A stretch of 64,000 nucleotides of DNA, taken from the NCBI RefSeq assembly GCF_036250065.1, contig NZ_CP109199.1, positions 6,200,001 through 6,264,000 of the forward strand, written 5' to 3'. Numbering within the stretch: position 1 is the first letter of the stretch; every line of letters begins with the position of its first letter. This DNA comes from Micromonospora sp. NBC_01699. GTDB lineage: Bacteria > Actinomycetota > Actinomycetes > Mycobacteriales > Micromonosporaceae. The notes beneath the pieces were generated by a model. The model ran no database searches, was not told the origin of the DNA, and saw nothing but the letters and a program-made list of their open reading frames with translations. Both the position numbers and the translations under genes were made by a program. Of this stretch, positions 1 through 64,000 are shown piece by piece.

Positions 1-1454
1 GCCGGGTAGTCGAGCATCCCGTCCGCCAACGCGGCGTTGATGGTCTGGGCCAGGGTGAGCGGTCCCGCCTGCTCCGGCAGCTTGTCACCGAAGGCGGCCG
101 ATCGTGCCCCGGCCCCCGGCCCCGCCGCCCAGGCCCCCGCCTCCGCGACCGTACGGGACACCCTTACCGGACGCCGTGGGGCGAGCGGGGCGACGATGTC
201 GGCGGCGGAGGACAGCTTGGCCTCGCCGAGCACCTCCTCGGCGACCTTGCGCACCTGCCAGCCGACCGCGTCGTACCGCGCGATCACCTGCTCCGGCGTG
301 GCCAGCCCGGCCTCCACGATCAGCCTCGCGGTGCCGATCAGCGGGTCCCGCCCCAGGTCCCGCTGCACCTCACCCACCGGCCGGTACGCCACCTCGGCGT
401 CCGCCCCGGCGTGTCCCATCAGCCGCACCGTGGACAGGTGCAGGATGGCGGGGCGCCGGTGCCGACGTACCCATGTTGCTGCCTCGCTCGCCACGTCGTA
501 CGTCTGGGTGAGGTCGCAGCCATCGGCGGAGAAGTAGCGGATGCCGGGCTTCGCGGACAGCGCGGCGGCCACCCAGCCGTCCGGTGACCGGACGCTGATC
601 CCGAGCCCGTTGTCCTCGCACACAAAAAGGACCGGAATGCGCAGGCCGGTGTGGTCGCACCAGCCGGCTGTGTTGAACGCGGCGGTGGCGCTGGCATGGT
701 TCACCGAGGCGTCGCCGAACGAGCAGACCACTATCGCGTCCGCCGGCCAGTTCGCCCGCGACTCCGCGGCAACGGAACGGGCGTCGGTGAGCCGGGACGA
801 GTTGCCGGCCCGGTGCCGGGCGGCGGGGCCGGCGGCGGTCCGGCGCTGACGTTCGATGGCGAAGCCGACACCGACCGCCCGGGGCAGGTGCGAGGCGATA
901 GTGGAGGTGGTCGGGATGATGTCGAGCGCGGCGTTGCCGAAGACCTTGTGCCGGCCGCCGGCGATCGGCTCCTGCACCGAGGCGACGATCCCGCGCAACA
1001 CGTCCCGAGCCGCGTTCGCGATCGGGTCACCACCGCCGGCAACCCCCTCCGGCCTGCTGAGAGCGTCCTCGGGGCGCTCGTTCCCAGCGTCGCTACCCGA
1101 GGGTACGGCGACCGCCTGAGCCGTCCTCGCCGCGTAGAAGGCGCCGGAGCGATAGTGCAGCAGGGCCGGGTCGGTGGCGCGTACGGCAGCCGCCACGGCG
1201 GCGTTGCCCTCGTGCCCGGCGGAACCGATCGTGTAGAAACCCTCACCGAAGCTGCGCAGCCAGCGCGCGGCGAGGTCGAGGTGCCGACTGGTGAGCTGGG
1301 CGTCGAACAGCTCCAGGGCACGGGCGCCGGTGAGCGTGGCGCCATCGCGGACCGGCCCGTCGGCCGAGCGCACCGGGGTCGGTACGACCAGACCGCCGAC
1401 CGCCTCCCGGAACCGATCGTCGAGATCTTGAGGGGTGGTCACGTCGGACAGCAT
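1..1454 (-). CDS. 2-oxoacid dehydrogenase E1, fused alpha-beta type (partial, 3' end off window)
   Basis: This is a thiamine-diphosphate-dependent E1 that would decarboxylate a 2-oxoacid and pass the acyl group to a lipoyl E2. The frame is open from an ATG at 1454 to the window edge, about 484 codons, with no stop. The N-terminal half reads like the branched-chain/2-oxoisovalerate E1 alpha family: IGSAGHEGNAAVAAAV, then LLHYRSGAFYAAR, the ThDP-Mg motif GDASVNHASATAAFN, and VCEDNGLGISV. The last residues, PLTLAQTINAALADGMLDYP, match the start of an E1 beta (transketolase-like) domain, so alpha and beta appear joined in one chain. The substrate cannot be settled without the C-terminus. No E2 or E3 gene is visible in the window. 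Confidence 0.8.
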   Translation of the reverse strand, partial: MLSDVTTPQDLDDRFREAVGGLVVPTPVRSADGPVRDGATLTGARALELFDAQLTSRHLDLAARWLRSFGEGFYTIGSAGHEGNAAVAAAVRATDPALLHYRSGAFYAARTAQAVAVPSGSDAGNERPEDALSRPEGVAGGGDPIANAARDVLRGIVASVQEPIAGGRHKVFGNAALDIIPTTSTIASHLPRAVGVGFAIERQRRTAAGPAARHRAGNSSRLTDARSVAAESRANWPADAIVVCSFGDASVNHASATAAFNTAGWCDHTGLRIPVLFVCEDNGLGISVRSPDGWVAAALSAKPGIRYFSADGCDLTQTYDVASEAATWVRRHRRPAILHLSTVRLMGHAGADAEVAYRPVGEVQRDLGRDPLIGTARLIVEAGLATPEQVIARYDAVGWQVRKVAEEVLGEAKLSSAADIVAPLAPRRPVRVSRTVAEAGAWAAGPGAGARSAAFGDKLPEQAGPLTLAQTINAALADGMLDYP

Positions 1455-1518
1455 TACCGACTTCTGCCACACCTGACCACTCAGACACGATCCTGGCGCT
1501 GCCGATGTGGCCCGTCGA

Positions 1519-2052
1519 TCAGCCCAGCGGCGGCTCGGCCGGGCAGCCGCCGTCGGAAACCTTCCACATCAGGGTGCGCAGGGTGGCCAACTCGTCGACG
1601 CTGAGTCCGGCCAGCAGTCGGGAGTCCGACATGACCTGACCGACCCGCTCCCGTACCCGTCGACCCTCGTCGGTGACCACAAGGGTGCGCAGCCGGCGGT
1701 CGGCCGGGTCGACCTGGCGGCGTACCAGGCCGAGACGTTCCAGCTTGTCCACCAGCATGGTGATGTTCGACGGGTCGCAGTCGAGCCGTTCGGCCAGGTC
1801 ACGGGCGGGCAACGGCCGATCCGGATCGAGCTCGTGCAGCGCGTTCGCCACCGCCGGCGTCAGCCCCAGCTCGGCCAGATCCACATCCATGAAGTGCCGC
1901 ATCGCCCCCGCCACATGCATGATCCGACGCACCACCTCCCCCGCCACCCCACCCTCGCCCGCCACCCCACCCTCGCCGCCCAACCCACCCTCGCCGCCCA
2001 ACCCACCCCTGACCGGCACGGCAACACCGCTCGGGTCCCTGATCTGCCCCAT
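1519..2052 (-). CDS. MarR-family transcriptional regulator
   Basis: This is a small winged-helix DNA-binding regulator. The C-terminal two thirds is typical MarR: LAELGLTPAVANALHEL, the recognition helix region CDPSNITMLVDKLERLGLV, and the wing RRQVDPADRRLRTLVVTDEG. The ATG at 2052 (MGQIRDPSG) is preferred, although a GTG at 2094 is in frame. The N-terminus carries an unusual Gly/Glu repeat of the type GGEGGLGGEGGVAGEGG. It is encoded by an 18-bp imperfect repeat at about 1935-2015 that merges into the C-rich tract of the neighbouring palindromic element, so the true start could lie further inside. The gene is divergent from the phoD-like gene, and its ligand and target are unknown. Confidence 0.8.
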   Translation of the reverse strand: MGQIRDPSGVAVPVRGGLGGEGGLGGEGGVAGEGGVAGEVVRRIMHVAGAMRHFMDVDLAELGLTPAVANALHELDPDRPLPARDLAERLDCDPSNITMLVDKLERLGLVRRQVDPADRRLRTLVVTDEGRRVRERVGQVMSDSRLLAGLSVDELATLRTLMWKVSDGGCPAEPPLG

Positions 2053-2166
2053 ACCGCAGGACGCTACCCGCGCCCCCACCCCTCCCCTCCCCACCTGCCC
2101 CTCCGCACCCCTCTCCCCCTCCCCTCTCCCCCTCCCTCCCCCTCCCCTCCCCCCCCTCTCCCCGTG

Positions 2167-2222
2167 GATCTAGGGCAAATGGTGGTGATTGGAGATCAAC
2201 AAGCACGTATTTGCCCTAGATC
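2167..2222. repeat. Dispersed palindromic element, copy A
   Basis: A 14-bp perfect inverted repeat has arms GATCTAGGGCAAAT (2167-2180) and ATTTGCCCTAGATC (2209-2222) around a 28-bp loop containing TGATTGGAGATCAAC. Near-identical copies lie at 34455 and 41296. It sits in the divergent intergenic region 2053-2381 between the MarR and PhoD genes. A pyrimidine tract (CCCCTCCCC type, about 2080-2165) precedes it and a purine tract (GGGGAGGGG type, 2223-2275) follows it. I see no gene in this 329-bp interval. Confidence 0.85.
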
Positions 2223-2381
2223 GACGGGGAGAGGGGCGGGGCACGCGGGGGGAGGGGTAAGGGGGAGGGGAGGGGGATGTCACCTTGTGTTTGGGTGGGG
2301 GACATTGATCTGGTTCGGGGTGTGAACCGGGGGTCGGGAGGGTGCGGGGGTCCGTGTTTTCCGGATCCTGGGGAGCTTTGC

Positions 2382-3962
2382 ATGTCTGTTTCTCGACGTA
2401 CGCTGCTGATCGGTGGGGCGGCGGTTGGTGCCGTCGGGGCCGTGGGCGGGTTGCCTGCGGCTGCCGGGGCGACACCCGCCCGGCCGCTGCGGGAGGACCC
2501 GTTCACGCTCGGGGTGGCCTCCGGGGACCCCGACCACGAGGGCTTCGTGCTCTGGACCCGGCTCGCCCCGCAGCCGCTCGCCGAGGACGGGCTCGGCGGG
2601 ATGCCGGCCCGGACCGTGCCGGTCCGCTGGGAACTCGCCGCCGACGAGCGGTTCCGCCGGGTCGTACGCGCGGGCACCGTGCTCGCCCGCCCCGAATCGG
2701 CGCACAGTGTCCACGTCGAACTCGACGGACTGGCGGCCGGACGCGAATACTTCTACCGCTTCCACGTCGAGCGGTACAGCTCGCCGGTCGGCCGGACCCG
2801 GACCGCCCCGTCGCCGTGGAGCATCGGTGGCGCCCTGTCGATGGCCTTCGTCTCCTGCTCGCAGTACGAGCACGGCTACTTCACCGCGTACAAGCGTCTC
2901 GCCGAGACGGATCCGGACCTGATTCTGCACCTCGGCGACTACCAGTACGAGTACGCGCCGGACACGTACAACATCCCCGGCGGGAACCCGCGCGACCACG
3001 AGGGGCCGGAGACCCGCACGCTGGCCAACTACCGGCAGCGGCACGCCCAGTACAAGACCGACCCCGATCTTCAGGCCGCTCACCTGGTGGCGCCGTGGCT
3101 GGTGGTCTTCGACGACCACGAGGTGGAGAACAACTGGGCCGACGACGTGCCCGAGGCGGCCGACCCGGAGTTCCCGTCCCGGCGGGCGGCGGCGTTCAAG
3201 GCGTACTACGAGAACATGCCGCTGCGGCGTACGTCGATCCCGCGCGGCATCGACATGCAGCTCTACCGGCGGGTGCAGTGGGGGCGGCTGGCCACGTTCC
3301 ACATGCTCGACACCCGGCAGTACCGGGACGACCAGGGCTGCGGCGACGGCTACAAGGACTGCCCGGCGGCGGTCGACCCGGCCCGTTCGATCACCGGCGC
3401 CGCCCAGGAGCGGTGGCTGCTCGACGGGTTCCGCCGCTCGTCGGCCCGCTGGGACATTCTCGGCCAGCAGGTCTTCTTCGCCCAGCGGGACAACGACGCC
3501 GGCCCGGCGACGGTGACCAGCATGGACTCCTGGGACGGGTACGTCGCCTCGCGTGATCGGATCACCCGCGGCTGGCTCGCCGCCGGCGTACGCAACCCGG
3601 TGGTGCTCACCGGCGACGTGCACGCCCACTGGGCCAGCGACCTGAAGCTGGACTACGCCGACCCGACCTCACGTACGGTCGGCACCGAGTTGGTCTGCTC
3701 GTCCATCACGTCGGGCGGGAACGGCGCCGACTCGGTCCCGTCGGACCACCCGATGCTCGGGATCAACCCGCACCTTCGGTTCTACAACAACCAGCGCGGC
3801 TTCGTCCGTACGAAGATCACCAACGACCAGCTCAAGGCCGACTTCGAGGTGCTCCCGTACGTCACCACCCCCGACGCTCCCGCCTACACCCGCGCCTCCT
3901 TCGTCATAGAGGACCGCGTCCCCGGCCTCCACCAGACCTACACCCGCCCCCTCACCCCGTAA
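2382..3962 (+). CDS. phoD: Alkaline phosphatase D family, Tat-exported
   Basis: This is a secreted phosphodiesterase/monoesterase of the PhoD family, releasing phosphate outside the membrane. The ATG at 2382 follows GGGGAG and starts MSVSRRTLLIGGAAVGAVG, a twin-arginine signal peptide, as expected for PhoD, which folds and loads its metals before export. Upstream in-frame codons are rejected because they precede the signal peptide. Metal-ligand motifs are visible: HLGDYQYEY near residue 184, FDDHEVENNWADD near 244 and LTGDVHAHW near 410. The 526-residue length is normal for the family. The gene stands alone, divergent from marR and convergent with the yjbQ-like gene. No Pho box was identified with confidence. 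Confidence 0.92.
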   Translation: MSVSRRTLLIGGAAVGAVGAVGGLPAAAGATPARPLREDPFTLGVASGDPDHEGFVLWTRLAPQPLAEDGLGGMPARTVPVRWELAADERFRRVVRAGTVLARPESAHSVHVELDGLAAGREYFYRFHVERYSSPVGRTRTAPSPWSIGGALSMAFVSCSQYEHGYFTAYKRLAETDPDLILHLGDYQYEYAPDTYNIPGGNPRDHEGPETRTLANYRQRHAQYKTDPDLQAAHLVAPWLVVFDDHEVENNWADDVPEAADPEFPSRRAAAFKAYYENMPLRRTSIPRGIDMQLYRRVQWGRLATFHMLDTRQYRDDQGCGDGYKDCPAAVDPARSITGAAQERWLLDGFRRSSARWDILGQQVFFAQRDNDAGPATVTSMDSWDGYVASRDRITRGWLAAGVRNPVVLTGDVHAHWASDLKLDYADPTSRTVGTELVCSSITSGGNGADSVPSDHPMLGINPHLRFYNNQRGFVRTKITNDQLKADFEVLPYVTTPDAPAYTRASFVIEDRVPGLHQTYTRPLTP

Positions 3963-3989
3963 CCCCTCCCGCCCCGATCCCACTGATCC

Positions 3990-4033
3990 AGAGAAAGAGT
4001 GGTTATCCCGCCCCGGATAACCACTCTTTCTCT
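3990..4033. terminator. Bidirectional terminator hairpin
   Basis: A perfect 19-bp inverted repeat has arms 3990-4008 and 4015-4033 (left arm AGAGAAAGAGTGGTTATCC) and a 6-base loop CGCCCC. It lies between the convergent phoD-like and yjbQ-like genes. C-rich DNA precedes it on each transcribed strand. There is no long T run. Confidence 0.75.
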
Positions 4034-4110
4034 ACAAGAGTGCGGTCTCGGGGTTCTTGTGGTGTGCGGAGTTGTGGGGGCGCGGGGAGCAGGGAGGGGC
4101 GGGGGGGCGG

Positions 4111-4515
4111 TCAGGCGGGGAGGAAGCTGAAGCGGACCTGGCGGGTGGGGTTGTCGCCGTTGGGGTCGACCAGGCAGATGGACTGCCAGGTGCCCAGGGC
4201 CAGTTGGCCGGCGAGGACCGGGATGGTCGCGTACGGGGGCACGAAGGCGGGCATGACGTGATCTCGGCCGTGGCCGGGTGAGCCGTGCCGGTGGCGCCAC
4301 CGGTCGTCGGTCGGCAGCAGGTCGTCCAGGGCGCTGAGCAGGTCGTCATCGGAGCCGGAGCCGGTCTCGATGATCGCCAGCCCGGCGGTGGCGTGCGGTA
4401 CGAAGACGTGCAGCAGGCCGTCGCCCTGGCCGTCGACGAACCGCTGGGCCTCCCGGGTGATGTCCCGGACCACGGGACGGGAGCCGGTCCGGACAGTGAT
4501 GACTTCGGTGCGCAT
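4111..4515 (-). CDS. YjbQ/UPF0047 family protein
   Basis: This is a small beta-rich protein of the YjbQ (UPF0047) family, for which weak thiamine phosphate synthase activity has been reported. Its physiological role is unsettled. The 134-residue length is typical. Family signatures are visible: VFVPHATAGLAIIETGSG near residues 53-70, a His-rich stretch HRHGSPGHGRDHVMP, and the C-terminal block LGTWQSICLVDPNGD. The ATG at 4515 (MRTEVITV) matches the usual family N-terminus, and longer in-frame starts would add an unrelated Arg-rich leader. It is convergent with phoD. Confidence 0.85.
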   Translation of the reverse strand: MRTEVITVRTGSRPVVRDITREAQRFVDGQGDGLLHVFVPHATAGLAIIETGSGSDDDLLSALDDLLPTDDRWRHRHGSPGHGRDHVMPAFVPPYATIPVLAGQLALGTWQSICLVDPNGDNPTRQVRFSFLPA

Positions 4516-4736
4516 GGGGGACAGTCTGCCCGAGCGGTCGGTTACGGTCCGTTCCTCCCGTGAACCGGGTGGTTTCCCGCTCCACCGTCGGTTAGCCGAC
4601 AAACATGTTGCCGCCAAGTTACCGGGCGGTACGTGTGTCGAGTGTCGCGTCTGCGGCCACTAGGCGTGACGGAACCGGGCATGAGGGGGCAGGATGGCGC
4701 CAGAGACTAATCCCACACACAACCAAGGGAACGCCT

Positions 4737-7493
4737 GTGGCCACGGAACGCAAGCGCCCGGTAATCAGCGACGGCCTGCCGAGCCAGCTTCCGGACATCG
4801 ACCCTGAAGAGACCAGCGAATGGGTCGAGTCGCTTGACGGAGTCATCGACGAGCGGGGCGCCAAACGCGCCCGTTATGTCATGCTCCGTCTGCTGGAGCG
4901 CGCGAGAGAGCGCCAGGTCGGGGTACCGCCGCTGACCACCACCGACTACATCAACACCATCCCCCCCGAGCGGGAGCCCTGGTTCCCCGGCGACGAGCAC
5001 GTCGAGCGCCGGATCCGGGCGTACATCCGGTGGAACGCGGCGATGCTCGTGCACCGCGCGCAGCGGCCGGAGATCGGCGTCGGCGGACACATCTCGACCT
5101 ACGCCAGCTCGGCTTCGCTCTACGAGGTGGGCTTCAACCACTTCTTCCGCGGCAAGAACCACCCCGGTGGCGGCGACCACATCTTCTACCAGGGCCACGG
5201 CTCCCCCGGTATGTACGCGCGCGCGTACCTGGAGGGGCGGCTCTCGGAGCACCAGCTCGACGGGTTCCGGCAGGAGTTGTCGCATCCGGGTGGCGGCCTG
5301 CCGTCGTACCCGCACCCGCGGCTGATGCCGGACTTCTGGGAGTTCCCGACCGTCTCCATGGGGCTCGGCGGGATGAACGCCATCTACCAGGCCCGGTTCA
5401 ACCGGTACCTGCACAACCGTGGCATCAAGGACACGTCCGACCAGCACGTGTGGGCGTTCCTCGGCGACGGCGAGATGGACGAGCCGGAGTCGCTCGGCGC
5501 GATCGGCGTGGCCGCCCGCGAGGAGCTGGACAACCTCACCTTCGTGATCAACTGCAACCTCCAGCGGCTGGACGGCCCGGTCCGCGGTAACGGCAAGGTC
5601 ATGCAGGAGCTGGAGTCGTTCTTCCGGGGCGCCGGCTGGAACGTGATCAAGGTTGTCTGGGGCCGGGAGTGGGACCCGCTGCTCGCCGCCGACACCGACG
5701 GCGCGCTGGTCAACCTGATGAACACCACGCCGGACGGCGACTACCAGACGTACAAGGCCGAGTCCGGCGCGTACGTCCGGGAGCACTTCTTCGGTCGCGA
5801 CCAGCGCACCCGCAAGCTCGTCGAGGGCATGAGCGACGACGAGATCTGGAACCTCAAGCGGGGCGGGCACGACTACCGCAAGCTGTACGCGGCGTACAAG
5901 GCGGCGACCGAGCACACCGGTCAGCCGACGGTGATCCTGGCCAAGACGATCAAGGGCTGGACGCTCGGCTCGCACTTCGAGGGCCGTAACGCCACGCACC
6001 AGATGAAGAAGCTGACGCTGGACGACCTGAAGTCATTCCGCGACCGCCTCTACCTGGACATCCCGGACAGCGCGCTGGAGAGCAACCCGTACCTGCCGCC
6101 GTACTACCACCCGGGTGAGTCCTCCGAGGAGCTGGCGTACCTGCGCGAGCGCCGGCAACAGCTCGGTGGTTACCTGCCGTCGCGCCGGACCGCGCACAAG
6201 GCGCTGGCGATTCCCGGCCCGGAGCGGTTCGCCGACGTCAAGCGGGGCTCGGGCAAGCAGAAGATCGCCACCACGATGGCCTTCGTCCGGCTGCTCAAGG
6301 ACGTGATGAAGGACCGCGAGTTCGGCAAGCGGTGGGTGCCGATCATCCCGGACGAGGCCCGTACCTTCGGTATGGACTCGCTCTTCCCGACCCAGAAGAT
6401 CTACTCGCCGCACGGGCAGAAGTACACCTCGGTCGACCGGGAGCTGTTCCTGTCCTACAAGGAGTCGACCAGCGGGCAGATCCTGCACGAGGGGATCAAC
6501 GAGGCCGGTTCGGTGGCCTCGTTCACCGCCGCCGGGTCGGCGTACGCGACCCACGACGAGCCGATGATCCCGCTGTACATCTTCTATTCGATGTTCGGCT
6601 TCCAGCGCACCGGTGACGCGTTCTGGGCCGCCGCCGACCAGATGGCGCGCGGTTTCGTGCTCGGCGCCACGGCCGGACGGACCACGCTCAACGGTGAGGG
6701 TCTCCAGCACGAGGACGGCCACTCGCACCTGATCGCCGCGACCAACCCGGCCGTCGTCGCGTACGACCCGGCGTTCGCGTTCGAGATGGCGCACATCCTG
6801 GAGAACGGCCTGCACCGGATGTACGGCGAGGACCCGGAGAACGTCTTCTACTACCTCACCGTCTACAACGAGCCGATCCTCCAGCCGGCCGAGCCCGCCG
6901 ACGTCGACGTGGAGGGGCTGCTCAAGGGCATCTACCGCTACGCGCCGGCACCGTCGGTCTCGAACTCCGGCGGCGGCGAGACGCCGCGGGCCAACATCCT
7001 GGCCTCGGGTACGGGCGTGCAGTGGGCCCTGAAGGCACAGCAGTTGCTGGCCCAGGACTGGGGTGTGGCCGCCGACGTCTGGTCGGTCACCTCCTGGACC
7101 GAGCTGCGCCGGGACGCGGTGCAGGCCGAGGAGCACAACCTGCTCAACCCGGGCGGCGAGCAGCGGGTGCCGTACATCGCGCAGAAGCTCGCCGACGCGC
7201 CCGGTCCGGTGGTCGCGGTCAGCGACTGGATGCGGGCCGTGCCGGACCTGATCTCGCGGTGGATTCCGGGCGACTACACCTCGCTCGGCACCGACGGGTT
7301 CGGTCTGTCCGACACCCGGCACGCCCTGCGCCGGCACTTCCACGTCGACGCCGAGTCGATCACCGTGGCGGCGCTGCGGCAGCTCGCGCTGCGCAAGGTA
7401 GTACCGGCCGAGGTACCGGCCGAGGCAGCCGCGAAGTACGCGATCGGCGACATCTCGGCGGCTCCGGTCGGCGAGACCGGCGGCGACTCCTGA
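4737..7493 (+). CDS. aceE: Pyruvate dehydrogenase E1 component, homodimeric type
   Basis: This enzyme decarboxylates pyruvate with ThDP and acetylates the lipoyl domain of E2, feeding acetyl-CoA to the TCA cycle and fatty acid synthesis. The GTG at 4737 lies 6 bases after AAGGGA and gives 918 residues, within the 890-930 typical of AceE. It starts [20 protein letters not shown]. The ThDP motif [10 protein letters not shown] is near residue 243, with [14 protein letters not shown] following. The pyrimidine-domain block [16 protein letters not shown], followed by [12 protein letters not shown], is also visible. The gene is monocistronic, which is usual in actinobacteria where aceE is unlinked to E2/E3. 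A second, differently built E1 lies only about 3.3 kb upstream. Confidence 0.97.
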
Positions 7494-7522
7494 TCGGATA
7501 GTCCCGGGTACGCATCGAGCGC

Positions 7523-7566
7523 GGGCCCGTCCACCGGCTGGTTCTCCAGCCCGGTCGGACGGGCCC
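7523..7566. terminator. Terminator hairpin after aceE
   Basis: The inverted repeat GGGCCCGTCC (7523-7532) / GGACGGGCCC (7557-7566) extends inward through an ACCGGCTGG/CCAGCC-type stem to the tetraloop TTCT. It lies between the convergent aceE and the START-like gene and can serve both strands. Confidence 0.75.
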
Positions 7567-7631
7567 CGTGTCGTCTCCCGGCCGGCCGCGACAGGACTGG
7601 CGAACGCACGGGACTGGCGCAGCGCACGGGG

Positions 7632-8075
7632 TCAGCTGACGGTGGCCAGGCCGGTGAGCCGCTCCAGCGAACCCTCCAGGTTGGCGCCGACCCGGCGCAT
7701 GCCCCAGCGCAGCAGGGCGCCGCTGATCGGGCCGGCCGGCCAGCGCACCATGATCAGTCGTACCGCGGTGGCGTCGTCGCCGTCGGGGGCGAGTTCGACG
7801 TACACCTCGGTGCGCGCCTCGGCGCGGGCGCCGGACCCCTCGGTCCGCTCGCGCCAGGCGATCAGCGTCGGCGCCTGGTAGGCGATCACCTCGGCGTCCA
7901 CGGCCGGACCCCGGATCACCCGGACCCGTTGCCGTCGGCCGAACCCCTCACCGGAGAGGACCTCGGCCTGTCTTACCCCAGCGAGCCAGGCCGGCAGCCG
8001 CTCGGCGCGCTGGACCACGTCCCACACCGAGTCGATGTCTGCCGCTACCCGCACGCTGCGTTCAATGAGCATCAT
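7632..8075 (-). CDS. SRPBCC (START-like/polyketide cyclase) family protein
   Basis: This is a small ligand-binding-fold protein of the SRPBCC superfamily. It opens with the standard strand and helix (MMLIERSVRVAADIDSVWDVVQRAERLPAWL) and ends with the long C-terminal helix (LRWGMRRVGANLEGSLERL). The first of two adjacent ATGs (8075) is chosen because GGAGG lies 9 bases upstream. It is 147 residues long, normal for the family. The ligand is unknown, and there is no polyketide context to suggest aromatase or cyclase activity. It is divergent from the GH1 gene. Confidence 0.8.
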   Translation of the reverse strand: MMLIERSVRVAADIDSVWDVVQRAERLPAWLAGVRQAEVLSGEGFGRRQRVRVIRGPAVDAEVIAYQAPTLIAWRERTEGSGARAEARTEVYVELAPDGDDATAVRLIMVRWPAGPISGALLRWGMRRVGANLEGSLERLTGLATVS

Positions 8076-8119
8076 CTCTAGCTGCCTCCATTGACGACAT
8101 CGTACGAACATTCATTGCT

Positions 8120-8129
8120 TATGCGCATA
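8120..8129. promoter_or_regulatory. Possible operator in divergent promoter region
   Basis: The 135-bp gap between the START-like gene and the GH1 gene is AT-richer than its surroundings. It contains the palindrome TATGCGCATA within TTGCTTATGCGCATATTGG. This could be an operator or a promoter element. The assignment rests only on position and symmetry. Confidence 0.3.
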
Positions 8130-8210
8130 TTGGCACCAAACCGGACGCCTATCCAACGACACGCCGAAGGACTACTCTCCGAACAACTTTCGCGTTTCGA
8201 GGAGGGGTGG

Positions 8211-9541
<1,331 letters not shown>

Positions 9542-9545
<4 letters not shown>

Positions 9546-10819
9546 CCGCCGTGCAGCCGATCCCGGCCTCGCTGCCCGCCGCGCTCGCCGAGCCGACCGT
9601 GCCGGTCCGGCGCGGCTGGATCGCGCTGATCTTCGGCGCCAACCTCGGCGTCTGGATGGCGTTCTTCACCCCGATCCAGATCCTGCTGCCGCAGCAGGTC
9701 GAGTCGATCTCACCGGTCGGCAAGGAGGGCATGCTGGCGGTGGTGACCGGGTTCGGCGCGCTCGCCGCCGTACTGGCGAATCCGCTGGCCGGGGCGCTGT
9801 CGGACCGGACGTCGCTGCGGCTGGGCGGTCGGGCGCTCGGCCGCCGGCACGTCTGGACCGTGGTCGGCGCGCTGCTCGCCGCCGGGTCGTTCCTGCTGCT
9901 CGCCCAGCAGCGCACGATCCTCGGCGTGGCGCTGGCCTGGGTGGCCGCGCAACTGACCCTCAACGCCATGCTCGCGGCGTTGACCGCCGCCATCCCGGAC
10001 CGGGTGCCGGTGGCGCAGCGCGGCGGGGTCTCCGGCTGGGTGGGCATCCCGCAGGCGCTCGGGCTGGTGGTCGGGGCGGTGCTGGTCACCACCGTGGTCA
10101 CCGGCACCCGCGCCGGTTACCTGGTGGTCGCGGGCGCCCTGTTGCTGCTGGCGCTGCCGTTCGCGCTGCTGACCCCGGACGACCCGTTACCGCGTACGCA
10201 CACCCCGCCGCTGCGCTGGCGGGAACTGCTCGCCGGGATGTGGGTCAGCCCGCGCCGGCACCCGGACTTCGCCTGGGCCTGGGGGACCCGGTTCCTGGTC
10301 CAGATGGGCAACGCGCTCGGCACCCTCTACCTGCTCTACTTCCTTCAGGACAAGGTCCACCACGCCGACCCGGAAGCCGGCCTGCTGGTCATGATCCTGC
10401 TCTACACCGTCGGCATGATGGCCACCGCCGTCGTCTCCGGCCGGCTGTCGGACCGTACCGGTCGGCGCAAGATCTTCGTCAGCTGGGCCGGCGTGATCAT
10501 GGCGGTGGCCGCGCTGCTGCTGGCCGCCTGGCCGGTCTGGCCGGCGGCTCTGGTCGCCGCGGTGCTGCTCGGCGCCGGTTACGGGGTCTACCTGGCGGTC
10601 GACGCGGCCCTGATCACCCAGGTGTTGCCGGTCGCCACCGACCGGGGCAAGGACCTCGGCGTGATCAACATCGCGAACGCCGCACCGCAGGTGCTCGGCC
10701 CGGCGCTGTCCGCCCCGATAGTGGTGCACCTCGGCGGCTACCCCACCCTGTACGCGGTGACCGCCGCCGTCACCCTGCTCGGCAGCATCCTGGTGGTCAA
10801 CATCCGGTCCGTGCAGTAG
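9542..10819 (+). CDS. MFS transporter, probable sugar/glycoside importer
   Basis: This is a 12-segment major facilitator protein of 425 residues. The ATG at 9542 overlaps the GH1 stop (ATGA), which fixes the start and implies translational coupling. Hydrophobic segments run throughout, beginning at GWIALIFGANLGVWMAFF. Loop 2-3 carries NPLAGALSDRTSLRLGGR, and the central loop repeats the motif as GRLSDRTGRRKIF. The pairing with a beta-glucosidase suggests uptake of a beta-glucoside, but that is context only. Confidence 0.85.
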
Positions 10820-10831
10820 GGACGGGCGGGT

Positions 10832-12046
10832 TCAGCGTTCCAGCAGCAGGACGGTCACGGCGGCGGCGACCGTGACGACCGCGGTCAGCGCACCGGTGCC
10901 GAGGAAACGCGGCCAGCGCGGGCTCAGCCCGGCGGCCCGACACCGCTCCAGCCAGAGCAGGGTCGCCAGCGACGCCCAGGGCAGCACCAGCGGTCCGGCG
11001 TTGGTGCCGATCAGCAGACCCAGCAACTGGTCGGTGTGGCCGAGTGGGACGACCGCCTCGGCGGCCACGTACGCCGGCAGGTTGTTGATCAGGTTGGCCA
11101 GCACGCCGCCGGTGGCCGCGGACCGCCACACCCCCACCACGCCGGGATCGACCCCGACCAGCACGGCCAGCAGCCGGGACAGGCCGAGCCGGCCGACCGC
11201 GTCGACGATCAGGAACATGCCGCTGACCAGCGCCAGCAACCGCCACGGCACCAGGGCCCAACGCACCTGCGCCCGGTCCCGGACCGCGAACGCCACCAGC
11301 AGCACCACCGCGCCGGCCACCGACACCCCCGCGATCGGCACCCCGACCAGGATGCCCACCACGAACAGCCCGCAGGTGACCGCCGCGACCCGGAACAGCA
11401 CCCGGTCGCGTGGGCGGTAGCGCGGCGGCGGCGAGTACCGCCGGTCCGGGCGCAGCCCCCGACGCCAGTAGCAGAACCACAGGCACGCCGCGGTGGCCGC
11501 CAGCGCGGCCAGCTGGGGCAGCGCCATCCGTTCGGCGAAGCCGAGCACCGGCAGCCCCACCCGGTCGGCGGCGAGCAGGTTGGTCAGGTTCGAGACCGGC
11601 AGCAGCAGGCTCGCCGTGTTCGCCAGCCAGATGGTGGTCATCGCCAGCGGCAGCGGCGCGATGCCGGCGCGGGCCGCGACCGCCAGCATCACCGGGGTGA
11701 GCAGCACAGCGGTGGTGTCCAGGTTGAGGATCATGGTGGTCGACGCGGCCAACGCCACGGCGAGCCCGAACAGCGCCGGATAGCTGCCCCGGGCCACGAT
11801 CGCCATCCGGGCGGCCAGCACGTCGAAGAACTCGGCCCGCGCGGCCAACTCGGCCAGGATCAGCACCGCGAACAGGAAGACCAGGATCGGGGCGATCCGG
11901 CGCAGGGTGGCATCGGCGTCGGCCGCCGGCACCAGCCCGGTGGCGAGCAGCACCAGCCCGAGGCCGAACACACCCAGCGCGAGCCACGCCGACCAGTCCA
12001 GCCGCCGCAGCGGACCCGACCGGCGTACGGCATCCAGCGCGGCCAC
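10832..12046 (-). CDS. ArsB/NhaD-type (SLC13-like) membrane permease
   Basis: This is a polytopic ion transporter of the ArsB/NhaD/citrate (IT) superfamily, 404 residues with about 11 hydrophobic segments. The conserved block AASTTMILNLDTTAVLLTPVML and the NTASLLLPVSNLTNLL block resemble ArsB signatures. The GTG at 12046 follows GGAGG. No arsR, arsC or other arsenic gene is adjacent, so arsenite export is not supported by context, and a cation or organic anion substrate is equally possible. It is convergent with the MFS gene with only 12 bases between the stops. Confidence 0.75.
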   Translation of the reverse strand: MAALDAVRRSGPLRRLDWSAWLALGVFGLGLVLLATGLVPAADADATLRRIAPILVFLFAVLILAELAARAEFFDVLAARMAIVARGSYPALFGLAVALAASTTMILNLDTTAVLLTPVMLAVAARAGIAPLPLAMTTIWLANTASLLLPVSNLTNLLAADRVGLPVLGFAERMALPQLAALAATAACLWFCYWRRGLRPDRRYSPPPRYRPRDRVLFRVAAVTCGLFVVGILVGVPIAGVSVAGAVVLLVAFAVRDRAQVRWALVPWRLLALVSGMFLIVDAVGRLGLSRLLAVLVGVDPGVVGVWRSAATGGVLANLINNLPAYVAAEAVVPLGHTDQLLGLLIGTNAGPLVLPWASLATLLWLERCRAAGLSPRWPRFLGTGALTAVVTVAAAVTVLLLER

Positions 12047-12175
12047 CGTGCCTCCCCCGTCCGCTCACGACCACCCCACCGCCCGTTACCGCTGATCAGC
12101 GGCGCGATGACGATAATCGGGCGGTTGGCGAAACCTGGTGGCGGGGGCGTACGGGTGCGCCCGTAGGCTTGGGCC

Positions 12176-13585
12176 GTGACTGTTCGCGTACGCTTCGCCC
12201 CCTCACCGACCGGCATGTTCCACGTCGGCGGTGCCCGCTCGGCCCTCCAGAACTGGATCTACGCCCGGCAGCAGGGCGGTGTCTTCGTGCTCCGGGTCGA
12301 GGACACCGACGCCGCCCGGAACAGGCCCGAGTGGACCGAGGGCATCCTCTCCGCGCTGGACTGGATCGGCATCGAACGCGGCAGCTACGAGGGCCCGTAC
12401 TTCCAGTCCGCCAACGCCGAGCAGCACCGGGCCGCCGCCCAGAAGCTCTACGGCCTCGGCCGCGCCTACTACTGCGACTGCACCCGTGAGCAGGTCCAGG
12501 CCCGTACGGGTTCGCAGTACCAGGGCTACGACGGCTACCACCGCGACCGCAACCTCGGGCCGGGCGAGGGTCGGGCACTGCGCTTCCGTACGCCGGACGA
12601 GGGCGAGACCGTGGTGGTCGACCTGATCCGGGGCGAGCCGACGTTCGAGAACAAGCTGATCGAGGACTTCGTGATCGCCCGTGGCGACGGCTCGCCGGTC
12701 TTCCTGCTGGCCAACGTCGTGGACGACATGATCATGGAGATCAGTCACGTCATCCGGGCCGAGGAGCACCTGCCGAACACCCCCAAGCAGCAACTGCTCT
12801 GGGAGGCGCTCGGGGTGAAGCCGCCGATCTGGGCACACGTGCCGGTGGTGGTCAACGAGAAGCGGCAGAAACTGTCCAAGCGGCGCGACAAGGTGGCGCT
12901 GGAGGCGTACAAGGACGAGGGCTACCTGGCCTCGGCGATGCGCAACTACCTGATGCTGCTCGGCTGGGCGCCGTCCGGCGACCGGGAGATCGTGGCATGG
13001 TCGGTGATCGAGTCGGAGTTCCGGCTGGAGGAGGTCAACCCCTCCCCCGCGTTCTTCGACGAGAAGAAGCTGCGCGCCTTCAACGGCGACTACATCCGCG
13101 CCCTGCCGGTCGAGGAGTTCATCGCCGCCTGCACCCCGTGGCTGACCGGCACCGACACCATCGCCCCGCCGCCGTGGCAGCCGGACGAGTTCGACCCGGA
13201 CGCGTTCGCGGCCGTCGCCGCGCTGGCCCAGACCCGGATCGCGGTCATGAGCGAGATCGTGCCGAACGTCGACTTCCTCTTCCTGGCCAGCCCGCTGGTG
13301 GACGAGGCGGCCTGGGCCAAGACGATGAAGGAGGGCGCGGCCGAGCTGCTCGACGCCGCGATCGTCGCCTTCGAGGCGCTGGAGACGTGGGACACCGACC
13401 CGCTCAAGACGACCCTGGAGCAGGTCGGCGCGGAGCGTGGGCTCAAGCTCGGCAAGACCCAGGCCCCGGTACGGGTCGCGGTGACCGGTCGTACGGTCGG
13501 GCTGCCGCTGTTCGAGTCGCTGGTTGTGCTGGGGCGTGAGCGTACGCTCGCTCGGCTGCGGGCTGCTCGGGTGCGGCTGCCCTGA
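12176..13585 (+). CDS. gltX: Glutamyl-tRNA synthetase
   Basis: This enzyme charges tRNA-Glu, and in actinobacteria usually also tRNA-Gln for later amidation by GatCAB. The GTG at 12176 gives 469 residues, typical for the class I enzyme. The HIGH-equivalent is [19 protein letters not shown] near residues 9-27. The KMSKS-equivalent is [12 protein letters not shown] near 232. The tRNA-binding helical C-terminus is complete ([18 protein letters not shown], then [19 protein letters not shown]). It has its own promoter region, divergent from the ArsB-like gene, and no tRNA gene was seen alongside. Confidence 0.96.
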
Positions 13586-13597
13586 GGCTTTTGGGGT

Positions 13598-13659
13598 GGG
13601 GCCCGCCGTGCCGGCGAGGGCCGTCAGGCTTGATCCCCTCGCCGGTCACGGCGGGCCCC
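13598..13659. terminator. Terminator hairpin after gltX
   Basis: A long GC-rich inverted repeat (13598-13619 with 13637-13659) has outer arms GGGGCCCGCCGTG / CACGGCGGGCCCC, an inner CGGCGAGG / CCTCGCCG stem, and a loop of about 17 bases. It lies between the convergent gltX and copC-like genes. Confidence 0.75.
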
Positions 13660-13708
13660 GCCCCCGTGCTCGGCAGCGTTGGGCCGCTTCAGGGGTTGGG
13701 TTCGGTGG

Positions 13709-14311
13709 TCAGGTGGACTGGGAGCGGCGGCGGAGCAGTAGGGCTGCGGTCAGGGCGGCCAGCAGTAGGACGGCGGCGCCGACGGCCCAGGGCCAGCGGG
13801 CGGAGCCGCCCTGGTCGTCCGTGTCGGTGCCGGCGACCGAGGTGAGGTCGGGTCCGGCTGTTGACGGGGACGGCGTTGGTGCCGCCGTGGTCGGGGGTGT
13901 GGACGGGGTTGGTGCGGCGCTCGGGGTGGTGCCTACGGTGAGGGTGAAGCGGATGCGGCCCTTGATCGGGTGTCCGTCGCTGGACGGAAGCTCGTACCCG
14001 ACGGTGTAGAGACCGGCCGGTCCGGGCCGGAAGCCGACCGTGACCTTGGAGCCGGAAAAGGTCGGTTCGGCACTTGCAGCCGAAACGTTATCCGGCCCGA
14101 CCAGGGTGATTTTCGTGGCCCGTGGGTCGAGTCGGGCCAGGAAGCTCAGGGTCACCCGGGCCGGCGCCCGGTCCAGACTGACCCCGTCCTTCGGATCGCT
14201 GCTGGTCAGCGAGTTGTGTGCGGCGGCCGGCGTGGCCGTCAGCAGTACGCAGGCAACACCGGCGATGGCGCCCAGTAGCAGGCCCGTCGCCCGGATGAAT
14301 TTGCCCCCCAT
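13709..14311 (-). CDS. CopC-domain protein with C-terminal membrane anchor
   Basis: This is an exported CopC-like protein of 200 residues. A signal peptide of about 31 residues ends in ATPAAA, leaving a mature His-first N-terminus (HNSLTSSDPKDGVSL) as in copper-binding CopC proteins. A second His lies in SSDGHPIKGRIRF. A Pro/Thr/Ser-rich linker follows (about residues 128-160) and then one membrane helix (AVGAAVLLLAALTAALLL) with an Arg-rich tail. The ATG at 14311 follows GGAGG. Copper binding is inferred from the family. No CopD or YcnI neighbour is present, although such partners are common. Confidence 0.85.
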   Translation of the reverse strand: MGGKFIRATGLLLGAIAGVACVLLTATPAAAHNSLTSSDPKDGVSLDRAPARVTLSFLARLDPRATKITLVGPDNVSAASAEPTFSGSKVTVGFRPGPAGLYTVGYELPSSDGHPIKGRIRFTLTVGTTPSAAPTPSTPPTTAAPTPSPSTAGPDLTSVAGTDTDDQGGSARWPWAVGAAVLLLAALTAALLLRRRSQST

Positions 14312-14541
14312 GGAGTCCTCCGCGAAGATACGATTCGGCCACCGATCAACGGCTCGTCACTAAGTCGACCCTAGATCGCAGATAGTTCCAAATACTGCTC
14401 GAACAGGTGCAACCGAGCGGCGTTCTGCGGAGTCTGTGTAGTGAGCGCGACGAACCTGCCCCGGCAGCAGACCGCACTCCGATCAACCCAGTGCGTGACC
14501 TGCATCAAGGCCATCCATCGAACGGGGCGAGGAGGTCAGCG

Positions 14542-15198
14542 ATGATCAGAGGGAAGAAGCACCGACCAACGCTCGTCGTCGCGCTGCTGATCGCGATGGT
14601 CTCCTGGCTCGGTCTGGCCGCCACCCCCGCGTCCGCCGCACCGCCGCCCGCCGCCCCGAACTCGGTCACCATCACCGGTGACGGGGTCGCCGCACCGCTG
14701 ATCATCCGCGCCGAGGGCGACCAGGAGATCTTCGCCGCCGTGCTCGACCAGGTCGGCTGGCTGCGGGGCACCGGTCAGACCAGTTCCCCGGCCGCCGGCG
14801 ACCTCGGCCCGAAGTTCGTCGTGACGGTGCTGATCGACGACGCGCCGAAGCAGGCGTACGACCTCTATCCGCTGGCCAAGGGCGGGCCCCGGGCGTTCCG
14901 CCCGGCGAAGCAGCCGGACGGCGGCAGGGTCGCCCCGGCCTGGTTCTTCGGCCGGCTCTCGATGTCGGAGACGTTGCAGGCCGCCGGGGTGCCACTGCCG
15001 GCCCAGACCAATGTGGTCAACGGCGGCATCGGCGGCGGCGAGCGGGTGATCCGGGAGGACTCGCTGACCCCGGGCAAGGACCTCGGCCAGATGCTCACCG
15101 ACCTGCGCGGCCTGCTGCTGCTCAACGGTGCCGTGGTGGTCGCGATCACGATCTGCCTGGCCGGCATCGCGCTGCTGGTCCGCCGCCGCACCCGTTAG
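14542..15198 (+). CDS. Secreted membrane-anchored protein of unknown function
   Basis: I do not recognise a family. The ATG at 14542 follows GAGGAGG. The 218-residue product has a signal peptide ending in TPASAA, an extracytoplasmic domain of about 150 residues, and one C-terminal helix (GAVVVAITICLAGIALLV) followed by RRRTR, so it should face outward and be anchored by its C-terminus. The domain contains FVVTVLIDDAPKQAYDLYPL and a Gly-rich GGIGGGERV. It is divergent from the CopC-domain gene, which has a similar C-terminal anchor and tail. The two may share a promoter region, but no functional link can be shown. Confidence 0.8.
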   Translation: MIRGKKHRPTLVVALLIAMVSWLGLAATPASAAPPPAAPNSVTITGDGVAAPLIIRAEGDQEIFAAVLDQVGWLRGTGQTSSPAAGDLGPKFVVTVLIDDAPKQAYDLYPLAKGGPRAFRPAKQPDGGRVAPAWFFGRLSMSETLQAAGVPLPAQTNVVNGGIGGGERVIREDSLTPGKDLGQMLTDLRGLLLLNGAVVVAITICLAGIALLVRRRTR

Positions 15199-15214
15199 GG
15201 CCAGTCGCGCAACC

Positions 15215-15742
15215 TCAGCACCACCGGTCCGGGGGTCGCTGCCGCCGGTCGCCGCGTACCCGTGGCCGGACCGCGCCGTGCCGGTGTCCGCCGGCCCAAC
15301 CGGGTCGGTCCGGCTGGCAGGACGGCGCCCGGTGCAGGTCGCCACCGACCTGGTCGGTCACATCCGCCGGGTCGGTCTCGTCGGTGGTCGCACCGGTGGT
15401 GCCGGAGGTCCCGGCCGGCTCGGCGGTCCGCTGCACCGGCTCGGCGGTCCGCTGTCGGGGCACCAGGGCGCCGACCACCACCTCGACCACACCGTCGTCG
15501 GCCAGCGGCTCCGGGATCGGCGCGCCGATCGGTCCCACGCTGGCCGCCGCGGTCAACGCCGGGCCCGCCCCGGTCGAGCCGGAGCCGGCCACACCGGGTC
15601 CCATCTCGGCCCCGGCCGGCACCGCCCCGCATACCCAACGCATCGACTTGCCCGTGAAGGAAGTCGACTGCTCGTCCTGGTCGCCCCGGAACAGCGGCTG
15701 ATCGCCGCGGGCGCGGCCATGCTCGGCCTCCCCGTGCGCCAT
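15215..15742 (-). CDS. Hypothetical protein
   Basis: This is an unnamed protein of 175 residues. The frame has strongly G/C-biased third codon positions throughout, which supports real coding on this strand. The ATG at 15742 follows an AGGAGG four bases upstream. The product starts MAHGEAEHGRARGDQPLF. It has a central Ala/Gly/Pro-rich stretch (AGPALTAAASVGPIGAPIP), an acidic hydrophobic segment (LADDGVVEVVVGALV) and a repeated RTAEPVQRTAEP. There is no signal peptide or clear membrane helix. It is convergent with the secreted protein just upstream (16-bp gap). The C-terminal 40 residues are Arg/Pro-rich and could hide a frameshift. Confidence 0.55.
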   Translation of the reverse strand: MAHGEAEHGRARGDQPLFRGDQDEQSTSFTGKSMRWVCGAVPAGAEMGPGVAGSGSTGAGPALTAAASVGPIGAPIPEPLADDGVVEVVVGALVPRQRTAEPVQRTAEPAGTSGTTGATTDETDPADVTDQVGGDLHRAPSCQPDRPGWAGGHRHGAVRPRVRGDRRQRPPDRWC

Positions 15743-16134
15743 CCGGCCTCCTCTTGCTCTTTGTCGCCGTCGCCGTGTGGGCGGTCCCCCGGACGGCCCA
15801 GCTCGTCGGTGGTGGTGACCATCGCGGGACTGTGGCATGCCGTACCAGGCACTCTCACCGTACTGGCCTGGGCTGACGGGTCCGACGCCGCCGTGGTTGG
15901 AGATCGAATGGCGCTGCGGAGCGGGCCCGGCTGCGCGTCGTGTCCCGGTTCGGCAGAATCTCCCGCTGACCGGTCGTACGGCGCTGTACGGCCATCCGTC
16001 GATCCCACCACACCGCCGGGCCGTTGCCATCCGACGAATCGATGACGCGTACGGGCCACGGCTCCGTCAATCGACGGAGGGACATCCCATGATCACGAAG
16101 AGTCCGGCCGGGCCGGAGCCGGATTCCGCCCCGG
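15743..16134. other. Intergenic region without a convincing gene
   Basis: This is 392 bp upstream of the hypothetical protein and downstream of the PAP2 gene, both read leftward. Short frames on both strands lack codon bias. One rightward ATG at 16090 follows a good GGAGGG, but its frame runs antisense into the PAP2 gene and encodes only low-complexity Arg/Pro sequence. I see nothing else firm here. Confidence 0.5.
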
Positions 16135-16797
16135 TCAGCGGGGCGTCCGATTCGCGGCCGGCACGGGGACCGGCCGGCGGGGCACGAGGCGGTCCACGGC
16201 GTACGTCACCGGGGGGACCACGGCCAGCGCGAGCAGCCAGCCACCGAGCACGTCGGCCGGCCAGTGGGCCAGCAGCGCCAGCCGGGTCAGTCCGATGAAG
16301 ATCGCGAAGGCCGCCGCGAGCGCGACCGCGACGATCCGCCCGGTCCGCGCCAGCCGGGGCCAGAGCAGCAGTACGGCCAGCAGCGCCGCCGCGCTCGCGT
16401 TGCTGGTGTGCCCACTGGGGAAGCCGTTGCTGTGCACCACGACGAAGCCGTCCACCGGGCGGGGGTGGTGCACCCACAGGTGCATCAGGCTCCACAGCAC
16501 CGGCACCAGCACGGTGACCGCGGCACAGCAGGCCGCGAACCGGCGCTCACCGGAGGCCAGCAGACCGGTGGTGATCACCGCGCCGGCGATCAGGAACGGG
16601 ATCGTGGCGGCCACGTCGGTGGCCAGCCGCAGCGCCGTGACCAGGGTGGGGCGCTGGTCGCCGTACCCCCGGAAGGCGTCGCTGACCGCGGCGTCGAAGC
16701 CGTCCAGCGGCGCCCAGCCACCGACCACCAGTCCGAACAGGGCCAGGAAGGCGACCAGCGCGAGCAGCGGCAGCGCGACCGGCGGGCGGGCGATCAT
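16135..16797 (-). CDS. PAP2-family membrane phosphatase
   Basis: This is a type 2 phosphatidic acid phosphatase-like membrane protein of 220 residues, probably dephosphorylating a lipid phosphate such as undecaprenyl or phosphatidyl phosphates at the outer membrane face. The three PAP2 motifs are visible: HHPRPVDG, PSGHTSN, and LALLAHWPADVLGGW with the catalytic His. About six hydrophobic segments are present. The ATG at 16797 is the best start, since the frame stays open far upstream but only as the antisense of the neighbouring regulator. It is divergent from the FasR-like gene with a 69-bp gap. Confidence 0.88.
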   Translation of the reverse strand: MIARPPVALPLLALVAFLALFGLVVGGWAPLDGFDAAVSDAFRGYGDQRPTLVTALRLATDVAATIPFLIAGAVITTGLLASGERRFAACCAAVTVLVPVLWSLMHLWVHHPRPVDGFVVVHSNGFPSGHTSNASAAALLAVLLLWPRLARTGRIVAVALAAAFAIFIGLTRLALLAHWPADVLGGWLLALAVVPPVTYAVDRLVPRRPVPVPAANRTPR

Positions 16798-16866
16798 CCC
16801 AGCATGATGGCACGCCCGCCCCGCCCCGAACGGCCGACGTACGGGCCGGCGTGACAGGGTGACGGG

Positions 16867-18096
16867 GTGACCGAGGCGGATGGTGGGGAGCTGGCCGCCA
16901 CCCTGCGTCGGATCGAACGCGCGGCGGGCACCCTGGCCACCGCGAGCATGGCCCGGATGGACGAGACCCTGCCCTGGTTCCGGGGACTGCCGGCCGAACA
17001 GCGGGCCTGGGTCATGCTGGTCGCGCAGTCCGGCGTCAGCTCCCTGGTCGAGTGGCTGCGCCATGGCGGTGGCGCCCGGGAGAACCCGCAGGAGGTCTCC
17101 GACGAGGTGTTCGCCTCGGCGCCCCGGGCGCTGGCCCGGTCGATCAGCCTGCAACAGACCGTCGCCCTGATCAAGGTGACCATCGACGTGGTCGAGGAGC
17201 AGGTGCCGGAGCTGGCCGCGCCCGGCGAGGAGCAACTGCTCCGCGAGGTGGTGCTGAAGTTCTCCCGCGAGATCGCGTTCGCCGCCGCCCGGGTGTACGC
17301 GCGGGCCGCCGAGACGCGCGGCGCCTGGGATGCCAGGTTGCAGGCCCTGCTGGTGGATGCCCTGCTGCGCGGCGACTCGTCCGACGTGTTGGCCAGCCGG
17401 GCGGCGGCGCTCGGCTGGGCGGACGCCCCGCCGGTGTCGGTCGCGGTCGGCCGCTCCCCCGGCGGCGAGGTGGCGGCGGTGTTGCACACCCTCTACCGGG
17501 CGGCCCGGCGGATCGGGGTGGAGACGATCGGCGGCGTGCACGGGGACCGGCTGGTGCTGGTCCTCGGCGGGGCGGTGGACCCGCTGGCGGCGACCGGGCG
17601 GCTGCTCGGCGGCTTCGGTGACGGCCCGGTGGTGGTCGGCCCGGCCGTGCCGAGCCTGGACGAGGCGACCGACTCGGCCCGCGCCGCGCTGTCCGGGTTC
17701 CGGGCGGCTCCGGCGTGGCCCGGCGCGCCGCGCCCGGTGGCCGCGGTCGACCTGCTGCCGGAGCGGGCCCTCGCGGGCGACTCGGAGGCCCGGCGCGGGC
17801 TGCGGCAGGGCGTGTACGCGCCGCTGGTCCGGGCCGGCGGTGAGTTGTTGGAGACGATGGACGCCTTCTTCGCCGCCGGTGGGGTGCTGGAGAGCGCGGC
17901 CCGCGCGCTGTTCGTCCATCCGAACACGGTGCGTTACCGGCTGCGCCGGATCGCCGACGTGACCGGGTTCTCGCCACTGACCCCGCGGGACGCGTTCGCG
18001 TTGCGGATGGCGCTGACGATCGGCCGGTTGGACCCGGCCGCACCCGGCTTCGGCGGACCCGGACATGAACGACCGTTTACCACAAAGGGTTCATAA
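16867..18096 (+). CDS. fasR: PucR-family transcriptional regulator, FasR-like
   Basis: This is a 409-residue regulator with a C-terminal PucR helix-turn-helix (AARALFVHPNTVRYRLRRIADVTG, about residues 345-368) and an N-terminal sensory region of about 330 residues. In Streptomyces coelicolor, FasR is a protein of this architecture encoded directly upstream of fabD-fabH-acpP-fabF and activates that operon. Here the same gene order is seen, so FasR is a strong assignment by synteny. The GTG at 16867 is the likely start. Long-chain acyl-CoA control of the homologues is established knowledge; ligand binding here is inferred. The gene lies 107 bp upstream of fabD, and that gap holds the palindrome listed next. 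Confidence 0.85.
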   Translation: MTEADGGELAATLRRIERAAGTLATASMARMDETLPWFRGLPAEQRAWVMLVAQSGVSSLVEWLRHGGGARENPQEVSDEVFASAPRALARSISLQQTVALIKVTIDVVEEQVPELAAPGEEQLLREVVLKFSREIAFAAARVYARAAETRGAWDARLQALLVDALLRGDSSDVLASRAAALGWADAPPVSVAVGRSPGGEVAAVLHTLYRAARRIGVETIGGVHGDRLVLVLGGAVDPLAATGRLLGGFGDGPVVVGPAVPSLDEATDSARAALSGFRAAPAWPGAPRPVAAVDLLPERALAGDSEARRGLRQGVYAPLVRAGGELLETMDAFFAAGGVLESAARALFVHPNTVRYRLRRIADVTGFSPLTPRDAFALRMALTIGRLDPAAPGFGGPGHERPFTTKGS

Positions 18097-18112
18097 CCTG
18101 CATCACCACCAC

Positions 18113-18141
18113 CGATCTTTGTAGGAACCCCACAAAGGTCG
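18113..18141. promoter_or_regulatory. Probable FasR operator upstream of fabD
   Basis: The inverted repeat CGATCTTTGT (18113-18122) / ACAAAGGTCG (18132-18141) is complementary at 9 of 10 positions with a 9-bp spacer. An additional ACAAAGG half-site lies at about 18082. Its position between fasR and fabD suggests it is the binding site of the adjacent regulator. Confidence 0.7.
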
Positions 18142-18153
18142 TAGTGTGGTTTG

Positions 18154-18171
18154 GTGGCTTGCGGCAAGCAC
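18154..18171. promoter_or_regulatory. Dyad resembling the rifamycin-associated element, in fabD promoter
   Basis: The sequence GTGGCTTGCGGCAAGCAC contains the dyad GCTTGC-G-GCAAGC. From memory, the rifamycin-associated element of actinobacteria is GGGGCTTGCGGCAAGGCCC, which shares the 13-base core GGCTTGCGGCAAG. It lies 32 bases before the fabD start codon. The function here is unproven. Confidence 0.4.
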
Positions 18172-18203
18172 GTGACCGACCAGTATCCAGCAGAGTCATA
18201 ACC

Positions 18204-19376
18204 GTGCTCGCCGTACTCTCGCCTGGCCAGGGCTCACAGAAGCCCGGCTTCCTCACTCCCTGGCTCGACCTGACCGGCACGGAGGCGCGACTGCGCTGGT
18301 GGTCCGCACTCGCCGGAGTGGACCTCGTCCACCTCGGCACCACCGCCGACGCGGACGAGATCAAGGACACCGCGCGCACCCAGCCGCTGCTGGTCGCCGC
18401 CGCGCTGCTCGCCGCCGAACACCTCCCGATGTACGACGTCAGCCTCACCGCCGGCCACAGCGTCGGCGAACTGGGTGCCGCCGCCCTGGCCGGCGTACTG
18501 CCCGCCGAGGCCGCCATCACCCTGGCCGGCGTACGCGGCCGGGAGATGGCCGCCGCCTGCGCGCTCGAACCGACCGGTATGGCCGCCCTGCTCGGCGGCG
18601 ACCCGGAACAGGTCATCGCCGCGATCGAGGCCCACGGCCTCTACCCGGCCAATCTCAACGGCGCCGGCCAGATCGTCGCCGCCGGTGCCGTCGACCGGCT
18701 GGAGAAGCTCGCCGCCGAGCCGCCGGCCGGATCCCGGGTACGCCTGCTCCAGGTCGCCGGCGCCTTCCACAGCCCGTACATGGCCCCGGCCGAGCAGGCG
18801 CTCGCCGGCATCGCCGCCGGCATCGTGCCGACCGACCCGGTCCGGCTGCTGCTGTCCAACCTCGACGGCGCCGCCGTCAACCACGGTCGGGACATGCTCC
18901 AGCGGCTGGTCCGGCAGGTGACCGCCCCGGTGCGCTGGGACCTGTGCATGGCCACCCTGGCCGACCTCGGCGTCACCGGCGTGATCGAACTTCCGCCGGC
19001 CGGCACCCTCGCCGGGCTGGTCAAGCGCGAGCTCAAGGCCACCGGGGTGCCGGAGATCGTCACCCTCAACACCCCCGACGACCTGCCCGCCGCCCGCGAC
19101 CTGATCGCGCGGCATGGGATGGCTCCCAGTCACGAACCCACCATGCAGTTCCGGGTGGTGGTCGCGCCGAGCGCGGGTACGTTCGTACCCGCCGTCGACC
19201 TCAACGAGGGCGACACGATCAAGTCCGGGCAGTCCATCGGCCACGTCACCAGCCGGCAGGGGCCGACCGAGGTGGCCGCGCACTGCTCCGGAGTGCTCAC
19301 CGAATGGCTGGCCTCACCCGACGACCCGGTCGCCCCGGGCCAACCCCTCGCCCGCATCGGAGGACACCTTTCATGA
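18204..19376 (+). CDS. fabD: Malonyl-CoA:ACP transacylase with C-terminal biotinyl/lipoyl-like domain
   Basis: This enzyme loads malonyl groups onto ACP for fatty acid elongation. The GTG at 18204 gives 390 residues, longer than the usual 300-315. The transacylase part (1-310) has LSPGQGSQKPGF, the nucleophile Ser86 in TAGHSVGE, and His189 in GAFHSPYM. Residues 314-388 form an extra domain that reads like a biotinyl carrier: VVVAPSAGTFVP, then EGDTIKSGQSIGHV, CSGVLTEW and PVAPGQPLARIGG. The expected MKM hairpin is replaced by R351-Q352-G353, so the modified Lys is missing. It is the first gene of the fab operon, and its stop overlaps the fabH start. Confidence 0.92.
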   Translation: MLAVLSPGQGSQKPGFLTPWLDLTGTEARLRWWSALAGVDLVHLGTTADADEIKDTARTQPLLVAAALLAAEHLPMYDVSLTAGHSVGELGAAALAGVLPAEAAITLAGVRGREMAAACALEPTGMAALLGGDPEQVIAAIEAHGLYPANLNGAGQIVAAGAVDRLEKLAAEPPAGSRVRLLQVAGAFHSPYMAPAEQALAGIAAGIVPTDPVRLLLSNLDGAAVNHGRDMLQRLVRQVTAPVRWDLCMATLADLGVTGVIELPPAGTLAGLVKRELKATGVPEIVTLNTPDDLPAARDLIARHGMAPSHEPTMQFRVVVAPSAGTFVPAVDLNEGDTIKSGQSIGHVTSRQGPTEVAAHCSGVLTEWLASPDDPVAPGQPLARIGGHLS

Positions 19377-20311
19377 GTCGCATCGTCGCCATGGGGCACT
19401 ACCAGCCATCCCGGGTCCTCACCAACGACGACCTGGCCAAGATCGTCGACACCAACGACGAGTGGATCCGGGACCGGGTCGGCATCGTCACCCGCCGGAT
19501 CGCCGACAGCGAGACCGTCAGTGACATGGCCACCGCCGCGGCCGACACCGCGCTGGCCAAGTCCGGGCTCACCGCCGCCGACATCGACATGGTCGTCGTC
19601 GCCACCTGCTCGTCGATCGACCGCAGCCCGAACGTCGCCTGCCGGGTCGCCGCCAAGCTCGGCATCGACGCCCCCGCCGCGTTCGACCTCAACACCGCCT
19701 GCTCCGGCTTCTCCTACGCCCTCGGCACGGCCGACCACGCGCTGCGCGCCGGAGCTGCCCGCAACGCCCTGGTCATCGGCGCCGAGAAGCTCTCCGACTT
19801 CACCGACTGGACCGACCGCTCGACCTGCATCATCTTCGGTGACGGCGCCGGTGCCGCGGTGGTCAGCGCCCAGGACGACGGCGACACCCCGGGCATCGGC
19901 CCGGTCGTCTGGGGCTCGGTGCCGGAGAAGAGCGACGCCGTACGGATCGAGGGCTGGCGCCCGTACATCCAGCAGGAGGGCCAGACGGTCTTCCGCTGGG
20001 CGACCACCGCGCTCGCCCCGCTCGCCCTCCAGGCGTGCGAGCGGGCCGGGGTGGCCCCGGAGGACATCGCCGCGTTCGTGCCGCACCAGGCCAACCTGCG
20101 GATCATCGAGGGCATCGCCAAGCGCCTCGGCATGCCCAACGCGGTGATCGCCCGGGACATCGTCGAGTCCGGCAACACCTCGGCGGCGAGCGTACCGCTG
20201 GCCCTGTCCAAGCTGGTCGACCAGCGGGCCATCGCCAAGGGCGCCCCGGTCCTGCTGTTCGGCTTCGGCGGCGGTCTCACCTACGCCGGCCAGGTCGTCC
20301 GCTGCCCCTGA
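19373..20311 (+). CDS. fabH: 3-oxoacyl-ACP synthase III (KAS III)
   Basis: This enzyme starts fatty acid chains by condensing a short acyl-CoA with malonyl-ACP. In actinobacteria the primers are often branched. The ATG at 19373 overlaps the fabD stop (ATGA). The product is 312 residues, typical for the family. Catalytic residues are visible: Cys110 in DLNTACSGF, His in VPHQANLRI and Asn in ESGNTSAASV. The N-terminus TNDEWIRDRVGIVTRRIA is the family signature. It is translationally coupled to FabD and followed by acpP after a 122-bp gap. Confidence 0.96.
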   Translation: MSRIVAMGHYQPSRVLTNDDLAKIVDTNDEWIRDRVGIVTRRIADSETVSDMATAAADTALAKSGLTAADIDMVVVATCSSIDRSPNVACRVAAKLGIDAPAAFDLNTACSGFSYALGTADHALRAGAARNALVIGAEKLSDFTDWTDRSTCIIFGDGAGAAVVSAQDDGDTPGIGPVVWGSVPEKSDAVRIEGWRPYIQQEGQTVFRWATTALAPLALQACERAGVAPEDIAAFVPHQANLRIIEGIAKRLGMPNAVIARDIVESGNTSAASVPLALSKLVDQRAIAKGAPVLLFGFGGGLTYAGQVVRCP

Positions 20312-20433
20312 GCCCCGCCCCCCGGTACGCCACCCGGCGGACCACCAGAAACCCCACCGGCCGGCACGCGCGGTCCGGTGCAGGCGGTATCGTCCGCCAG
20401 CGCAGATCCACTTACCGAGAGGAAACCAGCACC

Positions 20434-20676
20434 ATGACGACCCGTGACGAGATCACCGCCGGCCTCGCCGAGATCCTCGAAGAGGTTGCCGGGGTGAACC
20501 CGGACGACGTCGCCGAGGAGAAGTCGTTCACCGACGACCTTGACGTCGACTCGCTCTCCATGGTCGAGGTCGTCGTCGCGGCCGAGGAGAAGTTCGGCGT
20601 GAAGATCCCCGACAACGAGGTACAGAACCTGAAGACCGTGGGCGACGCGGTCGCCTACATCGAGGCACAGTCCTGA
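20434..20676 (+). CDS. acpP: Acyl carrier protein
   Basis: This 80-residue carrier holds growing acyl chains on a phosphopantetheine arm. The attachment site is Ser40 in DLDVDSLSMVEVV. The protein is acidic and has the standard four-helix ACP pattern (EKFGVKIPDNEVQNLKTVGD, then VAYIEAQS). The ATG at 20434 follows GAGAGGA. It lies between fabH and fabF, two bases before fabF. The 122-bp gap upstream contains small GC-rich dyads and could add a promoter to raise ACP output, but that is inference. Confidence 0.97.
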   Translation: MTTRDEITAGLAEILEEVAGVNPDDVAEEKSFTDDLDVDSLSMVEVVVAAEEKFGVKIPDNEVQNLKTVGDAVAYIEAQS

Positions 20677-20678
20677 TC

Positions 20679-21902
20679 ATGACTCGCCCCGACGTCGTCG
20701 TCACCGGGCTCGGCGCGACGACCCCGCTCGGCGGGGACGTCGCGTCGACCTGGGACGCCATGCTCGCCGGCCACTCCGGGGTGGGACCGCTCACCCAGGA
20801 GTGGGCCGCGCAACTACCGGTCCGGATCGCCGCCGAGCTGGCGGTCGACCCGTCCGAGGTACTCGACCGGGTCAAGCTGCGCCGGCTCGACCGGTCCGAG
20901 GCGATCGCCCTGATCGCCGCCCACGAGGCGTGGGCCGACTCCGGGCTGGCCGACTCCGGCCTGGACCCGGAGCGGCTCGGGGTCAGCGTCGGCACCGGCA
21001 TCGGTGGCGCGCAGACCCTGCTCGCCCAGGACGACATCCTGGAGGCGAAGGGGCCGCGGCGGGTCTCCCCGCACACCGTCCCGATGCTGATGCCGAACGG
21101 ACCGGCAGCCTGGGTCGGGCTCGAACTCGGCGCCCAGGCCGGCGTGCACTCGGTCGCCAGCGCCTGCGCGACCGGCGCGGAAGCGATCGCGCTCGGACTG
21201 GACATGATCAGGTCGGGTCGCGCCGACGTGGTCGTCGCCGGTGGCACCGAGGCGGTCATCCACCCGCTGCCGATCGCCGGTTTCGCCTCGGCGCGGGCCA
21301 TGTCGATCCGCAACGACGACCCGCTGACCGCGTCCCGCCCCTGGGACAAGGGCCGGGACGGGTTCGTCCTCGGTGAGGGCGCCGGGGTGCTCGTCCTCGA
21401 ACGGGCCGACCACGCCGCCGCTCGCGGCGCGCGGGTCTACGCCAGGCTCGCCGGGGCCGGGATCACCTCCGACGGGTACGACATCGTCCAGCCGCACCCG
21501 GAGGGCGCCGGTTTCAAGCGGGCGATCCGGTTCGCACTGGCCGACGCGGACCTCGACCGGTCGGACATCGTGCACGTCAACGCGCACGCCACCTCCACCC
21601 CGGTCGGCGACATGCTGGAGGTCGCCGGTCTGCGTGCCGCCCTCGGCGACCACCCCGTGTTGACCGCCACGAAGTCGCTGATCGGGCACCTGCTCGGCGC
21701 GGCGGGCGCGGTCGAGTCGATCGCGACCATCCTGTCCATCCGGGACTCGATCGTCCCGCCGACGATCAACCTCGACGACCCGGAGGACGGCCTGCTCGAC
21801 GTGGTCGCCCACAAGGCGCGTCACCTTGACATTCCCGCAGCTCTGAACAATTCGTTCGGCTTCGGCGGGCATAACGTGGCTCTCATCTTCACGCGGGCCT
21901 GA
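20679..21902 (+). CDS. fabF: 3-oxoacyl-ACP synthase II (KAS II)
   Basis: This enzyme elongates acyl-ACP by decarboxylative condensation with malonyl-ACP. The ATG at 20679 lies two bases after the acpP stop. The product is 407 residues, normal for FabF. The Cys-His-His triad is visible: Cys163 in SVASACATGAEAI, His in VNAHATSTPVGD and His in KSLIGHLLGAAGA. The C-terminal NNSFGFGGHNVALIF is canonical. It is the only KAS I/II gene in the locus; the mycobacterial equivalent has kasA and kasB. Confidence 0.96.
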   Translation: MTRPDVVVTGLGATTPLGGDVASTWDAMLAGHSGVGPLTQEWAAQLPVRIAAELAVDPSEVLDRVKLRRLDRSEAIALIAAHEAWADSGLADSGLDPERLGVSVGTGIGGAQTLLAQDDILEAKGPRRVSPHTVPMLMPNGPAAWVGLELGAQAGVHSVASACATGAEAIALGLDMIRSGRADVVVAGGTEAVIHPLPIAGFASARAMSIRNDDPLTASRPWDKGRDGFVLGEGAGVLVLERADHAAARGARVYARLAGAGITSDGYDIVQPHPEGAGFKRAIRFALADADLDRSDIVHVNAHATSTPVGDMLEVAGLRAALGDHPVLTATKSLIGHLLGAAGAVESIATILSIRDSIVPPTINLDDPEDGLLDVVAHKARHLDIPAALNNSFGFGGHNVALIFTRA

Positions 21903-21917
21903 GACCATCTGCCTGCT

Positions 21918-21947
21918 CCGGTCGGGTACGCCCGCGTACCCGACCGG
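21918..21947. terminator. Intra-operon hairpin between fabF and accD
   Basis: A perfect 13-bp inverted repeat CCGGTCGGGTACG (21918-21930) / CGTACCCGACCGG (21935-21947) with a 4-base loop lies 20 bases upstream of the next gene's start. It could be a partial terminator or an RNA-stability element that sets different levels for fab and accD messages. No T run follows. Confidence 0.55.
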
Positions 21948-21966
21948 GGTGTGATTGGAGGCGTAC

Positions 21967-23391
21967 GTGACCACCACTTCTGTCAGCGCTGATTCCTCGA
22001 CCGTCGACTACCGCGACCCCGAGTTGCGGCTCCGGTCCCTGTTCGACGCCGGTTCGCTGCGCCTGCTGGTGCCGCGCGACGACTCGGGCGTGCTCTGGGC
22101 CCGGGGCGAGGTCGACGGCACCCCGGCCGTCGCGTACGCCACCGACGCGACCCGGATGGGCGGCGCGATGGGCACCGTCGGGTGCCAGCACATCGTCGAC
22201 GCGATCGACACCGCCGTACGCGACCGGGTACCGGTGCTCGGCCTCTGGCACTCCGGCGGCGCCCGGCTGGCCGAGGGCGTGGTCGCACTCGACGCGGTCG
22301 GCCAGGTCTTCGCCGCCATGGTGCGCGCCTCCGGGCAGGTGCCGCAGATCTCGGTGGTGCTCGGCCCGGCGGCCGGCGGTGCCGCGTACGGACCGGCACT
22401 GACCGACATCGTGGTGATGAGCGGCGCCGGCCGGATCTTCGTGACCGGGCCGGAGGTGGTCCGCAGCGTCACCGGCGAGCAGGTCGACATGGAGCGCCTC
22501 GGCGGCCCCGAGCCGCACGGCCGGCGCTCCGGCGTGGTGCACGTGACCACGAAGGACGACGCGTCGGCCCTGGTCGAGGCACGGAAGCTGGCCGCGCTGC
22601 TGGGTCACCAGGGGCGGCTGAGCCCGGCCGACATCCCGCCGACCGCCCAGGACGGCCACGACCTCGCCGCGCTGATGCCGCCGGAGCCGAACCGGGCGTA
22701 CGACGTCAAGCCGGTGGTGAAGGCGCTGCTCGACGCCGCCGGGGTGGAACTGCACGCCAAGTGGGCGCCGAACGTGGTGACCGTGCTCGGTCGCTTCGCC
22801 GGTCGTACCGTCGGCGTGATCGCAAACAACCCGCTGCGGCTCGGCGGCTGCCTGGACGCGTCCAGCGCCGAGAAGGCGGCCCGGTTCGTGCGGATGTGCG
22901 ACGCGCTCGGCGTACCGCTGATCGTGCTGGTCGACGTGCCGGGTTACCTGCCCGGTCTGGGCCAGGAGTGGGACGGCGTGGTACGCCGCGGCGCCAAGCT
23001 GCTGCACGCCTTCGCCGAGGCGGTAGTGCCCCGGGTGACCCTGGTGACCCGCAAGGCGTACGGCGGCGCGTACATCGCGATGAACTCCCGTTCGCTGGGT
23101 GCCACCGCGGTCTTCGCCTGGCCGAACGCCGAGGTCGCCGTGATGGGCGCGTCGGCGGCGGTCAACATCCTGCACCGCAAGAAGATCGCCGCCACCCCGG
23201 CCGCCGAGCGTGAGGCGATGCGGGCGCAGCTGATCGAGGAGCAGACCAAGACCGCGGGCGGGGTGAACCGGGCGCTGGAGATCGGCGTGGTCGACGACGT
23301 GATCGAGCCCGCCTCGACCCGGCGACGGATCGCCGAGGCGCTGGCCGGTGCTCCGGCCGCACGCGGCGCCCACGGCAACATCCCGCTGTAG
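21967..23391 (+). CDS. accD6: Acyl-CoA carboxylase carboxyltransferase (beta) subunit, AccD6-like
   Basis: This subunit transfers CO2 from biotin on a separate AccA subunit to acetyl- or propionyl-CoA, giving the malonyl-CoA that FabD uses. The GTG at 21967 sits five bases after GGAGG and gives 474 residues, the size of mycobacterial AccD6. Carboxyltransferase motifs are visible: HSGGARLAEG, LGPAAGGAAYGPALTD, and the CoA-binding C-terminal block VDVPGYLPGLGQEWDG, then KAYGGAYIAMNS. In Mycobacterium tuberculosis, accD6 ends the fabD-acpM-kasA-kasB operon, and the same logic is seen here. No biotin-carrying AccA gene is in the window. Confidence 0.88.
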   Translation: MTTTSVSADSSTVDYRDPELRLRSLFDAGSLRLLVPRDDSGVLWARGEVDGTPAVAYATDATRMGGAMGTVGCQHIVDAIDTAVRDRVPVLGLWHSGGARLAEGVVALDAVGQVFAAMVRASGQVPQISVVLGPAAGGAAYGPALTDIVVMSGAGRIFVTGPEVVRSVTGEQVDMERLGGPEPHGRRSGVVHVTTKDDASALVEARKLAALLGHQGRLSPADIPPTAQDGHDLAALMPPEPNRAYDVKPVVKALLDAAGVELHAKWAPNVVTVLGRFAGRTVGVIANNPLRLGGCLDASSAEKAARFVRMCDALGVPLIVLVDVPGYLPGLGQEWDGVVRRGAKLLHAFAEAVVPRVTLVTRKAYGGAYIAMNSRSLGATAVFAWPNAEVAVMGASAAVNILHRKKIAATPAAEREAMRAQLIEEQTKTAGGVNRALEIGVVDDVIEPASTRRRIAEALAGAPAARGAHGNIPL

Positions 23392-23405
23392 TTCCCCGGT
23401 ACGTC

Positions 23406-23434
23406 AAGGGGCTCCGGTATCTCCGGGGCCCCTT
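23406..23434 (+). terminator. Terminator hairpin after the fab-accD operon
   Basis: The inverted repeat AAGGGGCTCCGG (23406-23417) / CCGGGGCCCCTT (23423-23434) has a 5-base loop. It lies 14 bases past the accD stop, so the operon probably ends here. Confidence 0.75.
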
Positions 23435-23486
23435 CGCCGTACTCCTGCGGCCTGCCGCCCGGCGCGGTGGCCTAGGGTGAACCCCC

Positions 23487-24260
23487 GTGGAAGCGACCGA
23501 GATCCGCAAGCTGGCCGCCCTGGAGGACTCCCACTGGTGGTACCGGGAGCGGCGGGCCCTGTTGGCCCGCTCGCTGCGCCGGCTCGCCGCCGCCGGCCAG
23601 GGCCCGCACCGGGCCGGGCCGGGCGGGTCGGCGGCTCCCGCCGGAGCGGGACCGGAAGCGGCCGGCGACCGGGCGTTGGACATCGGTGCCGCCGGGGGTG
23701 GCAACACCCGGGTGCTGCGGGCGCACGGCTGGCGGCCGGTGGCGCTGGAGTACAGCGCCGAGGGCGCGCAGGTGGCCGCCGAACGCGGTCTGCACGTGCT
23801 CCGCGCCGACGCCCGGCACCTGCCGCTGCCGTCGGCGAGCCTCGGTCTGGTGGTCGCCTTCGACATCCTCGAACACATCGACGAGGACGATCTCGCCGCG
23901 GCGGAGATCCGGCGTACGCTGCGGCCGGGCGGGACCGCGCTGATCGCCGTACCGTGTGACATGCGGTTGTGGTCTGCCCACGACGTGGCGGTCGGTCACG
24001 TCCGGCGGTACGACCGGACCTCGCTGGTGTCGGTGCTGGAGCGGTCCGGCCTGGTGGTCGACGAACTCTGGAGCTGGAACGTGGTGCTCCGCCCGGTGGC
24101 CGCCTGGCGCCGCCGCAAGTCCACCGGCAGCGACCTCGACAACCCGCCGGCCCTGGTCAACCTAGCCCTCCGAACGATCATCACCGCCGAACGCCACCTC
24201 CCCGTCAAGTCCCTCCCCGGCGTCTCCCTCATGCTCCGCGCCCACCGCCCCTCCCCATGA
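23487..24260 (+). CDS. Class I SAM-dependent methyltransferase
   Basis: This is a 257-residue Rossmann-fold methyltransferase. The SAM-binding motif I is ALDIGAAGGGNTRVL near residues 63-77, followed by the acidic position in VALEYSAEG, then VVAFDILEHIDEDDL and LRPGGTALIAVP. The GTG at 23487 is the start (VEATEIRKLAALEDSHWWY), and DSHWWY-type N-termini are common in methyltransferases of glycan clusters. It is convergent with a membrane protein and GT2 gene pair that may act on the same glycan or lipid. The substrate is unknown. The C-terminal tail (RAHRPSP) falls in a C-rich tract at the gene end. Confidence 0.88.
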   Translation: MEATEIRKLAALEDSHWWYRERRALLARSLRRLAAAGQGPHRAGPGGSAAPAGAGPEAAGDRALDIGAAGGGNTRVLRAHGWRPVALEYSAEGAQVAAERGLHVLRADARHLPLPSASLGLVVAFDILEHIDEDDLAAAEIRRTLRPGGTALIAVPCDMRLWSAHDVAVGHVRRYDRTSLVSVLERSGLVVDELWSWNVVLRPVAAWRRRKSTGSDLDNPPALVNLALRTIITAERHLPVKSLPGVSLMLRAHRPSP

Positions 24261-24319
24261 TCGCCACTAGTACAGGGAAGAGTGCCGCCCTGCGAACGGG
24301 GCGGGCGGGGAGGGCGGGG

Positions 24320-26614
24320 TCAGGGGTGGAGTTCGTAGATGGCTAGGGGGCCGTTGTCGAAGCGGGGGGTAGCCAGGGTGGCGAGGGCGGGGGACTCGGT
24401 GGCGGTGGTGCGGTCGGCGACCAGCCAGCGGACGTTGTAGCGGGTGCGGAGGGTGGACAGACCCTCGGGGGTTGGTGCGGTGAAGGCGTCGTCGTTGGCG
24501 CGCAGGCGCTCCGGGTCCCAGAACGGGGCGTACGGGCCGCCGGGCAGCCCGACCATCCGGGGCGCGAACGACCAGCCCTCGACCAGCACCGAGCGCTCGG
24601 TGTAGGCGCTCAGCCAGAACGAGCGGGCGTCGCACGAGCCGTCGACCATCGCCCGGCAGTGCACGTTGGTGGCGACCACGTCGTCCGGTTCGCTGTGCTC
24701 GTACAGCCAGCGGGCGGCGGTCACCCGGGACGCCGGCATCGGCACCACCGCGTACGCGCCGCCGTTGGGGTAGCGGTGTCCCGCCCACGCGTCCATCACC
24801 AGTCCCGGTGCCCCGGCGACCAGTACGCCGGTGAGCAGGATCGCCGCCCCGCGCCCGCGCAACCGGGGCCAGCGTCCGGCCAGTGCCGGCCAGAGCAGCA
24901 GCCCGAGTACGGCGAGCCCGGCGAGCGCCGCCGCCCACCAGAGCAGCGGCCGGAGCGGGTCCCAGCTCGGCGCGCGGTAGACCCCGGCCGGGTAACCGAG
25001 CTGGATCAGGCTCAGGACGAACGCGAACCCGGCCGCGCCGACCCCGAGCAGGATCCGGCTGCGGATGGTCAGCCGGGCCCGTTCGAGCAGTTCGGCGTAA
25101 CCCCAGGCGGAGGCGATCACGCCGAACGCGAAGCCGGCCCGGATGAAGTACTGGTTGCTGCTGCCGGGGTGGCCGACGAGCAGGTAGATCGCCGGGCCGG
25201 CGAGGGCGCCGCCGAGTAGGAACACCTGCACCGGTTCGAGCCGGAACCGGCGGTACCGGACCAGCGCGACGATGCCGGCCAGCCGCAGGTGCAGGTTGAC
25301 CAGGAAGGCGAGCCCGACGGCGACCCAGAGCAGGGCGGTGGTGCCGGCCGGGCGGTCGACCGTGCCGACGAAGGGCCGCAGGCCGGAGAACGGGTCGATG
25401 GTGACGCCGTGGCTCTCGAACGCGAACAGGATAGCGGTGGCGAAGCCCTGGGCGGCCAGGGCCAGCATTCCGGCGAGGATCACCGGCCAGGCCAGCCGGC
25501 GGCGTACCACCAGGGTCACCAGGGCGGTCAGCGCGAGGGCGACGGCGACGACCGGGACCGTACTGGCCTTGGCGCCGGTGGAGGCGGCCAGCAGGAGCGC
25601 GGCGAGCACCCAGGCGCCCCGACCCAGGGGTGGCACCCGCACGTCGCGGGCCGGGCCGATCCGGTCGGCCAGGACCGCGATCAGTGGCAACAGCAACACC
25701 CAGCTGTACGTCATCGACGGGCTGCCCCAGACGATGAACGTGGCCTGGGTGCCGAAGAGTTGGCGGATCCCGTTCTCGTAGCCGAACTCGCCGATGGTGA
25801 ACATCAGTGCCGCCGCGCCCGCGCCCGCGTACGCCCGGCCGGTGATCCGCCAGCCGACGACCGCCACCAGCAGCACCGCGAGCAGGCAGAGCGCCGGTAC
25901 GGCCAGCCGGAAGAAGACCGTGGGCAGGTCGACCCCGCTGACCAGGCTCGCCGCCGCCATGTGGGCGAAGCCGAACCAGTGGTAGTGCAGTGGTTCGCCG
26001 GCCACCTGCGGCACGTCCGGCGGCATCTGGTGGGTGGCGGCACCGGCGATGGAAAGCTGGAACGGCAGGTCGATGTACTGCGCCTGCCCTTCCCCGGTGG
26101 GCAGGATCGGGTTGCGGTAGAGGAACGACTCGGCGAGGTACGCGGTGAAGCCGACGATCACGGCCGCGACCGACCAGGCCCAGCCGGTTGGGACCGGGGT
26201 GTAGCCGCGGACCCGCCAGTGCCGGCGCAGTCGCGGTACGGCGAGGAACGGCAGCAGCACCGCGACCGGCCAGTAGCGGAGCCAGGATTCGAGCCCGAGT
26301 CCGGTCAGGACGGCCCAGGCGGCCAGTTCCAGCACCAGTCCGACGGCGGCGCCGACGGCCAGGTCCTCGACCAGGGTGTGCGGTCGGGCGCGCAGCGCCC
26401 GGTAGACCAGGGTGCCGGGCAGCACGACGGCCAGCAGGGCGTAGCCGGTGTAGCGGGCGATGTCGAGGGCCGGGGTGCCGGCGTCGAGCAGGATGGCGGT
26501 GAGGACGACGAGGACCGCCCCGGCGGGTGCGTACCGGCGCAGGGTGTCGACGGCGGACGCGGGCCGGTCGCTCGGGGTGCGCAGGGCGGGTGCGCCCGAG
26601 GTGACGGCGGTCAA
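24320..26614 (-). CDS. Large polytopic membrane protein, possible glycosyltransferase
   Basis: This is a 764-residue integral membrane protein with about 12-14 hydrophobic segments over residues 25-600 and a C-terminal extracytoplasmic domain of about 160 residues. Loop content (NPILPTGEGQAQYIDLPFQL, HQMPPDVPQVAGEPLHYHW) resembles GT-C fold or DUF-type mannosyltransferase-like proteins, but I cannot assign a family. The TTG at 26614 overlaps the upstream GT2 stop (TTGA), so the pair is coupled. GT2 enzymes of the DPM/GtrB type make polyprenyl-phosphate sugars, and a membrane partner that uses them is plausible here. Confidence 0.75.
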   Translation of the reverse strand: MTAVTSGAPALRTPSDRPASAVDTLRRYAPAGAVLVVLTAILLDAGTPALDIARYTGYALLAVVLPGTLVYRALRARPHTLVEDLAVGAAVGLVLELAAWAVLTGLGLESWLRYWPVAVLLPFLAVPRLRRHWRVRGYTPVPTGWAWSVAAVIVGFTAYLAESFLYRNPILPTGEGQAQYIDLPFQLSIAGAATHQMPPDVPQVAGEPLHYHWFGFAHMAAASLVSGVDLPTVFFRLAVPALCLLAVLLVAVVGWRITGRAYAGAGAAALMFTIGEFGYENGIRQLFGTQATFIVWGSPSMTYSWVLLLPLIAVLADRIGPARDVRVPPLGRGAWVLAALLLAASTGAKASTVPVVAVALALTALVTLVVRRRLAWPVILAGMLALAAQGFATAILFAFESHGVTIDPFSGLRPFVGTVDRPAGTTALLWVAVGLAFLVNLHLRLAGIVALVRYRRFRLEPVQVFLLGGALAGPAIYLLVGHPGSSNQYFIRAGFAFGVIASAWGYAELLERARLTIRSRILLGVGAAGFAFVLSLIQLGYPAGVYRAPSWDPLRPLLWWAAALAGLAVLGLLLWPALAGRWPRLRGRGAAILLTGVLVAGAPGLVMDAWAGHRYPNGGAYAVVPMPASRVTAARWLYEHSEPDDVVATNVHCRAMVDGSCDARSFWLSAYTERSVLVEGWSFAPRMVGLPGGPYAPFWDPERLRANDDAFTAPTPEGLSTLRTRYNVRWLVADRTTATESPALATLATPRFDNGPLAIYELHP

Positions 26615-27636
26615 CGGAGCGTGTCGGCGAGGGCGGCCACGTCGTCGGCGCCGGCGATGCCGGTCGCGTCGGTGGGCGCGGTGTCGGTGGGCGGCGGGTC
26701 GTCGGCGCTGTCGGTAGCGACGAAGTACGCCGGCCGCGCCTGCACCGCCGTGTAGATCCGGGCCACGTACTCCCCCAGCAGGCCGAGACAGAGCAGTTGT
26801 ACGGCGCCGAGGAACAGCACCGCCACGTAGAGTGAGGGCCAGCCGCTGACCGTCGCGCCGAAGAAGTACGCGACCACGGCCACCACCACCAGCAGCGCGC
26901 AGACCGCCACCCCGGCCAGGCCGAGCCAGGTGGCGAAGCGCAGCGGGGCGGCGGAGAAGCTGGTCACGCTGTCGGCGGCGAGGCCGACCATCCGGGACAC
27001 CGGGTACTTGGTCCGCCCGGCCGCCCGCTCGTCGCGCAGGTAGGTCACCTCGCCGCTGGGAAAACCGAGCCAGGGTACGACCAGCCGGAGCACCGGGGTC
27101 CGTTCCGGCAACTCCCGCAGCGCCTCCACCGCGGCCCGGCTGAGCAGGCGGAAGTCACCGGCCTGGGCGGGCACCTGCTTGCCGACCAGCCGTCGCATCA
27201 GCCGGTAGTAGAGCCCGGCGGTCCACCGCTTGAAGACCGTGTCGCTGCTCCGGTCGGCGCGCACGCCGTACACGATGTCGAGCTGTCGGGTGCGGGCGAC
27301 CCGCAGCATCTCGGCGATGGTCTCCGGCGGATCCTGGAGGTCGGCGTCGATGCTGACCACGTGCTCGCCCCGGGCCCGCAGCACCCCGGCGACGAGCGCG
27401 GCCTGGTGTCCGCTGTTGCGCCGCAGCCGGAGCACCCGCAGTTGGGGCCAGTGGGCCCGGATTCCGGTCAGCGCGACGGCGGTGCCGTCGGTGCTGCCGT
27501 CGTCGACCGCGACCACCTCGTAGGGCTCGCCGAGCCCGTCGAGGGCGCCGCGCAGCCGCTCGACCAGCAGCGGCAGCACGCTTTCCTCGTTGAACATCGG
27601 CACGACCACGGACAGCGCCGGTCCCGGTTGCGTCAC
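26611..27636 (-). CDS. Family 2 glycosyltransferase, DPM1/GtrB-like
   Basis: This is a membrane-attached glycosyltransferase of 341 residues that likely transfers a nucleotide-sugar residue to a polyprenyl phosphate. The GT-A fold motifs are VVAVDDGSTDGT (about residues 42-52) and the metal-binding IDADLQDPPETI near 96-107. QAGDFRLLSRAAV is the GT2 acceptor loop. Two C-terminal membrane helices (FATWLGLAGVAVCALLVVV and SLYVAVLFLGAVQLLCLGLL) match the GtrB pattern. The GTG at 27636 is the start. It is translationally coupled to the downstream membrane protein. Confidence 0.88.
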   Translation of the reverse strand: MTQPGPALSVVVPMFNEESVLPLLVERLRGALDGLGEPYEVVAVDDGSTDGTAVALTGIRAHWPQLRVLRLRRNSGHQAALVAGVLRARGEHVVSIDADLQDPPETIAEMLRVARTRQLDIVYGVRADRSSDTVFKRWTAGLYYRLMRRLVGKQVPAQAGDFRLLSRAAVEALRELPERTPVLRLVVPWLGFPSGEVTYLRDERAAGRTKYPVSRMVGLAADSVTSFSAAPLRFATWLGLAGVAVCALLVVVAVVAYFFGATVSGWPSLYVAVLFLGAVQLLCLGLLGEYVARIYTAVQARPAYFVATDSADDPPPTDTAPTDATGIAGADDVAALADTLR

Positions 27637-27733
27637 GGCCCGCGCACCCCCGTTCCGGTCGACCCGGCGGACTTCCGAACGCTACCAGCAGCGGGATTCC
27701 GGCAGGCCGATGACCAACCGGCGGACCGGACGC

Positions 27734-29461
27734 TCAGCCGGTGCAGGAACTGCGTGCCAGGCCGGTCACCGGCACCGGCGAGTGGCCGGTCGGCCGGGCC
27801 TTGCCGGCGAGTACGTCGGCCAGTGCCGCCATCGACACGGCCGTCGACGAGTACGTCGCCAGCAGCACCGGTGACTTCGCCGTCTCCAGCAGGTACGGGG
27901 TGTCCATCGCGACGGTCACCCCGGCGGCGCCGTTGAGGTCGGCGGCGGCGTCGCCGTACCCGACCAGGTGCACGATCGTGCCGCCCTGGGCGACGACGGT
28001 GGCACCGGCGGCGCGCAGCGCCTCGGTGAGCGTGGCGGCGGTCTTCTCCCGCCCGTTGGCGGCGGTGACCGTGATCGGGCCGGGTACGGCCACCTGGGCG
28101 CAGGTGCCGCGCAGCGCGGTGACGGACGCGTTCGCCACCTTCCGGGCGGCCTCCCGGTGCGCCGCCGTGTCCAGCGTCTCCATCGACGGCGCCGGCCGCC
28201 CGGCGAGGCTGAACTTCAGCGTGAGCACCCGGGTCACCGCCTCGACCAGCCGGGTCCGGGGCAGCGTTCCGTCGCGTACGCCGGCCAGCAGCCCGTCGTA
28301 CGCCTGGGTCACGTTCGGCGGCATCAGCAGCAGGTCGTTGCCGGCGTTGATCGCCCGGACGGCCGCCTCGCCCGGCGGGTAGCGCATCGCCGGTGCCATG
28401 TTCATCCCGTCGGTGACCAGCACGCCCTTGAAGCCGAGTTGGCCACGGAGCAGGTCGGTGAGCACCCTGTGCGAGAAGGTGGCCGGCACCCCCGGGTCGA
28501 TCGCCCGTACGTCCAGGTGCCCGGACATGACCAGGCCGGCGCCGGCGGCGATGCCGGCGGTGAACGGCGGCAGGTCGCCGGTGTCGAGCGCGGCCCGGTC
28601 CTGGGCGAGCTGCGGCAGGTCGTCGTGCGAGTCGGCGGCGGTGTGACCGTGGCCGGGGAAGTGCTTGATGGTCGCCGCGACCCCCGCACCCTGGAGTCCG
28701 CGTACGGCGGCGGCGACCTGGTCGCCGGTGGTCTTGGGGTCGTCGCCGAAGGATCGGGAGCCGATCACGGTGCTGTGCGCGCCGAGCACGTCGGCGTCCG
28801 GGGCGAAGTCGACGTTGATGCCGAGGGCGGCGAGCTCGGTGCCGGCGGCCTGCCAGGCGGCCTCGGTCAGGGCCGGGTTCCGGGCCGCCCCGAAGGCCAT
28901 CGCGCTGGGCAGCACCGTGACGCCGGTGCCGATCCGGGTCACCACACCGAACTCCTGGTCGGTGCCGATCAGCAGCGGCGCGGCGCCGGCCGGCAGCTTG
29001 CCGGCGGCCTCCCGCAGCCCGCCGGTCAGCCCGTGCACCTGCTCGACGTTGTCGACGTTCGTGGTGACCTGGTTCTGGTTCGTCGGATCGTCGGCGGAGA
29101 AGCCGACCAGGATCAGCCCGCCGAGCCGGTACTTCGCGATCATCTCGGCCGGGGTCTCGACTCCGGCCAGCGCCTTGTTGCCGGTCGCCGAGCCGAGCGT
29201 GACCTTGGTGGCCGAGCTGCCGTACGCGTACGGCATCAGCACCTGGCCGACCAGGTCCTCGTCGGTCAGCCGGCCGACCAGGTCGGCCGCCCGCGCCGCC
29301 GGGTCCCCGGCACCGGACGGGATCGCGCCGGTCGTGGGGTCGGCCGGGGTGGTGGGGTTCGCGCTCGTGGTGCCCTGGTCGGGTCGACCGGCACAGCCGG
29401 TCGCGGTCAGCGCGGCCAGTACGGCGAGCGCGGCGATGGTACGCCGGAGGGGGGTCGGCAT
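27734..29461 (-). CDS. GH3 beta-N-acetylhexosaminidase-like lipoprotein
   Basis: This is an exported family GH3 glycosidase, 575 residues, probably acting on N-acetylglucosaminides of cell wall or chitin origin. The signal peptide ends in a lipobox (LTATGCAG), so it should be a lipoprotein. The NagZ-type motif KHFPGHGHTAADSHDDLP starts near residue 266 and carries the Asp/His acid-base dyad. The nucleophile Asp is in VLVTDGMNM. A C-terminal domain of about 170 residues follows the barrel, as in two-domain GH3 enzymes. The ATG at 29461 is the start. The GT2 gene begins after a 97-bp gap. Confidence 0.9.
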   Translation of the reverse strand: MPTPLRRTIAALAVLAALTATGCAGRPDQGTTSANPTTPADPTTGAIPSGAGDPAARAADLVGRLTDEDLVGQVLMPYAYGSSATKVTLGSATGNKALAGVETPAEMIAKYRLGGLILVGFSADDPTNQNQVTTNVDNVEQVHGLTGGLREAAGKLPAGAAPLLIGTDQEFGVVTRIGTGVTVLPSAMAFGAARNPALTEAAWQAAGTELAALGINVDFAPDADVLGAHSTVIGSRSFGDDPKTTGDQVAAAVRGLQGAGVAATIKHFPGHGHTAADSHDDLPQLAQDRAALDTGDLPPFTAGIAAGAGLVMSGHLDVRAIDPGVPATFSHRVLTDLLRGQLGFKGVLVTDGMNMAPAMRYPPGEAAVRAINAGNDLLLMPPNVTQAYDGLLAGVRDGTLPRTRLVEAVTRVLTLKFSLAGRPAPSMETLDTAAHREAARKVANASVTALRGTCAQVAVPGPITVTAANGREKTAATLTEALRAAGATVVAQGGTIVHLVGYGDAAADLNGAAGVTVAMDTPYLLETAKSPVLLATYSSTAVSMAALADVLAGKARPTGHSPVPVTGLARSSCTG

Positions 29462-29522
29462 CCCGCTATCCCATCAGTTCCCCCCTTATCAGGGCAACTT
29501 GACCAGGGCGTCCCCGCACCGG

Positions 29523-30014
29523 TCAGCCGACCCTGGTGAGCAGCGTCACCGGCGCCCCGTCACCGGCGTACCGGTAGGGCTCCAGCTCGGCGTCCCACGC
29601 CGTTCCGAGTGCCTTGTCCAGGGCGTGCGCCAGCGCCTCGGGAGCCCGTGCCGCCGCCATGATGGCGCGCAGCCGGTCCTCACCGAGCTGGATGTCGCCG
29701 GCGGCGCCGGTGGTGGCCCGGAACAGCCCGCGTCCCGGGACGTACATGAACCGCTCGCCGTCGACCCCGGCGCTCGGCTCCTCGGTGATCTCGAAACGGA
29801 TCATCGGCCACTGCCGGAGGGCAGCAGCCAGTTCCGCGCCCGTCCCCGGCCGGCCGGACCAACTGCACTCCGCCCGGCGTGCGCCGGGATCGACGGGTTG
29901 AACCGTCCAGTGCAGATTGACCGGCACGGTAAGGACGCGCGCGATCGCCCACTCGACGTGTGCACACACGGCGAGCGGGGTCGAGTGGACGTATACGACG
30001 CCACGCGTTGGCAC
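29523..30014 (-). CDS. DUF3145 family protein
   Basis: This is a conserved actinobacterial protein of unknown function, 163 residues. The N-terminus MPTRGVVYVHSTPLAVCAHVEWA is the DUF3145 signature as I remember it. The rest is a soluble alpha/beta protein with no signal peptide and no membrane helix (RWPMIRFEITEEPSAG is absent; the visible block is QWPMIRFEITEEPSAG). The GTG at 30014 follows GGGAGG. It is divergent from the small unknown protein at 30427, with a 412-bp intergenic region between them. Confidence 0.85.
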   Translation of the reverse strand: MPTRGVVYVHSTPLAVCAHVEWAIARVLTVPVNLHWTVQPVDPGARRAECSWSGRPGTGAELAAALRQWPMIRFEITEEPSAGVDGERFMYVPGRGLFRATTGAAGDIQLGEDRLRAIMAAARAPEALAHALDKALGTAWDAELEPYRYAGDGAPVTLLTRVG

Positions 30015-30252
30015 GGTGACCTCCCGGAGAGCGAGGTGCGTCTTCCCCTACGACCTCGATCACCAGGCGATGCTGGAACACATGATGACTCGTGTGACGG
30101 ATGGTGCGCCAGAGAATCGGAATTTTGGCATGCCGGAATAGCCGTCCCGCTAGTGGGTGTTCATTCCTCACGACAGACCGCGGTCGCCGTACGGCTCTCG
30201 TGGTCGTGTAAAGTTCACTCGGCGTCCTGTGTCGCCGTGCGTTCGTATATCC

Positions 30253-30363
30253 GGTGGCTCCGGCCGCCAACAGCAGGTTCTTCGGTGGCCCCGGCCGCCA
30301 AAACAGCAGGCTCTGGTGGCTCCGGCCACCAAACAGCAGTTCGGCGGCCCCCCGGCCACCAGG
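30253..30363. repeat. Four tandem dyad units in the leader of the next gene
   Basis: Four units of the form GGTGGCTCCGGCCACC are followed by an AACAGCAG-type spacer. They start at 30253, 30284, 30315 and 30343, giving periods of 31, 31 and 28 bp. Each unit is itself nearly palindromic (GGTGGC / GCCACC). The array lies 64 bp before the start codon at 30427. The rest of the 412-bp interval 30015-30426 shows promoter-like AT-richer DNA at about 30110-30250 and no other gene. Confidence 0.8.
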
Positions 30364-30426
30364 CGCGTCCGGCGTGTTGCCGTCGCGCATTCCGTCCTCC
30401 CGTTATGTCTGGCAAGGAGTACTTCC

Positions 30427-30756
30427 GTGGCGAGCAACACCTCAAAGACCGCGCGCGCGTCAGTCCGCGCCGGCCAGGCCGGTCAGGGTGGCGCCCTGAG
30501 CGTGCTCGGCGAGTTCAAGTACCTGATCCCGCTCAACGGCGGCAAGCACGCCTACGTGCGGAACCTGACCAACGGCAAGACCGTGCACGTACGCACCGAC
30601 TCCGACGCCTTCATCGAGGAGCTTCGTCAGCTCGCCGGTGCCGGCCACGCCGTCAAGATCCGGGCCGAGATCGCCGGTCTGGCTGCGGCGTTCCCGGGCG
30701 AAGGCTGGGACACCGCCGACAAGCGGCTCGTCGAGGCCGGCGTCTTCACCGCCTGA
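30427..30756 (+). CDS. Small basic protein of unknown function
   Basis: I do not recognise a family. The GTG at 30427 follows AAGGAG and gives 109 residues. The N-terminal 25 residues are Ser/Ala/Arg/Gly-rich and probably flexible (VASNTSKTARASVRAGQAGQ). A folded domain follows: LSVLGEFKYLIPLNGGKHAY, then VRNLTNGKTVHVRTDSDAFIEELRQLAG, and a C-terminal KRLVEAGVF. There is no signal peptide or membrane helix. The strong ribosome binding site, long structured leader and excellent intrinsic terminator suggest a well-expressed single gene. A nucleic-acid or nucleoid role would fit the basic flexible N-terminus, but that is only a guess. Confidence 0.8.
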   Translation: MASNTSKTARASVRAGQAGQGGALSVLGEFKYLIPLNGGKHAYVRNLTNGKTVHVRTDSDAFIEELRQLAGAGHAVKIRAEIAGLAAAFPGEGWDTADKRLVEAGVFTA

Positions 30757-30770
30757 TCGCACTGAACCGA

Positions 30771-30814
30771 GCGAACGCCTCGGTCCGGCCAACACGCCGG
30801 ACCGGGGCGTTCGC
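30771..30814 (+). terminator. Intrinsic terminator
   Basis: GCGAACGCCTCGGTCCGGC (30771-30789) pairs with GCCGGACCGGGGCGTTCGC (30796-30814), with 18 of 19 positions complementary. A 6-base loop separates the arms, and CGCTTTT follows. It is the most canonical intrinsic terminator in the window. Confidence 0.9.
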
Positions 30815-30970
30815 CGCTTTTCGCACTATTTGAGGGATCACGACACCACCCGACGGATCGGTACCGGACGCCGACCGGGTATCCGGCACCAACCGGAACG
30901 ACCGGCGGAACCCGCGGCAAACCGCCGGGCCGCAACCCCAGCGGCCGGCCACGGTCACGGGTACGCTTGT

Positions 30971-30982
30971 TACCCGCGGGTA
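30971..30982. promoter_or_regulatory. Perfect 12-bp palindrome, possible operator
   Basis: TACCCGCGGGTA lies 31 bases upstream of the hydrolase start, within TTGTTACCCGCGGGTACGG. Its position suggests an operator near the transcription start. No adjacent regulator gene is seen. Confidence 0.4.
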
Positions 30983-31012
30983 CGGTGACCCTCGGGCGAC
31001 CCGGAGGTGGCC

Positions 31013-32137
31013 ATGTCCGAGCAACGCCCGACCCGGATCGCCCCGGTCGGCTTCGGCCCATCCACGGCCATCCTGCGCGCCACCGCGCCAGCCACGGCCA
31101 CCGTGTCCACCGCCGCCCCGTTCACCGCCGCCCTCCCTACGGCCACCCTGCCCGCCCGCGAGCAACCGCCGCCGAACCCGCCTGACCCGCCCGGCATCGA
31201 CTACTCCGATGGGATCGAGCTGTCCGACGGGGTCCGGCTCCGGGTCGAGCAGGTCGGATCGGGCGGTGCGCCGCTGACCGTGGTGCTGCTGCACGGCTGG
31301 ACCCTGGATCACCGAATCTGGCACCGGCAGGTGTCCGCACTGGTCGAGCACCTGGGCGACACGGTCCGGATCATCAGCTACGACGCCCGTGGTCACGGCC
31401 GATCGGGCGTCAGCCACCTCGGTACGGCCACCCTCGATCGACTCGGCGACGACCTCGCCGAACTACTCGACCGGATGGCGCCTACCGGTCCGGTGGTGCT
31501 CGCCGGCCACTCGCTCGGCGGCATGACGATCATGGAGTACGCCCACCGGCACCCCGACGACTTCGCCGCCCGGATCGCCGGCCTGGTCCTCATCGCCACC
31601 ACCGCCGAGGGCGACACCCACACCTGTTACGGCCTGCCGTCACGGGTCACCTGGCTGATCCGGCTCGCCGAGACCACCGGGGCCGACGTACTGGCCCGCT
31701 GTGGCGGTCTGCGTACGCCCGGACCGCTGTTGCGGGTGCTGCGGCCGACCCTGCGCTGGCTGCTCTTCGGAAACGAGTGTGAGCCGGACGACATCCGGCT
31801 CACCACGTCGGCGGTCGCCCGCGCGGCACTGGTCTCGATCGGCGGGCTGCGGTCCTCGATCGGCCGGCAGCAGCGGCTGGACACCCTCGCCGGCCTCGCT
31901 CACCTACCGGTGGCGGCGCTGGTCGGCGACCGGGACCGGCTCACCCCACCACCGTGCGCCGAATCGATCGTCAGGACGCTCCCGGCCACCGAACTGACCG
32001 TCTGTCCGGGCGCCGGGCACATGCTCATGCTGGAACGCCCCGACGAGGTGAACGCCGCCCTGCTCGACGTGGTCCGCCGGGCCCTCACGCCGATCCCCAG
32101 CCAGCGTCGCGCCGGTACGGGAGGGTCGTCCGGCTGA
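31013..32137 (+). CDS. Alpha/beta hydrolase
   Basis: This is a 374-residue alpha/beta-hydrolase-fold esterase-like enzyme. The oxyanion motif LLHGWTLDHRIW, the nucleophile elbow VLAGHSLGGMTIMEY (Ser in GHSLG), the acidic residue in LVGDRDRLTPP and the C-terminal His in PGAGHMLMLERP form a complete triad. The N-terminal 55 residues are Pro/Ala/Thr-rich without a clear signal peptide. The ATG at 31013 is chosen over the GTG at 31007 because GGAGG is then correctly spaced. The substrate is unknown. It reads toward the HelD-like gene 155 bp downstream, so they could be co-transcribed. Confidence 0.85.
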   Translation: MSEQRPTRIAPVGFGPSTAILRATAPATATVSTAAPFTAALPTATLPAREQPPPNPPDPPGIDYSDGIELSDGVRLRVEQVGSGGAPLTVVLLHGWTLDHRIWHRQVSALVEHLGDTVRIISYDARGHGRSGVSHLGTATLDRLGDDLAELLDRMAPTGPVVLAGHSLGGMTIMEYAHRHPDDFAARIAGLVLIATTAEGDTHTCYGLPSRVTWLIRLAETTGADVLARCGGLRTPGPLLRVLRPTLRWLLFGNECEPDDIRLTTSAVARAALVSIGGLRSSIGRQQRLDTLAGLAHLPVAALVGDRDRLTPPPCAESIVRTLPATELTVCPGAGHMLMLERPDEVNAALLDVVRRALTPIPSQRRAGTGGSSG

Positions 32138-32292
32138 CCCGTCCGGGTCCGATCAGGTGATCGGCGCGGAACGGCCGGACGGATACCCCGTACCCTCGCT
32201 TCCTGGCAATCCTGCGCGTCCGCGCGCCTGCCCGGCCCGATCGGCCGGGCTCGGCGTCGCGGGCCGCGACCGACCAACCGGGAGTCTGCACG

Positions 32293-34446
32293 TTGACCGA
32301 CCTCACCACCCTGCAACAGGAGATCGCCGCCGAGCAGCGGCATCTCGACCTGGTCTACGCCCGGCTGGCCCAGCTGCGCCGGACCGCCGTCCAGGCTGAG
32401 CAGGAGGGTTACCATCTCGCCCGGGTGGGCAACTTCAGCGCGCTCGTCGAACGGGACGCGATGGTCTTCCACGCCGCCCGGCGCCGGCAGTCCCTCGACG
32501 CCGAACACGAGGGGCTCGTCTTCGGCCGGCTGGACCTGCGCGACCGGCAGGTGCTGCACGTCGGCCGGCTGGGCGTACGGGGCGAGCGGGCCGAGCCGCT
32601 GGTGATCGACTGGCGGGCACCCGCCGCCGCCGCGTTCTACCAGGCGACCGCCGCCGACCCGCGTGGCGTGGTCCGGCGCCGCATGATCCAGTCCGCCAAC
32701 GAGAAGGTCACCCGGATCGAGGACGACCTGCTCGACCCCGGTGCCGCACCGGCCGACATGCGGGTGGTCGGGGACGGGGCGCTGCTCGCCTCGCTGGCCA
32801 AGGCGACCGGCCGGGGCATGCGCGACATCGTCTCCACCATCCAGCGCGAGCAGGACGAGGCGATCCGCTCCCCCGCCGGTGGTGTCACGATCGTCTCCGG
32901 TGGGCCGGGGACCGGCAAGACCGCCGTCGCCCTGCACCGGGCCGCGTACCTGCTCTACTCCGACCGCAACCGGTTCGCCGGGGGCGGCGTACTGGTGGTC
33001 GGGCCGTCCGGGGTCTTCGTCGAGTACATCGCCTCCGTACTGCCCTCGCTCGGCGAGGAGACCGCCACCCTGCACTCGCTCGGCTCACTCTTCCCCGGCG
33101 TGGTCGCCACGCGTACGGACCCGACCGCCATCGCGGCGATCAAGGGCTCGCTGCGGATGCGTCGGGTGCTGGAGCGGGCCACCCACGACACGGTCCCGAA
33201 CGGCCCCACCGAACTGCGCCTGCTCTACCGGGGCGAGCTGCTCCGGCTCGGGGCCGGCGAACTCGACGCGATCCGGGTCCGGGCCCTGCCCCGAGGCGCC
33301 CGGCGCAACGAGGTCCGCCGGGCCGGCATCGACGGGCTGTTCAACGCGCTCTGGACCCAGGCGCAGCGGATGCGCGCCGGCCGGCTGCCGCAGCGGCGCG
33401 ACTTCGAGGGCGAACTGGCCGAACGCGGCGACTTCCGGGACTTCATCCGGGCCTGGTGGCCCCAACTGCACCCGTGGCACGTACTGGGCTGGATGACCCG
33501 GCCGGAGCGGCTGCGCGCGTACGCGTCGGGGATCCTGTCCAACCGGGAGATCCGGGCACTGGGCGATTCGTTGCGGAGCCTGGACGCCGACGGGCCGACG
33601 ATCGCCGACGTCGCCATCCTGGACGAGCTGGACGAGTTGCTCGGCAAGCCGATGCGCGCGGCGAAGCGCCGGCGCGACCCGTACCTGCTCTCCGGCGGCG
33701 TACGCGAGGTCAGCACGTACGCCGACCGGCAGCGCGCGGCACGGACCCCGGTCGAGCGGGACGAGGACTACCGGGAGTACGCCCACGTGGTGGTGGACGA
33801 GTCCCAGGACGTGTCGCCGATGCAGTGGCGGATGATCGGCCGGCGCGGTCGGCTCGCCTCCTGGACCGTGGTCGGCGATCCGGCCCAGACCGCCTGGACC
33901 GGCGAAGCCCACGAGCTGTCCCAGTCCCGGGACAAGGCGCTCGGTCGCCGTCCCCGGCACGAGTTCACCCTCTCCACGAACTATCGCAACCCGGCGGAGA
34001 TCTTCGCGGTGGCCGCCGAGGTGATCCGGGAGGTGGCACCCGATCTTCCGTTGCCGGTCGCGGTGCGTACCACCGGGGTCGAGCCGATCGCGCTGACCGT
34101 ACCGCCGGAAGACTTGGCCGCGACCACGGTGCAGGCGGTGACCGACCTGCTCGCGGAGGTCCAGGGCACGGTCGGGGTGATCACGCCGGTGCCGCGCCGG
34201 GACGAGGTCGCGGCCTGGCTGGAACACCTGGCCGGGCCGCGCCTCCAGGTCGTCACCAGCCTCCAGGCCAAGGGCATGGAGTACGACGGCGTCGCGCTGA
34301 TCGCCCCCACCGAGATCCGTACCGACTCCGAATCCGGCATCCGCACCCTCTACGTAGCCCTCTCCCGAGCCACCCAACGCCTAACCACCCTCGACCCCTC
34401 CCCCTCCCCTCCCCTCCCCTCCCCCTCCCCCTCCCCCCGCCCCTAA
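32293..34446 (+). CDS. HelD-like superfamily 1 helicase / RNA polymerase-associated ATPase
   Basis: This is a UvrD/Rep-like ATPase of the HelD family, which in bacteria frees stalled RNA polymerase. Actinobacterial HelR members can also protect it from rifamycins. The TTG at 32293 follows GGGAG and gives 717 residues. The N-terminus is a coiled coil (LQQEIAAEQRHLDLVYARLAQL), as in HelD's secondary-channel arm. Walker A is SGGPGTGKTAVALHR near residue 203. Walker B is VVVDESQDVSPMQW near 499. The helicase motif FTLSTNYRNPAEIF and the C-terminal SLQAKGMEYDGVALI, then LYVALSRATQRL, are visible. The last 15 residues (PSPSPPLPSPSPSPRP type) come from a C-rich tract adjoining repeat copy B. Confidence 0.9.
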   Translation: MTDLTTLQQEIAAEQRHLDLVYARLAQLRRTAVQAEQEGYHLARVGNFSALVERDAMVFHAARRRQSLDAEHEGLVFGRLDLRDRQVLHVGRLGVRGERAEPLVIDWRAPAAAAFYQATAADPRGVVRRRMIQSANEKVTRIEDDLLDPGAAPADMRVVGDGALLASLAKATGRGMRDIVSTIQREQDEAIRSPAGGVTIVSGGPGTGKTAVALHRAAYLLYSDRNRFAGGGVLVVGPSGVFVEYIASVLPSLGEETATLHSLGSLFPGVVATRTDPTAIAAIKGSLRMRRVLERATHDTVPNGPTELRLLYRGELLRLGAGELDAIRVRALPRGARRNEVRRAGIDGLFNALWTQAQRMRAGRLPQRRDFEGELAERGDFRDFIRAWWPQLHPWHVLGWMTRPERLRAYASGILSNREIRALGDSLRSLDADGPTIADVAILDELDELLGKPMRAAKRRRDPYLLSGGVREVSTYADRQRAARTPVERDEDYREYAHVVVDESQDVSPMQWRMIGRRGRLASWTVVGDPAQTAWTGEAHELSQSRDKALGRRPRHEFTLSTNYRNPAEIFAVAAEVIREVAPDLPLPVAVRTTGVEPIALTVPPEDLAATTVQAVTDLLAEVQGTVGVITPVPRRDEVAAWLEHLAGPRLQVVTSLQAKGMEYDGVALIAPTEIRTDSESGIRTLYVALSRATQRLTTLDPSPSPPLPSPSPSPRP

Positions 34447-34454
34447 CTCGCGTT

Positions 34455-34510
34455 GATCTAGGGCAAATACGTGCTAGTTGATCTCTAACCACACGTATTT
34501 GCCCTAGATC
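34455..34510. repeat. Dispersed palindromic element, copy B
   Basis: Perfect 19-bp arms GATCTAGGGCAAATACGTG (34455-34473) and CACGTATTTGCCCTAGATC (34492-34510) flank an 18-bp loop. The loop is conserved with copies A and C but in the opposite orientation (its complement contains TTAGAGATCAACTAG). It lies between the convergent HelD-like and beta-propeller genes, with a C-tract before it and a G-tract after it. Confidence 0.9.
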
Positions 34511-34557
34511 GGCGAGGGGTTTGGGGCGCGGGGCACGGGGTCAGGGGGTTAAGGGGG

Positions 34558-35550
34558 TCAGGGGCGGGGGATGGAGGTGGTGGTGTAGGGGGTGGTGGGG
34601 GTGGGTGGGGTGGTGAAGCGGCCGTTGGGGAGGTAGAGGCGGTTGGCGTAGGCGGCCACGGTGGTGGGGACGTCGAAGGCTGGTGAGGTGACCTTCTTTA
34701 CCAGGCGGGCGGTGGTACCGGCGCGGTCGAGGTGGTAGACGGCGACCGTGTTCAGGCGGTTCTGTACGACGTAGAGGGTGTGGCCGTCGCGCAGCAGGCC
34801 GTCGCCGTTGGTCAACACCTCGCCGCCGAGGTCGACGGTCCGGGCCACGCCCGTGGTCGGGTCGACCCGGAAGAGCAGGCCGGTGGTGGACTGGACGACC
34901 AACAGGCCCCGCCCGTCCGGGGCGGTCTCGATGCCGTTGGCGTTGATCCCGGCGCCGTAGGCGATGTCACCGGTCAGCGGCAGGGCGACCGCCTCGTCCG
35001 CGTCCGGCAGGCCACCCCGCCGGTCCAGCGGCAGCTTGTACAGCACCGGGTTGGTCGAGTCGGTGAACCAGGCCGCCTCCGGGGTGAGCACCACGTCGTT
35101 GACGAAACTCGGCACGCTGTTGAACCGGTACGTGGTCAGCAGTTCCCCGGTGAACGCATTGAACACCTTGGCGGCGGCACCGCTGGTGCTGTTACCGCCA
35201 CCGACGAAGAGCCGCCCACGCAGGTCGACCTTGAGTCCCTGGGACGGGGTGCCCGAACCGGGGTTGATCACTTCACCCCGCCCGGTGAGCAGGCTGACCC
35301 GGTAGATGGCGCCGGAGACGCGCGAGCCGAAGAAGGCGTACGGCAGGGCCCCGATCGCGATCCCCTCCGGCTGGAACCCGTCCGGCAGCGCGAACGTGGC
35401 GGGGAAGATCGTGCCGGCTCGGGCCGAGGCTGCCGGAGGCGCGACGGCGGCACCGGCCGGGGCAGCTGCGACCGGGGCGGCTGCGGCCAGTACGCCGGTC
35501 AGGGTCAGCACGGCAAACAGGACGGTGGTGGTACGGGGTCGAACTCGCAT
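34558..35550 (-). CDS. Secreted beta-propeller (SMP-30/NHL-like) protein
   Basis: This is an exported protein of 330 residues. A signal peptide (TTTVLFAVLTLTGVLAAAAPVAAA) precedes a repeated six-bladed-propeller-like pattern: FQPEGIAIGALPYAFFGS, VSGAIYRVSLLTGRG, SQGLKVDLRGRLFVGGG, and NGIETAPDGRGLLVVQST, with VNDVVLTPEAAWFTD. This resembles gluconolactonase/SMP-30 or NHL proteins, but no catalytic set can be assigned. The ATG at 35550 follows GAGGAG. The Pro/Thr-rich tail (PPTPTTPYTTTSIPRP) is encoded by the G-tract next to copy B. It is convergent with the HelD-like gene. Confidence 0.8.
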   Translation of the reverse strand: MRVRPRTTTVLFAVLTLTGVLAAAAPVAAAPAGAAVAPPAASARAGTIFPATFALPDGFQPEGIAIGALPYAFFGSRVSGAIYRVSLLTGRGEVINPGSGTPSQGLKVDLRGRLFVGGGNSTSGAAAKVFNAFTGELLTTYRFNSVPSFVNDVVLTPEAAWFTDSTNPVLYKLPLDRRGGLPDADEAVALPLTGDIAYGAGINANGIETAPDGRGLLVVQSTTGLLFRVDPTTGVARTVDLGGEVLTNGDGLLRDGHTLYVVQNRLNTVAVYHLDRAGTTARLVKKVTSPAFDVPTTVAAYANRLYLPNGRFTTPPTPTTPYTTTSIPRP

Positions 35551-35653
35551 CCTCGATCTCCTCCCCCGCCGTCGTGGCGGGCATCGGTTGATGTCGGTGT
35601 GTGCCGGTTCGATGTTGCCCGGCGATCCGCCCGTCCGCTACCGGACAGCCACC

Positions 35654-35736
35654 GAGCGGCACCCGAGCAGTGCCCGAGCGATGCCCGAGCGGTGCCTGAG
35701 CGGCGTCCGAGCGGGTGCCTGAGCGGGTGCCTGAGC
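35654..35736. repeat. Tandem repeat family 1 (11-12 bp)
   Basis: About seven imperfect units of the type GAGCGGTGCCC, period 11-12 bp, lie in the 367-bp divergent region between the beta-propeller gene and the permease. I see no gene in this interval (35551-35917), only three neighbouring tandem repeat families. Confidence 0.75.
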
Positions 35737-35750
35737 GAGCAGGCGCCGCC

Positions 35751-35836
35751 GGCGGAACGCCGGTCCGGGGAGGGGAGAGTGGCGGAACGCCCGTCCCGGC
35801 GGGGAGAGTGGCGGAACGCCGGTCCGGGACGGCACG
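35751..35836. repeat. Tandem repeat family 2 (about 30 bp)
   Basis: Three units begin GGCGGAACGCC at 35751, 35781 and 35810. Units 1 and 2 end in GGGGAGAGT-type sequence. The periods are 30 and 29 bp. Confidence 0.75.
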
Positions 35837-35860
35837 TCCGGTCGTGGCGGACAGGTCGAC

Positions 35861-35915
35861 GATGACGGAGCATGGGCCGGTGACGGAACACGGGGCGATG
35901 ACGGGACACGGACCG
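35861..35915. repeat. Tandem repeat family 3 (17-19 bp) abutting the permease start
   Basis: Three units of the type GATGACGGAACACGGGCCG start at 35861, 35880 and 35897. The array ends two bases before the GTG start of the permease, so it would lie in the translation-initiation region. Confidence 0.7.
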
Positions 35916-35917
35916 AC

Positions 35918-38644
35918 GTGAGCTGGCCGCTGCTGCGCCTGGCCGCGGCCGGGCTGCGGGCCCATGCCGTACGGCTGCTGTTGACCGCTTTCGCGGTGGT
36001 GGTCGGGGTCAGTTTCCTCGCCGGCACGCTGGTCTACGGCGACACCGCTCGGGCCGCCTTCTACGACGACCTGGCCCGCTCGGCCCGGAACGTGGACGTG
36101 GTGGTGGAACCGGCCGAGACCCTGGTGTCGGCCGACACGGTGGCCCGGATCCGGGCGGTCGATGGGGTGGCCGAGGTGGACGGGCGGGTGATCGCCTGGC
36201 TGGGCCTGCTCGACCGGGACGGCCGGCTGCTGACCCAGCAGGGCCACGTCGGGTATGGACTCTCGGTGCCCGGAGTGGCGTCACTCGCGCCGTACGATGT
36301 GGCGGCCGGGCGGCTGCCCCGCACGGCCGGCGAGGTCGCGGTGGACAAGACCACGGTGGCCGGCACCGGGTACGCGCTCGGCGCCCCGGTGACCCTGCTC
36401 GACCAGGCCGGCGCGTCGCACCGGCTGACCCTGGTCGGGGTGCTCGACCTCGGCGTGAACCGGCTCTTCGGTGGCTCCCCGGTGGCCGCCCTGACCGAAC
36501 CCGACCTGACCCGGTTGACCGGCACACAGCGGTACGCGCAGGTGGTGATCCGGGCCGCGCCCGGGGTCGACCCGGAGACATTGGCCGACCGGGTGGCGCA
36601 GGTGACCGGCGATCCACGGCTGGTGGTGTCCACCGGTGACCGGCTTCGGCAGCAGCTGGCCGAGCAGGCCGGCAAGTACGTCAACGGCTTCCTGGCGGTG
36701 CTGATCGGATTCGGGCTGGTCTCGCTGACCGTGTCGGCGTTCGTCATCTACAACACGTTCGCGATCCTGGCCGCCCAGCGCGTACGCGAGCTGAGCCTGC
36801 TGCGCTGTATCGGCGCCTCCCGCCGGCAGGTCGGGATCGCGGTGCTGCTGGAGGCGCTGGCGCTGGGCGTACTGGCGTCGCTGGGCGGGCTGGCGATGAG
36901 CCTGCTGGTCGGCTACGGGCTGATCTGGGGGCGGGAACTGGTCGCCACCGACATCCCGCTGCACGCGCCGGTGGTTCGCTGGCCGACGGTGGCGGTGGCG
37001 ATCGGCTTCGGCACCCTGGTGTCGGTGCTGGCGGCGCTCGTACCGGCGCTGGCGGCGGGGCGGGTGCCGCCGCTGGCCGCGCTGCACGGCAGTGCCACCG
37101 CCGAGCTGCGCGGTTCGACCGGTCGACGCGGACGGGTCCGGCTGCTGATCGCCGCCGGGCTGGCCGGGCTGGGCCTGCTGGCGATCGTGATCGGGGTGCC
37201 GCTGGCCTTTCCGGGGCTGCCGGTGGTGCTCGGCGGCGGCATGATCCTCTTCCTCGGGACGGTGGTGGCGGCGCCGCTGCTGGTTCCGCGCGCGGTCGGC
37301 GTACTGGGTTGGCTGCCGGCCCGGCTGTTCGGACCGGTGGCCCGGCTGGCGGTGGCGAACGCGCGGCGCAACCCGCGCCGGGCCGCCGCGACCACCATGG
37401 CGCTGACCGTCGGGGTGGCGCTGATGTCGATGTTCGCGGTGCTGCTGGGGACCGCCCGGGACCAGACCGGACGGGAGCTGACCGAGAACTTCCCGGTGGA
37501 CTTCGTGCTCGACCGGGCCCGGGTGGACGGCACTCCCGGGGTGACCCCTGGCACGCTGCCGGCGGAGCTGGCCGGCGTACTCCGGGCCGACCCGGCGTTC
37601 GCGACGGTGGCCGAGGTGCGGCTCGCACCGGCACCGGCGGACCCGCAGGTCCGGGTCTGGTCGGTGCCGCCCGAGCAGTTGCGCGGCCCGATCCGGCCGG
37701 AGGTGACCGACGGTGACCTGGCCGCCCTGCGGCCGGGCACGGTGGCGGTGAGCCGCCGGCTGGCCGAGGCCCGCAACATCGGCGTGGGCGACCGGCTCCC
37801 GCTCGGCCTGCCCGACACCCTGACCGGCCCGACCGATCCGGTTGGGCCGACCGATCCGGTTGGCCCAACCGGCCCAACCGAGCCAACCGGCCCAACCGAG
37901 CCAACCGGCCCAACCGAGCCAACCGGCCCAACCGAGCCGACCGGCCCAACCGGCCCGACCGAGCCGACCGGTTCGTCCGGGGGCGACGGTGTGGGGGGCT
38001 CGTTGGTCGTGGTCGCGCTCTACGACGACGCTCCGACCAGCGGTACGGCGCTGGTCGAGTGGAGCCGGTTCACCGCCGCGTACGGTCCGGGCGCGCCGAA
38101 CCAGTTGCTCATCGACCTCGCCCCCGGTGTCGGTACGGCAGCCGGGCGGCAGGCGCTCGACGGGCTGCTGCGGGCGTACCCGGTGGTGCGGTTGAGCAGT
38201 GCGGCAGACCAGGCGAACGCGTTGTCGGCCACGCTGGACGAGCTGCTCGGCATCTTCGCCGCGCTGCTCGGCATGTCGGTGCTGATCGCGCTCTTCGGGA
38301 TCAGCAACACGCTCTCGCTGTCGGTCTTCGAGCGCACCCGGGAGTCGGCCACGCTCCGGGCGCTGGGCCTGTCCCGACGGCAGCTCGGGCGCATGCTGCT
38401 GGTCGAGGCGGCGCTGATCGCGCTGGTCGGCGCGTTGGCCGGGATCGCCCTGGGGGTGGGGGTCGGCTGGACCGCGGCACTCGGGCTGATCAGCAGCTAC
38501 GGGCACGGGCTGCCGGTCGTACCGGTGGGGCAGTTGGCCCTCTGCGCGGGCCTGGCCTGCGGCGCGGCGGTCCTGGCCGGGCTGCTGCCGGCCCGCCGGG
38601 CGAGCCGGGCCCCGATCGTGGCGGCGATGGCGAACGAGGGCTGA
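35918..38644 (+). CDS. FtsX/MacB-type ABC transporter permease, orphan
   Basis: This is a 908-residue ABC3-type permease with two FtsX-like halves. An N-terminal helix ([20 protein letters not shown]) and a large extracytoplasmic domain precede the first three-helix bundle ([20 protein letters not shown], with [19 protein letters not shown]). The second half repeats this, ending in [20 protein letters not shown] with [16 protein letters not shown] and a final [18 protein letters not shown]. Such permeases need a MacB-type ATPase, and none is adjacent. The second external domain carries an 18-bp in-frame repeat. The GTG at 35918 is the start and no good ribosome binding site is visible. The substrate is unknown; lipids or antibiotics are common for the family. 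Confidence 0.88.
37826..37970 (+). repeat. In-frame 18-bp repeat encoding GPTEPT
   Basis: Inside the permease gene, the 18-mer GGCCCAACCGAGCCAACC occurs perfectly at 37871, 37889 and 37907, with a one-base variant at 37925. GPTDPV units (37826-37870) and a shortened GPTGPTEPT unit flank them. Together they encode a Gly-Pro-Thr-rich external loop of about 48 residues. Copy number may vary by slippage. Confidence 0.9.
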
Positions 38645-38700
38645 GCCCTCGCACCCTTCCGGCACCCGGCCGGTTCGACTCGGTGGCACACATTGCGATA

Positions 38701-38712
38701 TCAGCATATGTT
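38701..38712. promoter_or_regulatory. Possible metal-sensor operator before the CDF gene
   Basis: TCAGCATATGTT lies within the AT-rich dyad region GCGATATCAGCATATGTTGG, 37 bp before the exporter's start. ArsR/SmtB-type sensors bind AT-rich dyads at metal exporter genes. The same 12-mer recurs at 56529. No sensor gene is adjacent. Confidence 0.35.
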
Positions 38713-38748
38713 GGGCTATAGCGGTACCGGCTGACGGAGGGTGTGTGC

Positions 38749-39669
38749 GTGGGCACGGGTCATGACCACGGCGCGCAGGCGATGCGCGCCGCCGAGCGGC
38801 ACCGGGGACGGCTCTGGTCCGCCTTCGGGCTGCTCGTCGTTGTCATGATCGTCGAGGCGGTCGCCGCCCTCACCACCGGCTCGCTGGCGCTGCTCTCCGA
38901 CGCCGGGCACATGTTCACCGACGTACTCGGAATCGGCATGGCACTGGCCGCGATCACCGCGACCCGGCACGCCACCGACGACCCGCAGCGGACCTTCGGC
39001 CTCTACCGGCTGGAGGTGCTCGCGGCACTGGCCAACGCCGTGCTGCTGTTCGGCGTCGCGATCTACGTGCTGGTCGAGGCCGCCCGCCGGTTCAGCCAGG
39101 AGCACCCGCCGACCGTGCTGGCCGGGCCGATGCTGGGGGTCGCCATCGTCGGTCTGCTGGCCAACCTGGTCGCCTTCGGGCTGCTGCGCGCCGGGGCACG
39201 GGAGAGCATCAACCTGCGCGGCGCCTACCTGGAGGCGCTTGGCGACACGCTCGGCTCGGCCGGGGTGATCGTCGCCGCGCTGGTGATCGCGAACACCGGC
39301 TGGTGGTGGGCCGACCCGCTGGTCGCGGTCGCGATCGGCCTGTTCATCCTGCCCCGGACCTGGCGGCTGGCCCGAGCCGCGATCCGGATCCTGGTGCAGG
39401 CCGCACCGGAGCACCTCGACGTGCCCACGGTCGCCGCCCGGCTCTGTGCCGTACCCGGTGTCGCCAACGTGCACGACCTGCACGTCTGGACGCTCACCTC
39501 GGGCATGGAGGTCGCCTCGGCGCACCTCACCCTGTCCGCCGGCGCCGAGGTCGGCGCGGTGCTGGCCGCCGCCCGCGGGGCGTTGCACGACGACTTCGAC
39601 ATCGCACACGCCACCCTCCAGGTCGAGCCGGGCAGCGCGACCGAGGGCTGCGGCCCCACCGACTGGTAA
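38749..39669 (+). CDS. Cation diffusion facilitator, CzcD/ZitB type
   Basis: This is a proton-coupled exporter of Zn2+ or similar divalent cations, 306 residues, with six membrane helices and a C-terminal cytoplasmic domain. Metal-site motifs are SLALLSDAGHMFTDVLG in helix 2 and AYLEALGDTLGS in helix 5. RTFGLYRLEVLAALANAV is the family's conserved loop. The cytoplasmic end has VHDLHVWTLTSGMEVASAH. The second GTG (38749) is chosen because GGAGG is 8 bases upstream; the GTG at 38743 is too close. The N-terminus GTGHDHG is slightly His-rich. A small CCCGGCC/GGCCGGG hairpin at 39692-39711 may end its transcript. Confidence 0.92.
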   Translation: MGTGHDHGAQAMRAAERHRGRLWSAFGLLVVVMIVEAVAALTTGSLALLSDAGHMFTDVLGIGMALAAITATRHATDDPQRTFGLYRLEVLAALANAVLLFGVAIYVLVEAARRFSQEHPPTVLAGPMLGVAIVGLLANLVAFGLLRAGARESINLRGAYLEALGDTLGSAGVIVAALVIANTGWWWADPLVAVAIGLFILPRTWRLARAAIRILVQAAPEHLDVPTVAARLCAVPGVANVHDLHVWTLTSGMEVASAHLTLSAGAEVGAVLAAARGALHDDFDIAHATLQVEPGSATEGCGPTDW

Positions 39670-39982
39670 ACCCCATCGGGTACGCCCGCCGCCCGGCCGG
39701 GTACGGCCGGGCACGCCCGTCACCCGCTTCGGTACGGTCGCGGACGGCACGGGTAGGTGGCGCTGCCGGTAGCGCTCCTTACCGGGCACCGGAAGGTGAC
39801 CACTCTTCGCTTACCTTGGCCTTAATTTTTGTCGCCCGACCGGGTGAAATTTTATGGTTATATCCGGCATATCATTTCGATTCACTTTGATCCTCTGACA
39901 AGCGACCACTGTCCGTACTGGAGCCGGCCGGTAGGCTCGGCTCCGGTCATCGCCGGGCGGCGCCCTCCGGCGCCTGTGGTGA

Positions 39983-40100
39983 CCGTCGCCTAATCGCACA
40001 TGCGAGCCGGGGAACCATCGCGTCATTGGGGTGCATCCGCGTCAGCGGTAGGGATCTTCCGTCCCGAACCCGTCAGCTAACCCGGTCGGCGGCTGACGGA
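39983..40100 (+). promoter_or_regulatory. Cyclic di-AMP riboswitch (ydaO-yuaA class)
   Basis: Conserved ydaO-class segments occur in the right order: GAGCCGGGGAACC, TTGGGGTGCATCC, GGTAGGGATCTTCCGTCCCG, and AACCCGTCAGCTAACCCGG. A closing stem forms between CCGTCGCC at about 39983 and GGCGGC at about 40087. In actinobacteria this riboswitch commonly precedes cell-wall hydrolase and resuscitation-factor genes and turns expression off when c-di-AMP binds. The AT-rich stretch 39820-39900 upstream (unusual for this DNA) is the likely promoter. The interval 39670-40114 holds no other gene. Confidence 0.9.
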
Positions 40101-40114
40101 AGGACGTGCACCGA

Positions 40115-41221
40115 ATGCCATTGTTGGCGCCCGTACGACCCCGCCATCCGCGCGCGGTCCGTACCGCGATCGCGATCACCCTCACCCTGTTGGCCGCCTC
40201 GGTCACCCCCACCGCCGCGCTGGCCGCACCCGCCCCCCTCGGCACCGCCCCCCTCGGCACCGCCCCGCTGACCGCCGCGAACGTGCTCGCCGCCGCCCCC
40301 GGCGGCACCGACGACGAGGGCGGCAGCGACAGCCTGCGAGAGCAGCTCGACGTCGCGGCCAAGGGCTACCTCGACGCCCAGGCGGCACTGGACAACTCCA
40401 CCAAGCGGCAGCAGCAGCTCGCCGCGCACCTGGTCACCCTGGAGGCCGAAGTGGTCACCAGGACCCGGACCGTCGGCGAACTGGCCGGCTTGGCGTACCG
40501 CACCGGGCGCCTGGGGCCCCTCACCGCCCTGCTCAACAGCGACTCGCCGGACGGCTTCCTGGACCGTGCGTCCTCCCTCGGCACGGTCGCCGCCAACGAG
40601 GACCGCCAGCTCCGGGACCTGATCGAGGTACGGGACCAGGAGACCCGGGCCAAGGCGGCGATCGACAACGAGATCCGTGAGCAGCGCAAGCAGCTCGACA
40701 TCATGGCCAAGCGCAAGCAGCAGGCCGAACGGGCGCTCGCGCTCGCCGGCAGCGGCGGCTCCAGCCCCGGCGTCACCGCCAGCACCACCTCCCCCACGGC
40801 CAAGCCGGCCCCCCGCAACTCGGACGGGTCGTGGCCGAAGGAGTCGTGCAGCGTCAACGACCCGACCACCACCGGCTGCATCACCCCGCGCACCCTCAAC
40901 GCGATGAACCAGGCCAAGGCGGCCGGCTTCACCCGTTTCGTCTCCTGCTTCCGCAGCGGCGGCTCGGGCGAACACCCGAAGGGCCGGGCCTGCGACTTCG
41001 CGGCGGAGAAGGGCGGCTTCGGCGGAATCGCCACCGGCGGCGACCGGACGTACGGCAACAACCTGGCGGCGTACTTCGTCAAGAACGCCAGCCGCCTCGG
41101 CGTGCTCTACGTGATCTGGTTCAAGCAGATCTGGCTACCCGGCAGCGGCTGGAAGGCGTACAACGGCGGCGGCGACCCCTCCAGCGACCACACCAACCAC
41201 GTCCACCTCTCCATGAACTAA
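40115..41221 (+). CDS. Secreted coiled-coil protein with M15-like C-terminal domain
   Basis: This is an exported 368-residue protein, probably a cell-wall hydrolase or a cell-wall-binding protein. A signal peptide (AIAITLTLLAASVTPTAALAA) precedes a coiled coil of about 130 residues with a NlpC/P60- and RipA-like pattern (LREQLDVAAKGYLDAQAALD). A Ser/Thr/Pro linker follows, then a C-terminal domain with EHPKGRACDF (His287, Asp294) and TNHVHLS. The H-x6-D and H-x-H pattern is like the zinc site of M15/VanY D,D-peptidases. The ATG at 40115 is properly spaced from GGAAGGA; the GTG at 40106 is too close. It is controlled by the c-di-AMP riboswitch just upstream, which fits a wall-remodelling role. 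Confidence 0.85.
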   Translation: MPLLAPVRPRHPRAVRTAIAITLTLLAASVTPTAALAAPAPLGTAPLGTAPLTAANVLAAAPGGTDDEGGSDSLREQLDVAAKGYLDAQAALDNSTKRQQQLAAHLVTLEAEVVTRTRTVGELAGLAYRTGRLGPLTALLNSDSPDGFLDRASSLGTVAANEDRQLRDLIEVRDQETRAKAAIDNEIREQRKQLDIMAKRKQQAERALALAGSGGSSPGVTASTTSPTAKPAPRNSDGSWPKESCSVNDPTTTGCITPRTLNAMNQAKAAGFTRFVSCFRSGGSGEHPKGRACDFAAEKGGFGGIATGGDRTYGNNLAAYFVKNASRLGVLYVIWFKQIWLPGSGWKAYNGGGDPSSDHTNHVHLSMN

Positions 41222-41295
41222 CCCCGCCCCTCCCCCTCCCCTCTCCCCCTCTCCCCCTCCCCTCGCGTGCCCCCGCGCCCGCCCCCGGGCGCGTC

Positions 41296-41351
41296 GATCT
41301 AGGGCAAATACGTGTGATTAGAGATCAAGTAACCCCCATTCGCCCTAGATC
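41296..41351. repeat. Dispersed palindromic element, copy C
   Basis: The left arm GATCTAGGGCAAATACGTG (41296-41314) matches copy B exactly. The right arm ATTCGCCCTAGATC (41338-41351) has one change. The loop TGATTAGAGATCAAG matches copy A. It lies between convergent genes, with a C-tract (41222-41280) and a G-tract (41358-41400) on either side. Confidence 0.88.
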
Positions 41352-41388
41352 GGCGCCGTGAGGGGGGTGGGGGGCGGGGGGTGGGGGG

Positions 41389-42321
41389 TTAGGGGGTGGA
41401 GTTCCAGAAGCCGATGATGGTGGCGGTCCACCAGCCGAGTTGGGAGATCGTGGCGGCTAGGGCGCCGGGGAGTAGGCGGGACCAGTGCGTGGGGGTGTCG
41501 CCGAGGTTGGCGAGGCGGTCGCGTACGCGGCCCAGGAACAGCCCGTTGATCCCCACCGCGAGTACGGCGACCAGCTTGAGCTGCACCAGCCCGGACGAGG
41601 TGTCGGGGCGCAGTGCCGCACCGCTGACGACCAGGCCCACCAGACCGAGCCAGATCAGCAGGTGTGCCCCCTGCGCCATGCCCAGTACGGTGCCGAGCCG
41701 TTCCCGGCGCAGAATCCAGCGCAGGCTGAACCAATCCACGGTGAGTACGGCTCCGAAGCCGATCACGAGACTGGCCAGGTGACAGAACAGCGCGATCGAC
41801 CGCCATCCCGGACCGACGGTGAGGTGCGGCGCGACGAGCACCACTACCAGCCAGCCGACACCGACCGCGACGACGGGACCGATCCGTGCGGCGCGACCGG
41901 CCGGCCGGCGGTGGCCGCCCCGCCAACCCGCAGCCGGCTGCCCGGTCGACGGGTCGAGCCGCCGCACGTGATCCGTCGGCGGGTCGAGGTGATCGACGAG
42001 AGCCGGTGAGTGATGACTCGCAGCGGACGCCAGGGAGCGGCGACTGGCAGCGGCCGACGGCGAGTGGCGATTCGCAGGGGACACGTGCGAGTGGTGACCG
42101 GCAGCGGGGACCGGTCGATGGTCATCGGAAGCAGGGACCGGTGCACGGTGATCGGCAGCGGAGGCCGGGGAGCGGCGGTCGGGAGCAGAGGCCGGGGAGC
42201 GGCGACCGGGGGCAGGGGCCGGGGAGGGGCGGTCGGCGGCGGAGAGCGGTGGGCGGCGGATGCCGGCGGGGTCGACCGGTGCGGGTGCGGTGTGTCGGCC
42301 GGTCGTCCGGAGGTCAGACAT
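41389..42321 (-). CDS. Membrane protein with repetitive N-terminal tail
   Basis: I do not recognise a named family. The C-terminal 160 residues hold about four or five membrane helices (VVAVGVGWLVVVLVAPHLTV, then IALFCHLASLVIGFGAVLTV, LLIWLGLVGLVVSGAAL, and LKLVAVLAVGINGLFLG). The N-terminal 145 residues are low complexity, with repeats such as APDRRSPASAADHRAPVPA rich in His, Arg, Ser and Pro and no signal peptide. They are encoded by degenerate tandem repeats at about 42000-42250. The ATG at 42321 has a weak ribosome binding site, so the true start may be internal, near the first helix. The His/Arg-rich tail would be cytoplasmic if real. Confidence 0.6.
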   Translation of the reverse strand: MSDLRTTGRHTAPAPVDPAGIRRPPLSAADRPSPAPAPGRRSPASAPDRRSPASAADHRAPVPASDDHRPVPAAGHHSHVSPANRHSPSAAASRRSLASAASHHSPALVDHLDPPTDHVRRLDPSTGQPAAGWRGGHRRPAGRAARIGPVVAVGVGWLVVVLVAPHLTVGPGWRSIALFCHLASLVIGFGAVLTVDWFSLRWILRRERLGTVLGMAQGAHLLIWLGLVGLVVSGAALRPDTSSGLVQLKLVAVLAVGINGLFLGRVRDRLANLGDTPTHWSRLLPGALAATISQLGWWTATIIGFWNSTP

Positions 42322-42536
42322 ATCGGGCCGGGCCGTCCGGACCGGCGGGTCCCGAAACCGGCATGGTGGTCCCTCCGCTCGCCTCGGGCCGGGGTCGGCC
42401 GAAGATCGGCCGGGCCGGGAGGAGAACCGACGGCCCTCCTGATCAGGAGACTCGCCGGGAGCGGCGGCGCAACAGAAAACCCGGCCGGGGAGATCCGTAC
42501 CGCTGCCCGGAGCGGACGCGGTGGTCGACGGGGCGG

Positions 42537-43115
42537 TCAGGCGGGGGTGCGGGTGGTGGTGGGGCTCGTTATCGCGCCGAGCAGGAGTCGCAGGCCGGGG
42601 GTGGGGTCGAAGTCCGGGTCGGGGAAGGCGAGCTGGTGCATGATCACACCGTCCATGTGGTCCAGCAGCAGCCGGCAGTGCCGTTCCGGATCGGGTGAGC
42701 CGACCGCACCCAGCCAGGGTGCTCCCCAGCGGACCAGTTCGGCGTTGCCCTGCCCGAGGTCGGCCTGCAACTGCGGCCGGACCGCAGCGTCGAGACAGAG
42801 GGCGAGGCGGGCGACCGTACGCGGCCGGGCCGGGCCGACCGCGGTCCGGACGAATTCGGCCAGCAACCGGGCCAGCTCGTCGAGGTCGACCGGGTGCTCC
42901 GGGCCGGTCATCCGCTGCCAGTCCGCCCGGTCCAGCACGGCCAACCGCGCGACCACTCCGCCGAGCAGCGCGTCCCGGGTACGGAAGTGGTTGGACGCGG
43001 AGCCGGCCGGCAACCCGGCCTCGGCGTCCACCGCACGGTGGGTGAGTTGACGCAGCCCCTGTCCCCCGAGCACCCGGATCGCGGCATCGGTGAGCTGGTC
43101 CAACCGGGACGACAT
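42537..43115 (-). CDS. TetR-family repressor
   Basis: This is a one-component repressor of 192 residues. The N-terminal helix-turn-helix is in LRQLTHRAVDAEAGLPAGSASNHFRTRDALL (about residues 21-51), and the C-terminal helical domain is the ligand pocket. The ATG at 43115 follows GGTGGGCGG. The gene is divergent from a FAD monooxygenase with a 127-bp gap that contains four copies of one palindrome, so it very probably represses both itself and the monooxygenase. The ligand is unknown and is likely a small aromatic or natural product that the enzyme modifies. Confidence 0.88.
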   Translation of the reverse strand: MSSRLDQLTDAAIRVLGGQGLRQLTHRAVDAEAGLPAGSASNHFRTRDALLGGVVARLAVLDRADWQRMTGPEHPVDLDELARLLAEFVRTAVGPARPRTVARLALCLDAAVRPQLQADLGQGNAELVRWGAPWLGAVGSPDPERHCRLLLDHMDGVIMHQLAFPDPDFDPTPGLRLLLGAITSPTTTRTPA

Positions 43116-43131
43116 CCGCCCACCCTAACGA

Positions 43132-43209
43132 ACTACACCCGTAGTTAATTCGACTACAGCCATAGTCAATTCAACTACATCCGTAGTGACAGCTAACTAC
43201 AGCCGTAGT
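43132..43209. promoter_or_regulatory. Four-site TetR operator array
   Basis: Four 14-bp palindromes of the form ACTAC-N4-GTAGT start at 43132, 43153, 43174 and 43196 (the second has ATAGT). Centre-to-centre spacing is 21, 21 and 22 bp, two helical turns, so all sites face the same side of the DNA. The array fills the TetR/monooxygenase divergent promoter. Confidence 0.9.
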
Positions 43210-43242
43210 ACGGTCCGCTCAGACCAGGCGAGCGAGCATCAC

Positions 43243-44331
43243 ATGACCGGACGGGCGGGCTATCACGTGACCAGACGAGCGGGCATCATCGGCGGTGGCA
43301 TCGGCGGACTGGCAACAGCGATCATGTTGCAGCAGGCCGGCTGGACGGTACGGGTCTTCGAGAGGGCGCCCGCCCTCGGCGGCTCCGGCACCGCGCTCGG
43401 CATGTGGCCGGCGTCGCTGCGCGCCCTCGACGCCCTCGGCCTCGGCGGGGACGTACGCGCGCTCGGCGCCCGGCAGCGCCACGGCACCTTCCTCCGCCCG
43501 GACGGCAGCCGGATCGCCCGGCTGGACGTGAGCGCGATCGCCCGCCGCACCGGCGACTCGGTGCACCTGATCTCCCGACCGGCACTGCTCGGGCTGCTCG
43601 CCGGTGCGGTCGCCCCCGGCACCGTTAGCTTCGACAGCCCGGTGACCGATCTCGCCGCGTACCGGACGGGGTTCGACGTGGTGGTGGCGGCCGACGGGGT
43701 GTTCAGCCGGACCCGTACGGCGATCTTCGGCACCGACAGCGGGGCACGTTATGTCGGCGCCACCGCCTGGCGGGGCACCGTGGACGGGGCGACCGACACG
43801 GTGAGCGAGACCTGGGGGCGTGGACAGCGGTTCGGCGTCACCCCGCGCGAGGACGGTCGGACCAACTGGTACGCCACCGCGCTCGCCCCGCCCGGCGGAC
43901 GTTCGCCGGAGGGCGAGGTAGCGGCACTGCGGGCCAGGTTCGGTGACTGGCACGCGGGCGTACGGCAGGTATTGAGCCGGCTGCGGCCGGCGGAGGTCCT
44001 GCGGCACGACCTCTACCAGCTCGCGCGGCCGCTGCCGGGTTACCTCGACGGCAACGTGGTCCTGATCGGCGACGCGGCGCACGCGATGACCCCGGATCTG
44101 GGGCGGGGTGCCGGTGAGGCGCTGGTCGACGCGGTGACGCTCGGGCACTGCCTGGCCGACGCGACCTCGATCGCCGCCGGACTGGCCGAGTACGACAACC
44201 GGCGACGTCGGCCGACCCAGCGGTTGGTCCGGCTCTCGCACCGGGTCGGCCGGATCGCCCAGGCCCGTCGGTTCACCCCGCTCCGGGACGCCGCGGTACG
44301 CGTCGCCCTGACCTTCGGTCCACCCACCTGA
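43243..44331 (+). CDS. FAD-dependent aromatic-type monooxygenase
   Basis: This is a class A flavin monooxygenase (PHBH/UbiH fold) of 362 residues. The dinucleotide-binding motif GIIGGGIGGLATAIMLQQAG is near the N-terminus, DVVVAADGVFSRTRTAIFG is the conserved DG motif, and VLIGDAAHAMTPDLGRGAGE is the GD motif that contacts FAD. The substrate side has no diagnostic motif, so antibiotic inactivation, aromatic hydroxylation or a biosynthetic step are all possible. The ATG at 43243 is chosen, with a GTG at 43267 as the alternative. Control by the adjacent TetR repressor is strongly implied by the operator array. Confidence 0.88.
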   Translation: MTGRAGYHVTRRAGIIGGGIGGLATAIMLQQAGWTVRVFERAPALGGSGTALGMWPASLRALDALGLGGDVRALGARQRHGTFLRPDGSRIARLDVSAIARRTGDSVHLISRPALLGLLAGAVAPGTVSFDSPVTDLAAYRTGFDVVVAADGVFSRTRTAIFGTDSGARYVGATAWRGTVDGATDTVSETWGRGQRFGVTPREDGRTNWYATALAPPGGRSPEGEVAALRARFGDWHAGVRQVLSRLRPAEVLRHDLYQLARPLPGYLDGNVVLIGDAAHAMTPDLGRGAGEALVDAVTLGHCLADATSIAAGLAEYDNRRRRPTQRLVRLSHRVGRIAQARRFTPLRDAAVRVALTFGPPT

Positions 44332-44424
44332 CCCCACCCAGCGGCAGCCGGCAACCAGCGGGGCAACAGGCGACAGGGATGCTGGCAGCAGGGAAGCGGG
44401 CACGCAGCGGGATAAGTCTGCTAT

Positions 44425-44438
44425 TAGACGATCTGTTA
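44425..44438. promoter_or_regulatory. MarR operator, upstream copy
   Basis: TAGACGATCTGTTA, inside CTATTAGACGATCTGTTACGG, lies just before the MarR gene. Its reverse complement recurs before the MFS gene at 44961, indicating a binding site shared by both promoters. Confidence 0.65.
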
Positions 44439-44453
44439 CGGATCTAGGTGGCT

Positions 44454-44954
44454 ATGCTGGTCGGCATGACCGCCATGGCGCCGACGCGTACCGAACCGGA
44501 TCTGTCGTTCCTGCTGGACCATACGAGCCACGTGCTGCGGACCCGGATGGCGGCGGCCCTCGCCGAGATCGGGCTCACCGCGCGCATGCACTGCGTGCTG
44601 GTGCACGCCCTGGCCGAGGAGCGGACGCAGATCCAGCTCGCCGAACTGGGCGACATGGACAAGACCACGATGGTGGTGACGGTCGACGCGCTGGAGAAGG
44701 CCGGCCTGGCCGTACGCCGCGCCTCCACCACCGACCGGCGGGCCCGGATCATCGCGGTCACCCCGGAGGGCGCCCGGGTCGCCGAACGGAGTCAGCGGAT
44801 CGTCGACCGGGTGCACGAGGAGGCGCTGGGCGCCCTTGCCGCCGACGAGCGCGAGCCCTTCCTTCGCGCCCTGAATCGCCTGGTCGACGGGCATCTGGCC
44901 AGCCCGGTCGAGAATCCCCAACCGGTACGGCGAGCCCGCCAGCGCGGGAACTAG
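44454..44954 (+). CDS. MarR-family regulator
   Basis: This is a 166-residue winged-helix regulator. The DNA-binding core is TQIQLAELGDMDKTTMVVTVDALEKAGLAV with the wing RRASTTDRRARIIAVTPEG. The N-terminal dimer helix carries LSFLLDHTSHVLRTRM. The ATG at 44454 is spaced five bases from AGG, and the ATG at 44466 is also possible. It is transcribed in the same direction as the MFS exporter 87 bp downstream, and matching operator-like sequences lie before both genes. This is the standard arrangement of a drug-responsive MarR controlling its exporter and itself. Confidence 0.88.
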   Translation: MLVGMTAMAPTRTEPDLSFLLDHTSHVLRTRMAAALAEIGLTARMHCVLVHALAEERTQIQLAELGDMDKTTMVVTVDALEKAGLAVRRASTTDRRARIIAVTPEGARVAERSQRIVDRVHEEALGALAADEREPFLRALNRLVDGHLASPVENPQPVRRARQRGN

Positions 44955-44960
44955 ATCACA

Positions 44961-44977
44961 AACAGATCGTCTATAAC
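44961..44977. promoter_or_regulatory. MarR operator, copy before the MFS exporter
   Basis: AACAGATCGTCTATAAC is the reverse complement of the element at 44425 over its 13-base core AACAGATCGTCTA. It lies 65 bp before the exporter start. Confidence 0.65.
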
Positions 44978-45041
44978 AAAACCATCTGCTACGGTCCTCC
45001 TGTTCCGGTACGAGATCGTCCGTACGAGCAGGAGGACCGCC

Positions 45042-46538
45042 GTGTCCGCTCTTCCCACCACCAACCCACCCCGGTCCCGCTGGCTGGCCCTCGGGGTCAT
45101 CGCCACCGGCATGCTGATGATCGTTCTCGACGGCAGCATCGTCACCGTGGCGATGCCGGCCATCCAGGCCGACCTCGGTTTCAGCCCGACCGGTCTGAGC
45201 TGGGTCGTCAACGCCTACCTGGTCCCGTTCGGCAGCCTGCTGCTGCTGGCCGGGCGGCTGGGCGACCTGATCGGCCGCCGGCGGCTGTTCCTCACCGGCG
45301 TCGTGGTGTTCACCGCGGCCTCGCTGCTGGCCGGCACAGCCACCTCCCCCGGCATGCTGATCGCGGCCCGGCTGGGACAGGGTGTCGGCAGCGCGATGAG
45401 CGCCTCGGTCAGCCTGGGCATCCTGGTCACGCTCTTCGTGGAGCCCACCGAGCGGGGCCGGGCGATCGCGGTCTTCAGCTTCACCGGTGCCGCCGGCGCC
45501 TCGATCGGCTCGGTCCTCGGCGGGCTGCTCACCGACGCGCTGAGCTGGCACTGGATCTTCTTCATCAACCTGCCGATCGGGCTCGCCGTGCTCGCGGTCG
45601 CCCTGCCCGTGCTGCCGGTCGACCGGGGACTCGGGTTGGCGGCCGGCGCCGACGTCACCGGCGCCGCGCTGGTCACCGCCGGGCTCATGCTCGGCATCCT
45701 CACCGTCGTGCAGATCGACGGACAGGGCTGGAACTCGGTCCGTACGCTCGGCTCCGGTGCGCTTGCCGCCGTCCTGCTCGCCGGATTCGTGGTACGGCAG
45801 GCGATGGCCCGCAACCCACTGATGCCGCTGCGGATCTTCCGGTCGCGCGCGGTGTCCGGGGCGAACCTGGTGCAGATCCTGATGGTGGCCGCGCTCTTCT
45901 CGTTCCAGATCCTGGTCGCCCTCTACCTACAGAACGTGCTCGGTTACGGCGCCGCCGCGACCGGCCTCGCGATGCTGCCGGCGGCGACCGCGATCGGCGC
46001 GGTCTCGCTCGGCGCCTCCGCCCGGCTCAACCGCCGCTTCGGTGAGCGGAGCGTGCTGGTGGCCGGAATCGTGTCGCTGATCGGGATGCTCGGGCTGCTC
46101 AGCCGCCTACCGGTGCACGCCGACTACGTCACCGACCTGCTGCCGGTGATGCTGCTCGCCGCGGGCTTCGGACTCGCCCTCCCGGCACTCACCGCGCTGG
46201 GCATGTCCGGTGCCGGCGACGACGACGCCGGGCTCGCCTCCGGCCTGTTCAACACCACCCAGCAGATCGGCATGGCGGTGGGAGTCGCGGTGCTGTCGAC
46301 CCTCGCGGCGGGGCGTACGGACGGGTTGCTCGCCGAGGGCGCGAGCGGGGCGGCGGCGCTGACCGGCGGCTACCGCCTGGCCTTCACGGTCGGCGCGGGA
46401 CTGCTCGTCGCCGCCCTCGCCGTCACGCTCGCCACCCTGCGCCGGCCGCCGGGACTGCCGGCCGGGACGGCGCAACACGCACCGGCGAAGCACGCCCCGC
46501 CGGCCGAACACGCACCGGCCCCGGCCGAGACCGCCTGA
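45042..46538 (+). CDS. DHA2 (EmrB/QacA) family MFS drug exporter
   Basis: This is a 14-helix proton-driven multidrug exporter of 498 residues. Family signatures are visible: LDGSIVTVAMPAIQADLGF in helix 1, WVVNAYLVPFGSLLLLAGRL (motif A follows as GRLGDLIGRRRLF), and the antiporter motif region RLGQGVGSAMSASVSLGILV. The GTG at 45042 follows AGGAGGA. It probably exports the compound sensed by the MarR protein just upstream. The C-terminal tail is Ala/Pro-rich (APAKHAPPAEHAPAPAETA). Confidence 0.93.
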   Translation: MSALPTTNPPRSRWLALGVIATGMLMIVLDGSIVTVAMPAIQADLGFSPTGLSWVVNAYLVPFGSLLLLAGRLGDLIGRRRLFLTGVVVFTAASLLAGTATSPGMLIAARLGQGVGSAMSASVSLGILVTLFVEPTERGRAIAVFSFTGAAGASIGSVLGGLLTDALSWHWIFFINLPIGLAVLAVALPVLPVDRGLGLAAGADVTGAALVTAGLMLGILTVVQIDGQGWNSVRTLGSGALAAVLLAGFVVRQAMARNPLMPLRIFRSRAVSGANLVQILMVAALFSFQILVALYLQNVLGYGAAATGLAMLPAATAIGAVSLGASARLNRRFGERSVLVAGIVSLIGMLGLLSRLPVHADYVTDLLPVMLLAAGFGLALPALTALGMSGAGDDDAGLASGLFNTTQQIGMAVGVAVLSTLAAGRTDGLLAEGASGAAALTGGYRLAFTVGAGLLVAALAVTLATLRRPPGLPAGTAQHAPAKHAPPAEHAPAPAETA

Positions 46539-46829
46539 CCCGGCCGTACGGCATCGCCGCACCGGCGGCGACGGACAAGGGGCGAGCATGAGGCGAGCGA
46601 GAGGGGGCGGGCGGAAGGCGAGCGGGCGGGCGGCGAGCCCGACCGCCTCCGTCCACAGTGCTCACGACCGGCAACGTGTGATCCGATAACAGTTTTTTGA
46701 CAGGTTTTTCGGGGCGCTACTCGGCAGACGGGAATGACCGGCGAGAATGTCGCCGAATCCATTCCAAGAACATGGTGAATGGCACCCGCGGTCGCCACCA
46801 CAACGGGGGCGGACATCGAAGCCCATGGC
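46539..46829. other. Intergenic region with two small dyads
   Basis: This is the first part of the 548-bp gap between the MFS and GH81 genes. It contains CGGCGA-GAATG-TCGCCG (46739-46755) and CCATTC/GAATGG (46759-46782) in DNA of lower GC content. No open frame with coding bias is present. The dyads may be regulator sites or weak terminators. Confidence 0.4.
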
Positions 46830-46830
46830 A

Positions 46831-46842
46831 GAGAGCGCTCTT
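46831..46842. promoter_or_regulatory. LacI-type operator, copy 1
   Basis: GAGAGCGCTCTT matches the palindrome GAGAGCGCTCTC at 11 of 12 positions. The GAGCGCTC core with flanking symmetry is the hallmark of LacI-family glycan regulators such as CebR (TGGGAGCGCTCCCA). Confidence 0.7.
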
Positions 46843-46859
46843 TTCCTAGCTCTCTGTAA

Positions 46860-46893
46860 CCCGCCGAGCGAGGCTCCCACCTCGCTCGGCGGG
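46860..46893. terminator. Strong hairpin between the two LacI-type operators
   Basis: A perfect 14-bp stem has arms 46860-46873 and 46880-46893 (CCCGCCGAGCGAGG / CCTCGCTCGGCGGG) and a 6-base loop. It may end transcripts from the MFS side. Its position centred between two identical operators is unusual. Confidence 0.6.
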
Positions 46894-46898
46894 GTCGT

Positions 46899-46910
46899 GA
46901 GAGCGCTCTC
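46899..46910. promoter_or_regulatory. LacI-type operator, copy 2
   Basis: The perfect palindrome GAGAGCGCTCTC lies 68 bp from copy 1 and 177 bp before the GH81 start. No LacI gene is in the window. Confidence 0.75.
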
Positions 46911-47086
46911 TCAAAGTTAGCCCGCCGCACCGCGCAGTGTCAACAGAGATCCCCCACCGACCCGGCTGTTACGCAAAGAACGAGTCGAGACATTGACAGC
47001 AGCCACCATCTCTGGTGCTCTGACGCAACGCCCCCTTAATGTGCGCGAAACCTTCAGCGCACCGACCGTCCCCGACCGGAGGCACC

Positions 47087-50000
47087 ATGGACCTGTCCCT
47101 CCGCCACGTCGTACCCGACGACGGCGGCCAACCGGACACCCGGCCGCGACCGGCCCGTTCGACCCTGTATCGCCGTGTGCTGGCCGCCGGCGCGACCGTC
47201 GCGCTCGTGGTCGGCGGACTCACCTTCGCCGTACCCGGTGGCGCGGGCGCCGACCCGCTCGGGGCCGGCAGCTACGCCACCGTCCGCCCGGCCGGGGCCG
47301 CACCGCCCGCCGGCTGCGCGGACATCTCCACCAACCCCCGCCGGTACGTCACCGCCAACGCTCCGGCCGGCGCGATCCCCACCAACGACTGGTGGTCCTC
47401 GCTGCTGTACAAGCGTCTCGACTGCGCGTACTCCGAGCCGCTGCACGCCCACCCAGCGTCGTACGACCCGGTGGCCGGCGGGCTCGGCGTCTCCTACACC
47501 ACCACCGCGGGGATCTCCGGCTCACCGACCGGCCCCGGCGAGTTCCACTACACCTACAGTGCCGACTTCACCCTCGGCGTGACCGGGCTGAACTCCCCCG
47601 ACGTCAAGGTGGACGGCTGGACCGACTGGACCGTCACGCCGTACTGGTCGGACGGGACCCGGACCCTGAAGGCGACCGTAGGGCACGGGCTTCCGTTCGT
47701 GTACGCCCAGGTCACCGGCGGCAACGCCCAGCTCAGCCTGACCAGCACGCCGACCGTCTGGTCCAACAGCGGCGGTCGGATCGGTTACACGGTCCGTGGT
47801 CACGACTACGTCGCGTACGCGCCGACCGGGGCGACCTGGACGGTCAGCGGCAACACGTTCACCTCGACCCTGGCCGGGCGGGGCTACTTCTCGGTCGCGG
47901 TCCTGCCGACCACCCCGAGCAGTTCGGCCGCCGAGCGCACCGCCCTGCTCGACAGCTACGGCCAGTACGCGCACGCCCACGTCACCGGTACCCGCGTCTC
48001 GTGGGGCTTCAACGCCGCGACCAGCATGGTGACCGCCACGTACGCCTTCACCACCACCGCCCGCGAGGGCACCGCCAGCGGCACCGTCGTCTCGCTCTAC
48101 CCGCACCACTGGAAGAACCTCGCCGGTGGCACGCCGATCGGACAGACGTACATCTCGCCACGCGGTCCGATGAAGACCCTGGTCGGCACGGGCTCGTTCA
48201 GCACCAACATCCGCTATCAGGGTGTGCTGCCCGAGATCCCGGCCGTCGCCACCTCCAGCGGCGCCGACCTCGCCACCCTCGGCGGCTACCTGGACCAGGT
48301 CGCCACCGGTGACCCGCTGGCCGGCTTCGGGAACGACACCTACTGGACCGGCAAGGGCCTCGGCCGGGCCGCCCGGCTCGCCGAGATCGCCGACCAGCTC
48401 GGTCGGACCGCGCAGCGGGACCTGCTGCTGAACGCGATCCGGACCCGGCTCAACGACTGGTTCACCGCCTCGACGGGCAAGACCGCACGGGTGTTCCACT
48501 ACGACCAGGCCTGGGGCACGCTGGTCGGCTACCCCGCGTCGTACGGTTCCGACCTGGAACTCAACGACCACCACTTCCACTACGGCTACTACATCGCCGC
48601 CGCCGCGACGCTGGCCAAGTTCGACCCGACCTGGGCCACCACCAGCCAGTACGGCGGCATGGTCAACCTGCTGATCCGGGACGCGAACAGCCCGGACCGC
48701 AACGACCCGATGTTCCCGTTCCTGCGGGACTTCGACATCTTCGCCGGGCACGACTGGGCCTCCGGCCACGGCTCGTTCCTGGCCGGCAACAACCAGGAGT
48801 CCTCCTCGGAGGGGATGAACTTCGCCTCCGCCCTGATCCAGTGGGGCCTGGCCACCGGCAACACCGCCGTACGCGACGCCGGGCTGTTCATCTACACCAC
48901 GCAGGCGCAGGCGATCCAGGAGTACTGGTTCGACTCGGCCGACAGCAACTTCCCGGCCGCGTTCGCGCACAAGACGGTCGGCATGGTCTGGGGCGACGGC
49001 GGCGCGTACGCCACCTGGTTCTCGGGTGAGCCGGAGATGATCCAGGGCATCAACATGCTGCCGATCACCGGTGCCTCGAACTACCTCGGCTACAAGCCGG
49101 CGTACGTCACCACCAACTGGAACGAACTGGTCACCAACAACGGTGGTCCACCAACGGTGTGGCAGGACGTGCTCTGGTCGTTCCGGGCGATGGCCGAACC
49201 CGACGCCGCGCTGGCCAGCTTCCGGGCGAACCCGACGTACGCGATCGAGGAGGGTGAGAGCCGGGCGCACACCTTCCACTGGCTGCGCAACCTCGCGGCA
49301 CTGGGGCAGGTGGACACCACGGTCACCGCCAACACCCCGCTGTACGCGGTCTACACCAAGAACGGCGTGAAGACCTACGTAGCCTCGAACATCACCCGCA
49401 ACCCGATCACGGTGACCTTCTCCGACGGCCGCACGTTGGCCGTGGCGGCCGGCAAGACCGCCACCACCGGAGCGTTCACCTGGAGCGGCGGCAACGCCAA
49501 CGGCGGCATCGGCAACCCCACCGGTACCCCGACCGTCCCGCCGACCACACCGCCAGCGACCACACCGCCAGCGACCACACCACCAGCGACCACACCGCCG
49601 GCAACAACACCGCCGGCGACGACGCCGCCGCCGGTGGTCCGCTCCAACCTGCTCCACGTCCGCTCCGGCGGGGCGCTGTCCGGCAGTGCCGGCACCGGTG
49701 CGGGCACCACCACCATCCCGGCGGCCAACGGCAACTGGGACGGCGCCCCGCACAACGCGGTCGTGCACACGGTCTGCGGGCTGACCGGCACGTACAACTC
49801 GGGTGCGACCGCGTTCAACCTGCACGTGGACGCGGGTGGCGCGGTCGGCGCCGCGGTCCAGGCGCGGGTGTCGTACGACTTCACCGGCTCGGGCAGCTAC
49901 AGCCGGGTGGAGACGTACAACTACTTCGCCACCGACCCGGTCGTCGGCACCGAGACGTACACCCAGGCGGCCGGGGTGAAGACCGCGACCGGCGGCTTCG

Positions 50001-50137
50001 CCGCGCTGGCCAACGGTTGCGTCAAGCTGGAGGTCTGGAACGCCATCGGCAACGCGGCAACGACGGTACGGGTCAACGCGACCGCCGCCGAGGGCCGCCA
50101 GTCGACGGTCACCGTCCCGTTCACGGTCACCGGCTGA
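47087..50137 (+). CDS. Secreted GH81 endo-beta-1,3-glucanase with C-terminal carbohydrate-binding module
   Basis: This is an exported 1016-residue enzyme that cleaves beta-1,3-glucan (laminarin, fungal wall). A long signal peptide (VLAAGATVALVVGGLTFAVP) follows a 30-residue charged leader. The GH81 catalytic features are NDHHFHYGYYIAAA (Asp494 in NDHHF) and NNQESSSEGMNF (Glu571 and Glu575). A TTPPA repeat linker (about 815-848) leads to a C-terminal domain (about 852-1016) with GSYSRVETYNYFATD, resembling a CBM56-type beta-1,3-glucan-binding module. The ATG at 47087 follows GGAGG. Two LacI-type operators upstream suggest induction by glucan fragments. Confidence 0.92.
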   Translation: MDLSLRHVVPDDGGQPDTRPRPARSTLYRRVLAAGATVALVVGGLTFAVPGGAGADPLGAGSYATVRPAGAAPPAGCADISTNPRRYVTANAPAGAIPTNDWWSSLLYKRLDCAYSEPLHAHPASYDPVAGGLGVSYTTTAGISGSPTGPGEFHYTYSADFTLGVTGLNSPDVKVDGWTDWTVTPYWSDGTRTLKATVGHGLPFVYAQVTGGNAQLSLTSTPTVWSNSGGRIGYTVRGHDYVAYAPTGATWTVSGNTFTSTLAGRGYFSVAVLPTTPSSSAAERTALLDSYGQYAHAHVTGTRVSWGFNAATSMVTATYAFTTTAREGTASGTVVSLYPHHWKNLAGGTPIGQTYISPRGPMKTLVGTGSFSTNIRYQGVLPEIPAVATSSGADLATLGGYLDQVATGDPLAGFGNDTYWTGKGLGRAARLAEIADQLGRTAQRDLLLNAIRTRLNDWFTASTGKTARVFHYDQAWGTLVGYPASYGSDLELNDHHFHYGYYIAAAATLAKFDPTWATTSQYGGMVNLLIRDANSPDRNDPMFPFLRDFDIFAGHDWASGHGSFLAGNNQESSSEGMNFASALIQWGLATGNTAVRDAGLFIYTTQAQAIQEYWFDSADSNFPAAFAHKTVGMVWGDGGAYATWFSGEPEMIQGINMLPITGASNYLGYKPAYVTTNWNELVTNNGGPPTVWQDVLWSFRAMAEPDAALASFRANPTYAIEEGESRAHTFHWLRNLAALGQVDTTVTANTPLYAVYTKNGVKTYVASNITRNPITVTFSDGRTLAVAAGKTATTGAFTWSGGNANGGIGNPTGTPTVPPTTPPATTPPATTPPATTPPATTPPATTPPPVVRSNLLHVRSGGALSGSAGTGAGTTTIPAANGNWDGAPHNAVVHTVCGLTGTYNSGATAFNLHVDAGGAVGAAVQARVSYDFTGSGSYSRVETYNYFATDPVVGTETYTQAAGVKTATGGFAALANGCVKLEVWNAIGNAATTVRVNATAAEGRQSTVTVPFTVTG

Positions 50138-50178
50138 CCATCGCTTCCCCGGTCCCTGGCTGTTGATCGCCGGGACAG

Positions 50179-50223
50179 GTGGGGCTCCCCACGGCGCGCA
50201 GGTCGCGTCGCGGGGAGCCCCAC
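50179..50223 (+). terminator. Terminator hairpin after GH81
   Basis: The 12-bp inverted repeat GTGGGGCTCCCC (50179-50190) / GGGGAGCCCCAC (50212-50223) has a loop of about 21 bases that can also pair partly. Confidence 0.75.
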
Positions 50224-50260
50224 TGCCGTCTCCGGGCCGGTGACAACCGACAATGTTGCC

Positions 50261-50593
50261 GTGACCGTCGCCCGATCGCTGCTGTTGTTCCTGCTCGCCG
50301 CCGTCGCCGAGATCGGTGGCGCCTGGCTGGTCTGGCAGGGCGTACGCGAGCACCGGGGGCTGCTGTTCGTCGCCGCCGGGATCCTGGCGCTGGCCGGGTA
50401 CGGCTTCGTCGCCGCCTTCCAACCGGACCCGAACTTCGGCCGGGTGCTGGCCGCGTACGGCGGGGTGTTCGTCGCCGGGTCGCTGGCCTGGGGTGTTGTG
50501 GTCGACAAGTTCCGCCCGGACCGCTACGACCTGACCGGTGCGGCGATCTGCCTGGTCGGTGTTGCGATCATCATGTACGGCCCGCGCGGCTGA
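50261..50593 (+). CDS. YnfA/UPF0060 family membrane protein
   Basis: This is a small four-helix membrane protein of 110 residues related to the SMR transporter fold. Its substrate is unknown. The sequence is canonical: [60 protein letters not shown], and [20 protein letters not shown]. The GTG at 50261 gives the usual family length (106-112), and an earlier GTG at 50240 would add seven residues. It stands between the GH81 terminator and a leftward lipoprotein gene. Confidence 0.92.
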
Positions 50594-50628
50594 CCGGCCG
50601 AACCGCCCCGCTCGCTCTCACCCGCCCG

Positions 50629-51294
50629 TCACCAGGCGACGACGCCCTGGCGGCTGGGCTGGATCGTGCCGATCTGTACGCTGCTCAGCGGCAGTTCGGT
50701 GACCGTCTGGTTGCCGCCGTCGACGCCGGTCACGTGGGCGACGACGAGGTCGGTGTCGCCGGCCGGACCGACCCGTACGGTGCTGGCCACCGAGCAGTTC
50801 TCCGCTGACTTGTCGCAGGTCGTCCACTTGATCCCGGCGAACGCGGACTCGCCGGGATCGAGGTACGCCGCGACGGTTTCGCCCGGCTCGCTGACCCGCT
50901 GCTGGCTGACCTTCAACAGACCGCCGTCGGCTGCCTCCAGCCGCAGGTTGACCCAGCCCTCGACCCGGCACTGCGCGGATCCGGCGTTGGTCAGCAGCAG
51001 CATCGCCATCCCGGCCCGCTGGATCGTCAGCTCGGCCTTCAGACCCTTGGCCGGGCAGGCGGCCACCGCACCACCGGCCGCCGGGGTGGCATTGCCGGGG
51101 GCGGTGCTGGCGTTGCCGGGGGCGGAGGTGGCGCCGCCCGACGCACCGGGCTCGACACCGGCCGTCGCCGACGCGCTGGCGCTGGCGCCGGGTACGGCGG
51201 CCCCCGGTGACCCGGGGCGGTCCTCGGCGCAGGCGCCGAGCGCGGCGATCGTCGAGGCGAGGCAGGCCACGACCAGGAAACGGGTCGAACGCAT
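50629..51294 (-). CDS. DUF4232-domain lipoprotein
   Basis: This is an exported lipoprotein of 221 residues. The signal peptide ends in a lipobox (AALGAC). An Ala/Gly/Ser/Pro-rich linker (about residues 25-78) is followed by a beta-rich domain of about 140 residues typical of DUF4232: LKAELTIQRAGMAMLLLTN, CRVEGWVNLRLEAADGG, and PGESAFAGIKWTTCDKSAENC. The Cys residues in the last segment may form a disulfide. The function is unknown. It is convergent with ynfA and divergent from the amylase gene. Confidence 0.85.
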   Translation of the reverse strand: MRSTRFLVVACLASTIAALGACAEDRPGSPGAAVPGASASASATAGVEPGASGGATSAPGNASTAPGNATPAAGGAVAACPAKGLKAELTIQRAGMAMLLLTNAGSAQCRVEGWVNLRLEAADGGLLKVSQQRVSEPGETVAAYLDPGESAFAGIKWTTCDKSAENCSVASTVRVGPAGDTDLVVAHVTGVDGGNQTVTELPLSSVQIGTIQPSRQGVVAW

Positions 51295-51591
51295 GGATTA
51301 CCCACTCTTCCGCAGACGTCAGGGGGTTCAGCGGCGAAACCACCCACACCGGACCGCCCAGCAGAATCTCACGCCCATCCCCCACCGGCAACACGAGGCC
51401 CATCGTCCGGATGATCACCAAGGGTTCGGCTCGCCCCGACCGGCCGAACTCTTCCGGATCACGAAGGGCCACCGGCAGAGGCATTCCTATTAGGACATTG
51501 TCGGGAGTAAATTGTTAATCGAATCGCAACACGGGCGCTACCAGCAAGGTCGCCTCCCCGTCCCGCGTCGCTCTACCCCCGAAGGATCTCC

Positions 51592-53403
51592 ATGGGTGTC
51601 CGAAGAAAGCGCGCCGCCGTCACCACCGCCCTGTTCACCACCGGCCTGCTGGTCGCCGCGCTGCTCGCCGGCACAGTCGCTCGACCGGCCGAGCAGGCCA
51701 CCGCGAGTCCGGCCAGTCCGGGCAGCAAGGACGTCATCGTCCACCTGTTCCAGTGGCCGTGGGCATCGGTCGCCAACGAGTGCACAGGCGTGCTCGGCCC
51801 GAAGGGCTTCGGCGGGGTGCAGGTCTCCCCGCCGCAGGAGCACGTCGTCCTGCCCGACCGGGGTTACCCCTGGTGGCAGGACTACCAGCCGGTCAGCTAC
51901 CAGCTGACCAGCCGCCGGGGCAACCGGGCCGCCTTCGCCGCCATGGTGCAGACCTGCCACAACGCCGGGGTGAAGATCTACGTCGACGCGGTGGTCAACC
52001 ACATGGCCGGCGGGGCGTCCACCGGGGCCGGCAGCGGCGGGTCGACGTACGGTCACTACGCCTATCCGGCGGTGCCGTACGGGACGGGCGACTTCCACCA
52101 CTGTGGGCGCAACGGCAACGACGACATCGCCAACTGGGGCGACCGCTGGGAGATCCAGAACTGCGAACTGGTGGACCTGTCCGACCTGAGGACCGAGTCG
52201 TCGTACGTGCGCGGCAAGCTGGTCGCGTACCTCAATGACCTGGTCTCGCTCGGCGTGGACGGCTTCCGGGTCGACGCGGCCAAGCACCTGCCGGCGGCGG
52301 ACCTGGCGGCGATCGTCGACCCGGTGACCGGCGATCCCTACGTCTTCTCCGAGGTGATCGAGGGCGGTGCCGGCGAACCCACCCCCGAGGAGTACGCCGG
52401 CGTCGGCGACGTCACCGAGTTCCGGTACGGCGACGTGGTCGGCACCGCCTTCCGCGACGGGACCCTGTCGAATTTGAACAACCTCGCCTCGTCGATGCGG
52501 CTCGGCTCGGCCGACGCGGTCGCGTTCGTCGACAACCACGACACCCAGCGCAACGGCCGGGCGAAGTTGACCTACCACAACGGCTCGTCGTACGCGCTGG
52601 CCGAGGCGTTCATGATCGCCTGGCCGTACGGGGTGCCGCAGGTGATGTCGAGCTTCACCTTCACCGATCCGGAGGTCGGCCCACCGACCAGCGGCGGCAC
52701 CACCACCTCGGTCGACTGTGCCAGCGGCTGGGCCTGCGAGCACCGCTGGCGGACCACGGCGAACATGGTCGGGCTGCGCAACACCGCGGCCGGCGCGGCG
52801 GTCACCAACTGGTGGAGCAACGGCTCGAACCAGATCGGCTTCGGCCGGGGCAGCGTGGCGTACGCGGCGTTCAACCGGGGCGGGACCGCGCTGGCCCGGA
52901 CGTTCCAGAGCAGCCTGCCGGCGGGCACGTACTGCGACGTGATGGCCGGCGACTACTCGGCCGGCACCTGCACCGGGGCCCGGTACACGGTCAACGCCGC
53001 CGGTCAGTTCACCGCCACGGTGCCCGCCAACGGCGCGCTGGCGCTGCACGTCAACGCCCGTACCGCCGCCACCCCGACGAGCAGCCCGCCGCCGGGGCTC
53101 TGCGCCGGTGCCACCACGGTCACCTTCGAGGTGAACGCGACCACCGTCTGGGGGCAGAACGTCTTCGTCACCGGCAACACGGCGGCGCTCGGCAACTGGG
53201 ATCCGGCGAGCGCGGTGCCGCTGTCGTCGGCCGCGTACCCGGTCTGGCGGGCCTCGGTCACGCTGCCGCCGAGCGCGCCGGTGCAGTACAAGTACATCAA
53301 GAAGGACGGGTCGCAGGTGATCTGGGAGAGCGATCCCAACCGGACCCGCAACCCTCCGACCTACGCGCCCTGCACCGCCACCTGGTCCGACACCTGGCGG
53401 TGA
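51592..53403 (+). CDS. Secreted GH13 alpha-amylase with CBM20 starch-binding domain
   Basis: This is an exported 603-residue enzyme that cleaves alpha-1,4 bonds in starch. A signal peptide (AAVTTALFTTGLLVAALLAG) precedes the barrel, which contains all family regions: DAVVNHMAG, GFRVDAAKH with nucleophile Asp228, FSEVIE with acid/base Glu254, and FVDNHDTQ with Asp317. A short Thr/Pro/Ser linker leads to a CBM20 (about 504-600) with VFVTGNTAALGNWDP and YKYIKKDGSQVIWESDPNR. The ATG at 51592 follows AAGGA. The 297-bp upstream gap contains the dyad CCTATTAGG (51485-51493) and AT-rich promoter-like DNA but no GAGCGCTC operator. Confidence 0.96.
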   Translation: MGVRRKRAAVTTALFTTGLLVAALLAGTVARPAEQATASPASPGSKDVIVHLFQWPWASVANECTGVLGPKGFGGVQVSPPQEHVVLPDRGYPWWQDYQPVSYQLTSRRGNRAAFAAMVQTCHNAGVKIYVDAVVNHMAGGASTGAGSGGSTYGHYAYPAVPYGTGDFHHCGRNGNDDIANWGDRWEIQNCELVDLSDLRTESSYVRGKLVAYLNDLVSLGVDGFRVDAAKHLPAADLAAIVDPVTGDPYVFSEVIEGGAGEPTPEEYAGVGDVTEFRYGDVVGTAFRDGTLSNLNNLASSMRLGSADAVAFVDNHDTQRNGRAKLTYHNGSSYALAEAFMIAWPYGVPQVMSSFTFTDPEVGPPTSGGTTTSVDCASGWACEHRWRTTANMVGLRNTAAGAAVTNWWSNGSNQIGFGRGSVAYAAFNRGGTALARTFQSSLPAGTYCDVMAGDYSAGTCTGARYTVNAAGQFTATVPANGALALHVNARTAATPTSSPPPGLCAGATTVTFEVNATTVWGQNVFVTGNTAALGNWDPASAVPLSSAAYPVWRASVTLPPSAPVQYKYIKKDGSQVIWESDPNRTRNPPTYAPCTATWSDTWR

Positions 53404-53410
53404 GCCGATC

Positions 53411-53442
53411 GTGGTGCCCGCCCCCGGTCGGGCGGGCACCAC
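53411..53442. terminator. Bidirectional terminator after the amylase
   Basis: A perfect 13-bp repeat GTGGTGCCCGCCC (53411-53423) / GGGCGGGCACCAC (53430-53442) has a 6-base loop. It directly abuts the stop codon of the convergent START-like gene. Confidence 0.8.
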
Positions 53443-53898
53443 TCAGGCGGTGGGGCCGGCGTCGAGGGTGGCCCGGATCCGCGACCCGAGGGCCAGGTGC
53501 GCGGTGCGTGCCTGCCGGAACGCGTACGCGAACAGCGGTCCCGGCGCGGACAGCGTGATCTGTACGTCGATCCGGGTGACCCCGTCCGGTTCGGAACTGA
53601 GCCGGGCGTGGTTGCGGACGGTGGTGTTCGGCCACTGCCGGGCGACCGTCTCCACCTCGTCCTCGGTCGCCTTCAGGATGTCCGCCTGATAGGTGGTGCG
53701 GAACGTGAACGGTCCCCAGGCCAGCCGGTCGGAGATGGTGTAGCTGTGCAGCGCGCCGGGGCGGGCGGGCCGGGGTCGGACCGAGATGATCAACGGGTGC
53801 AGGTCGGCCTGCGCGTTCAGGTCGGCGAGCAGCCGTACGGCGTCGGCCCGGCCGCACCGTGCCTGCACCGTGTAGTGGAAGACGTCCTGCTTCGGCAC
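53443..53898 (-). CDS. SRPBCC (START-like) family protein
   Basis: This is a 151-residue SRPBCC-fold protein. It starts VPKQDVFHYTVQARCGRADA and contains LADLNAQADLHPLIISVRP, a shape typical of the ligand-binding or polyketide-cyclase-like group, then FTFRTTYQADILKATEDEV and a C-terminal helix FAYAFRQARTAHLALGSRI. The GTG at 53898 is chosen because GAGGAG lies just upstream. The frame stays open to 54042 but the added residues are Pro/Arg-rich and unlike the fold. The ligand is unknown. It is divergent from the PfkB-SurE pair. Confidence 0.78.
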   Translation of the reverse strand: MPKQDVFHYTVQARCGRADAVRLLADLNAQADLHPLIISVRPRPARPGALHSYTISDRLAWGPFTFRTTYQADILKATEDEVETVARQWPNTTVRNHARLSSEPDGVTRIDVQITLSAPGPLFAYAFRQARTAHLALGSRIRATLDAGPTA

Positions 53899-54083
53899 CG
53901 GCTCTCCTCGGTCGATGGATGCCGGACAGTGCACCACGTGAACGCCGTTCGCGACAGCCCGTACGGCGGGCGGGGTCGACGGCGGAATCGACGGTCGGTG
54001 TCGACGGTCCGTGTCGACGATCGGTTGAGCGATGTTCGCCAATCTGCCGCCCGGCGTTCGCCGGGTAGGGAAACGTGGGGGTC

Positions 54084-55061
54084 ATGAATGCCCACGTCAT
54101 GGTCTTCGCGCCCGCTCCACAACTGACAGTGACCATCGATCAGCCGGCCGACGAGTCGGAACTCCACCTGCATCCCGGTGGCCAGGGGGTCTGGCAGGCC
54201 CGCATGATCACCTGCCTCGGCACCCGGGTGGTGCTCTGCGCCAGCCTCGGCGGCGAGATCGGCCAGGTGCTCGAACCGCTGCTGGCCAGCGAGGGGGTCG
54301 AGCTGAAGGTGGTCCGCCGGGACTCGTCCAGCGGCGGGTACGTGCACGACCGCCGCGACGGCCGGCGGGACGAGATCGTCGACGTGCCGGGGCACGCGCT
54401 CAACCGGCACGAGCTGGACGACCTCTACAACCTGACCCTGGCCGAGGGGTTGCGAGCACCGGTCAGCGTGCTCAGCGGGCCGGGTCACCGATCCCTGGTG
54501 CCGCCGGACATCTACCGGCGACTCGCCGCCGACCTGGGCGGCAACGGCAGCCGGGTGGTGGCCGACCTGTCCGGCGAGCACCTGCGCGCGGTGCTCGACG
54601 GCGGGGTGTCGTTCCTCAAGGTCAGTCACGAGGAACTGCTCCGGGACGGCCTGGCCGACGACGACAGCGAGGCCGAACTGACCCGGGTGCTGTACGAGCT
54701 GCACGCGACCGGGGCCGAGTCGGTGGTGGTCAGCCGGGCCGACGAGCCGGCGCTGGCCCTGGTCGACGGCGAGGTCTACGAGGTGCACGGGCCACGCCTG
54801 GAGGCTGCCGATCCACGTGGCGCCGGCGACTCGATGACCGCCGGGGTGGCGGCCGTACTGGCGGGCGGTGGCGGGCTGGAGCTGGCCGTGCGTACCGGTG
54901 CGGCGGCCGGGGCGCTGAACGTGACCCGGCACGGGCTGGGCACCGGCCGACCGGACTCGATCGCCGGCCTGGTGGAGCGGGTCCGGCTGACCCCGGTCGG
55001 CGCCGGTCGGCAGGACCGGATGACGCCGGACGACTTCGCCGGACGGGCGGCCGGCCGGTGA
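54084..55061 (+). CDS. PfkB-family carbohydrate kinase
   Basis: This is a ribokinase-fold sugar or nucleoside kinase of 325 residues. The N-terminus has the substrate Gly pair (HPGGQGVWQARMITCLG), and the C-terminal signature is DPRGAGDSMTAGVAAVLAGG, with the catalytic base Asp249 in GAGD. The usual DTxGAGD has Pro-Arg here in place of Thr-x. The lid region VDVPGHALNRHELDDL is atypical, and the substrate (1-phosphofructose, ribose, tagatose-6-P and others) cannot be named. The ATG at 54084 is chosen; the GTG at 54075 is the alternative. The stop overlaps the SurE start, so the two are translated together. Confidence 0.85.
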   Translation: MNAHVMVFAPAPQLTVTIDQPADESELHLHPGGQGVWQARMITCLGTRVVLCASLGGEIGQVLEPLLASEGVELKVVRRDSSSGGYVHDRRDGRRDEIVDVPGHALNRHELDDLYNLTLAEGLRAPVSVLSGPGHRSLVPPDIYRRLAADLGGNGSRVVADLSGEHLRAVLDGGVSFLKVSHEELLRDGLADDDSEAELTRVLYELHATGAESVVVSRADEPALALVDGEVYEVHGPRLEAADPRGAGDSMTAGVAAVLAGGGGLELAVRTGAAAGALNVTRHGLGTGRPDSIAGLVERVRLTPVGAGRQDRMTPDDFAGRAAGR

Positions 55062-55894
55062 CCGTACGGGTCCTGGTCACCAACGACGACGGGATCGCCG
55101 CGCCGGGCATCCGGTGGCTGGCCGCAGCGGTGGCCGACCGGGGGTACGACGTGGTGGTGGCGGCGCCGGCCGAGGAGGCGAGCGGCACCAGCGCGGCGAT
55201 GATCGCGGTGGAGCGGGAGGGCCGGGTGGTCGTCGAGGAGCACACGGTCGAGGAGCTGACCGGGATCCCGGCGTACGGGGTGGCCGGGTCGCCGGGCTTC
55301 ATCACGTTGATCGCGATCCACGGCGCGTTCGGGCCGCCGCCGACGGTGGTCGTGTCCGGGATCAACCGGGGCGCCAACGTGGGGCGGGCGGTGCTGCACT
55401 CGGGCACGGTCGGGGCGGCCTTCACCGCCGCCGCGAACGGCTGTCACGCGATGGCGGTCTCGCTCGACGTGCTCTCCGTCGGCGATGCCACCGCCGGCAG
55501 CGGTGGGGCCGCGGTGGCCGCCTCCGGGCGGTTCGGCGACGAGGCACGCAACTGGGCGACGGCGGCGCGGGTGGCGGTGGAGTTGCTGCCCCGGTTGACC
55601 TCGGGACCCCGGTCGAGCGTGCTGAACGTGAACACCCCGGACCTGCCGTACGAGCAGCTGCGCGGCGTACGGGCCGGCACGCTGGCCGGGTTCGGGCAGG
55701 TGCAGATGACCGTGGCCGAGTCGGGGCGGGGTTTCGTCCGGACCGCGCTTGAGGAGTCCGGCGAGCCGGTGCAGCCGGGTACGGACGTGGCCTGGTTGGC
55801 GGCCGGTTATGCCTCGGTCACCGCGATCCGGGCGGTCACCGAGGCGACCGACGTGGATCTGTCGGAGCTGGGCGACCCGGACGGGGATGGCTGA
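55058..55894 (+). CDS. surE: SurE-type 5'/3'-nucleotidase
   Basis: This is a SurE-fold metal-dependent nucleotidase of 278 residues that dephosphorylates nucleoside monophosphates and short polyphosphates. The metal motif VLVTNDDGIAAPGI is at the N-terminus, with SGINRGANVGRAVLHSGTVGAA as the conserved SGxNxGxN loop. The GTG at 55058 overlaps the PfkB stop (GTGA), a firm start. Co-translation with a PfkB kinase suggests a shared sugar-phosphate or nucleotide salvage step. A 30-bp direct duplication spans the stop codon. Confidence 0.92.
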   Translation: MTVRVLVTNDDGIAAPGIRWLAAAVADRGYDVVVAAPAEEASGTSAAMIAVEREGRVVVEEHTVEELTGIPAYGVAGSPGFITLIAIHGAFGPPPTVVVSGINRGANVGRAVLHSGTVGAAFTAAANGCHAMAVSLDVLSVGDATAGSGGAAVAASGRFGDEARNWATAARVAVELLPRLTSGPRSSVLNVNTPDLPYEQLRGVRAGTLAGFGQVQMTVAESGRGFVRTALEESGEPVQPGTDVAWLAAGYASVTAIRAVTEATDVDLSELGDPDGDG

Positions 55895-55925
55895 GTCGTT
55901 CCGTCACCTGACGGGGATGGCTGAG
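55880..55925 (+). repeat. Direct duplication across the surE stop codon
   Basis: GACGGGGATGGCTGAG occurs at 55880 and again at 55910, each followed by CGTTCCGTCACC- or GGTTCCGTCACC-like sequence, with a period of 30 bp. The first copy contains the surE stop. Confidence 0.8.
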
Positions 55926-55931
55926 CCGGTT

Positions 55932-55969
55932 CCGTCACCGGCCGCGAGGTCGACGCCGGCCGGTGACGG
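55932..55969. terminator. Terminator hairpin after surE
   Basis: A 13-bp inverted repeat CCGTCACCGGCCG (55932-55944) / CGGCCGGTGACGG (55957-55969) lies between the convergent surE and STAS genes. Confidence 0.75.
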
Positions 55970-56011
55970 AGGGTGGTTCGGTCGGACTGGTCCGGGTCGG
56001 GCCGGTCCTGG

Positions 56012-56380
56012 TCAGGCGCCGGGGAGTTGCGCTTCCGGCGTCGCCACCGCCCCGGAGAAGTACGGTTCGGGGGCACCGAAGAGACCGAGAAGTCCGGTGA
56101 CCCAGAGTTGCCGGTGAACGAACCGGCTCGGTTCGGTGACGACCAGTTTCACACCGCTGACCTCGGCGGTTTGGAAACCGGCGACCATGGCGCTGATCCC
56201 GACCGAGTCGATGAAACTGACCAGCCGCATGTTGAGCTCGATCCGGGGCGGGCGCCCCTTCGCGAGCAGGCCGACAACAGCTTCGCGCACCTCGTACGCG
56301 GTGTCGACGTCGATCTCGCCACGCGGGGCGATTTCGACGACTCCACCAGGCAGGATCGACTTGGCGATCGACAGGCTCAC
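56012..56380 (-). CDS. STAS-domain anti-anti-sigma factor-like protein
   Basis: This is a single STAS domain of 122 residues (SpoIIAA/RsbV-like). These proteins free sigma factors by binding their anti-sigma kinases and are switched off by phosphorylation on a conserved Ser. Here Ser59 in SFIDSVGISAMVAG is the candidate site, and RGEIDVDTAYEVREAVVGLL is the domain's first strand and helix. The GTG at 56380 follows GGAGG. No anti-sigma kinase or sigma gene is adjacent, so the partner must be elsewhere. Confidence 0.88.
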   Translation of the reverse strand: MSLSIAKSILPGGVVEIAPRGEIDVDTAYEVREAVVGLLAKGRPPRIELNMRLVSFIDSVGISAMVAGFQTAEVSGVKLVVTEPSRFVHRQLWVTGLLGLFGAPEPYFSGAVATPEAQLPGA

Positions 56381-56762
56381 GCGAGCACCTCCACTCGCCC
56401 AGATCCGGGCGCTTCATCAGTACGCGGGCCGCGACCGAGAGTATTCCTCGGATGGCCCCGGTCGCCACCCCTCCGGCACGGCAATCTATGCGGCCGGTCC
56501 GACAAAACAGCCCTTATCTAGTCATTCGTCAGCATATGTTCTCAGGATTCAGGATGCCACTCGCAGCCCCGTCCGGCCATCAGGGTATCCCCCGATCCGC
56601 CAGCCCCCGCTCAAGCGCGGTCACCACGCCGCCCCGATCCCCCCGTTCACCTGGCCCAAAGCGGTCGCGACCTCCCGCTTCCCGGCGGGTACGGGGAGAA
56701 TGTGCGATGTGACACTTCCACCGCGCGGCGCATGTCACCTCCTTCCGCCCACGGCGCCCGTC
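56381..56762. other. Intergenic region upstream of the structured leader
   Basis: This is the divergent gap between the STAS gene and the small lipoprotein. An AT-richer segment, 56510-56560, contains TCAGCATATGTT (56529-56540), also found before the CDF gene at 38701. Short frames here lack coding bias. Confidence 0.4.
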
Positions 56763-56861
56763 GGCCCCCATCCGGGGCCGCCCGCCGGTCCATCCACGGG
56801 GGTGGACGCGCGCACCTAGACTCGGGGCCTCGACCGGCGCGCCTCCCCCCGGGTGCGCGCC
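56763..56861 (+). promoter_or_regulatory. Structured leader with three hairpins and a C-rich loop
   Basis: Three successive hairpins precede the small lipoprotein: GGCCCC/GGGGCC (56763-56779), a GTCCA/TGGAC stem (56788-56806), and GGCGCGC/GCGCGCC (56836-56861) with the loop CTCCCCCCGGGT. The loop's CCTCCC can pair with the ribosome binding site GGGAGG at about 56867. An alternative pairing of CTCGGGG (56821-56827) with CCCGAG (56861-56866) competes with the last stem. Confidence 0.5.
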
Positions 56862-56878
56862 CCGAGGGAGGACTGATC

Positions 56879-57022
56879 ATGCTGAAGCGGTTACTCGGCC
56901 TGGCCGGCGTAGGTGTCCTGCTCGCTCTCGTACTGGCCTGTGGATTCGGGCCCGGCGGCGATGACGACGACGATGACGACGATGATTTCGCCCATGGGAC
57001 GTCGATTGTCCTGATCCGCTAG
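56879..57022 (+). CDS. Tiny poly-aspartate lipoprotein-like protein
   Basis: This is a 47-residue product too small for most gene finders. The ATG at 56879 follows GGGAGGAC at normal spacing. Residues 1-20 form a signal sequence (KRLLGLAGVGVLLALVLACG) whose end, VLAC, is a lipobox with Cys21. The mature part would be about 27 residues: GFGPGG, a run of nine Asp, then FAHGTSIVLIR. The start, binding site, codon bias and following terminator support a real gene. The Asp run suggests Ca2+ or other cation binding, but no family is known to me. Confidence 0.7.
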   Translation: MLKRLLGLAGVGVLLALVLACGFGPGGDDDDDDDDDFAHGTSIVLIR

Positions 57023-57046
57023 CTCACCGACTGCTTTTCACGATCT

Positions 57047-57084
57047 CGAAGAGTTTGGCCGGTCACAGCGAGCCAAACTCTTCG
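57047..57084. terminator. Terminator hairpin after the poly-Asp gene
   Basis: A perfect 13-bp inverted repeat CGAAGAGTTTGGC (57047-57059) / GCCAAACTCTTCG (57072-57084) with a 12-base loop lies 25 bases after the small gene's stop. Confidence 0.75.
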
Positions 57085-57245
57085 TGTCATGGGAGAACCC
57101 CGACGATCTCCGCCGTCACTTCCGTGGCGGCTCGCGGGTTTGCCGCCGGACATGTCCGGGCACCTCCGAAGCAACACGAAACCGCGCCGAACAGAAGGCT
57201 CTGTCCGAAGTGCCCGCTGCTTTCGGCTTCCGAGGAGGTACCACG

Positions 57246-57674
57246 ATGTTCGGAACGAACCTGGTGGCGCGTCGCAGCAAGCCCGAACACATCGCCGACC
57301 AGGCGTGGCAGCACCTACAGGCCACGTTCGGTTCGGCCGGCGACAGCGTGCGTCACGTCGCACGCGACACCGCACATTCGGCCCGGCGGGGCACGACGCA
57401 CCTCGCCGACGGGGCCGGCGACCGGGTCAGCTCGGTCGCCGACGAGGCCTGGCGGCGGGCCACGGCGGCCTCCGCCGCACTGGCCGGCCGCCGACCGGGA
57501 CTGCCCTGGCTCCTGATCATCGGCGCCGCCGGAATCGGCGCCGCGATCGGCTGGGCCGCCGGCTCGGCCGCCCGCGCGATGATCGCCCGCGAGGGCGAAG
57601 ATCCGAGTACGACCGAAAGCGTGGAGTTCGTCGAGCTCAGCCCGCCGAACCCCAGCGTGCACCTGAACAACTGA
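57246..57674 (+). CDS. Small membrane protein with amphipathic helical region
   Basis: This is a 142-residue protein of unknown function. The ATG at 57246 follows GAGGAGG. The first 80 residues are predicted helical and mixed-charge (ADQAWQHLQATFGSAGDSVR, then HLADGAGDRVSSVADEAWRR), like apolipoprotein- or YtxH-type stress proteins. One membrane helix follows (LPWLLIIGAAGIGAAIGWAA), then an acidic C-terminal tail (EGEDPSTTESVEFVEL). It reads rightward and is terminated by two back-to-back hairpins. A membrane-associated structural or stress role is possible. Confidence 0.75.
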   Translation: MFGTNLVARRSKPEHIADQAWQHLQATFGSAGDSVRHVARDTAHSARRGTTHLADGAGDRVSSVADEAWRRATAASAALAGRRPGLPWLLIIGAAGIGAAIGWAAGSAARAMIAREGEDPSTTESVEFVELSPPNPSVHLNN

Positions 57675-57695
57675 CCGATCCACCCCGCCCACACC

Positions 57696-57752
57696 CACTG
57701 CCCACGGCTGTCGCCCGCCAACACCATCGGCGGACGACACCCGTGGGCAGTG
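57696..57752. terminator. Terminator hairpin, first of two
   Basis: A 24-bp inverted repeat (57696-57719 with 57729-57752, starting CACTGCCCACGG / CCGTGGGCAGTG) has only minor mismatches and a 9-base loop. It lies 21 bases past the stop of the small membrane protein gene. Confidence 0.85.
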
Positions 57753-57754
57753 CC

Positions 57755-57815
57755 GTTGATCATGAAGTTAGCGACAGAAATCAGGCCGGAAACGGTCGCC
57801 AACTTCATGGTCAAC
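57755..57815. repeat. Second palindrome between convergent genes
   Basis: A 22-bp imperfect inverted repeat has arms 57755-57776 and 57794-57815 (left arm begins GTTGATCATGAAGTTAGCGA) with two transition differences. It lies two bases after the previous hairpin and before the G-rich end of the GH74 gene. It could terminate the leftward GH74 transcript, and its AT-rich sequence resembles a dispersed repeat more than a simple terminator. Confidence 0.7.
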
Positions 57816-57854
57816 AGCGGGGTATGGGGTGGGGTGGGGTGGGGTGGGTGGGGG

Positions 57855-60632
57855 TCAGGTTCGGGTGCAGGTGGGCGGGGTTGGGGCCCCGTTGGTGCCG
57901 GTGTAGGAGGCCAGGAAGCCGAAGGTGGTGGTCGCGTTCGGGGCCAGCGCACCGTTGTAACCGACGTTGCGGACCGTCACGGCGGATCCGCTCTGGGTGT
58001 GCGTACCGCCCCAGGTCTGGCTGATGGTCTGGCCGTTCGGGAAGGTCCAGTTCACCGTCCAGCCGGTGGTCGGCGTGGTACCGGTGTTGCGTACCGTCAC
58101 CTCGGCCTGGAATCCGCCCTGCCAGGAGCCGGTCACCCGGTAGGTGGCCGAACAGCCGCCGGCCGGTGCCGTCGTCGGTGGTGCCGTCGTCGGTGGTGTG
58201 GTGGGCGGCGTGGTCGGCGGGCGGGTGGTCGGTGGCGTGGTGGGCGGGGTCGTCGGCGGGCGGGTGGTCGGCGTCGAGGTGGGCGGGGTGGTCGGCGGGT
58301 TGGTCGGGCCGCCGAGCCGGTCGGCGTACAGGATGCCCCGGCCGTTGGTGCCCAGGTAGACGCGACCGTAGATCCGCGGGTCACCGGTGATCGCCTCGGC
58401 CGCGTTGCCGTACTGGTGCTGGTCGTCGTTGATCCGCACCCAGACCCCACCGGCGTTGTCCGAGCGGTACACGCCGGCCTTGCCGTCGATCGTCGCGTAC
58501 GCGAACAGCGCCGGGTACGTCTGCCCCGGCGCCGCCTTACCGAAGCCGATGTTCACCGCGCCGGTCACGTTGCCCAGCCTCGTGAAGCTCGCGCCGGAGT
58601 TGGTCGAGTGCCAGATGCCGGTGCCGCCGATGCTGTCCCCGCCGGCCAGCCAGATGTCGCCCTCGGTGCCGGGCAGCGCCTTGAAGTGCACGTTTCCGCT
58701 GCTCGGCAGGCCGGTGGCGGCGCTGGCGGTGAAGCTCGCGCCGCCGTTGGTGCTGACGTAGAACCGGCCGCCACCGAAGGCGTAGAACTTGTTCGGGTTC
58801 ACCCGGTCGGACTCGATCTTCGCGTTCGCCGGTACGCCGGTCGACGCGGTCCACGAGTTGCCGTAACCGACCGAGTAGACGACCTGCTGGCCGGAGTCGC
58901 CGGGAGCCCAGACGAACCGGCTGCCGTCGGCCGCGGCGGCGACCGTACCGCCGCTGTTGATCCCGCTCGGCTCCTGGGCCTGGAACCAGTTCGCGCCGCC
59001 GTCGGTGGAGAAGGCGACGTGGCTGTCGTTCGGCCGTTCCGAGTCGGTGAAGTTGCCGGACCGGACCATGATCGACGGGTTCGACTCGGCGAAGTCCAGG
59101 CTGGTGGTGCTGGTCATGTTCGGCTGGGTGAACATCATCGCCGGGACCGCGTCCAGGTTGGCGTGCCGGAAGCCGCCGATGTCGCCGAGCGCGCTGACCA
59201 GCGGTGCCCCGCTCGGCGGGCTGACCAGGTCGAGTACGGCGGTCTCCTCCAGCCCCCGCACCATCGGCCGGATGGTGAGCGTGCCGCCGGTGTCCCAGTT
59301 CTTGAGGTTGGTGGTGCCGTAGATGGTGGCGCCGGTGCCGTACATCATCCGGTTGCCGTCGAACGGGTCGATCTCCAGCGACTCGTTCATCCAGCCCAGC
59401 TTCGGTGACTCCTCCGGCGGGGCGGGGTTGGCGCCGAAACTCAGCCAGGGCGCCGAGCTGATGTCCATCGTGTAGCGCTTGGTCCGGTTGGGGTAGCTGC
59501 CGAAGTCCCAGATCCGGGTCCAGGTAGCGCCCCCGTCGGTGCTCCGCCAGAAGATCGCGTCCGGCCACCAGGAGATCTGAGTGGCGACCATGAGGATGTT
59601 CGGGTTCGTCCGGTCGATGGTCAGCCCGCTGTAACCGAAGTACGCGTCCGCGCTGCTCGACGGCAGCGGGCTGATCTGGGTCCAGGCCCCGGTCGCCCGG
59701 TTGAACTTCCACACGTCACCCTTGTTGCCGTCGTACGGGCCGCCGGTGTCGCTGGTGGCGATGTAGAGGAAGCCGCCGATGTGGTCCACCACGCCCTTGT
59801 GGGCCAGGTAGCCGGTGGGCTGCCCGGCGATCCGCTCCCACGAGGTGCCGCCGTTGGTGCTGCGGTAGACCGGGTTCTGCTTGTCGGCCACACCGACATA
59901 GATGGTCTGGGTGGCGTTGCCGGCCGTACCGGTGCTGCGGTCGAAGCTGACCCAGGTGACGCCCTGGTTGCCGTTGAGGTAGCCGTTCGGGTCGTTGGGG
60001 TCCTGGGCGTAGTTGCCGGCGTTGGGGAAGTTGGTCACCTTGGCCCAGGTAACCCCGTAGTCGGTGCTGCGCCACAGGCCGTTGCCGCCCTCGGCGCCGT
60101 AGTAGATGGTGCCGTTCCGGTTCGGGTCGACGGCCAGCCGCTCGCCCTGCCCACGGCCGGGCATGTTGCCGCCGACCTTGAACGGCAGCACCGTCGCCTG
60201 CCAGGTCGCGCCCCTGTCGGTGGAGCGCAGGATGGCGCCCGGGTTCGGGTCCCAATCGTTGGTGTACATGCCGACCGCGGCGTAGACCCGGTTGGTCTGG
60301 ACCGGGTCGGTGGCGATGCTGAGCACCCCGTTCCAGCCCCACCGGTCGTAGCCGACCCAGTCCAGCAGCGGGGTCCAGGACTGGCTGCCCTGCTCCCAGC
60401 GGTAGGCGCCGCCGATGTCGGTCCGGGCGTAGATCAGGTTTCGTTCGGTGGGATTGAAGACGATGCCCGGCACGAAGCCGCCGCCGTCGATCCGGACGTT
60501 CTTCCACGAGTACGGTTCGGACGCGGCCGCCGCGGCCGGTGACGCGGACGGGCTGACGGCGACCTGGGCCACCACGGCCACCGCGCCGGCGACGACCACG
60601 GCCGCGAGCGCGCTGGCGAGACTTCTACGCAT
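57855..60632 (-). CDS. Secreted GH74 xyloglucanase with CBM2
   Basis: This is an exported 925-residue xyloglucan-active endoglucanase. A signal peptide (SLASALAAVVVAGAVAVVAQ) precedes two seven-bladed propellers with many BNR/Asp-box-like repeats (ILRSTDRGATWQATVL, GLWRSTDYGVTWAKV, PVYRSTNGGTSWERI). The conserved NLIYARTDIGGAYRWEQ lies near the N-terminus. A TPPT repeat linker (about 785-820) leads to a CBM2 cellulose-binding domain (826-925) with GCSATYRVTGSWQGGFQAEV and GWTVNWTFPNGQTISQTW. The ATG at 60632 follows AGGGAG. The upstream 293 bp has an AT-rich patch at 60863-60890 but only a weak GAGCGCT half-operator near 60648. Confidence 0.94.
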   Translation of the reverse strand: MRRSLASALAAVVVAGAVAVVAQVAVSPSASPAAAAASEPYSWKNVRIDGGGFVPGIVFNPTERNLIYARTDIGGAYRWEQGSQSWTPLLDWVGYDRWGWNGVLSIATDPVQTNRVYAAVGMYTNDWDPNPGAILRSTDRGATWQATVLPFKVGGNMPGRGQGERLAVDPNRNGTIYYGAEGGNGLWRSTDYGVTWAKVTNFPNAGNYAQDPNDPNGYLNGNQGVTWVSFDRSTGTAGNATQTIYVGVADKQNPVYRSTNGGTSWERIAGQPTGYLAHKGVVDHIGGFLYIATSDTGGPYDGNKGDVWKFNRATGAWTQISPLPSSSADAYFGYSGLTIDRTNPNILMVATQISWWPDAIFWRSTDGGATWTRIWDFGSYPNRTKRYTMDISSAPWLSFGANPAPPEESPKLGWMNESLEIDPFDGNRMMYGTGATIYGTTNLKNWDTGGTLTIRPMVRGLEETAVLDLVSPPSGAPLVSALGDIGGFRHANLDAVPAMMFTQPNMTSTTSLDFAESNPSIMVRSGNFTDSERPNDSHVAFSTDGGANWFQAQEPSGINSGGTVAAAADGSRFVWAPGDSGQQVVYSVGYGNSWTASTGVPANAKIESDRVNPNKFYAFGGGRFYVSTNGGASFTASAATGLPSSGNVHFKALPGTEGDIWLAGGDSIGGTGIWHSTNSGASFTRLGNVTGAVNIGFGKAAPGQTYPALFAYATIDGKAGVYRSDNAGGVWVRINDDQHQYGNAAEAITGDPRIYGRVYLGTNGRGILYADRLGGPTNPPTTPPTSTPTTRPPTTPPTTPPTTRPPTTPPTTPPTTAPPTTAPAGGCSATYRVTGSWQGGFQAEVTVRNTGTTPTTGWTVNWTFPNGQTISQTWGGTHTQSGSAVTVRNVGYNGALAPNATTTFGFLASYTGTNGAPTPPTCTRT

Positions 60633-60926
60633 GTACGGCTCCCTCTGAGCGCTGACGCTGTTTAGGGGGGACGGAGAACCGCCATGCACGGTGCGCGTGG
60701 GCTTGCCGATACCGGTGAGCGGGCATGGGGCGTCGACTGCCGCGCCGAGCGCGTGCATGAGCGAGGGATGACGGTGGTGCGGAGCTGCCCTCGGCTTCCG
60801 CACCGGGCACGATTGGCTCCCGCACCGGTCTGGTGCAGACCCTCACACACGCCGGTCAGCGCTGTCAATAGTTGTATATTCAAACTAAAGAATGTGCGGC
60901 CGTACGGCCGAGTCGCCCGGTTCGGC

Positions 60927-61361
60927 CTACCGCGCCGGGCGGGGTTGCCGGATGGGCTCCCCGGTCGGCGGATCCGGATCGGGCGGCAGCGGCGGTTCCG
61001 GCGACTCGGGCGGAGTGCTCGGCTCGCCCGGCGGAACCGACGGCGGCTGGCCGGGCCCGGACGCGGGCGGTTGCGAGCCGGTCGGTGCCGGGCCGGTCGG
61101 TGTGCCGGTGCCGACCGGCGTACGCCCGGGGAACCGGCCCGGTGCCGGCGGCGCGAGAACGGGTACGGTCGCCGACGGGTCGGGGGTCGGCAGCCCCGGC
61201 GACACCGAATCGGTCGGGAAGGCGCTCGCCCCGGCGGAACCACTGGGCAACGGTGGCGCCGGCACCGGCTCGGGACGCAGCAGGGTGCCGCCCAGCCACA
61301 CCGCCGGCCCCAGCCCGACCGCCACGATCCCGCCGAACAGCGCAGCCACTCGCCGGTCCAT
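60927..61361 (-). CDS. Pro-rich membrane-anchored protein of unknown function
   Basis: This is a 144-residue protein with an N-terminal membrane helix (VAALFGGIVAVGLGPAVWLGG) and an extracytoplasmic tail of about 115 residues dominated by Pro, Ser, Thr and Gly (PTPDPSATVPVLAPPAPG, then PPSVPPGEPSTPPESPEPP). The ATG at 61361 is well spaced from GGGGAGG; the GTG at 61367 is too close. It lies 23 bases after the large membrane protein gene and is likely co-transcribed with it. A wall-spanning or linker role is plausible. Confidence 0.65.
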   Translation of the reverse strand: MDRRVAALFGGIVAVGLGPAVWLGGTLLRPEPVPAPPLPSGSAGASAFPTDSVSPGLPTPDPSATVPVLAPPAPGRFPGRTPVGTGTPTGPAPTGSQPPASGPGQPPSVPPGEPSTPPESPEPPLPPDPDPPTGEPIRQPRPAR

Positions 61362-61384
61362 CCGCACAACCCTCCCCGGCCGGC

Positions 61385-63436
61385 TCAGCCGAGCCGGAAC
61401 ACCACCGCTCCGGCGACATCCTCACGGCTGATCCCGAGCCCCTGTGTGTCGCGGTTGAGCACATCCTGCCATGGCGTGCCGTTCAGATACTCGGGGAGCA
61501 CGACAACTGTCCGGATGCCGATCTGCCTCAGGTACGCCACACTCGCCTGGTCGGGAAAACTCGGCGTCAGCGCCCGGATCTGTTGCTGTGCCGGCGGAAC
61601 GAACGACGCGAGGCCGTTGGCGATCTGCGGGAACCCGTCGGTGGACCAGAGCATGACGGTGAACTCGAACGTGCCGTCGCTCGGCAGCACCAGCAGTGGT
61701 CCGGTCATCCCGCGCAGCACCGCCGGTTGCGGCTGCACCGGTGCGTGCGGGGTGGTGTTGAACCCTTCGAGCACCACCAGGAGCAGCGGCACCAGCATCA
61801 GCAACCGGATCACCCAGCCGGCCGCCGGACGCGCGGGCCGGACCACCGGGGCCGGCCGGTCCGGCGCCGACCGGGCGACCGGCACCGCGGGCCGGATCAA
61901 CGCGCCGACCGCACCGGCACCGACCAGCTCGGCCCCGCTGGTCGCGGGCGCGTCGGCGCGGACTCCGTCGACCTCGGCCCCGTCCGAGGCCGCCGGAGCG
62001 GTCGGAGCAGCCGGAGCGGTCGGAGCAGCCGGAGCGGCGGTGGCGGACGGATCGGTGCCGTCGGCCGGGGACCCGGACGGGCCCTCGGTGCCGGCCGGCT
62101 CGGCCCGGCCGATCATGCTGACCACACCGGCGGCGAGGATGCCGAGCAGCAGCGTGGTCCAGAGGATCAGCCGGCCCGGCGTACGGATCGCGTCCCAGCC
62201 GGGCAGGTGCAGGAACAGGGTGGCGTAACCCGGATCGCCGTCCCCGCCGAAACTGGTACCGGCGGCGAGCGCGACGCTGACCAGCACCCCGGCGGCGAGC
62301 AGCACCCGGTGGCGTACCCGCCAGGCGGAGAAGAAGAGGCCGGCGAAGGCGAGCCCGATCAGCACCACACCGGGCAGCAGGGTCATCTCACCGGCGAACG
62401 GCAGCAGCTCACGGGCGGCCGCGTGCCGCTCCCCCCACAGCCACGACTCCGGCGGCGCGGTGAAGAAGCCCCGCAGCGGCGGCGAGAACTGCTCCAGGTG
62501 GGCCAGGGTGCGGCGGCCGTCCGGGTTCTGCTCGACCACCCTCAGGTACGGCAGCGCCATGGCGAGCGTGACCACGGCGAAGACCAGCCCACCGCCCAGG
62601 TCGGCGGCGAGCAGCCGGCCACCGAAGACCGGCCGGGTCGAGTGCCGCCACCAGGACCAGCCGTAGCCGACCCCGACCACCACGCAGATCAGCGCCAGGG
62701 CGTACCCGAACGGCAGGCCGATGCCGAAGCCGAGCGTCATCTGCCAGGCGGCGACCAGCCAGCCGGCCAGCGCCCAGCCCGGACGGCGGCGCTCCGGCCG
62801 GTAGCCGTGCGCCAACGACCAACCGTGGCCACGGGCGAGCATGGCCAGGGCGAGCGCGATACCGCCGATCGAGAGCACGTGCAGGTGCCCGGCCTGGGCC
62901 AGCTTCCACGGCGCGTACCCGAAGGCGACCCCGGCCAGCGCGGCCCCGATCCGGTTCGCGCCGAGCTGGCGGACCAGGGCGTACGCGCCGACGAAGGCGA
63001 GCGCGTGGACCAGCACGTACAGGATGTTGTAGCGGACGATGGCGGCGACCGGGCCCTCACCGATCATGCCGAACGGGGCGTAGCCGAGCAGGGTGTCGGA
63101 GTACGCGTAGGTGTAGCGCTCGGGGAAGAACGTGTTCGAGTGCCAGAGCTGGGTCGGGTCGGTGAGCAGGGCGTGCCCGCCCCAGGCGATCTGCCACGCC
63201 TGGAGCACCGGGTCGCCGGTGTCCTGCGGGATCGTCTGGGTGATGTCGCGCATCGTGGGCCAGGTGAGCAGTACGGCCAGCAGCAGCCCGCCGAGTGAGG
63301 CGAGGGTCCACTCGTGCCGCAGCAGGCGTACGACCGGAAGTAAGCCGGCACGGCCGCGCGGCGGCCCGACCGGCCGCTCGGGCACCGTGGCCGAGGCGGC
63401 CGTCCGGTCCCCCGCAGTCACCTCGTCGGTCGTCAT
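61385..63436 (-). CDS. Large polytopic membrane protein, possible GT-C glycosyltransferase
   Basis: This is a 683-residue integral membrane protein with about 11-12 hydrophobic segments and an extracytoplasmic C-terminal region. The first external loop contains TMRDITQTIPQDTGDPVLQAW and HSNTFFPERYTYAYSDTLLG, where the acidic residues resemble the catalytic loop of GT-C type glycosyltransferases (YfhO/DUF-like). A low-complexity Ala/Pro-rich cytoplasmic or external loop lies at about residues 440-500. The ATG at 63436 follows GGAGGAGA. The donor would be a polyprenyl-linked sugar if the GT-C idea holds. It forms an operon with the Pro-rich gene downstream. Confidence 0.72.
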   Translation of the reverse strand: MTTDEVTAGDRTAASATVPERPVGPPRGRAGLLPVVRLLRHEWTLASLGGLLLAVLLTWPTMRDITQTIPQDTGDPVLQAWQIAWGGHALLTDPTQLWHSNTFFPERYTYAYSDTLLGYAPFGMIGEGPVAAIVRYNILYVLVHALAFVGAYALVRQLGANRIGAALAGVAFGYAPWKLAQAGHLHVLSIGGIALALAMLARGHGWSLAHGYRPERRRPGWALAGWLVAAWQMTLGFGIGLPFGYALALICVVVGVGYGWSWWRHSTRPVFGGRLLAADLGGGLVFAVVTLAMALPYLRVVEQNPDGRRTLAHLEQFSPPLRGFFTAPPESWLWGERHAAARELLPFAGEMTLLPGVVLIGLAFAGLFFSAWRVRHRVLLAAGVLVSVALAAGTSFGGDGDPGYATLFLHLPGWDAIRTPGRLILWTTLLLGILAAGVVSMIGRAEPAGTEGPSGSPADGTDPSATAAPAAPTAPAAPTAPAASDGAEVDGVRADAPATSGAELVGAGAVGALIRPAVPVARSAPDRPAPVVRPARPAAGWVIRLLMLVPLLLVVLEGFNTTPHAPVQPQPAVLRGMTGPLLVLPSDGTFEFTVMLWSTDGFPQIANGLASFVPPAQQQIRALTPSFPDQASVAYLRQIGIRTVVVLPEYLNGTPWQDVLNRDTQGLGISREDVAGAVVFRLG

Positions 63437-63539
63437 CCGCTCTCCTCCACCCACGTCAACGCGCCTGTTCGATCGACAGTCGATGATTCCCTACCGGCCG
63501 GCGCCCTGTCACGCGGCCGATCCGGCGGGCCTCATCCTT

Positions 63540-63564
63540 CCCGGGTGATGGGAAGTCACCCGGG
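63540..63564. promoter_or_regulatory. Palindrome in divergent promoter, possible operator
   Basis: The perfect 9-bp repeat CCCGGGTGA (63540-63548) / TCACCCGGG (63556-63564) has a 7-bp spacer and lies between the divergent membrane protein and BON-domain genes. Position favours an operator over a terminator. Confidence 0.45.
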
Positions 63565-63654
63565 CATCCCGTTGCATCGGCCGTGACAGCGCGGCCACCG
63601 CCGGGAGCGTCCGGCGGGTGCCGGTGCGCAATCTATCCCGCGGGAGGAACGACC

Positions 63655-64000
63655 ATGACCCCGTCGACGACAACCACCGGCACCGACGAGGAGATCCAGC
63701 GTGACGTCCTCGACGAACTCGACTGGGAGCCCAGGGTCCAGCCCCACGAGATCGGCGTGACGGTGCAGGAGGGGGTGGTGACCCTCACCGGCTGGGTGGA
63801 CAACTACGCCAAGAAGTGGGCGGCGGAACGGTCCGCGCACCGGATCAACCGGGTCCGGGCGGTGGCCAACGACATCGAGGTCCGGTTGCCGTCGTCGGCC
63901 GAGCGCAGCGACGCCGACATCGCCCTGGCCGCCACCCGGGCACTGGAGTGGGACGCGTTCGTGCCGGTCGGGAACCTGGACGTGACCGTCTCCAACGGGT
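63655..64000 (+). CDS. BON-domain protein (partial, 3' end off window)
   Basis: This protein of the BON (OsmY-like) family is usually periplasmic or membrane-associated and linked to osmotic stress. The ATG at 63655 follows GGGAGGA, and 115 codons are visible before the edge. The first BON domain is clear: DVLDELDWEPRVQPHEIGVT, then VQEGVVTLTGWVDNYAKKWA, AERSAHRINRVRAVANDIEV. A second domain appears to begin at ADIALAATRALEWDAFVP. There is no signal peptide, so a cytoplasmic or non-classical location is likely. Confidence 0.88.
   Translation, partial: MTPSTTTTGTDEEIQRDVLDELDWEPRVQPHEIGVTVQEGVVTLTGWVDNYAKKWAAERSAHRINRVRAVANDIEVRLPSSAERSDADIALAATRALEWDAFVPVGNLDVTVSNG

Follow-up and report, generated by a model that had tools for sequence, protein, structure and literature searches.

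REP-like palindromes are among the commonest repeats in bacterial genomes, and the only dedicated partner of a REP palindrome known to us is the RAYT transposase. DNA uptake sequences, short words of far higher copy number that are tied to competence, occur in species-specific dialects in the Neisseriaceae and Pasteurellaceae, and we know of no nuclease that they bracket. Here, we describe F1, a family of 56-bp palindromes in the genome of Micromonospora sp. NBC_01699, and propose, with a probability of about 0.6, that it is a REPIN-like population with a dedicated partner protein, whose copies AbiEi-nuclease proteins would bind and probably also disperse or homogenise.

With DNA uptake sequences and USS, F1 shares species-specific motif dialects and inverted pairs at gene 3′ ends; USS hairpins are described as inverted pairs serving there as terminators (PMC5217627). 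With REPIN-RAYT systems it has in common the inverted constant repeats around a variable interior, the dispersed inverted doublets, the tens to hundreds of extragenic copies and a vertically inherited partner gene flanked by its cognate repeats; repeats are also fewer where the partner is missing, as PMC8049555 reports for E. coli. However, the partner gene is of AbiEi/DUF559 type, coding for an AbiEi-like and a Vsr/DUF559-like domain rather than an HUH Y1 protein, the elements are 56-70 bp long, and the dialect changes genome-wide at fixed sites. CGTC-tagged REPs (PMC3733652) are likewise extragenic, lie between convergent or unidirectional genes and have no known transposase; their stems are 8-9 bp, and they are reported there in Proteobacteria, Chlorobi, Bacteroidetes, Spirochaetes and Thermotogae, not in Actinobacteria. 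F1 is also flanked by CGTC or CGTT, but the CGTC of those elements is an unpaired tag, whereas in F1 it is part of the palindrome. The third relative is the AbiE type IV toxin-antitoxin system: the N-terminus of the F1 partner resembles AbiEi, and the paired 23-bp inverted repeats bound by AbiEi and Rv2827c (PMC7319586) come close to the geometry of an F1 half-site. In contrast to AbiE, the F1 partner is fused to a nuclease-like domain, and its sites are dispersed at 3′ ends rather than placed at one promoter. The system is undescribed among the matches listed by a literature search of open-access journal papers, PMC2267715 included.

Results

The window, a stretch of 64,000 nucleotides from the NBC_01699 genome (G000; G001 and G002 are relatives), contains the three 56-bp palindromes that the first-pass annotation had recognised, all of them F1 copies, and palindromes of two further families:

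2167..2222, minus strand: F1 copy A, modules GGTGG / ACGTG, GATCTC centre on the minus strand, RNA fold z -11.6; by our own gene calls, flanked by ORF 1519-2001 on the minus strand and by another, on the plus strand, that starts at 2514
3976..4047, no strand assigned: F3-family palindrome with AGAGAAAGAGTGGTTATCC arms, fold z -9.2; of the same class as F1 but a separate family
34455..34510, plus strand: F1 copy B, ACGTG on both arms, between convergent genes 32293-34446 (plus) and 34558-35511 (minus)
41296..41351, minus strand: F1 copy C, modules ACGTG / GGGGG, between convergent genes
57752..57818, no strand assigned: F4-family palindrome with GTTGATCATGAAGTTAGCGAC arms; the third such family

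For copy A, between its two ORFs, these gene calls do not show a 3′-end position. At gathering cut-offs, the sole Rfam match in the window is a c-di-AMP riboswitch. Judged by the GATCTC centre, copy B is indeed inverted relative to A and C. The 19-bp arm that the three copies had been said to share occurs four times in the window, against none expected from 100 shuffles, but copy B alone has GATCTAGGGCAAATACGTG on both sides; the left arm of copy A is GATCTAGGGCAAATGGTGG, and the right arm of copy C, read inward, is GATCTAGGGCGAATGGGGG.

Genome-wide, F1 numbers 92 copies in 8.28 Mb, far above the ten proposed as the minimum for a dispersed repeat. With a spacer of 20-50 allowed, 90 copies have exact 9-bp ends, and all 50 listed are 56 bp long; since exact ends are also found in 89 of the 91 copies extracted at fixed length, no more than one of the 90 could deviate from 56 bp. 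The ends are GATCTAGGGC, the next 8 bases inward form a genome-specific "dialect", and the two halves vary independently of each other. The loop is conserved rather than random, as had been suspected: positions 27-29 (A-T-C) are invariant in the 91 extracted copies, with G26 in 88 and C31 in 85. An RNA or single-stranded DNA hairpin as the constrained form was rejected because modules 15-18 lack pairing covariation, though base-pair covariation does exist at four positions of flank and arm (-3, -2, 11 and 12). Such covariation need not arise in a pure double-strand operator. By eye, the flanking CGTC/CGTT usually pairs with GACG/AACG across the element, and no unpaired GTAG tag was seen at the flanks. 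Nor was a target-site duplication: flush direct repeats of 3-10 bp occur at 0 of 91 copies, and flush 2-bp repeats at 17 (8.3 permuted). Among 354 genomes, searched with at most one mismatch in the 20 fixed bases, 20 carry F1. Other genomes carry other palindrome families; the GATCTTGCA family is present in 135 of the 354.

Two F1 copies in G000 bracket a gene whose product joins an AbiEi-like domain to a Vsr/DUF559-like nuclease domain; its orthologs in G001, M. phaseoli and Micromonospora U21 are likewise flanked by F1 pairs. An F1-type ortholog (above 340 bits, a cut that yields exactly 11 genomes; the next match has 295 bits) is found in 11 of the 13 genomes with at least nine F1 copies and in 0 of the 341 others (Fisher p = 3e-19, phylogeny ignored). 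Nine of the 11 ortholog loci carry F1 on both sides, one has a single F1 and a degenerate copy, and one has a GATCAAGGGC variant. In G132, a 94% complete MAG with 35 F1 copies, the ortholog is missing at E 1e-30. A deoD or deoD-like gene adjoins the partner gene in 10 of the 11 genomes, and the gene is therefore not one that moves at present. A protein-binding site was among the readings first offered for the palindrome, and a cognate DNA-binding protein is now strongly indicated, with the product of this bracketed AbiEi/DUF559-type gene as the likely candidate.

The domain assignments draw on PADLOC AbiEi matches (E 4e-12 and 9e-13), a Pfam AbiEi_4 match (E 2.5e-4, below cut-off) and, in three proteins, nuclease matches to PF18741 (E 7e-7 to 6e-6) and to PF04480 (down to 1.8e-4), of which a single one reaches its curated cut-off; the Pfam matches to both domains are mostly sub-threshold. 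E205, D238, E249 and D251 are invariant in 25 proteins. A PDB sequence search with the partner protein gave two matches, the best at E 0.19. Carriage of the system by phages or plasmids was rejected on searches of IMG/VR, phage records and plasmid records: F1 is absent from IMG/VR, where 18 stretches matched the protein pattern and 0 were confirmed as relatives, phage records gave no confirmed relative of the partner protein, and plasmid records gave distant, partial matches only, in seven.

A profile search of G000 returned four full-length partner paralogs and two fragments. Each full-length paralog is bracketed by a different palindrome family, F1, F2, F4 or F3; the paralog at 2279462 has F3, the family of window palindrome 3976..4047, and that at 7848216 has F4, the family of 57752..57818. 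F2 had been found by asd-site comparison and F3 and F4 at window or G002 sites, all before the paralogs were examined. On a tree of 45 proteins (44 labelled; L341 unlabelled) the palindrome core needs 14 changes (minimum 13), versus a shuffled mean of 29.9, with 0 of 200 shuffles as low; since loci outside the Micromonosporaceae were chosen for a palindrome pair seen beside them, the tree tests which palindrome matches which protein, not frequency.

Among Micromonosporaceae loci, 24 of 33 have paired flanking palindromes at a cut of at least six shared 9-mers, which was set after the output was known; class-level loci give 12 of 29, asd controls 0 of 30 and Y1 controls 1 of 9. Some of the 17 class-level and nine family loci that failed lie at contig ends. 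At any shared 9-mer the counts are 28/34, 15/29, 3/30 and 1/9, respectively. L334 was dropped as a duplicate of L305, leaving the 33 family loci; the 29 include two Micromonosporaceae loci, L340 (same gene as L332) and L341; L357 and L365 are weak by eye, and L241 was omitted as too short. The prediction that the gene-side palindrome is dispersed held in another bacterial family, in 14 of 17 genomes of genus g30 (up to 63 copies); that palindrome is missing from the other 3 and from all 11 non-g30 genomes. Across the class, 133 of the 296 sampled genomes have a match to the partner protein family.

How old are the occupied sites? G002 has 13 F1 copies, 11 of them at sites orthologous to G000 copies, and 12 of 20 F1 loci in G001 are orthologous to G000 copies, which disfavours recent transposition bursts. 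Of the initial suggestion of a mobile or REP-like repeat, the dispersed REP-like extragenic palindrome stands, but recent mobility is not what these sites indicate. The site of copy C is also occupied in G001, by an F1 copy of another dialect (L292). At the 13 copies shared by G000 and G001 (12 loci; L284 is left out, not being orthologous to L055 by gene order), the sequence agrees with the local dialect: similarity between orthologous copies does not exceed that of mismatched pairs (19.5 vs 19.2 of 34, p = 0.25), and, of 26 half-sites in G001, 1 carries a module that is also known from G000. Counting L284 as orthologous gives p = 0.09. Orthologous copies of G000 and G002 are alike (28.0 vs 24.8, p = 5e-5), apart from one of 11 pairs (L057/L103), and one F1 appears to have flipped in place (L051/L106). 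With an estimated 6% or so of convergent sites occupied, sites shared across genera may coincide by chance, so only the sharing among G000, G001 and G002 is used as evidence. G002 has neither the partner gene nor the two flanking F1 copies beside deoD; among 18 G000 F1 sites compared there, two hold F1 and one a degenerate F1. The apparent loss of the partner gene in G002 is argued from G000-G001 sharing and dialect, not from a species tree.

Discussion

The partnership of palindrome and partner gene is well supported, whereas the enzymatic action of AbiEi-nuclease proteins on the palindromes is something that we infer. The genomes themselves show dispersed copies, a fixed 56-bp geometry in G000, constant outer cores, genome-specific middle modules and placement at 3′ ends, as well as a bracketed partner gene for four G000 families and co-occurrence of F1 and partner across genera. 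From its domains, the partner would bind half-sites through the AbiEi-like winged helix, reading the middle module, and would nick or cut at the palindrome through the C-terminal Vsr/DUF559-like PD-(D/E)XK domain. The evolutionary pattern suggests that this activity once spread copies of the palindromes over the chromosome and may still homogenise them, converting those in place to the dialect now in use and sometimes flipping them; once the partner gene is lost, copies would decay. Those at safe 3′ ends between convergent genes would survive, and may double as bidirectional hairpins or terminators.

The alternative that survives best, though an unlikely one, is that no copying takes place and that the host retains the palindromes as dispersed operators or decoys of AbiEi type because they benefit it, be it in autoregulation, in titrating a toxic nuclease, or in defence or self-marking, the dialect following the protein by ordinary selection at each site. 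Independent half-sites and middle modules without pairing covariation are as expected for one protein per half-site, and the AbiEi-like N-terminus, the repeats bound by AbiEi and Rv2827c (PMC7319586), the long-term conservation of sites and the place of the gene beside deoD in 10 of 11 genomes fit as well. However, that a 56-bp site arose de novo about 92 times without copying seems implausible, the lost site memory and the apparent flip suggest replacement of sequence, and most copies lie at 3′ ends rather than promoters.

Bidirectional terminators or insulators between convergent genes, with sequence identity secondary, are a distinctly doubtful explanation. Mapping to gene ends did place most F1 copies near 3′ ends: a stop codon lies within 150 bp of 77 of 91 copies versus 47% of random intergenic points, the median distance is 56 bp among 78 copies with a flanking 3′ end, and convergent gene pairs surround 42 of 91 copies versus 8 of 52 gaps. 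Predicted RNA hairpins are strong, and the left flanks are rich in C, the right ones in G. Yet the 3′ flank is T-poor and the U-tract of an intrinsic terminator is missing after the F1 hairpin, loops and modules are conserved, F1 brackets a nuclease-like gene, palindromes of these families are absent from 11 of the 18 counterpart sites in G002, and an ordinary hairpin occupies the asd site in several genomes. With conserved loops, no U-tract and a dedicated gene, a simple terminator family was rejected as a full account; terminator activity may be a secondary role of F1.

A classical REP/REPIN mobilised by a RAYT (Y1, HUH) transposase would share the dispersed extragenic palindromes, inverted doublets and repeat-bracketed gene, but is highly improbable here: the REP-associated Y1 transposase that the first-pass annotation proposed to look for did not appear, PF01797 having no match in G000, G001, G002 or 21 of the 24 element-bearing genomes tested (matches in 3/24, and in 7/39 genomes in all), the elements are 56-70 bp versus 20-40 bp for REP units, and the GTAG tag is not seen. 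For G000 it is refuted unless a RAYT escapes Pfam detection. Just as improbable is a coincidence of ordinary genes with repeated terminators on either side, for although chance alone should place some 1.3 pairs of the 91 F1 copies within 1.3 kb of each other, so that one bracketing pair alone proves nothing, a single protein family is bracketed in many genomes, by different palindrome families, against 0 of 30 asd controls.

As read from these sequences, F1 is one of several long-palindrome families in actinobacterial chromosomes, each family studied bracketing its own nuclease-like gene, and the system resembles the partnership between REP repeats and transposase, of which it would be a second version with no kinship to the first. 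More tentatively, the REPIN-like reading might extend to an actinobacterial palindrome-nuclease class in which AbiEi-nucleases read the middle-module code and rewrite palindromes at fixed sites by homing or gene conversion, so that hundreds of gene 3′ ends would follow the dialects of a few vertically inherited nucleases.

If true, the pairing of each paralog of an unrelated enzyme with a palindrome family of its own would mean that palindrome populations evolved more than once, and would hint at what proteins with the annotation "DUF559 domain-containing" do. G002 would be a natural knock-out and G001 versus G000 a dialect switch, and both make it testable why the repeats persist and whether the enzyme copies, edits or merely binds them.

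The F1 palindrome and its copies

The three 56-bp palindromes that the first-pass annotation had described are confirmed in the window:

2167-2222 (-), F1 copy A
34455-34510 (+), F1 copy B
41296-41351 (-), F1 copy C

The 19-mer arm held to be common to all three occurs on four of the six arms, with none expected, and copies A and C each have one divergent arm. Palindromes of two other families, F3 and F4, also lie in the window. Genome-wide, the single contig of strain NBC_01699 (G000; 8,280,328 bases), of which the window is positions 6,200,001-6,264,000, carries 92 F1 copies, or 90 when exact 9-bp ends are required and spacers of 20-50 allowed, and all 50 copies listed of these 90 are 56 bp long. 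Among 91 extracted 56-bp copies, 89 have exact ends. The nine outermost bases at either end hardly vary (89-91/91 copies agree), positions 13, 14 and 19 do not vary at all, and a quasi-palindrome, GA-TC-TC, occupies the centre. A module spans positions 11-18 and consists of AAAT, ATAT or GAAT followed by one of several five-base words (ACGTG 95, GGTGG 54, GGGGG 17 and ACAGG 9 among 182 half-sites). Left and right modules are independent (identical in 28/91 copies, 26.0 expected), and pairing covariation exceeds permutation at positions -3, -2, 11 and 12 only. The palindrome is frequently extended outward (CGTC/CGTT...GACG/AACG), and none of the 91 copies is flanked by a target-site duplication of 3-10 bp.

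By the calls of our own codon-based gene caller, 42 of the 91 copies lie in gaps between convergent genes, against 8 of 52 control-sequence gaps (at least 60 bp), and 77 are no more than 150 bp from a stop codon, compared with 47% for random intergenic points; the median distance to the stop codon is 56 bp for the 78 copies that have a 3' end on a flank. One exception by these calls is copy A, whose neighbours are divergent. Long tracts, C-rich on the left and G-rich on the right, flank nearly every G000 copy, a bias that is weaker at other 3' ends (control regions with just four element-bearing sides). Transcripts entering F1 from either side are C-rich and G-poor, a composition that resembles that of Rho-utilisation sites. 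F1 is strongly depleted between 3.0 and 5.3 Mb, a stretch picked after the positions had been seen (7 copies, 25.3 expected).

A c-di-AMP (ydaO/yuaA) riboswitch (window 39977-40107, +, 92.2 bits) lies just upstream of ORF 40115-41221, which matches no Pfam family at E 0.001 and whose 3' end bears copy C. One IS4-type transposase gene (452 aa, 100% identical between sites) is a nearest neighbour of four copies (L043, L083, L087 and L094, at about 2.43, 7.56, 7.75 and 8.27 Mb of G000), as if this element favoured palindrome flanks.

Distribution and partner gene

A search of 354 family genomes from 44 genera, with length fixed at 56 bp and no more than one mismatch allowed in the 10-bp ends, found F1 in 20 genomes of seven genera, 13 with 9-92 copies and seven with 1-3. 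In a scan covering 84,980 species there were 93 F1 stretches; the 80 listed are all from Micromonosporaceae. Modules form genome-specific dialects: ACGTG/GGTGG in G000 and its relative G002, CCGCG and CGTCG in the relative G001, CGTCG types in Micromonospora, and GAGTGG and GTCGCG types in MAGs.

A REP-associated Y1 transposase (RAYT), which the first-pass annotation had proposed to look for, was not found (no PF01797 match in G000, G001 or G002). In G000, the two F1 copies nearest to each other, 1.3 kb apart (next closest pair 5.8 kb; about 1.3 pairs this close expected by chance), bracket a gene for a protein of about 310 aa that resembles AbiEi at its N-terminus and MTES_1575/DUF559 nucleases at its C-terminus, with Pfam scores mostly under curated cut-offs; E205, D238, E249, D251, H255 and D264 are invariant in 25 sequences. 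Orthologs of this partner are bracketed by F1 in G001, in M. phaseoli (genus g4; protein identical to that of G248) and in Micromonospora U21. In G001 the last codons and the stop lie inside the palindrome, whose first bases encode R-S-R-A-N; among 45 proteins compared, RSR tails recur in nine further Micromonosporaceae proteins, L311 and L316 being only loosely alike.

Exactly 11 of the 354 genomes give a match above 340 bits (G001, G000, G191, G197, G288, G300, G248, G168, G128, G338 and G206; the next match reaches 295 bits). Each of them has nine or more F1 copies, and in ten the gene adjoins deoD. The F1-rich genomes outside this set are G132, an incomplete MAG, and G002, in which matching DNA on both sides of that locus encloses 6.8 kb of other sequence in place of the gene and both F1 copies.

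Related palindromes and their paralogs

Is this pairing particular to F1? A profile search of G000 gave four full-length partner paralogs, bracketed by F1, F2, F4 and F3, respectively, and two fragments. Weaker homologs are bracketed, or adjoined at contig ends, by GATCTTGCA, GATCATGGAGTT, GATCATGCAG, GATCAAGGGC and GATCAAGGA palindromes. Mapping the palindrome core onto a quick tree of 45 proteins takes 14 changes (minimum 13, shuffled mean 29.9); in this tree near-copies inflate the clustering, F3/F4 partners sit on long branches and loci from outside the family were selected for having palindromes. Paired flanking palindromes occur at 24/33 Micromonosporaceae and 12/29 class-level loci, and at 0/30 asd and 1/9 Y1 control loci; at class level the partner family is matched in 133/296 genomes (E <=1e-30). 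Gene flanks in g30, a genus of the same order, predicted dispersed GAGCAGAC palindromes there, which held in 14/17 genomes (up to 63 copies each, nearly all 56 bp among those listed); none of 11 other genomes searched has them. Genome G450 has two different paralogs, each bracketed by its own module type:

2409110-2409952, paralog 1, between palindromes at 2408976 and 2409984
3735101-3735940, paralog 2, bracketed by the palindrome pair of L351

Only the nuclease end of the family is matched by a fragment at G000 5850254-5850463 (L338), which may be a decayed partner gene; an F3-type palindrome lies about 300 bp downstream of it.

F2 occurs in 135/354 genomes; G000 has 60 copies and G002 has 57. 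Of 30 genomes compared at the 3' site of asd, three have F1 (G002, G191, G300) and two g4 genomes have F2 as a 67-bp palindrome with GATCTTGCA; in the others the hairpins are unrelated, long or short, or no hairpin was detected. At this site G017, from a different genus, has another long palindrome (L224; 64 bp, GTGCAGTTTCGGGGAAA arms).

Old sites, probably rewritten sequences

Orthologous sites were assigned by comparing flanking proteins. Eleven of 13 G002 copies sit at G000 F1 sites. The same holds for 12 G001 loci (13 copies) out of the 20 retrieved from its 23 places, the site of copy C among them; 11 of these 12 are matched by genes on both sides, and L290 is matched through deoD and the bracketed gene. 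Among G002 counterparts of 18 G000 F1 sites, 16 could be assigned: F1 stands at two, degenerate F1 at one and F3 or F4 palindromes at two; the other 11 lack palindromes of these families, and two or more of them have short ordinary hairpins. At L072, L078, L081 and L084, G001 has F1 and G002 does not.

G000-G002 pairs retain individuality (28.0 of 34 variable positions, 24.8 permuted, p 5e-5) and orientation agrees in 10 of 11. The eleventh pair, L051 (G000 4039964) and L106 (G002 6758054), matches at 49/56 positions after flipping and 38 before, which suggests inversion in situ; the same-orientation pair L057/L103 shows no resemblance. G000-G001 pairs have no individuality (19.5, with 19.2 after permutation and 19.6 as the all-pairs baseline; p 0.25), orientation agrees in 8/13 copies (L284 left out), and a module known in G000 is found on 1 of 26 G001 half-sites at shared sites. 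The genes next to these copies are nonetheless 74-99% identical, so copies at fixed sites follow their own genome's dialect; F1 sites are old and their sequences have probably been rewritten.

Probable mechanism and known systems

AbiEi and its relative Rv2827c bind paired 23-bp inverted repeats (PMC7319586). One partner protein per F1 half-site would fit, since the 56-bp palindrome comprises two 27-bp halves and a two-base centre, with independent modules. Given the conserved nuclease-type residues, the putative nuclease would likely cut or nick at the palindrome. Copying or conversion, steps that we infer, would account for the dispersal and the shared dialects, as well as for the flip and for decay once the gene is lost.

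The CGTC REPs of PMC3733652 also lack a known transposase but have short stems, unlike F1, and that paper does not report them from Actinobacteria. REPIN-RAYT systems are alike in logic: repeats bracket a vertically inherited enzyme gene and are fewer where that gene is missing (PMC8049555), as in F1. However, with no Y1 enzyme, the defining feature of that class, filing F1 under REPIN-RAYT was rejected. We call F1 and its partner a new category of repeat-enzyme pair, because neither repeats nor enzyme is homologous to any described pair that we found. Defined by logic alone, the F1 system would be a second, unrelated instance of the REPIN-RAYT kind.
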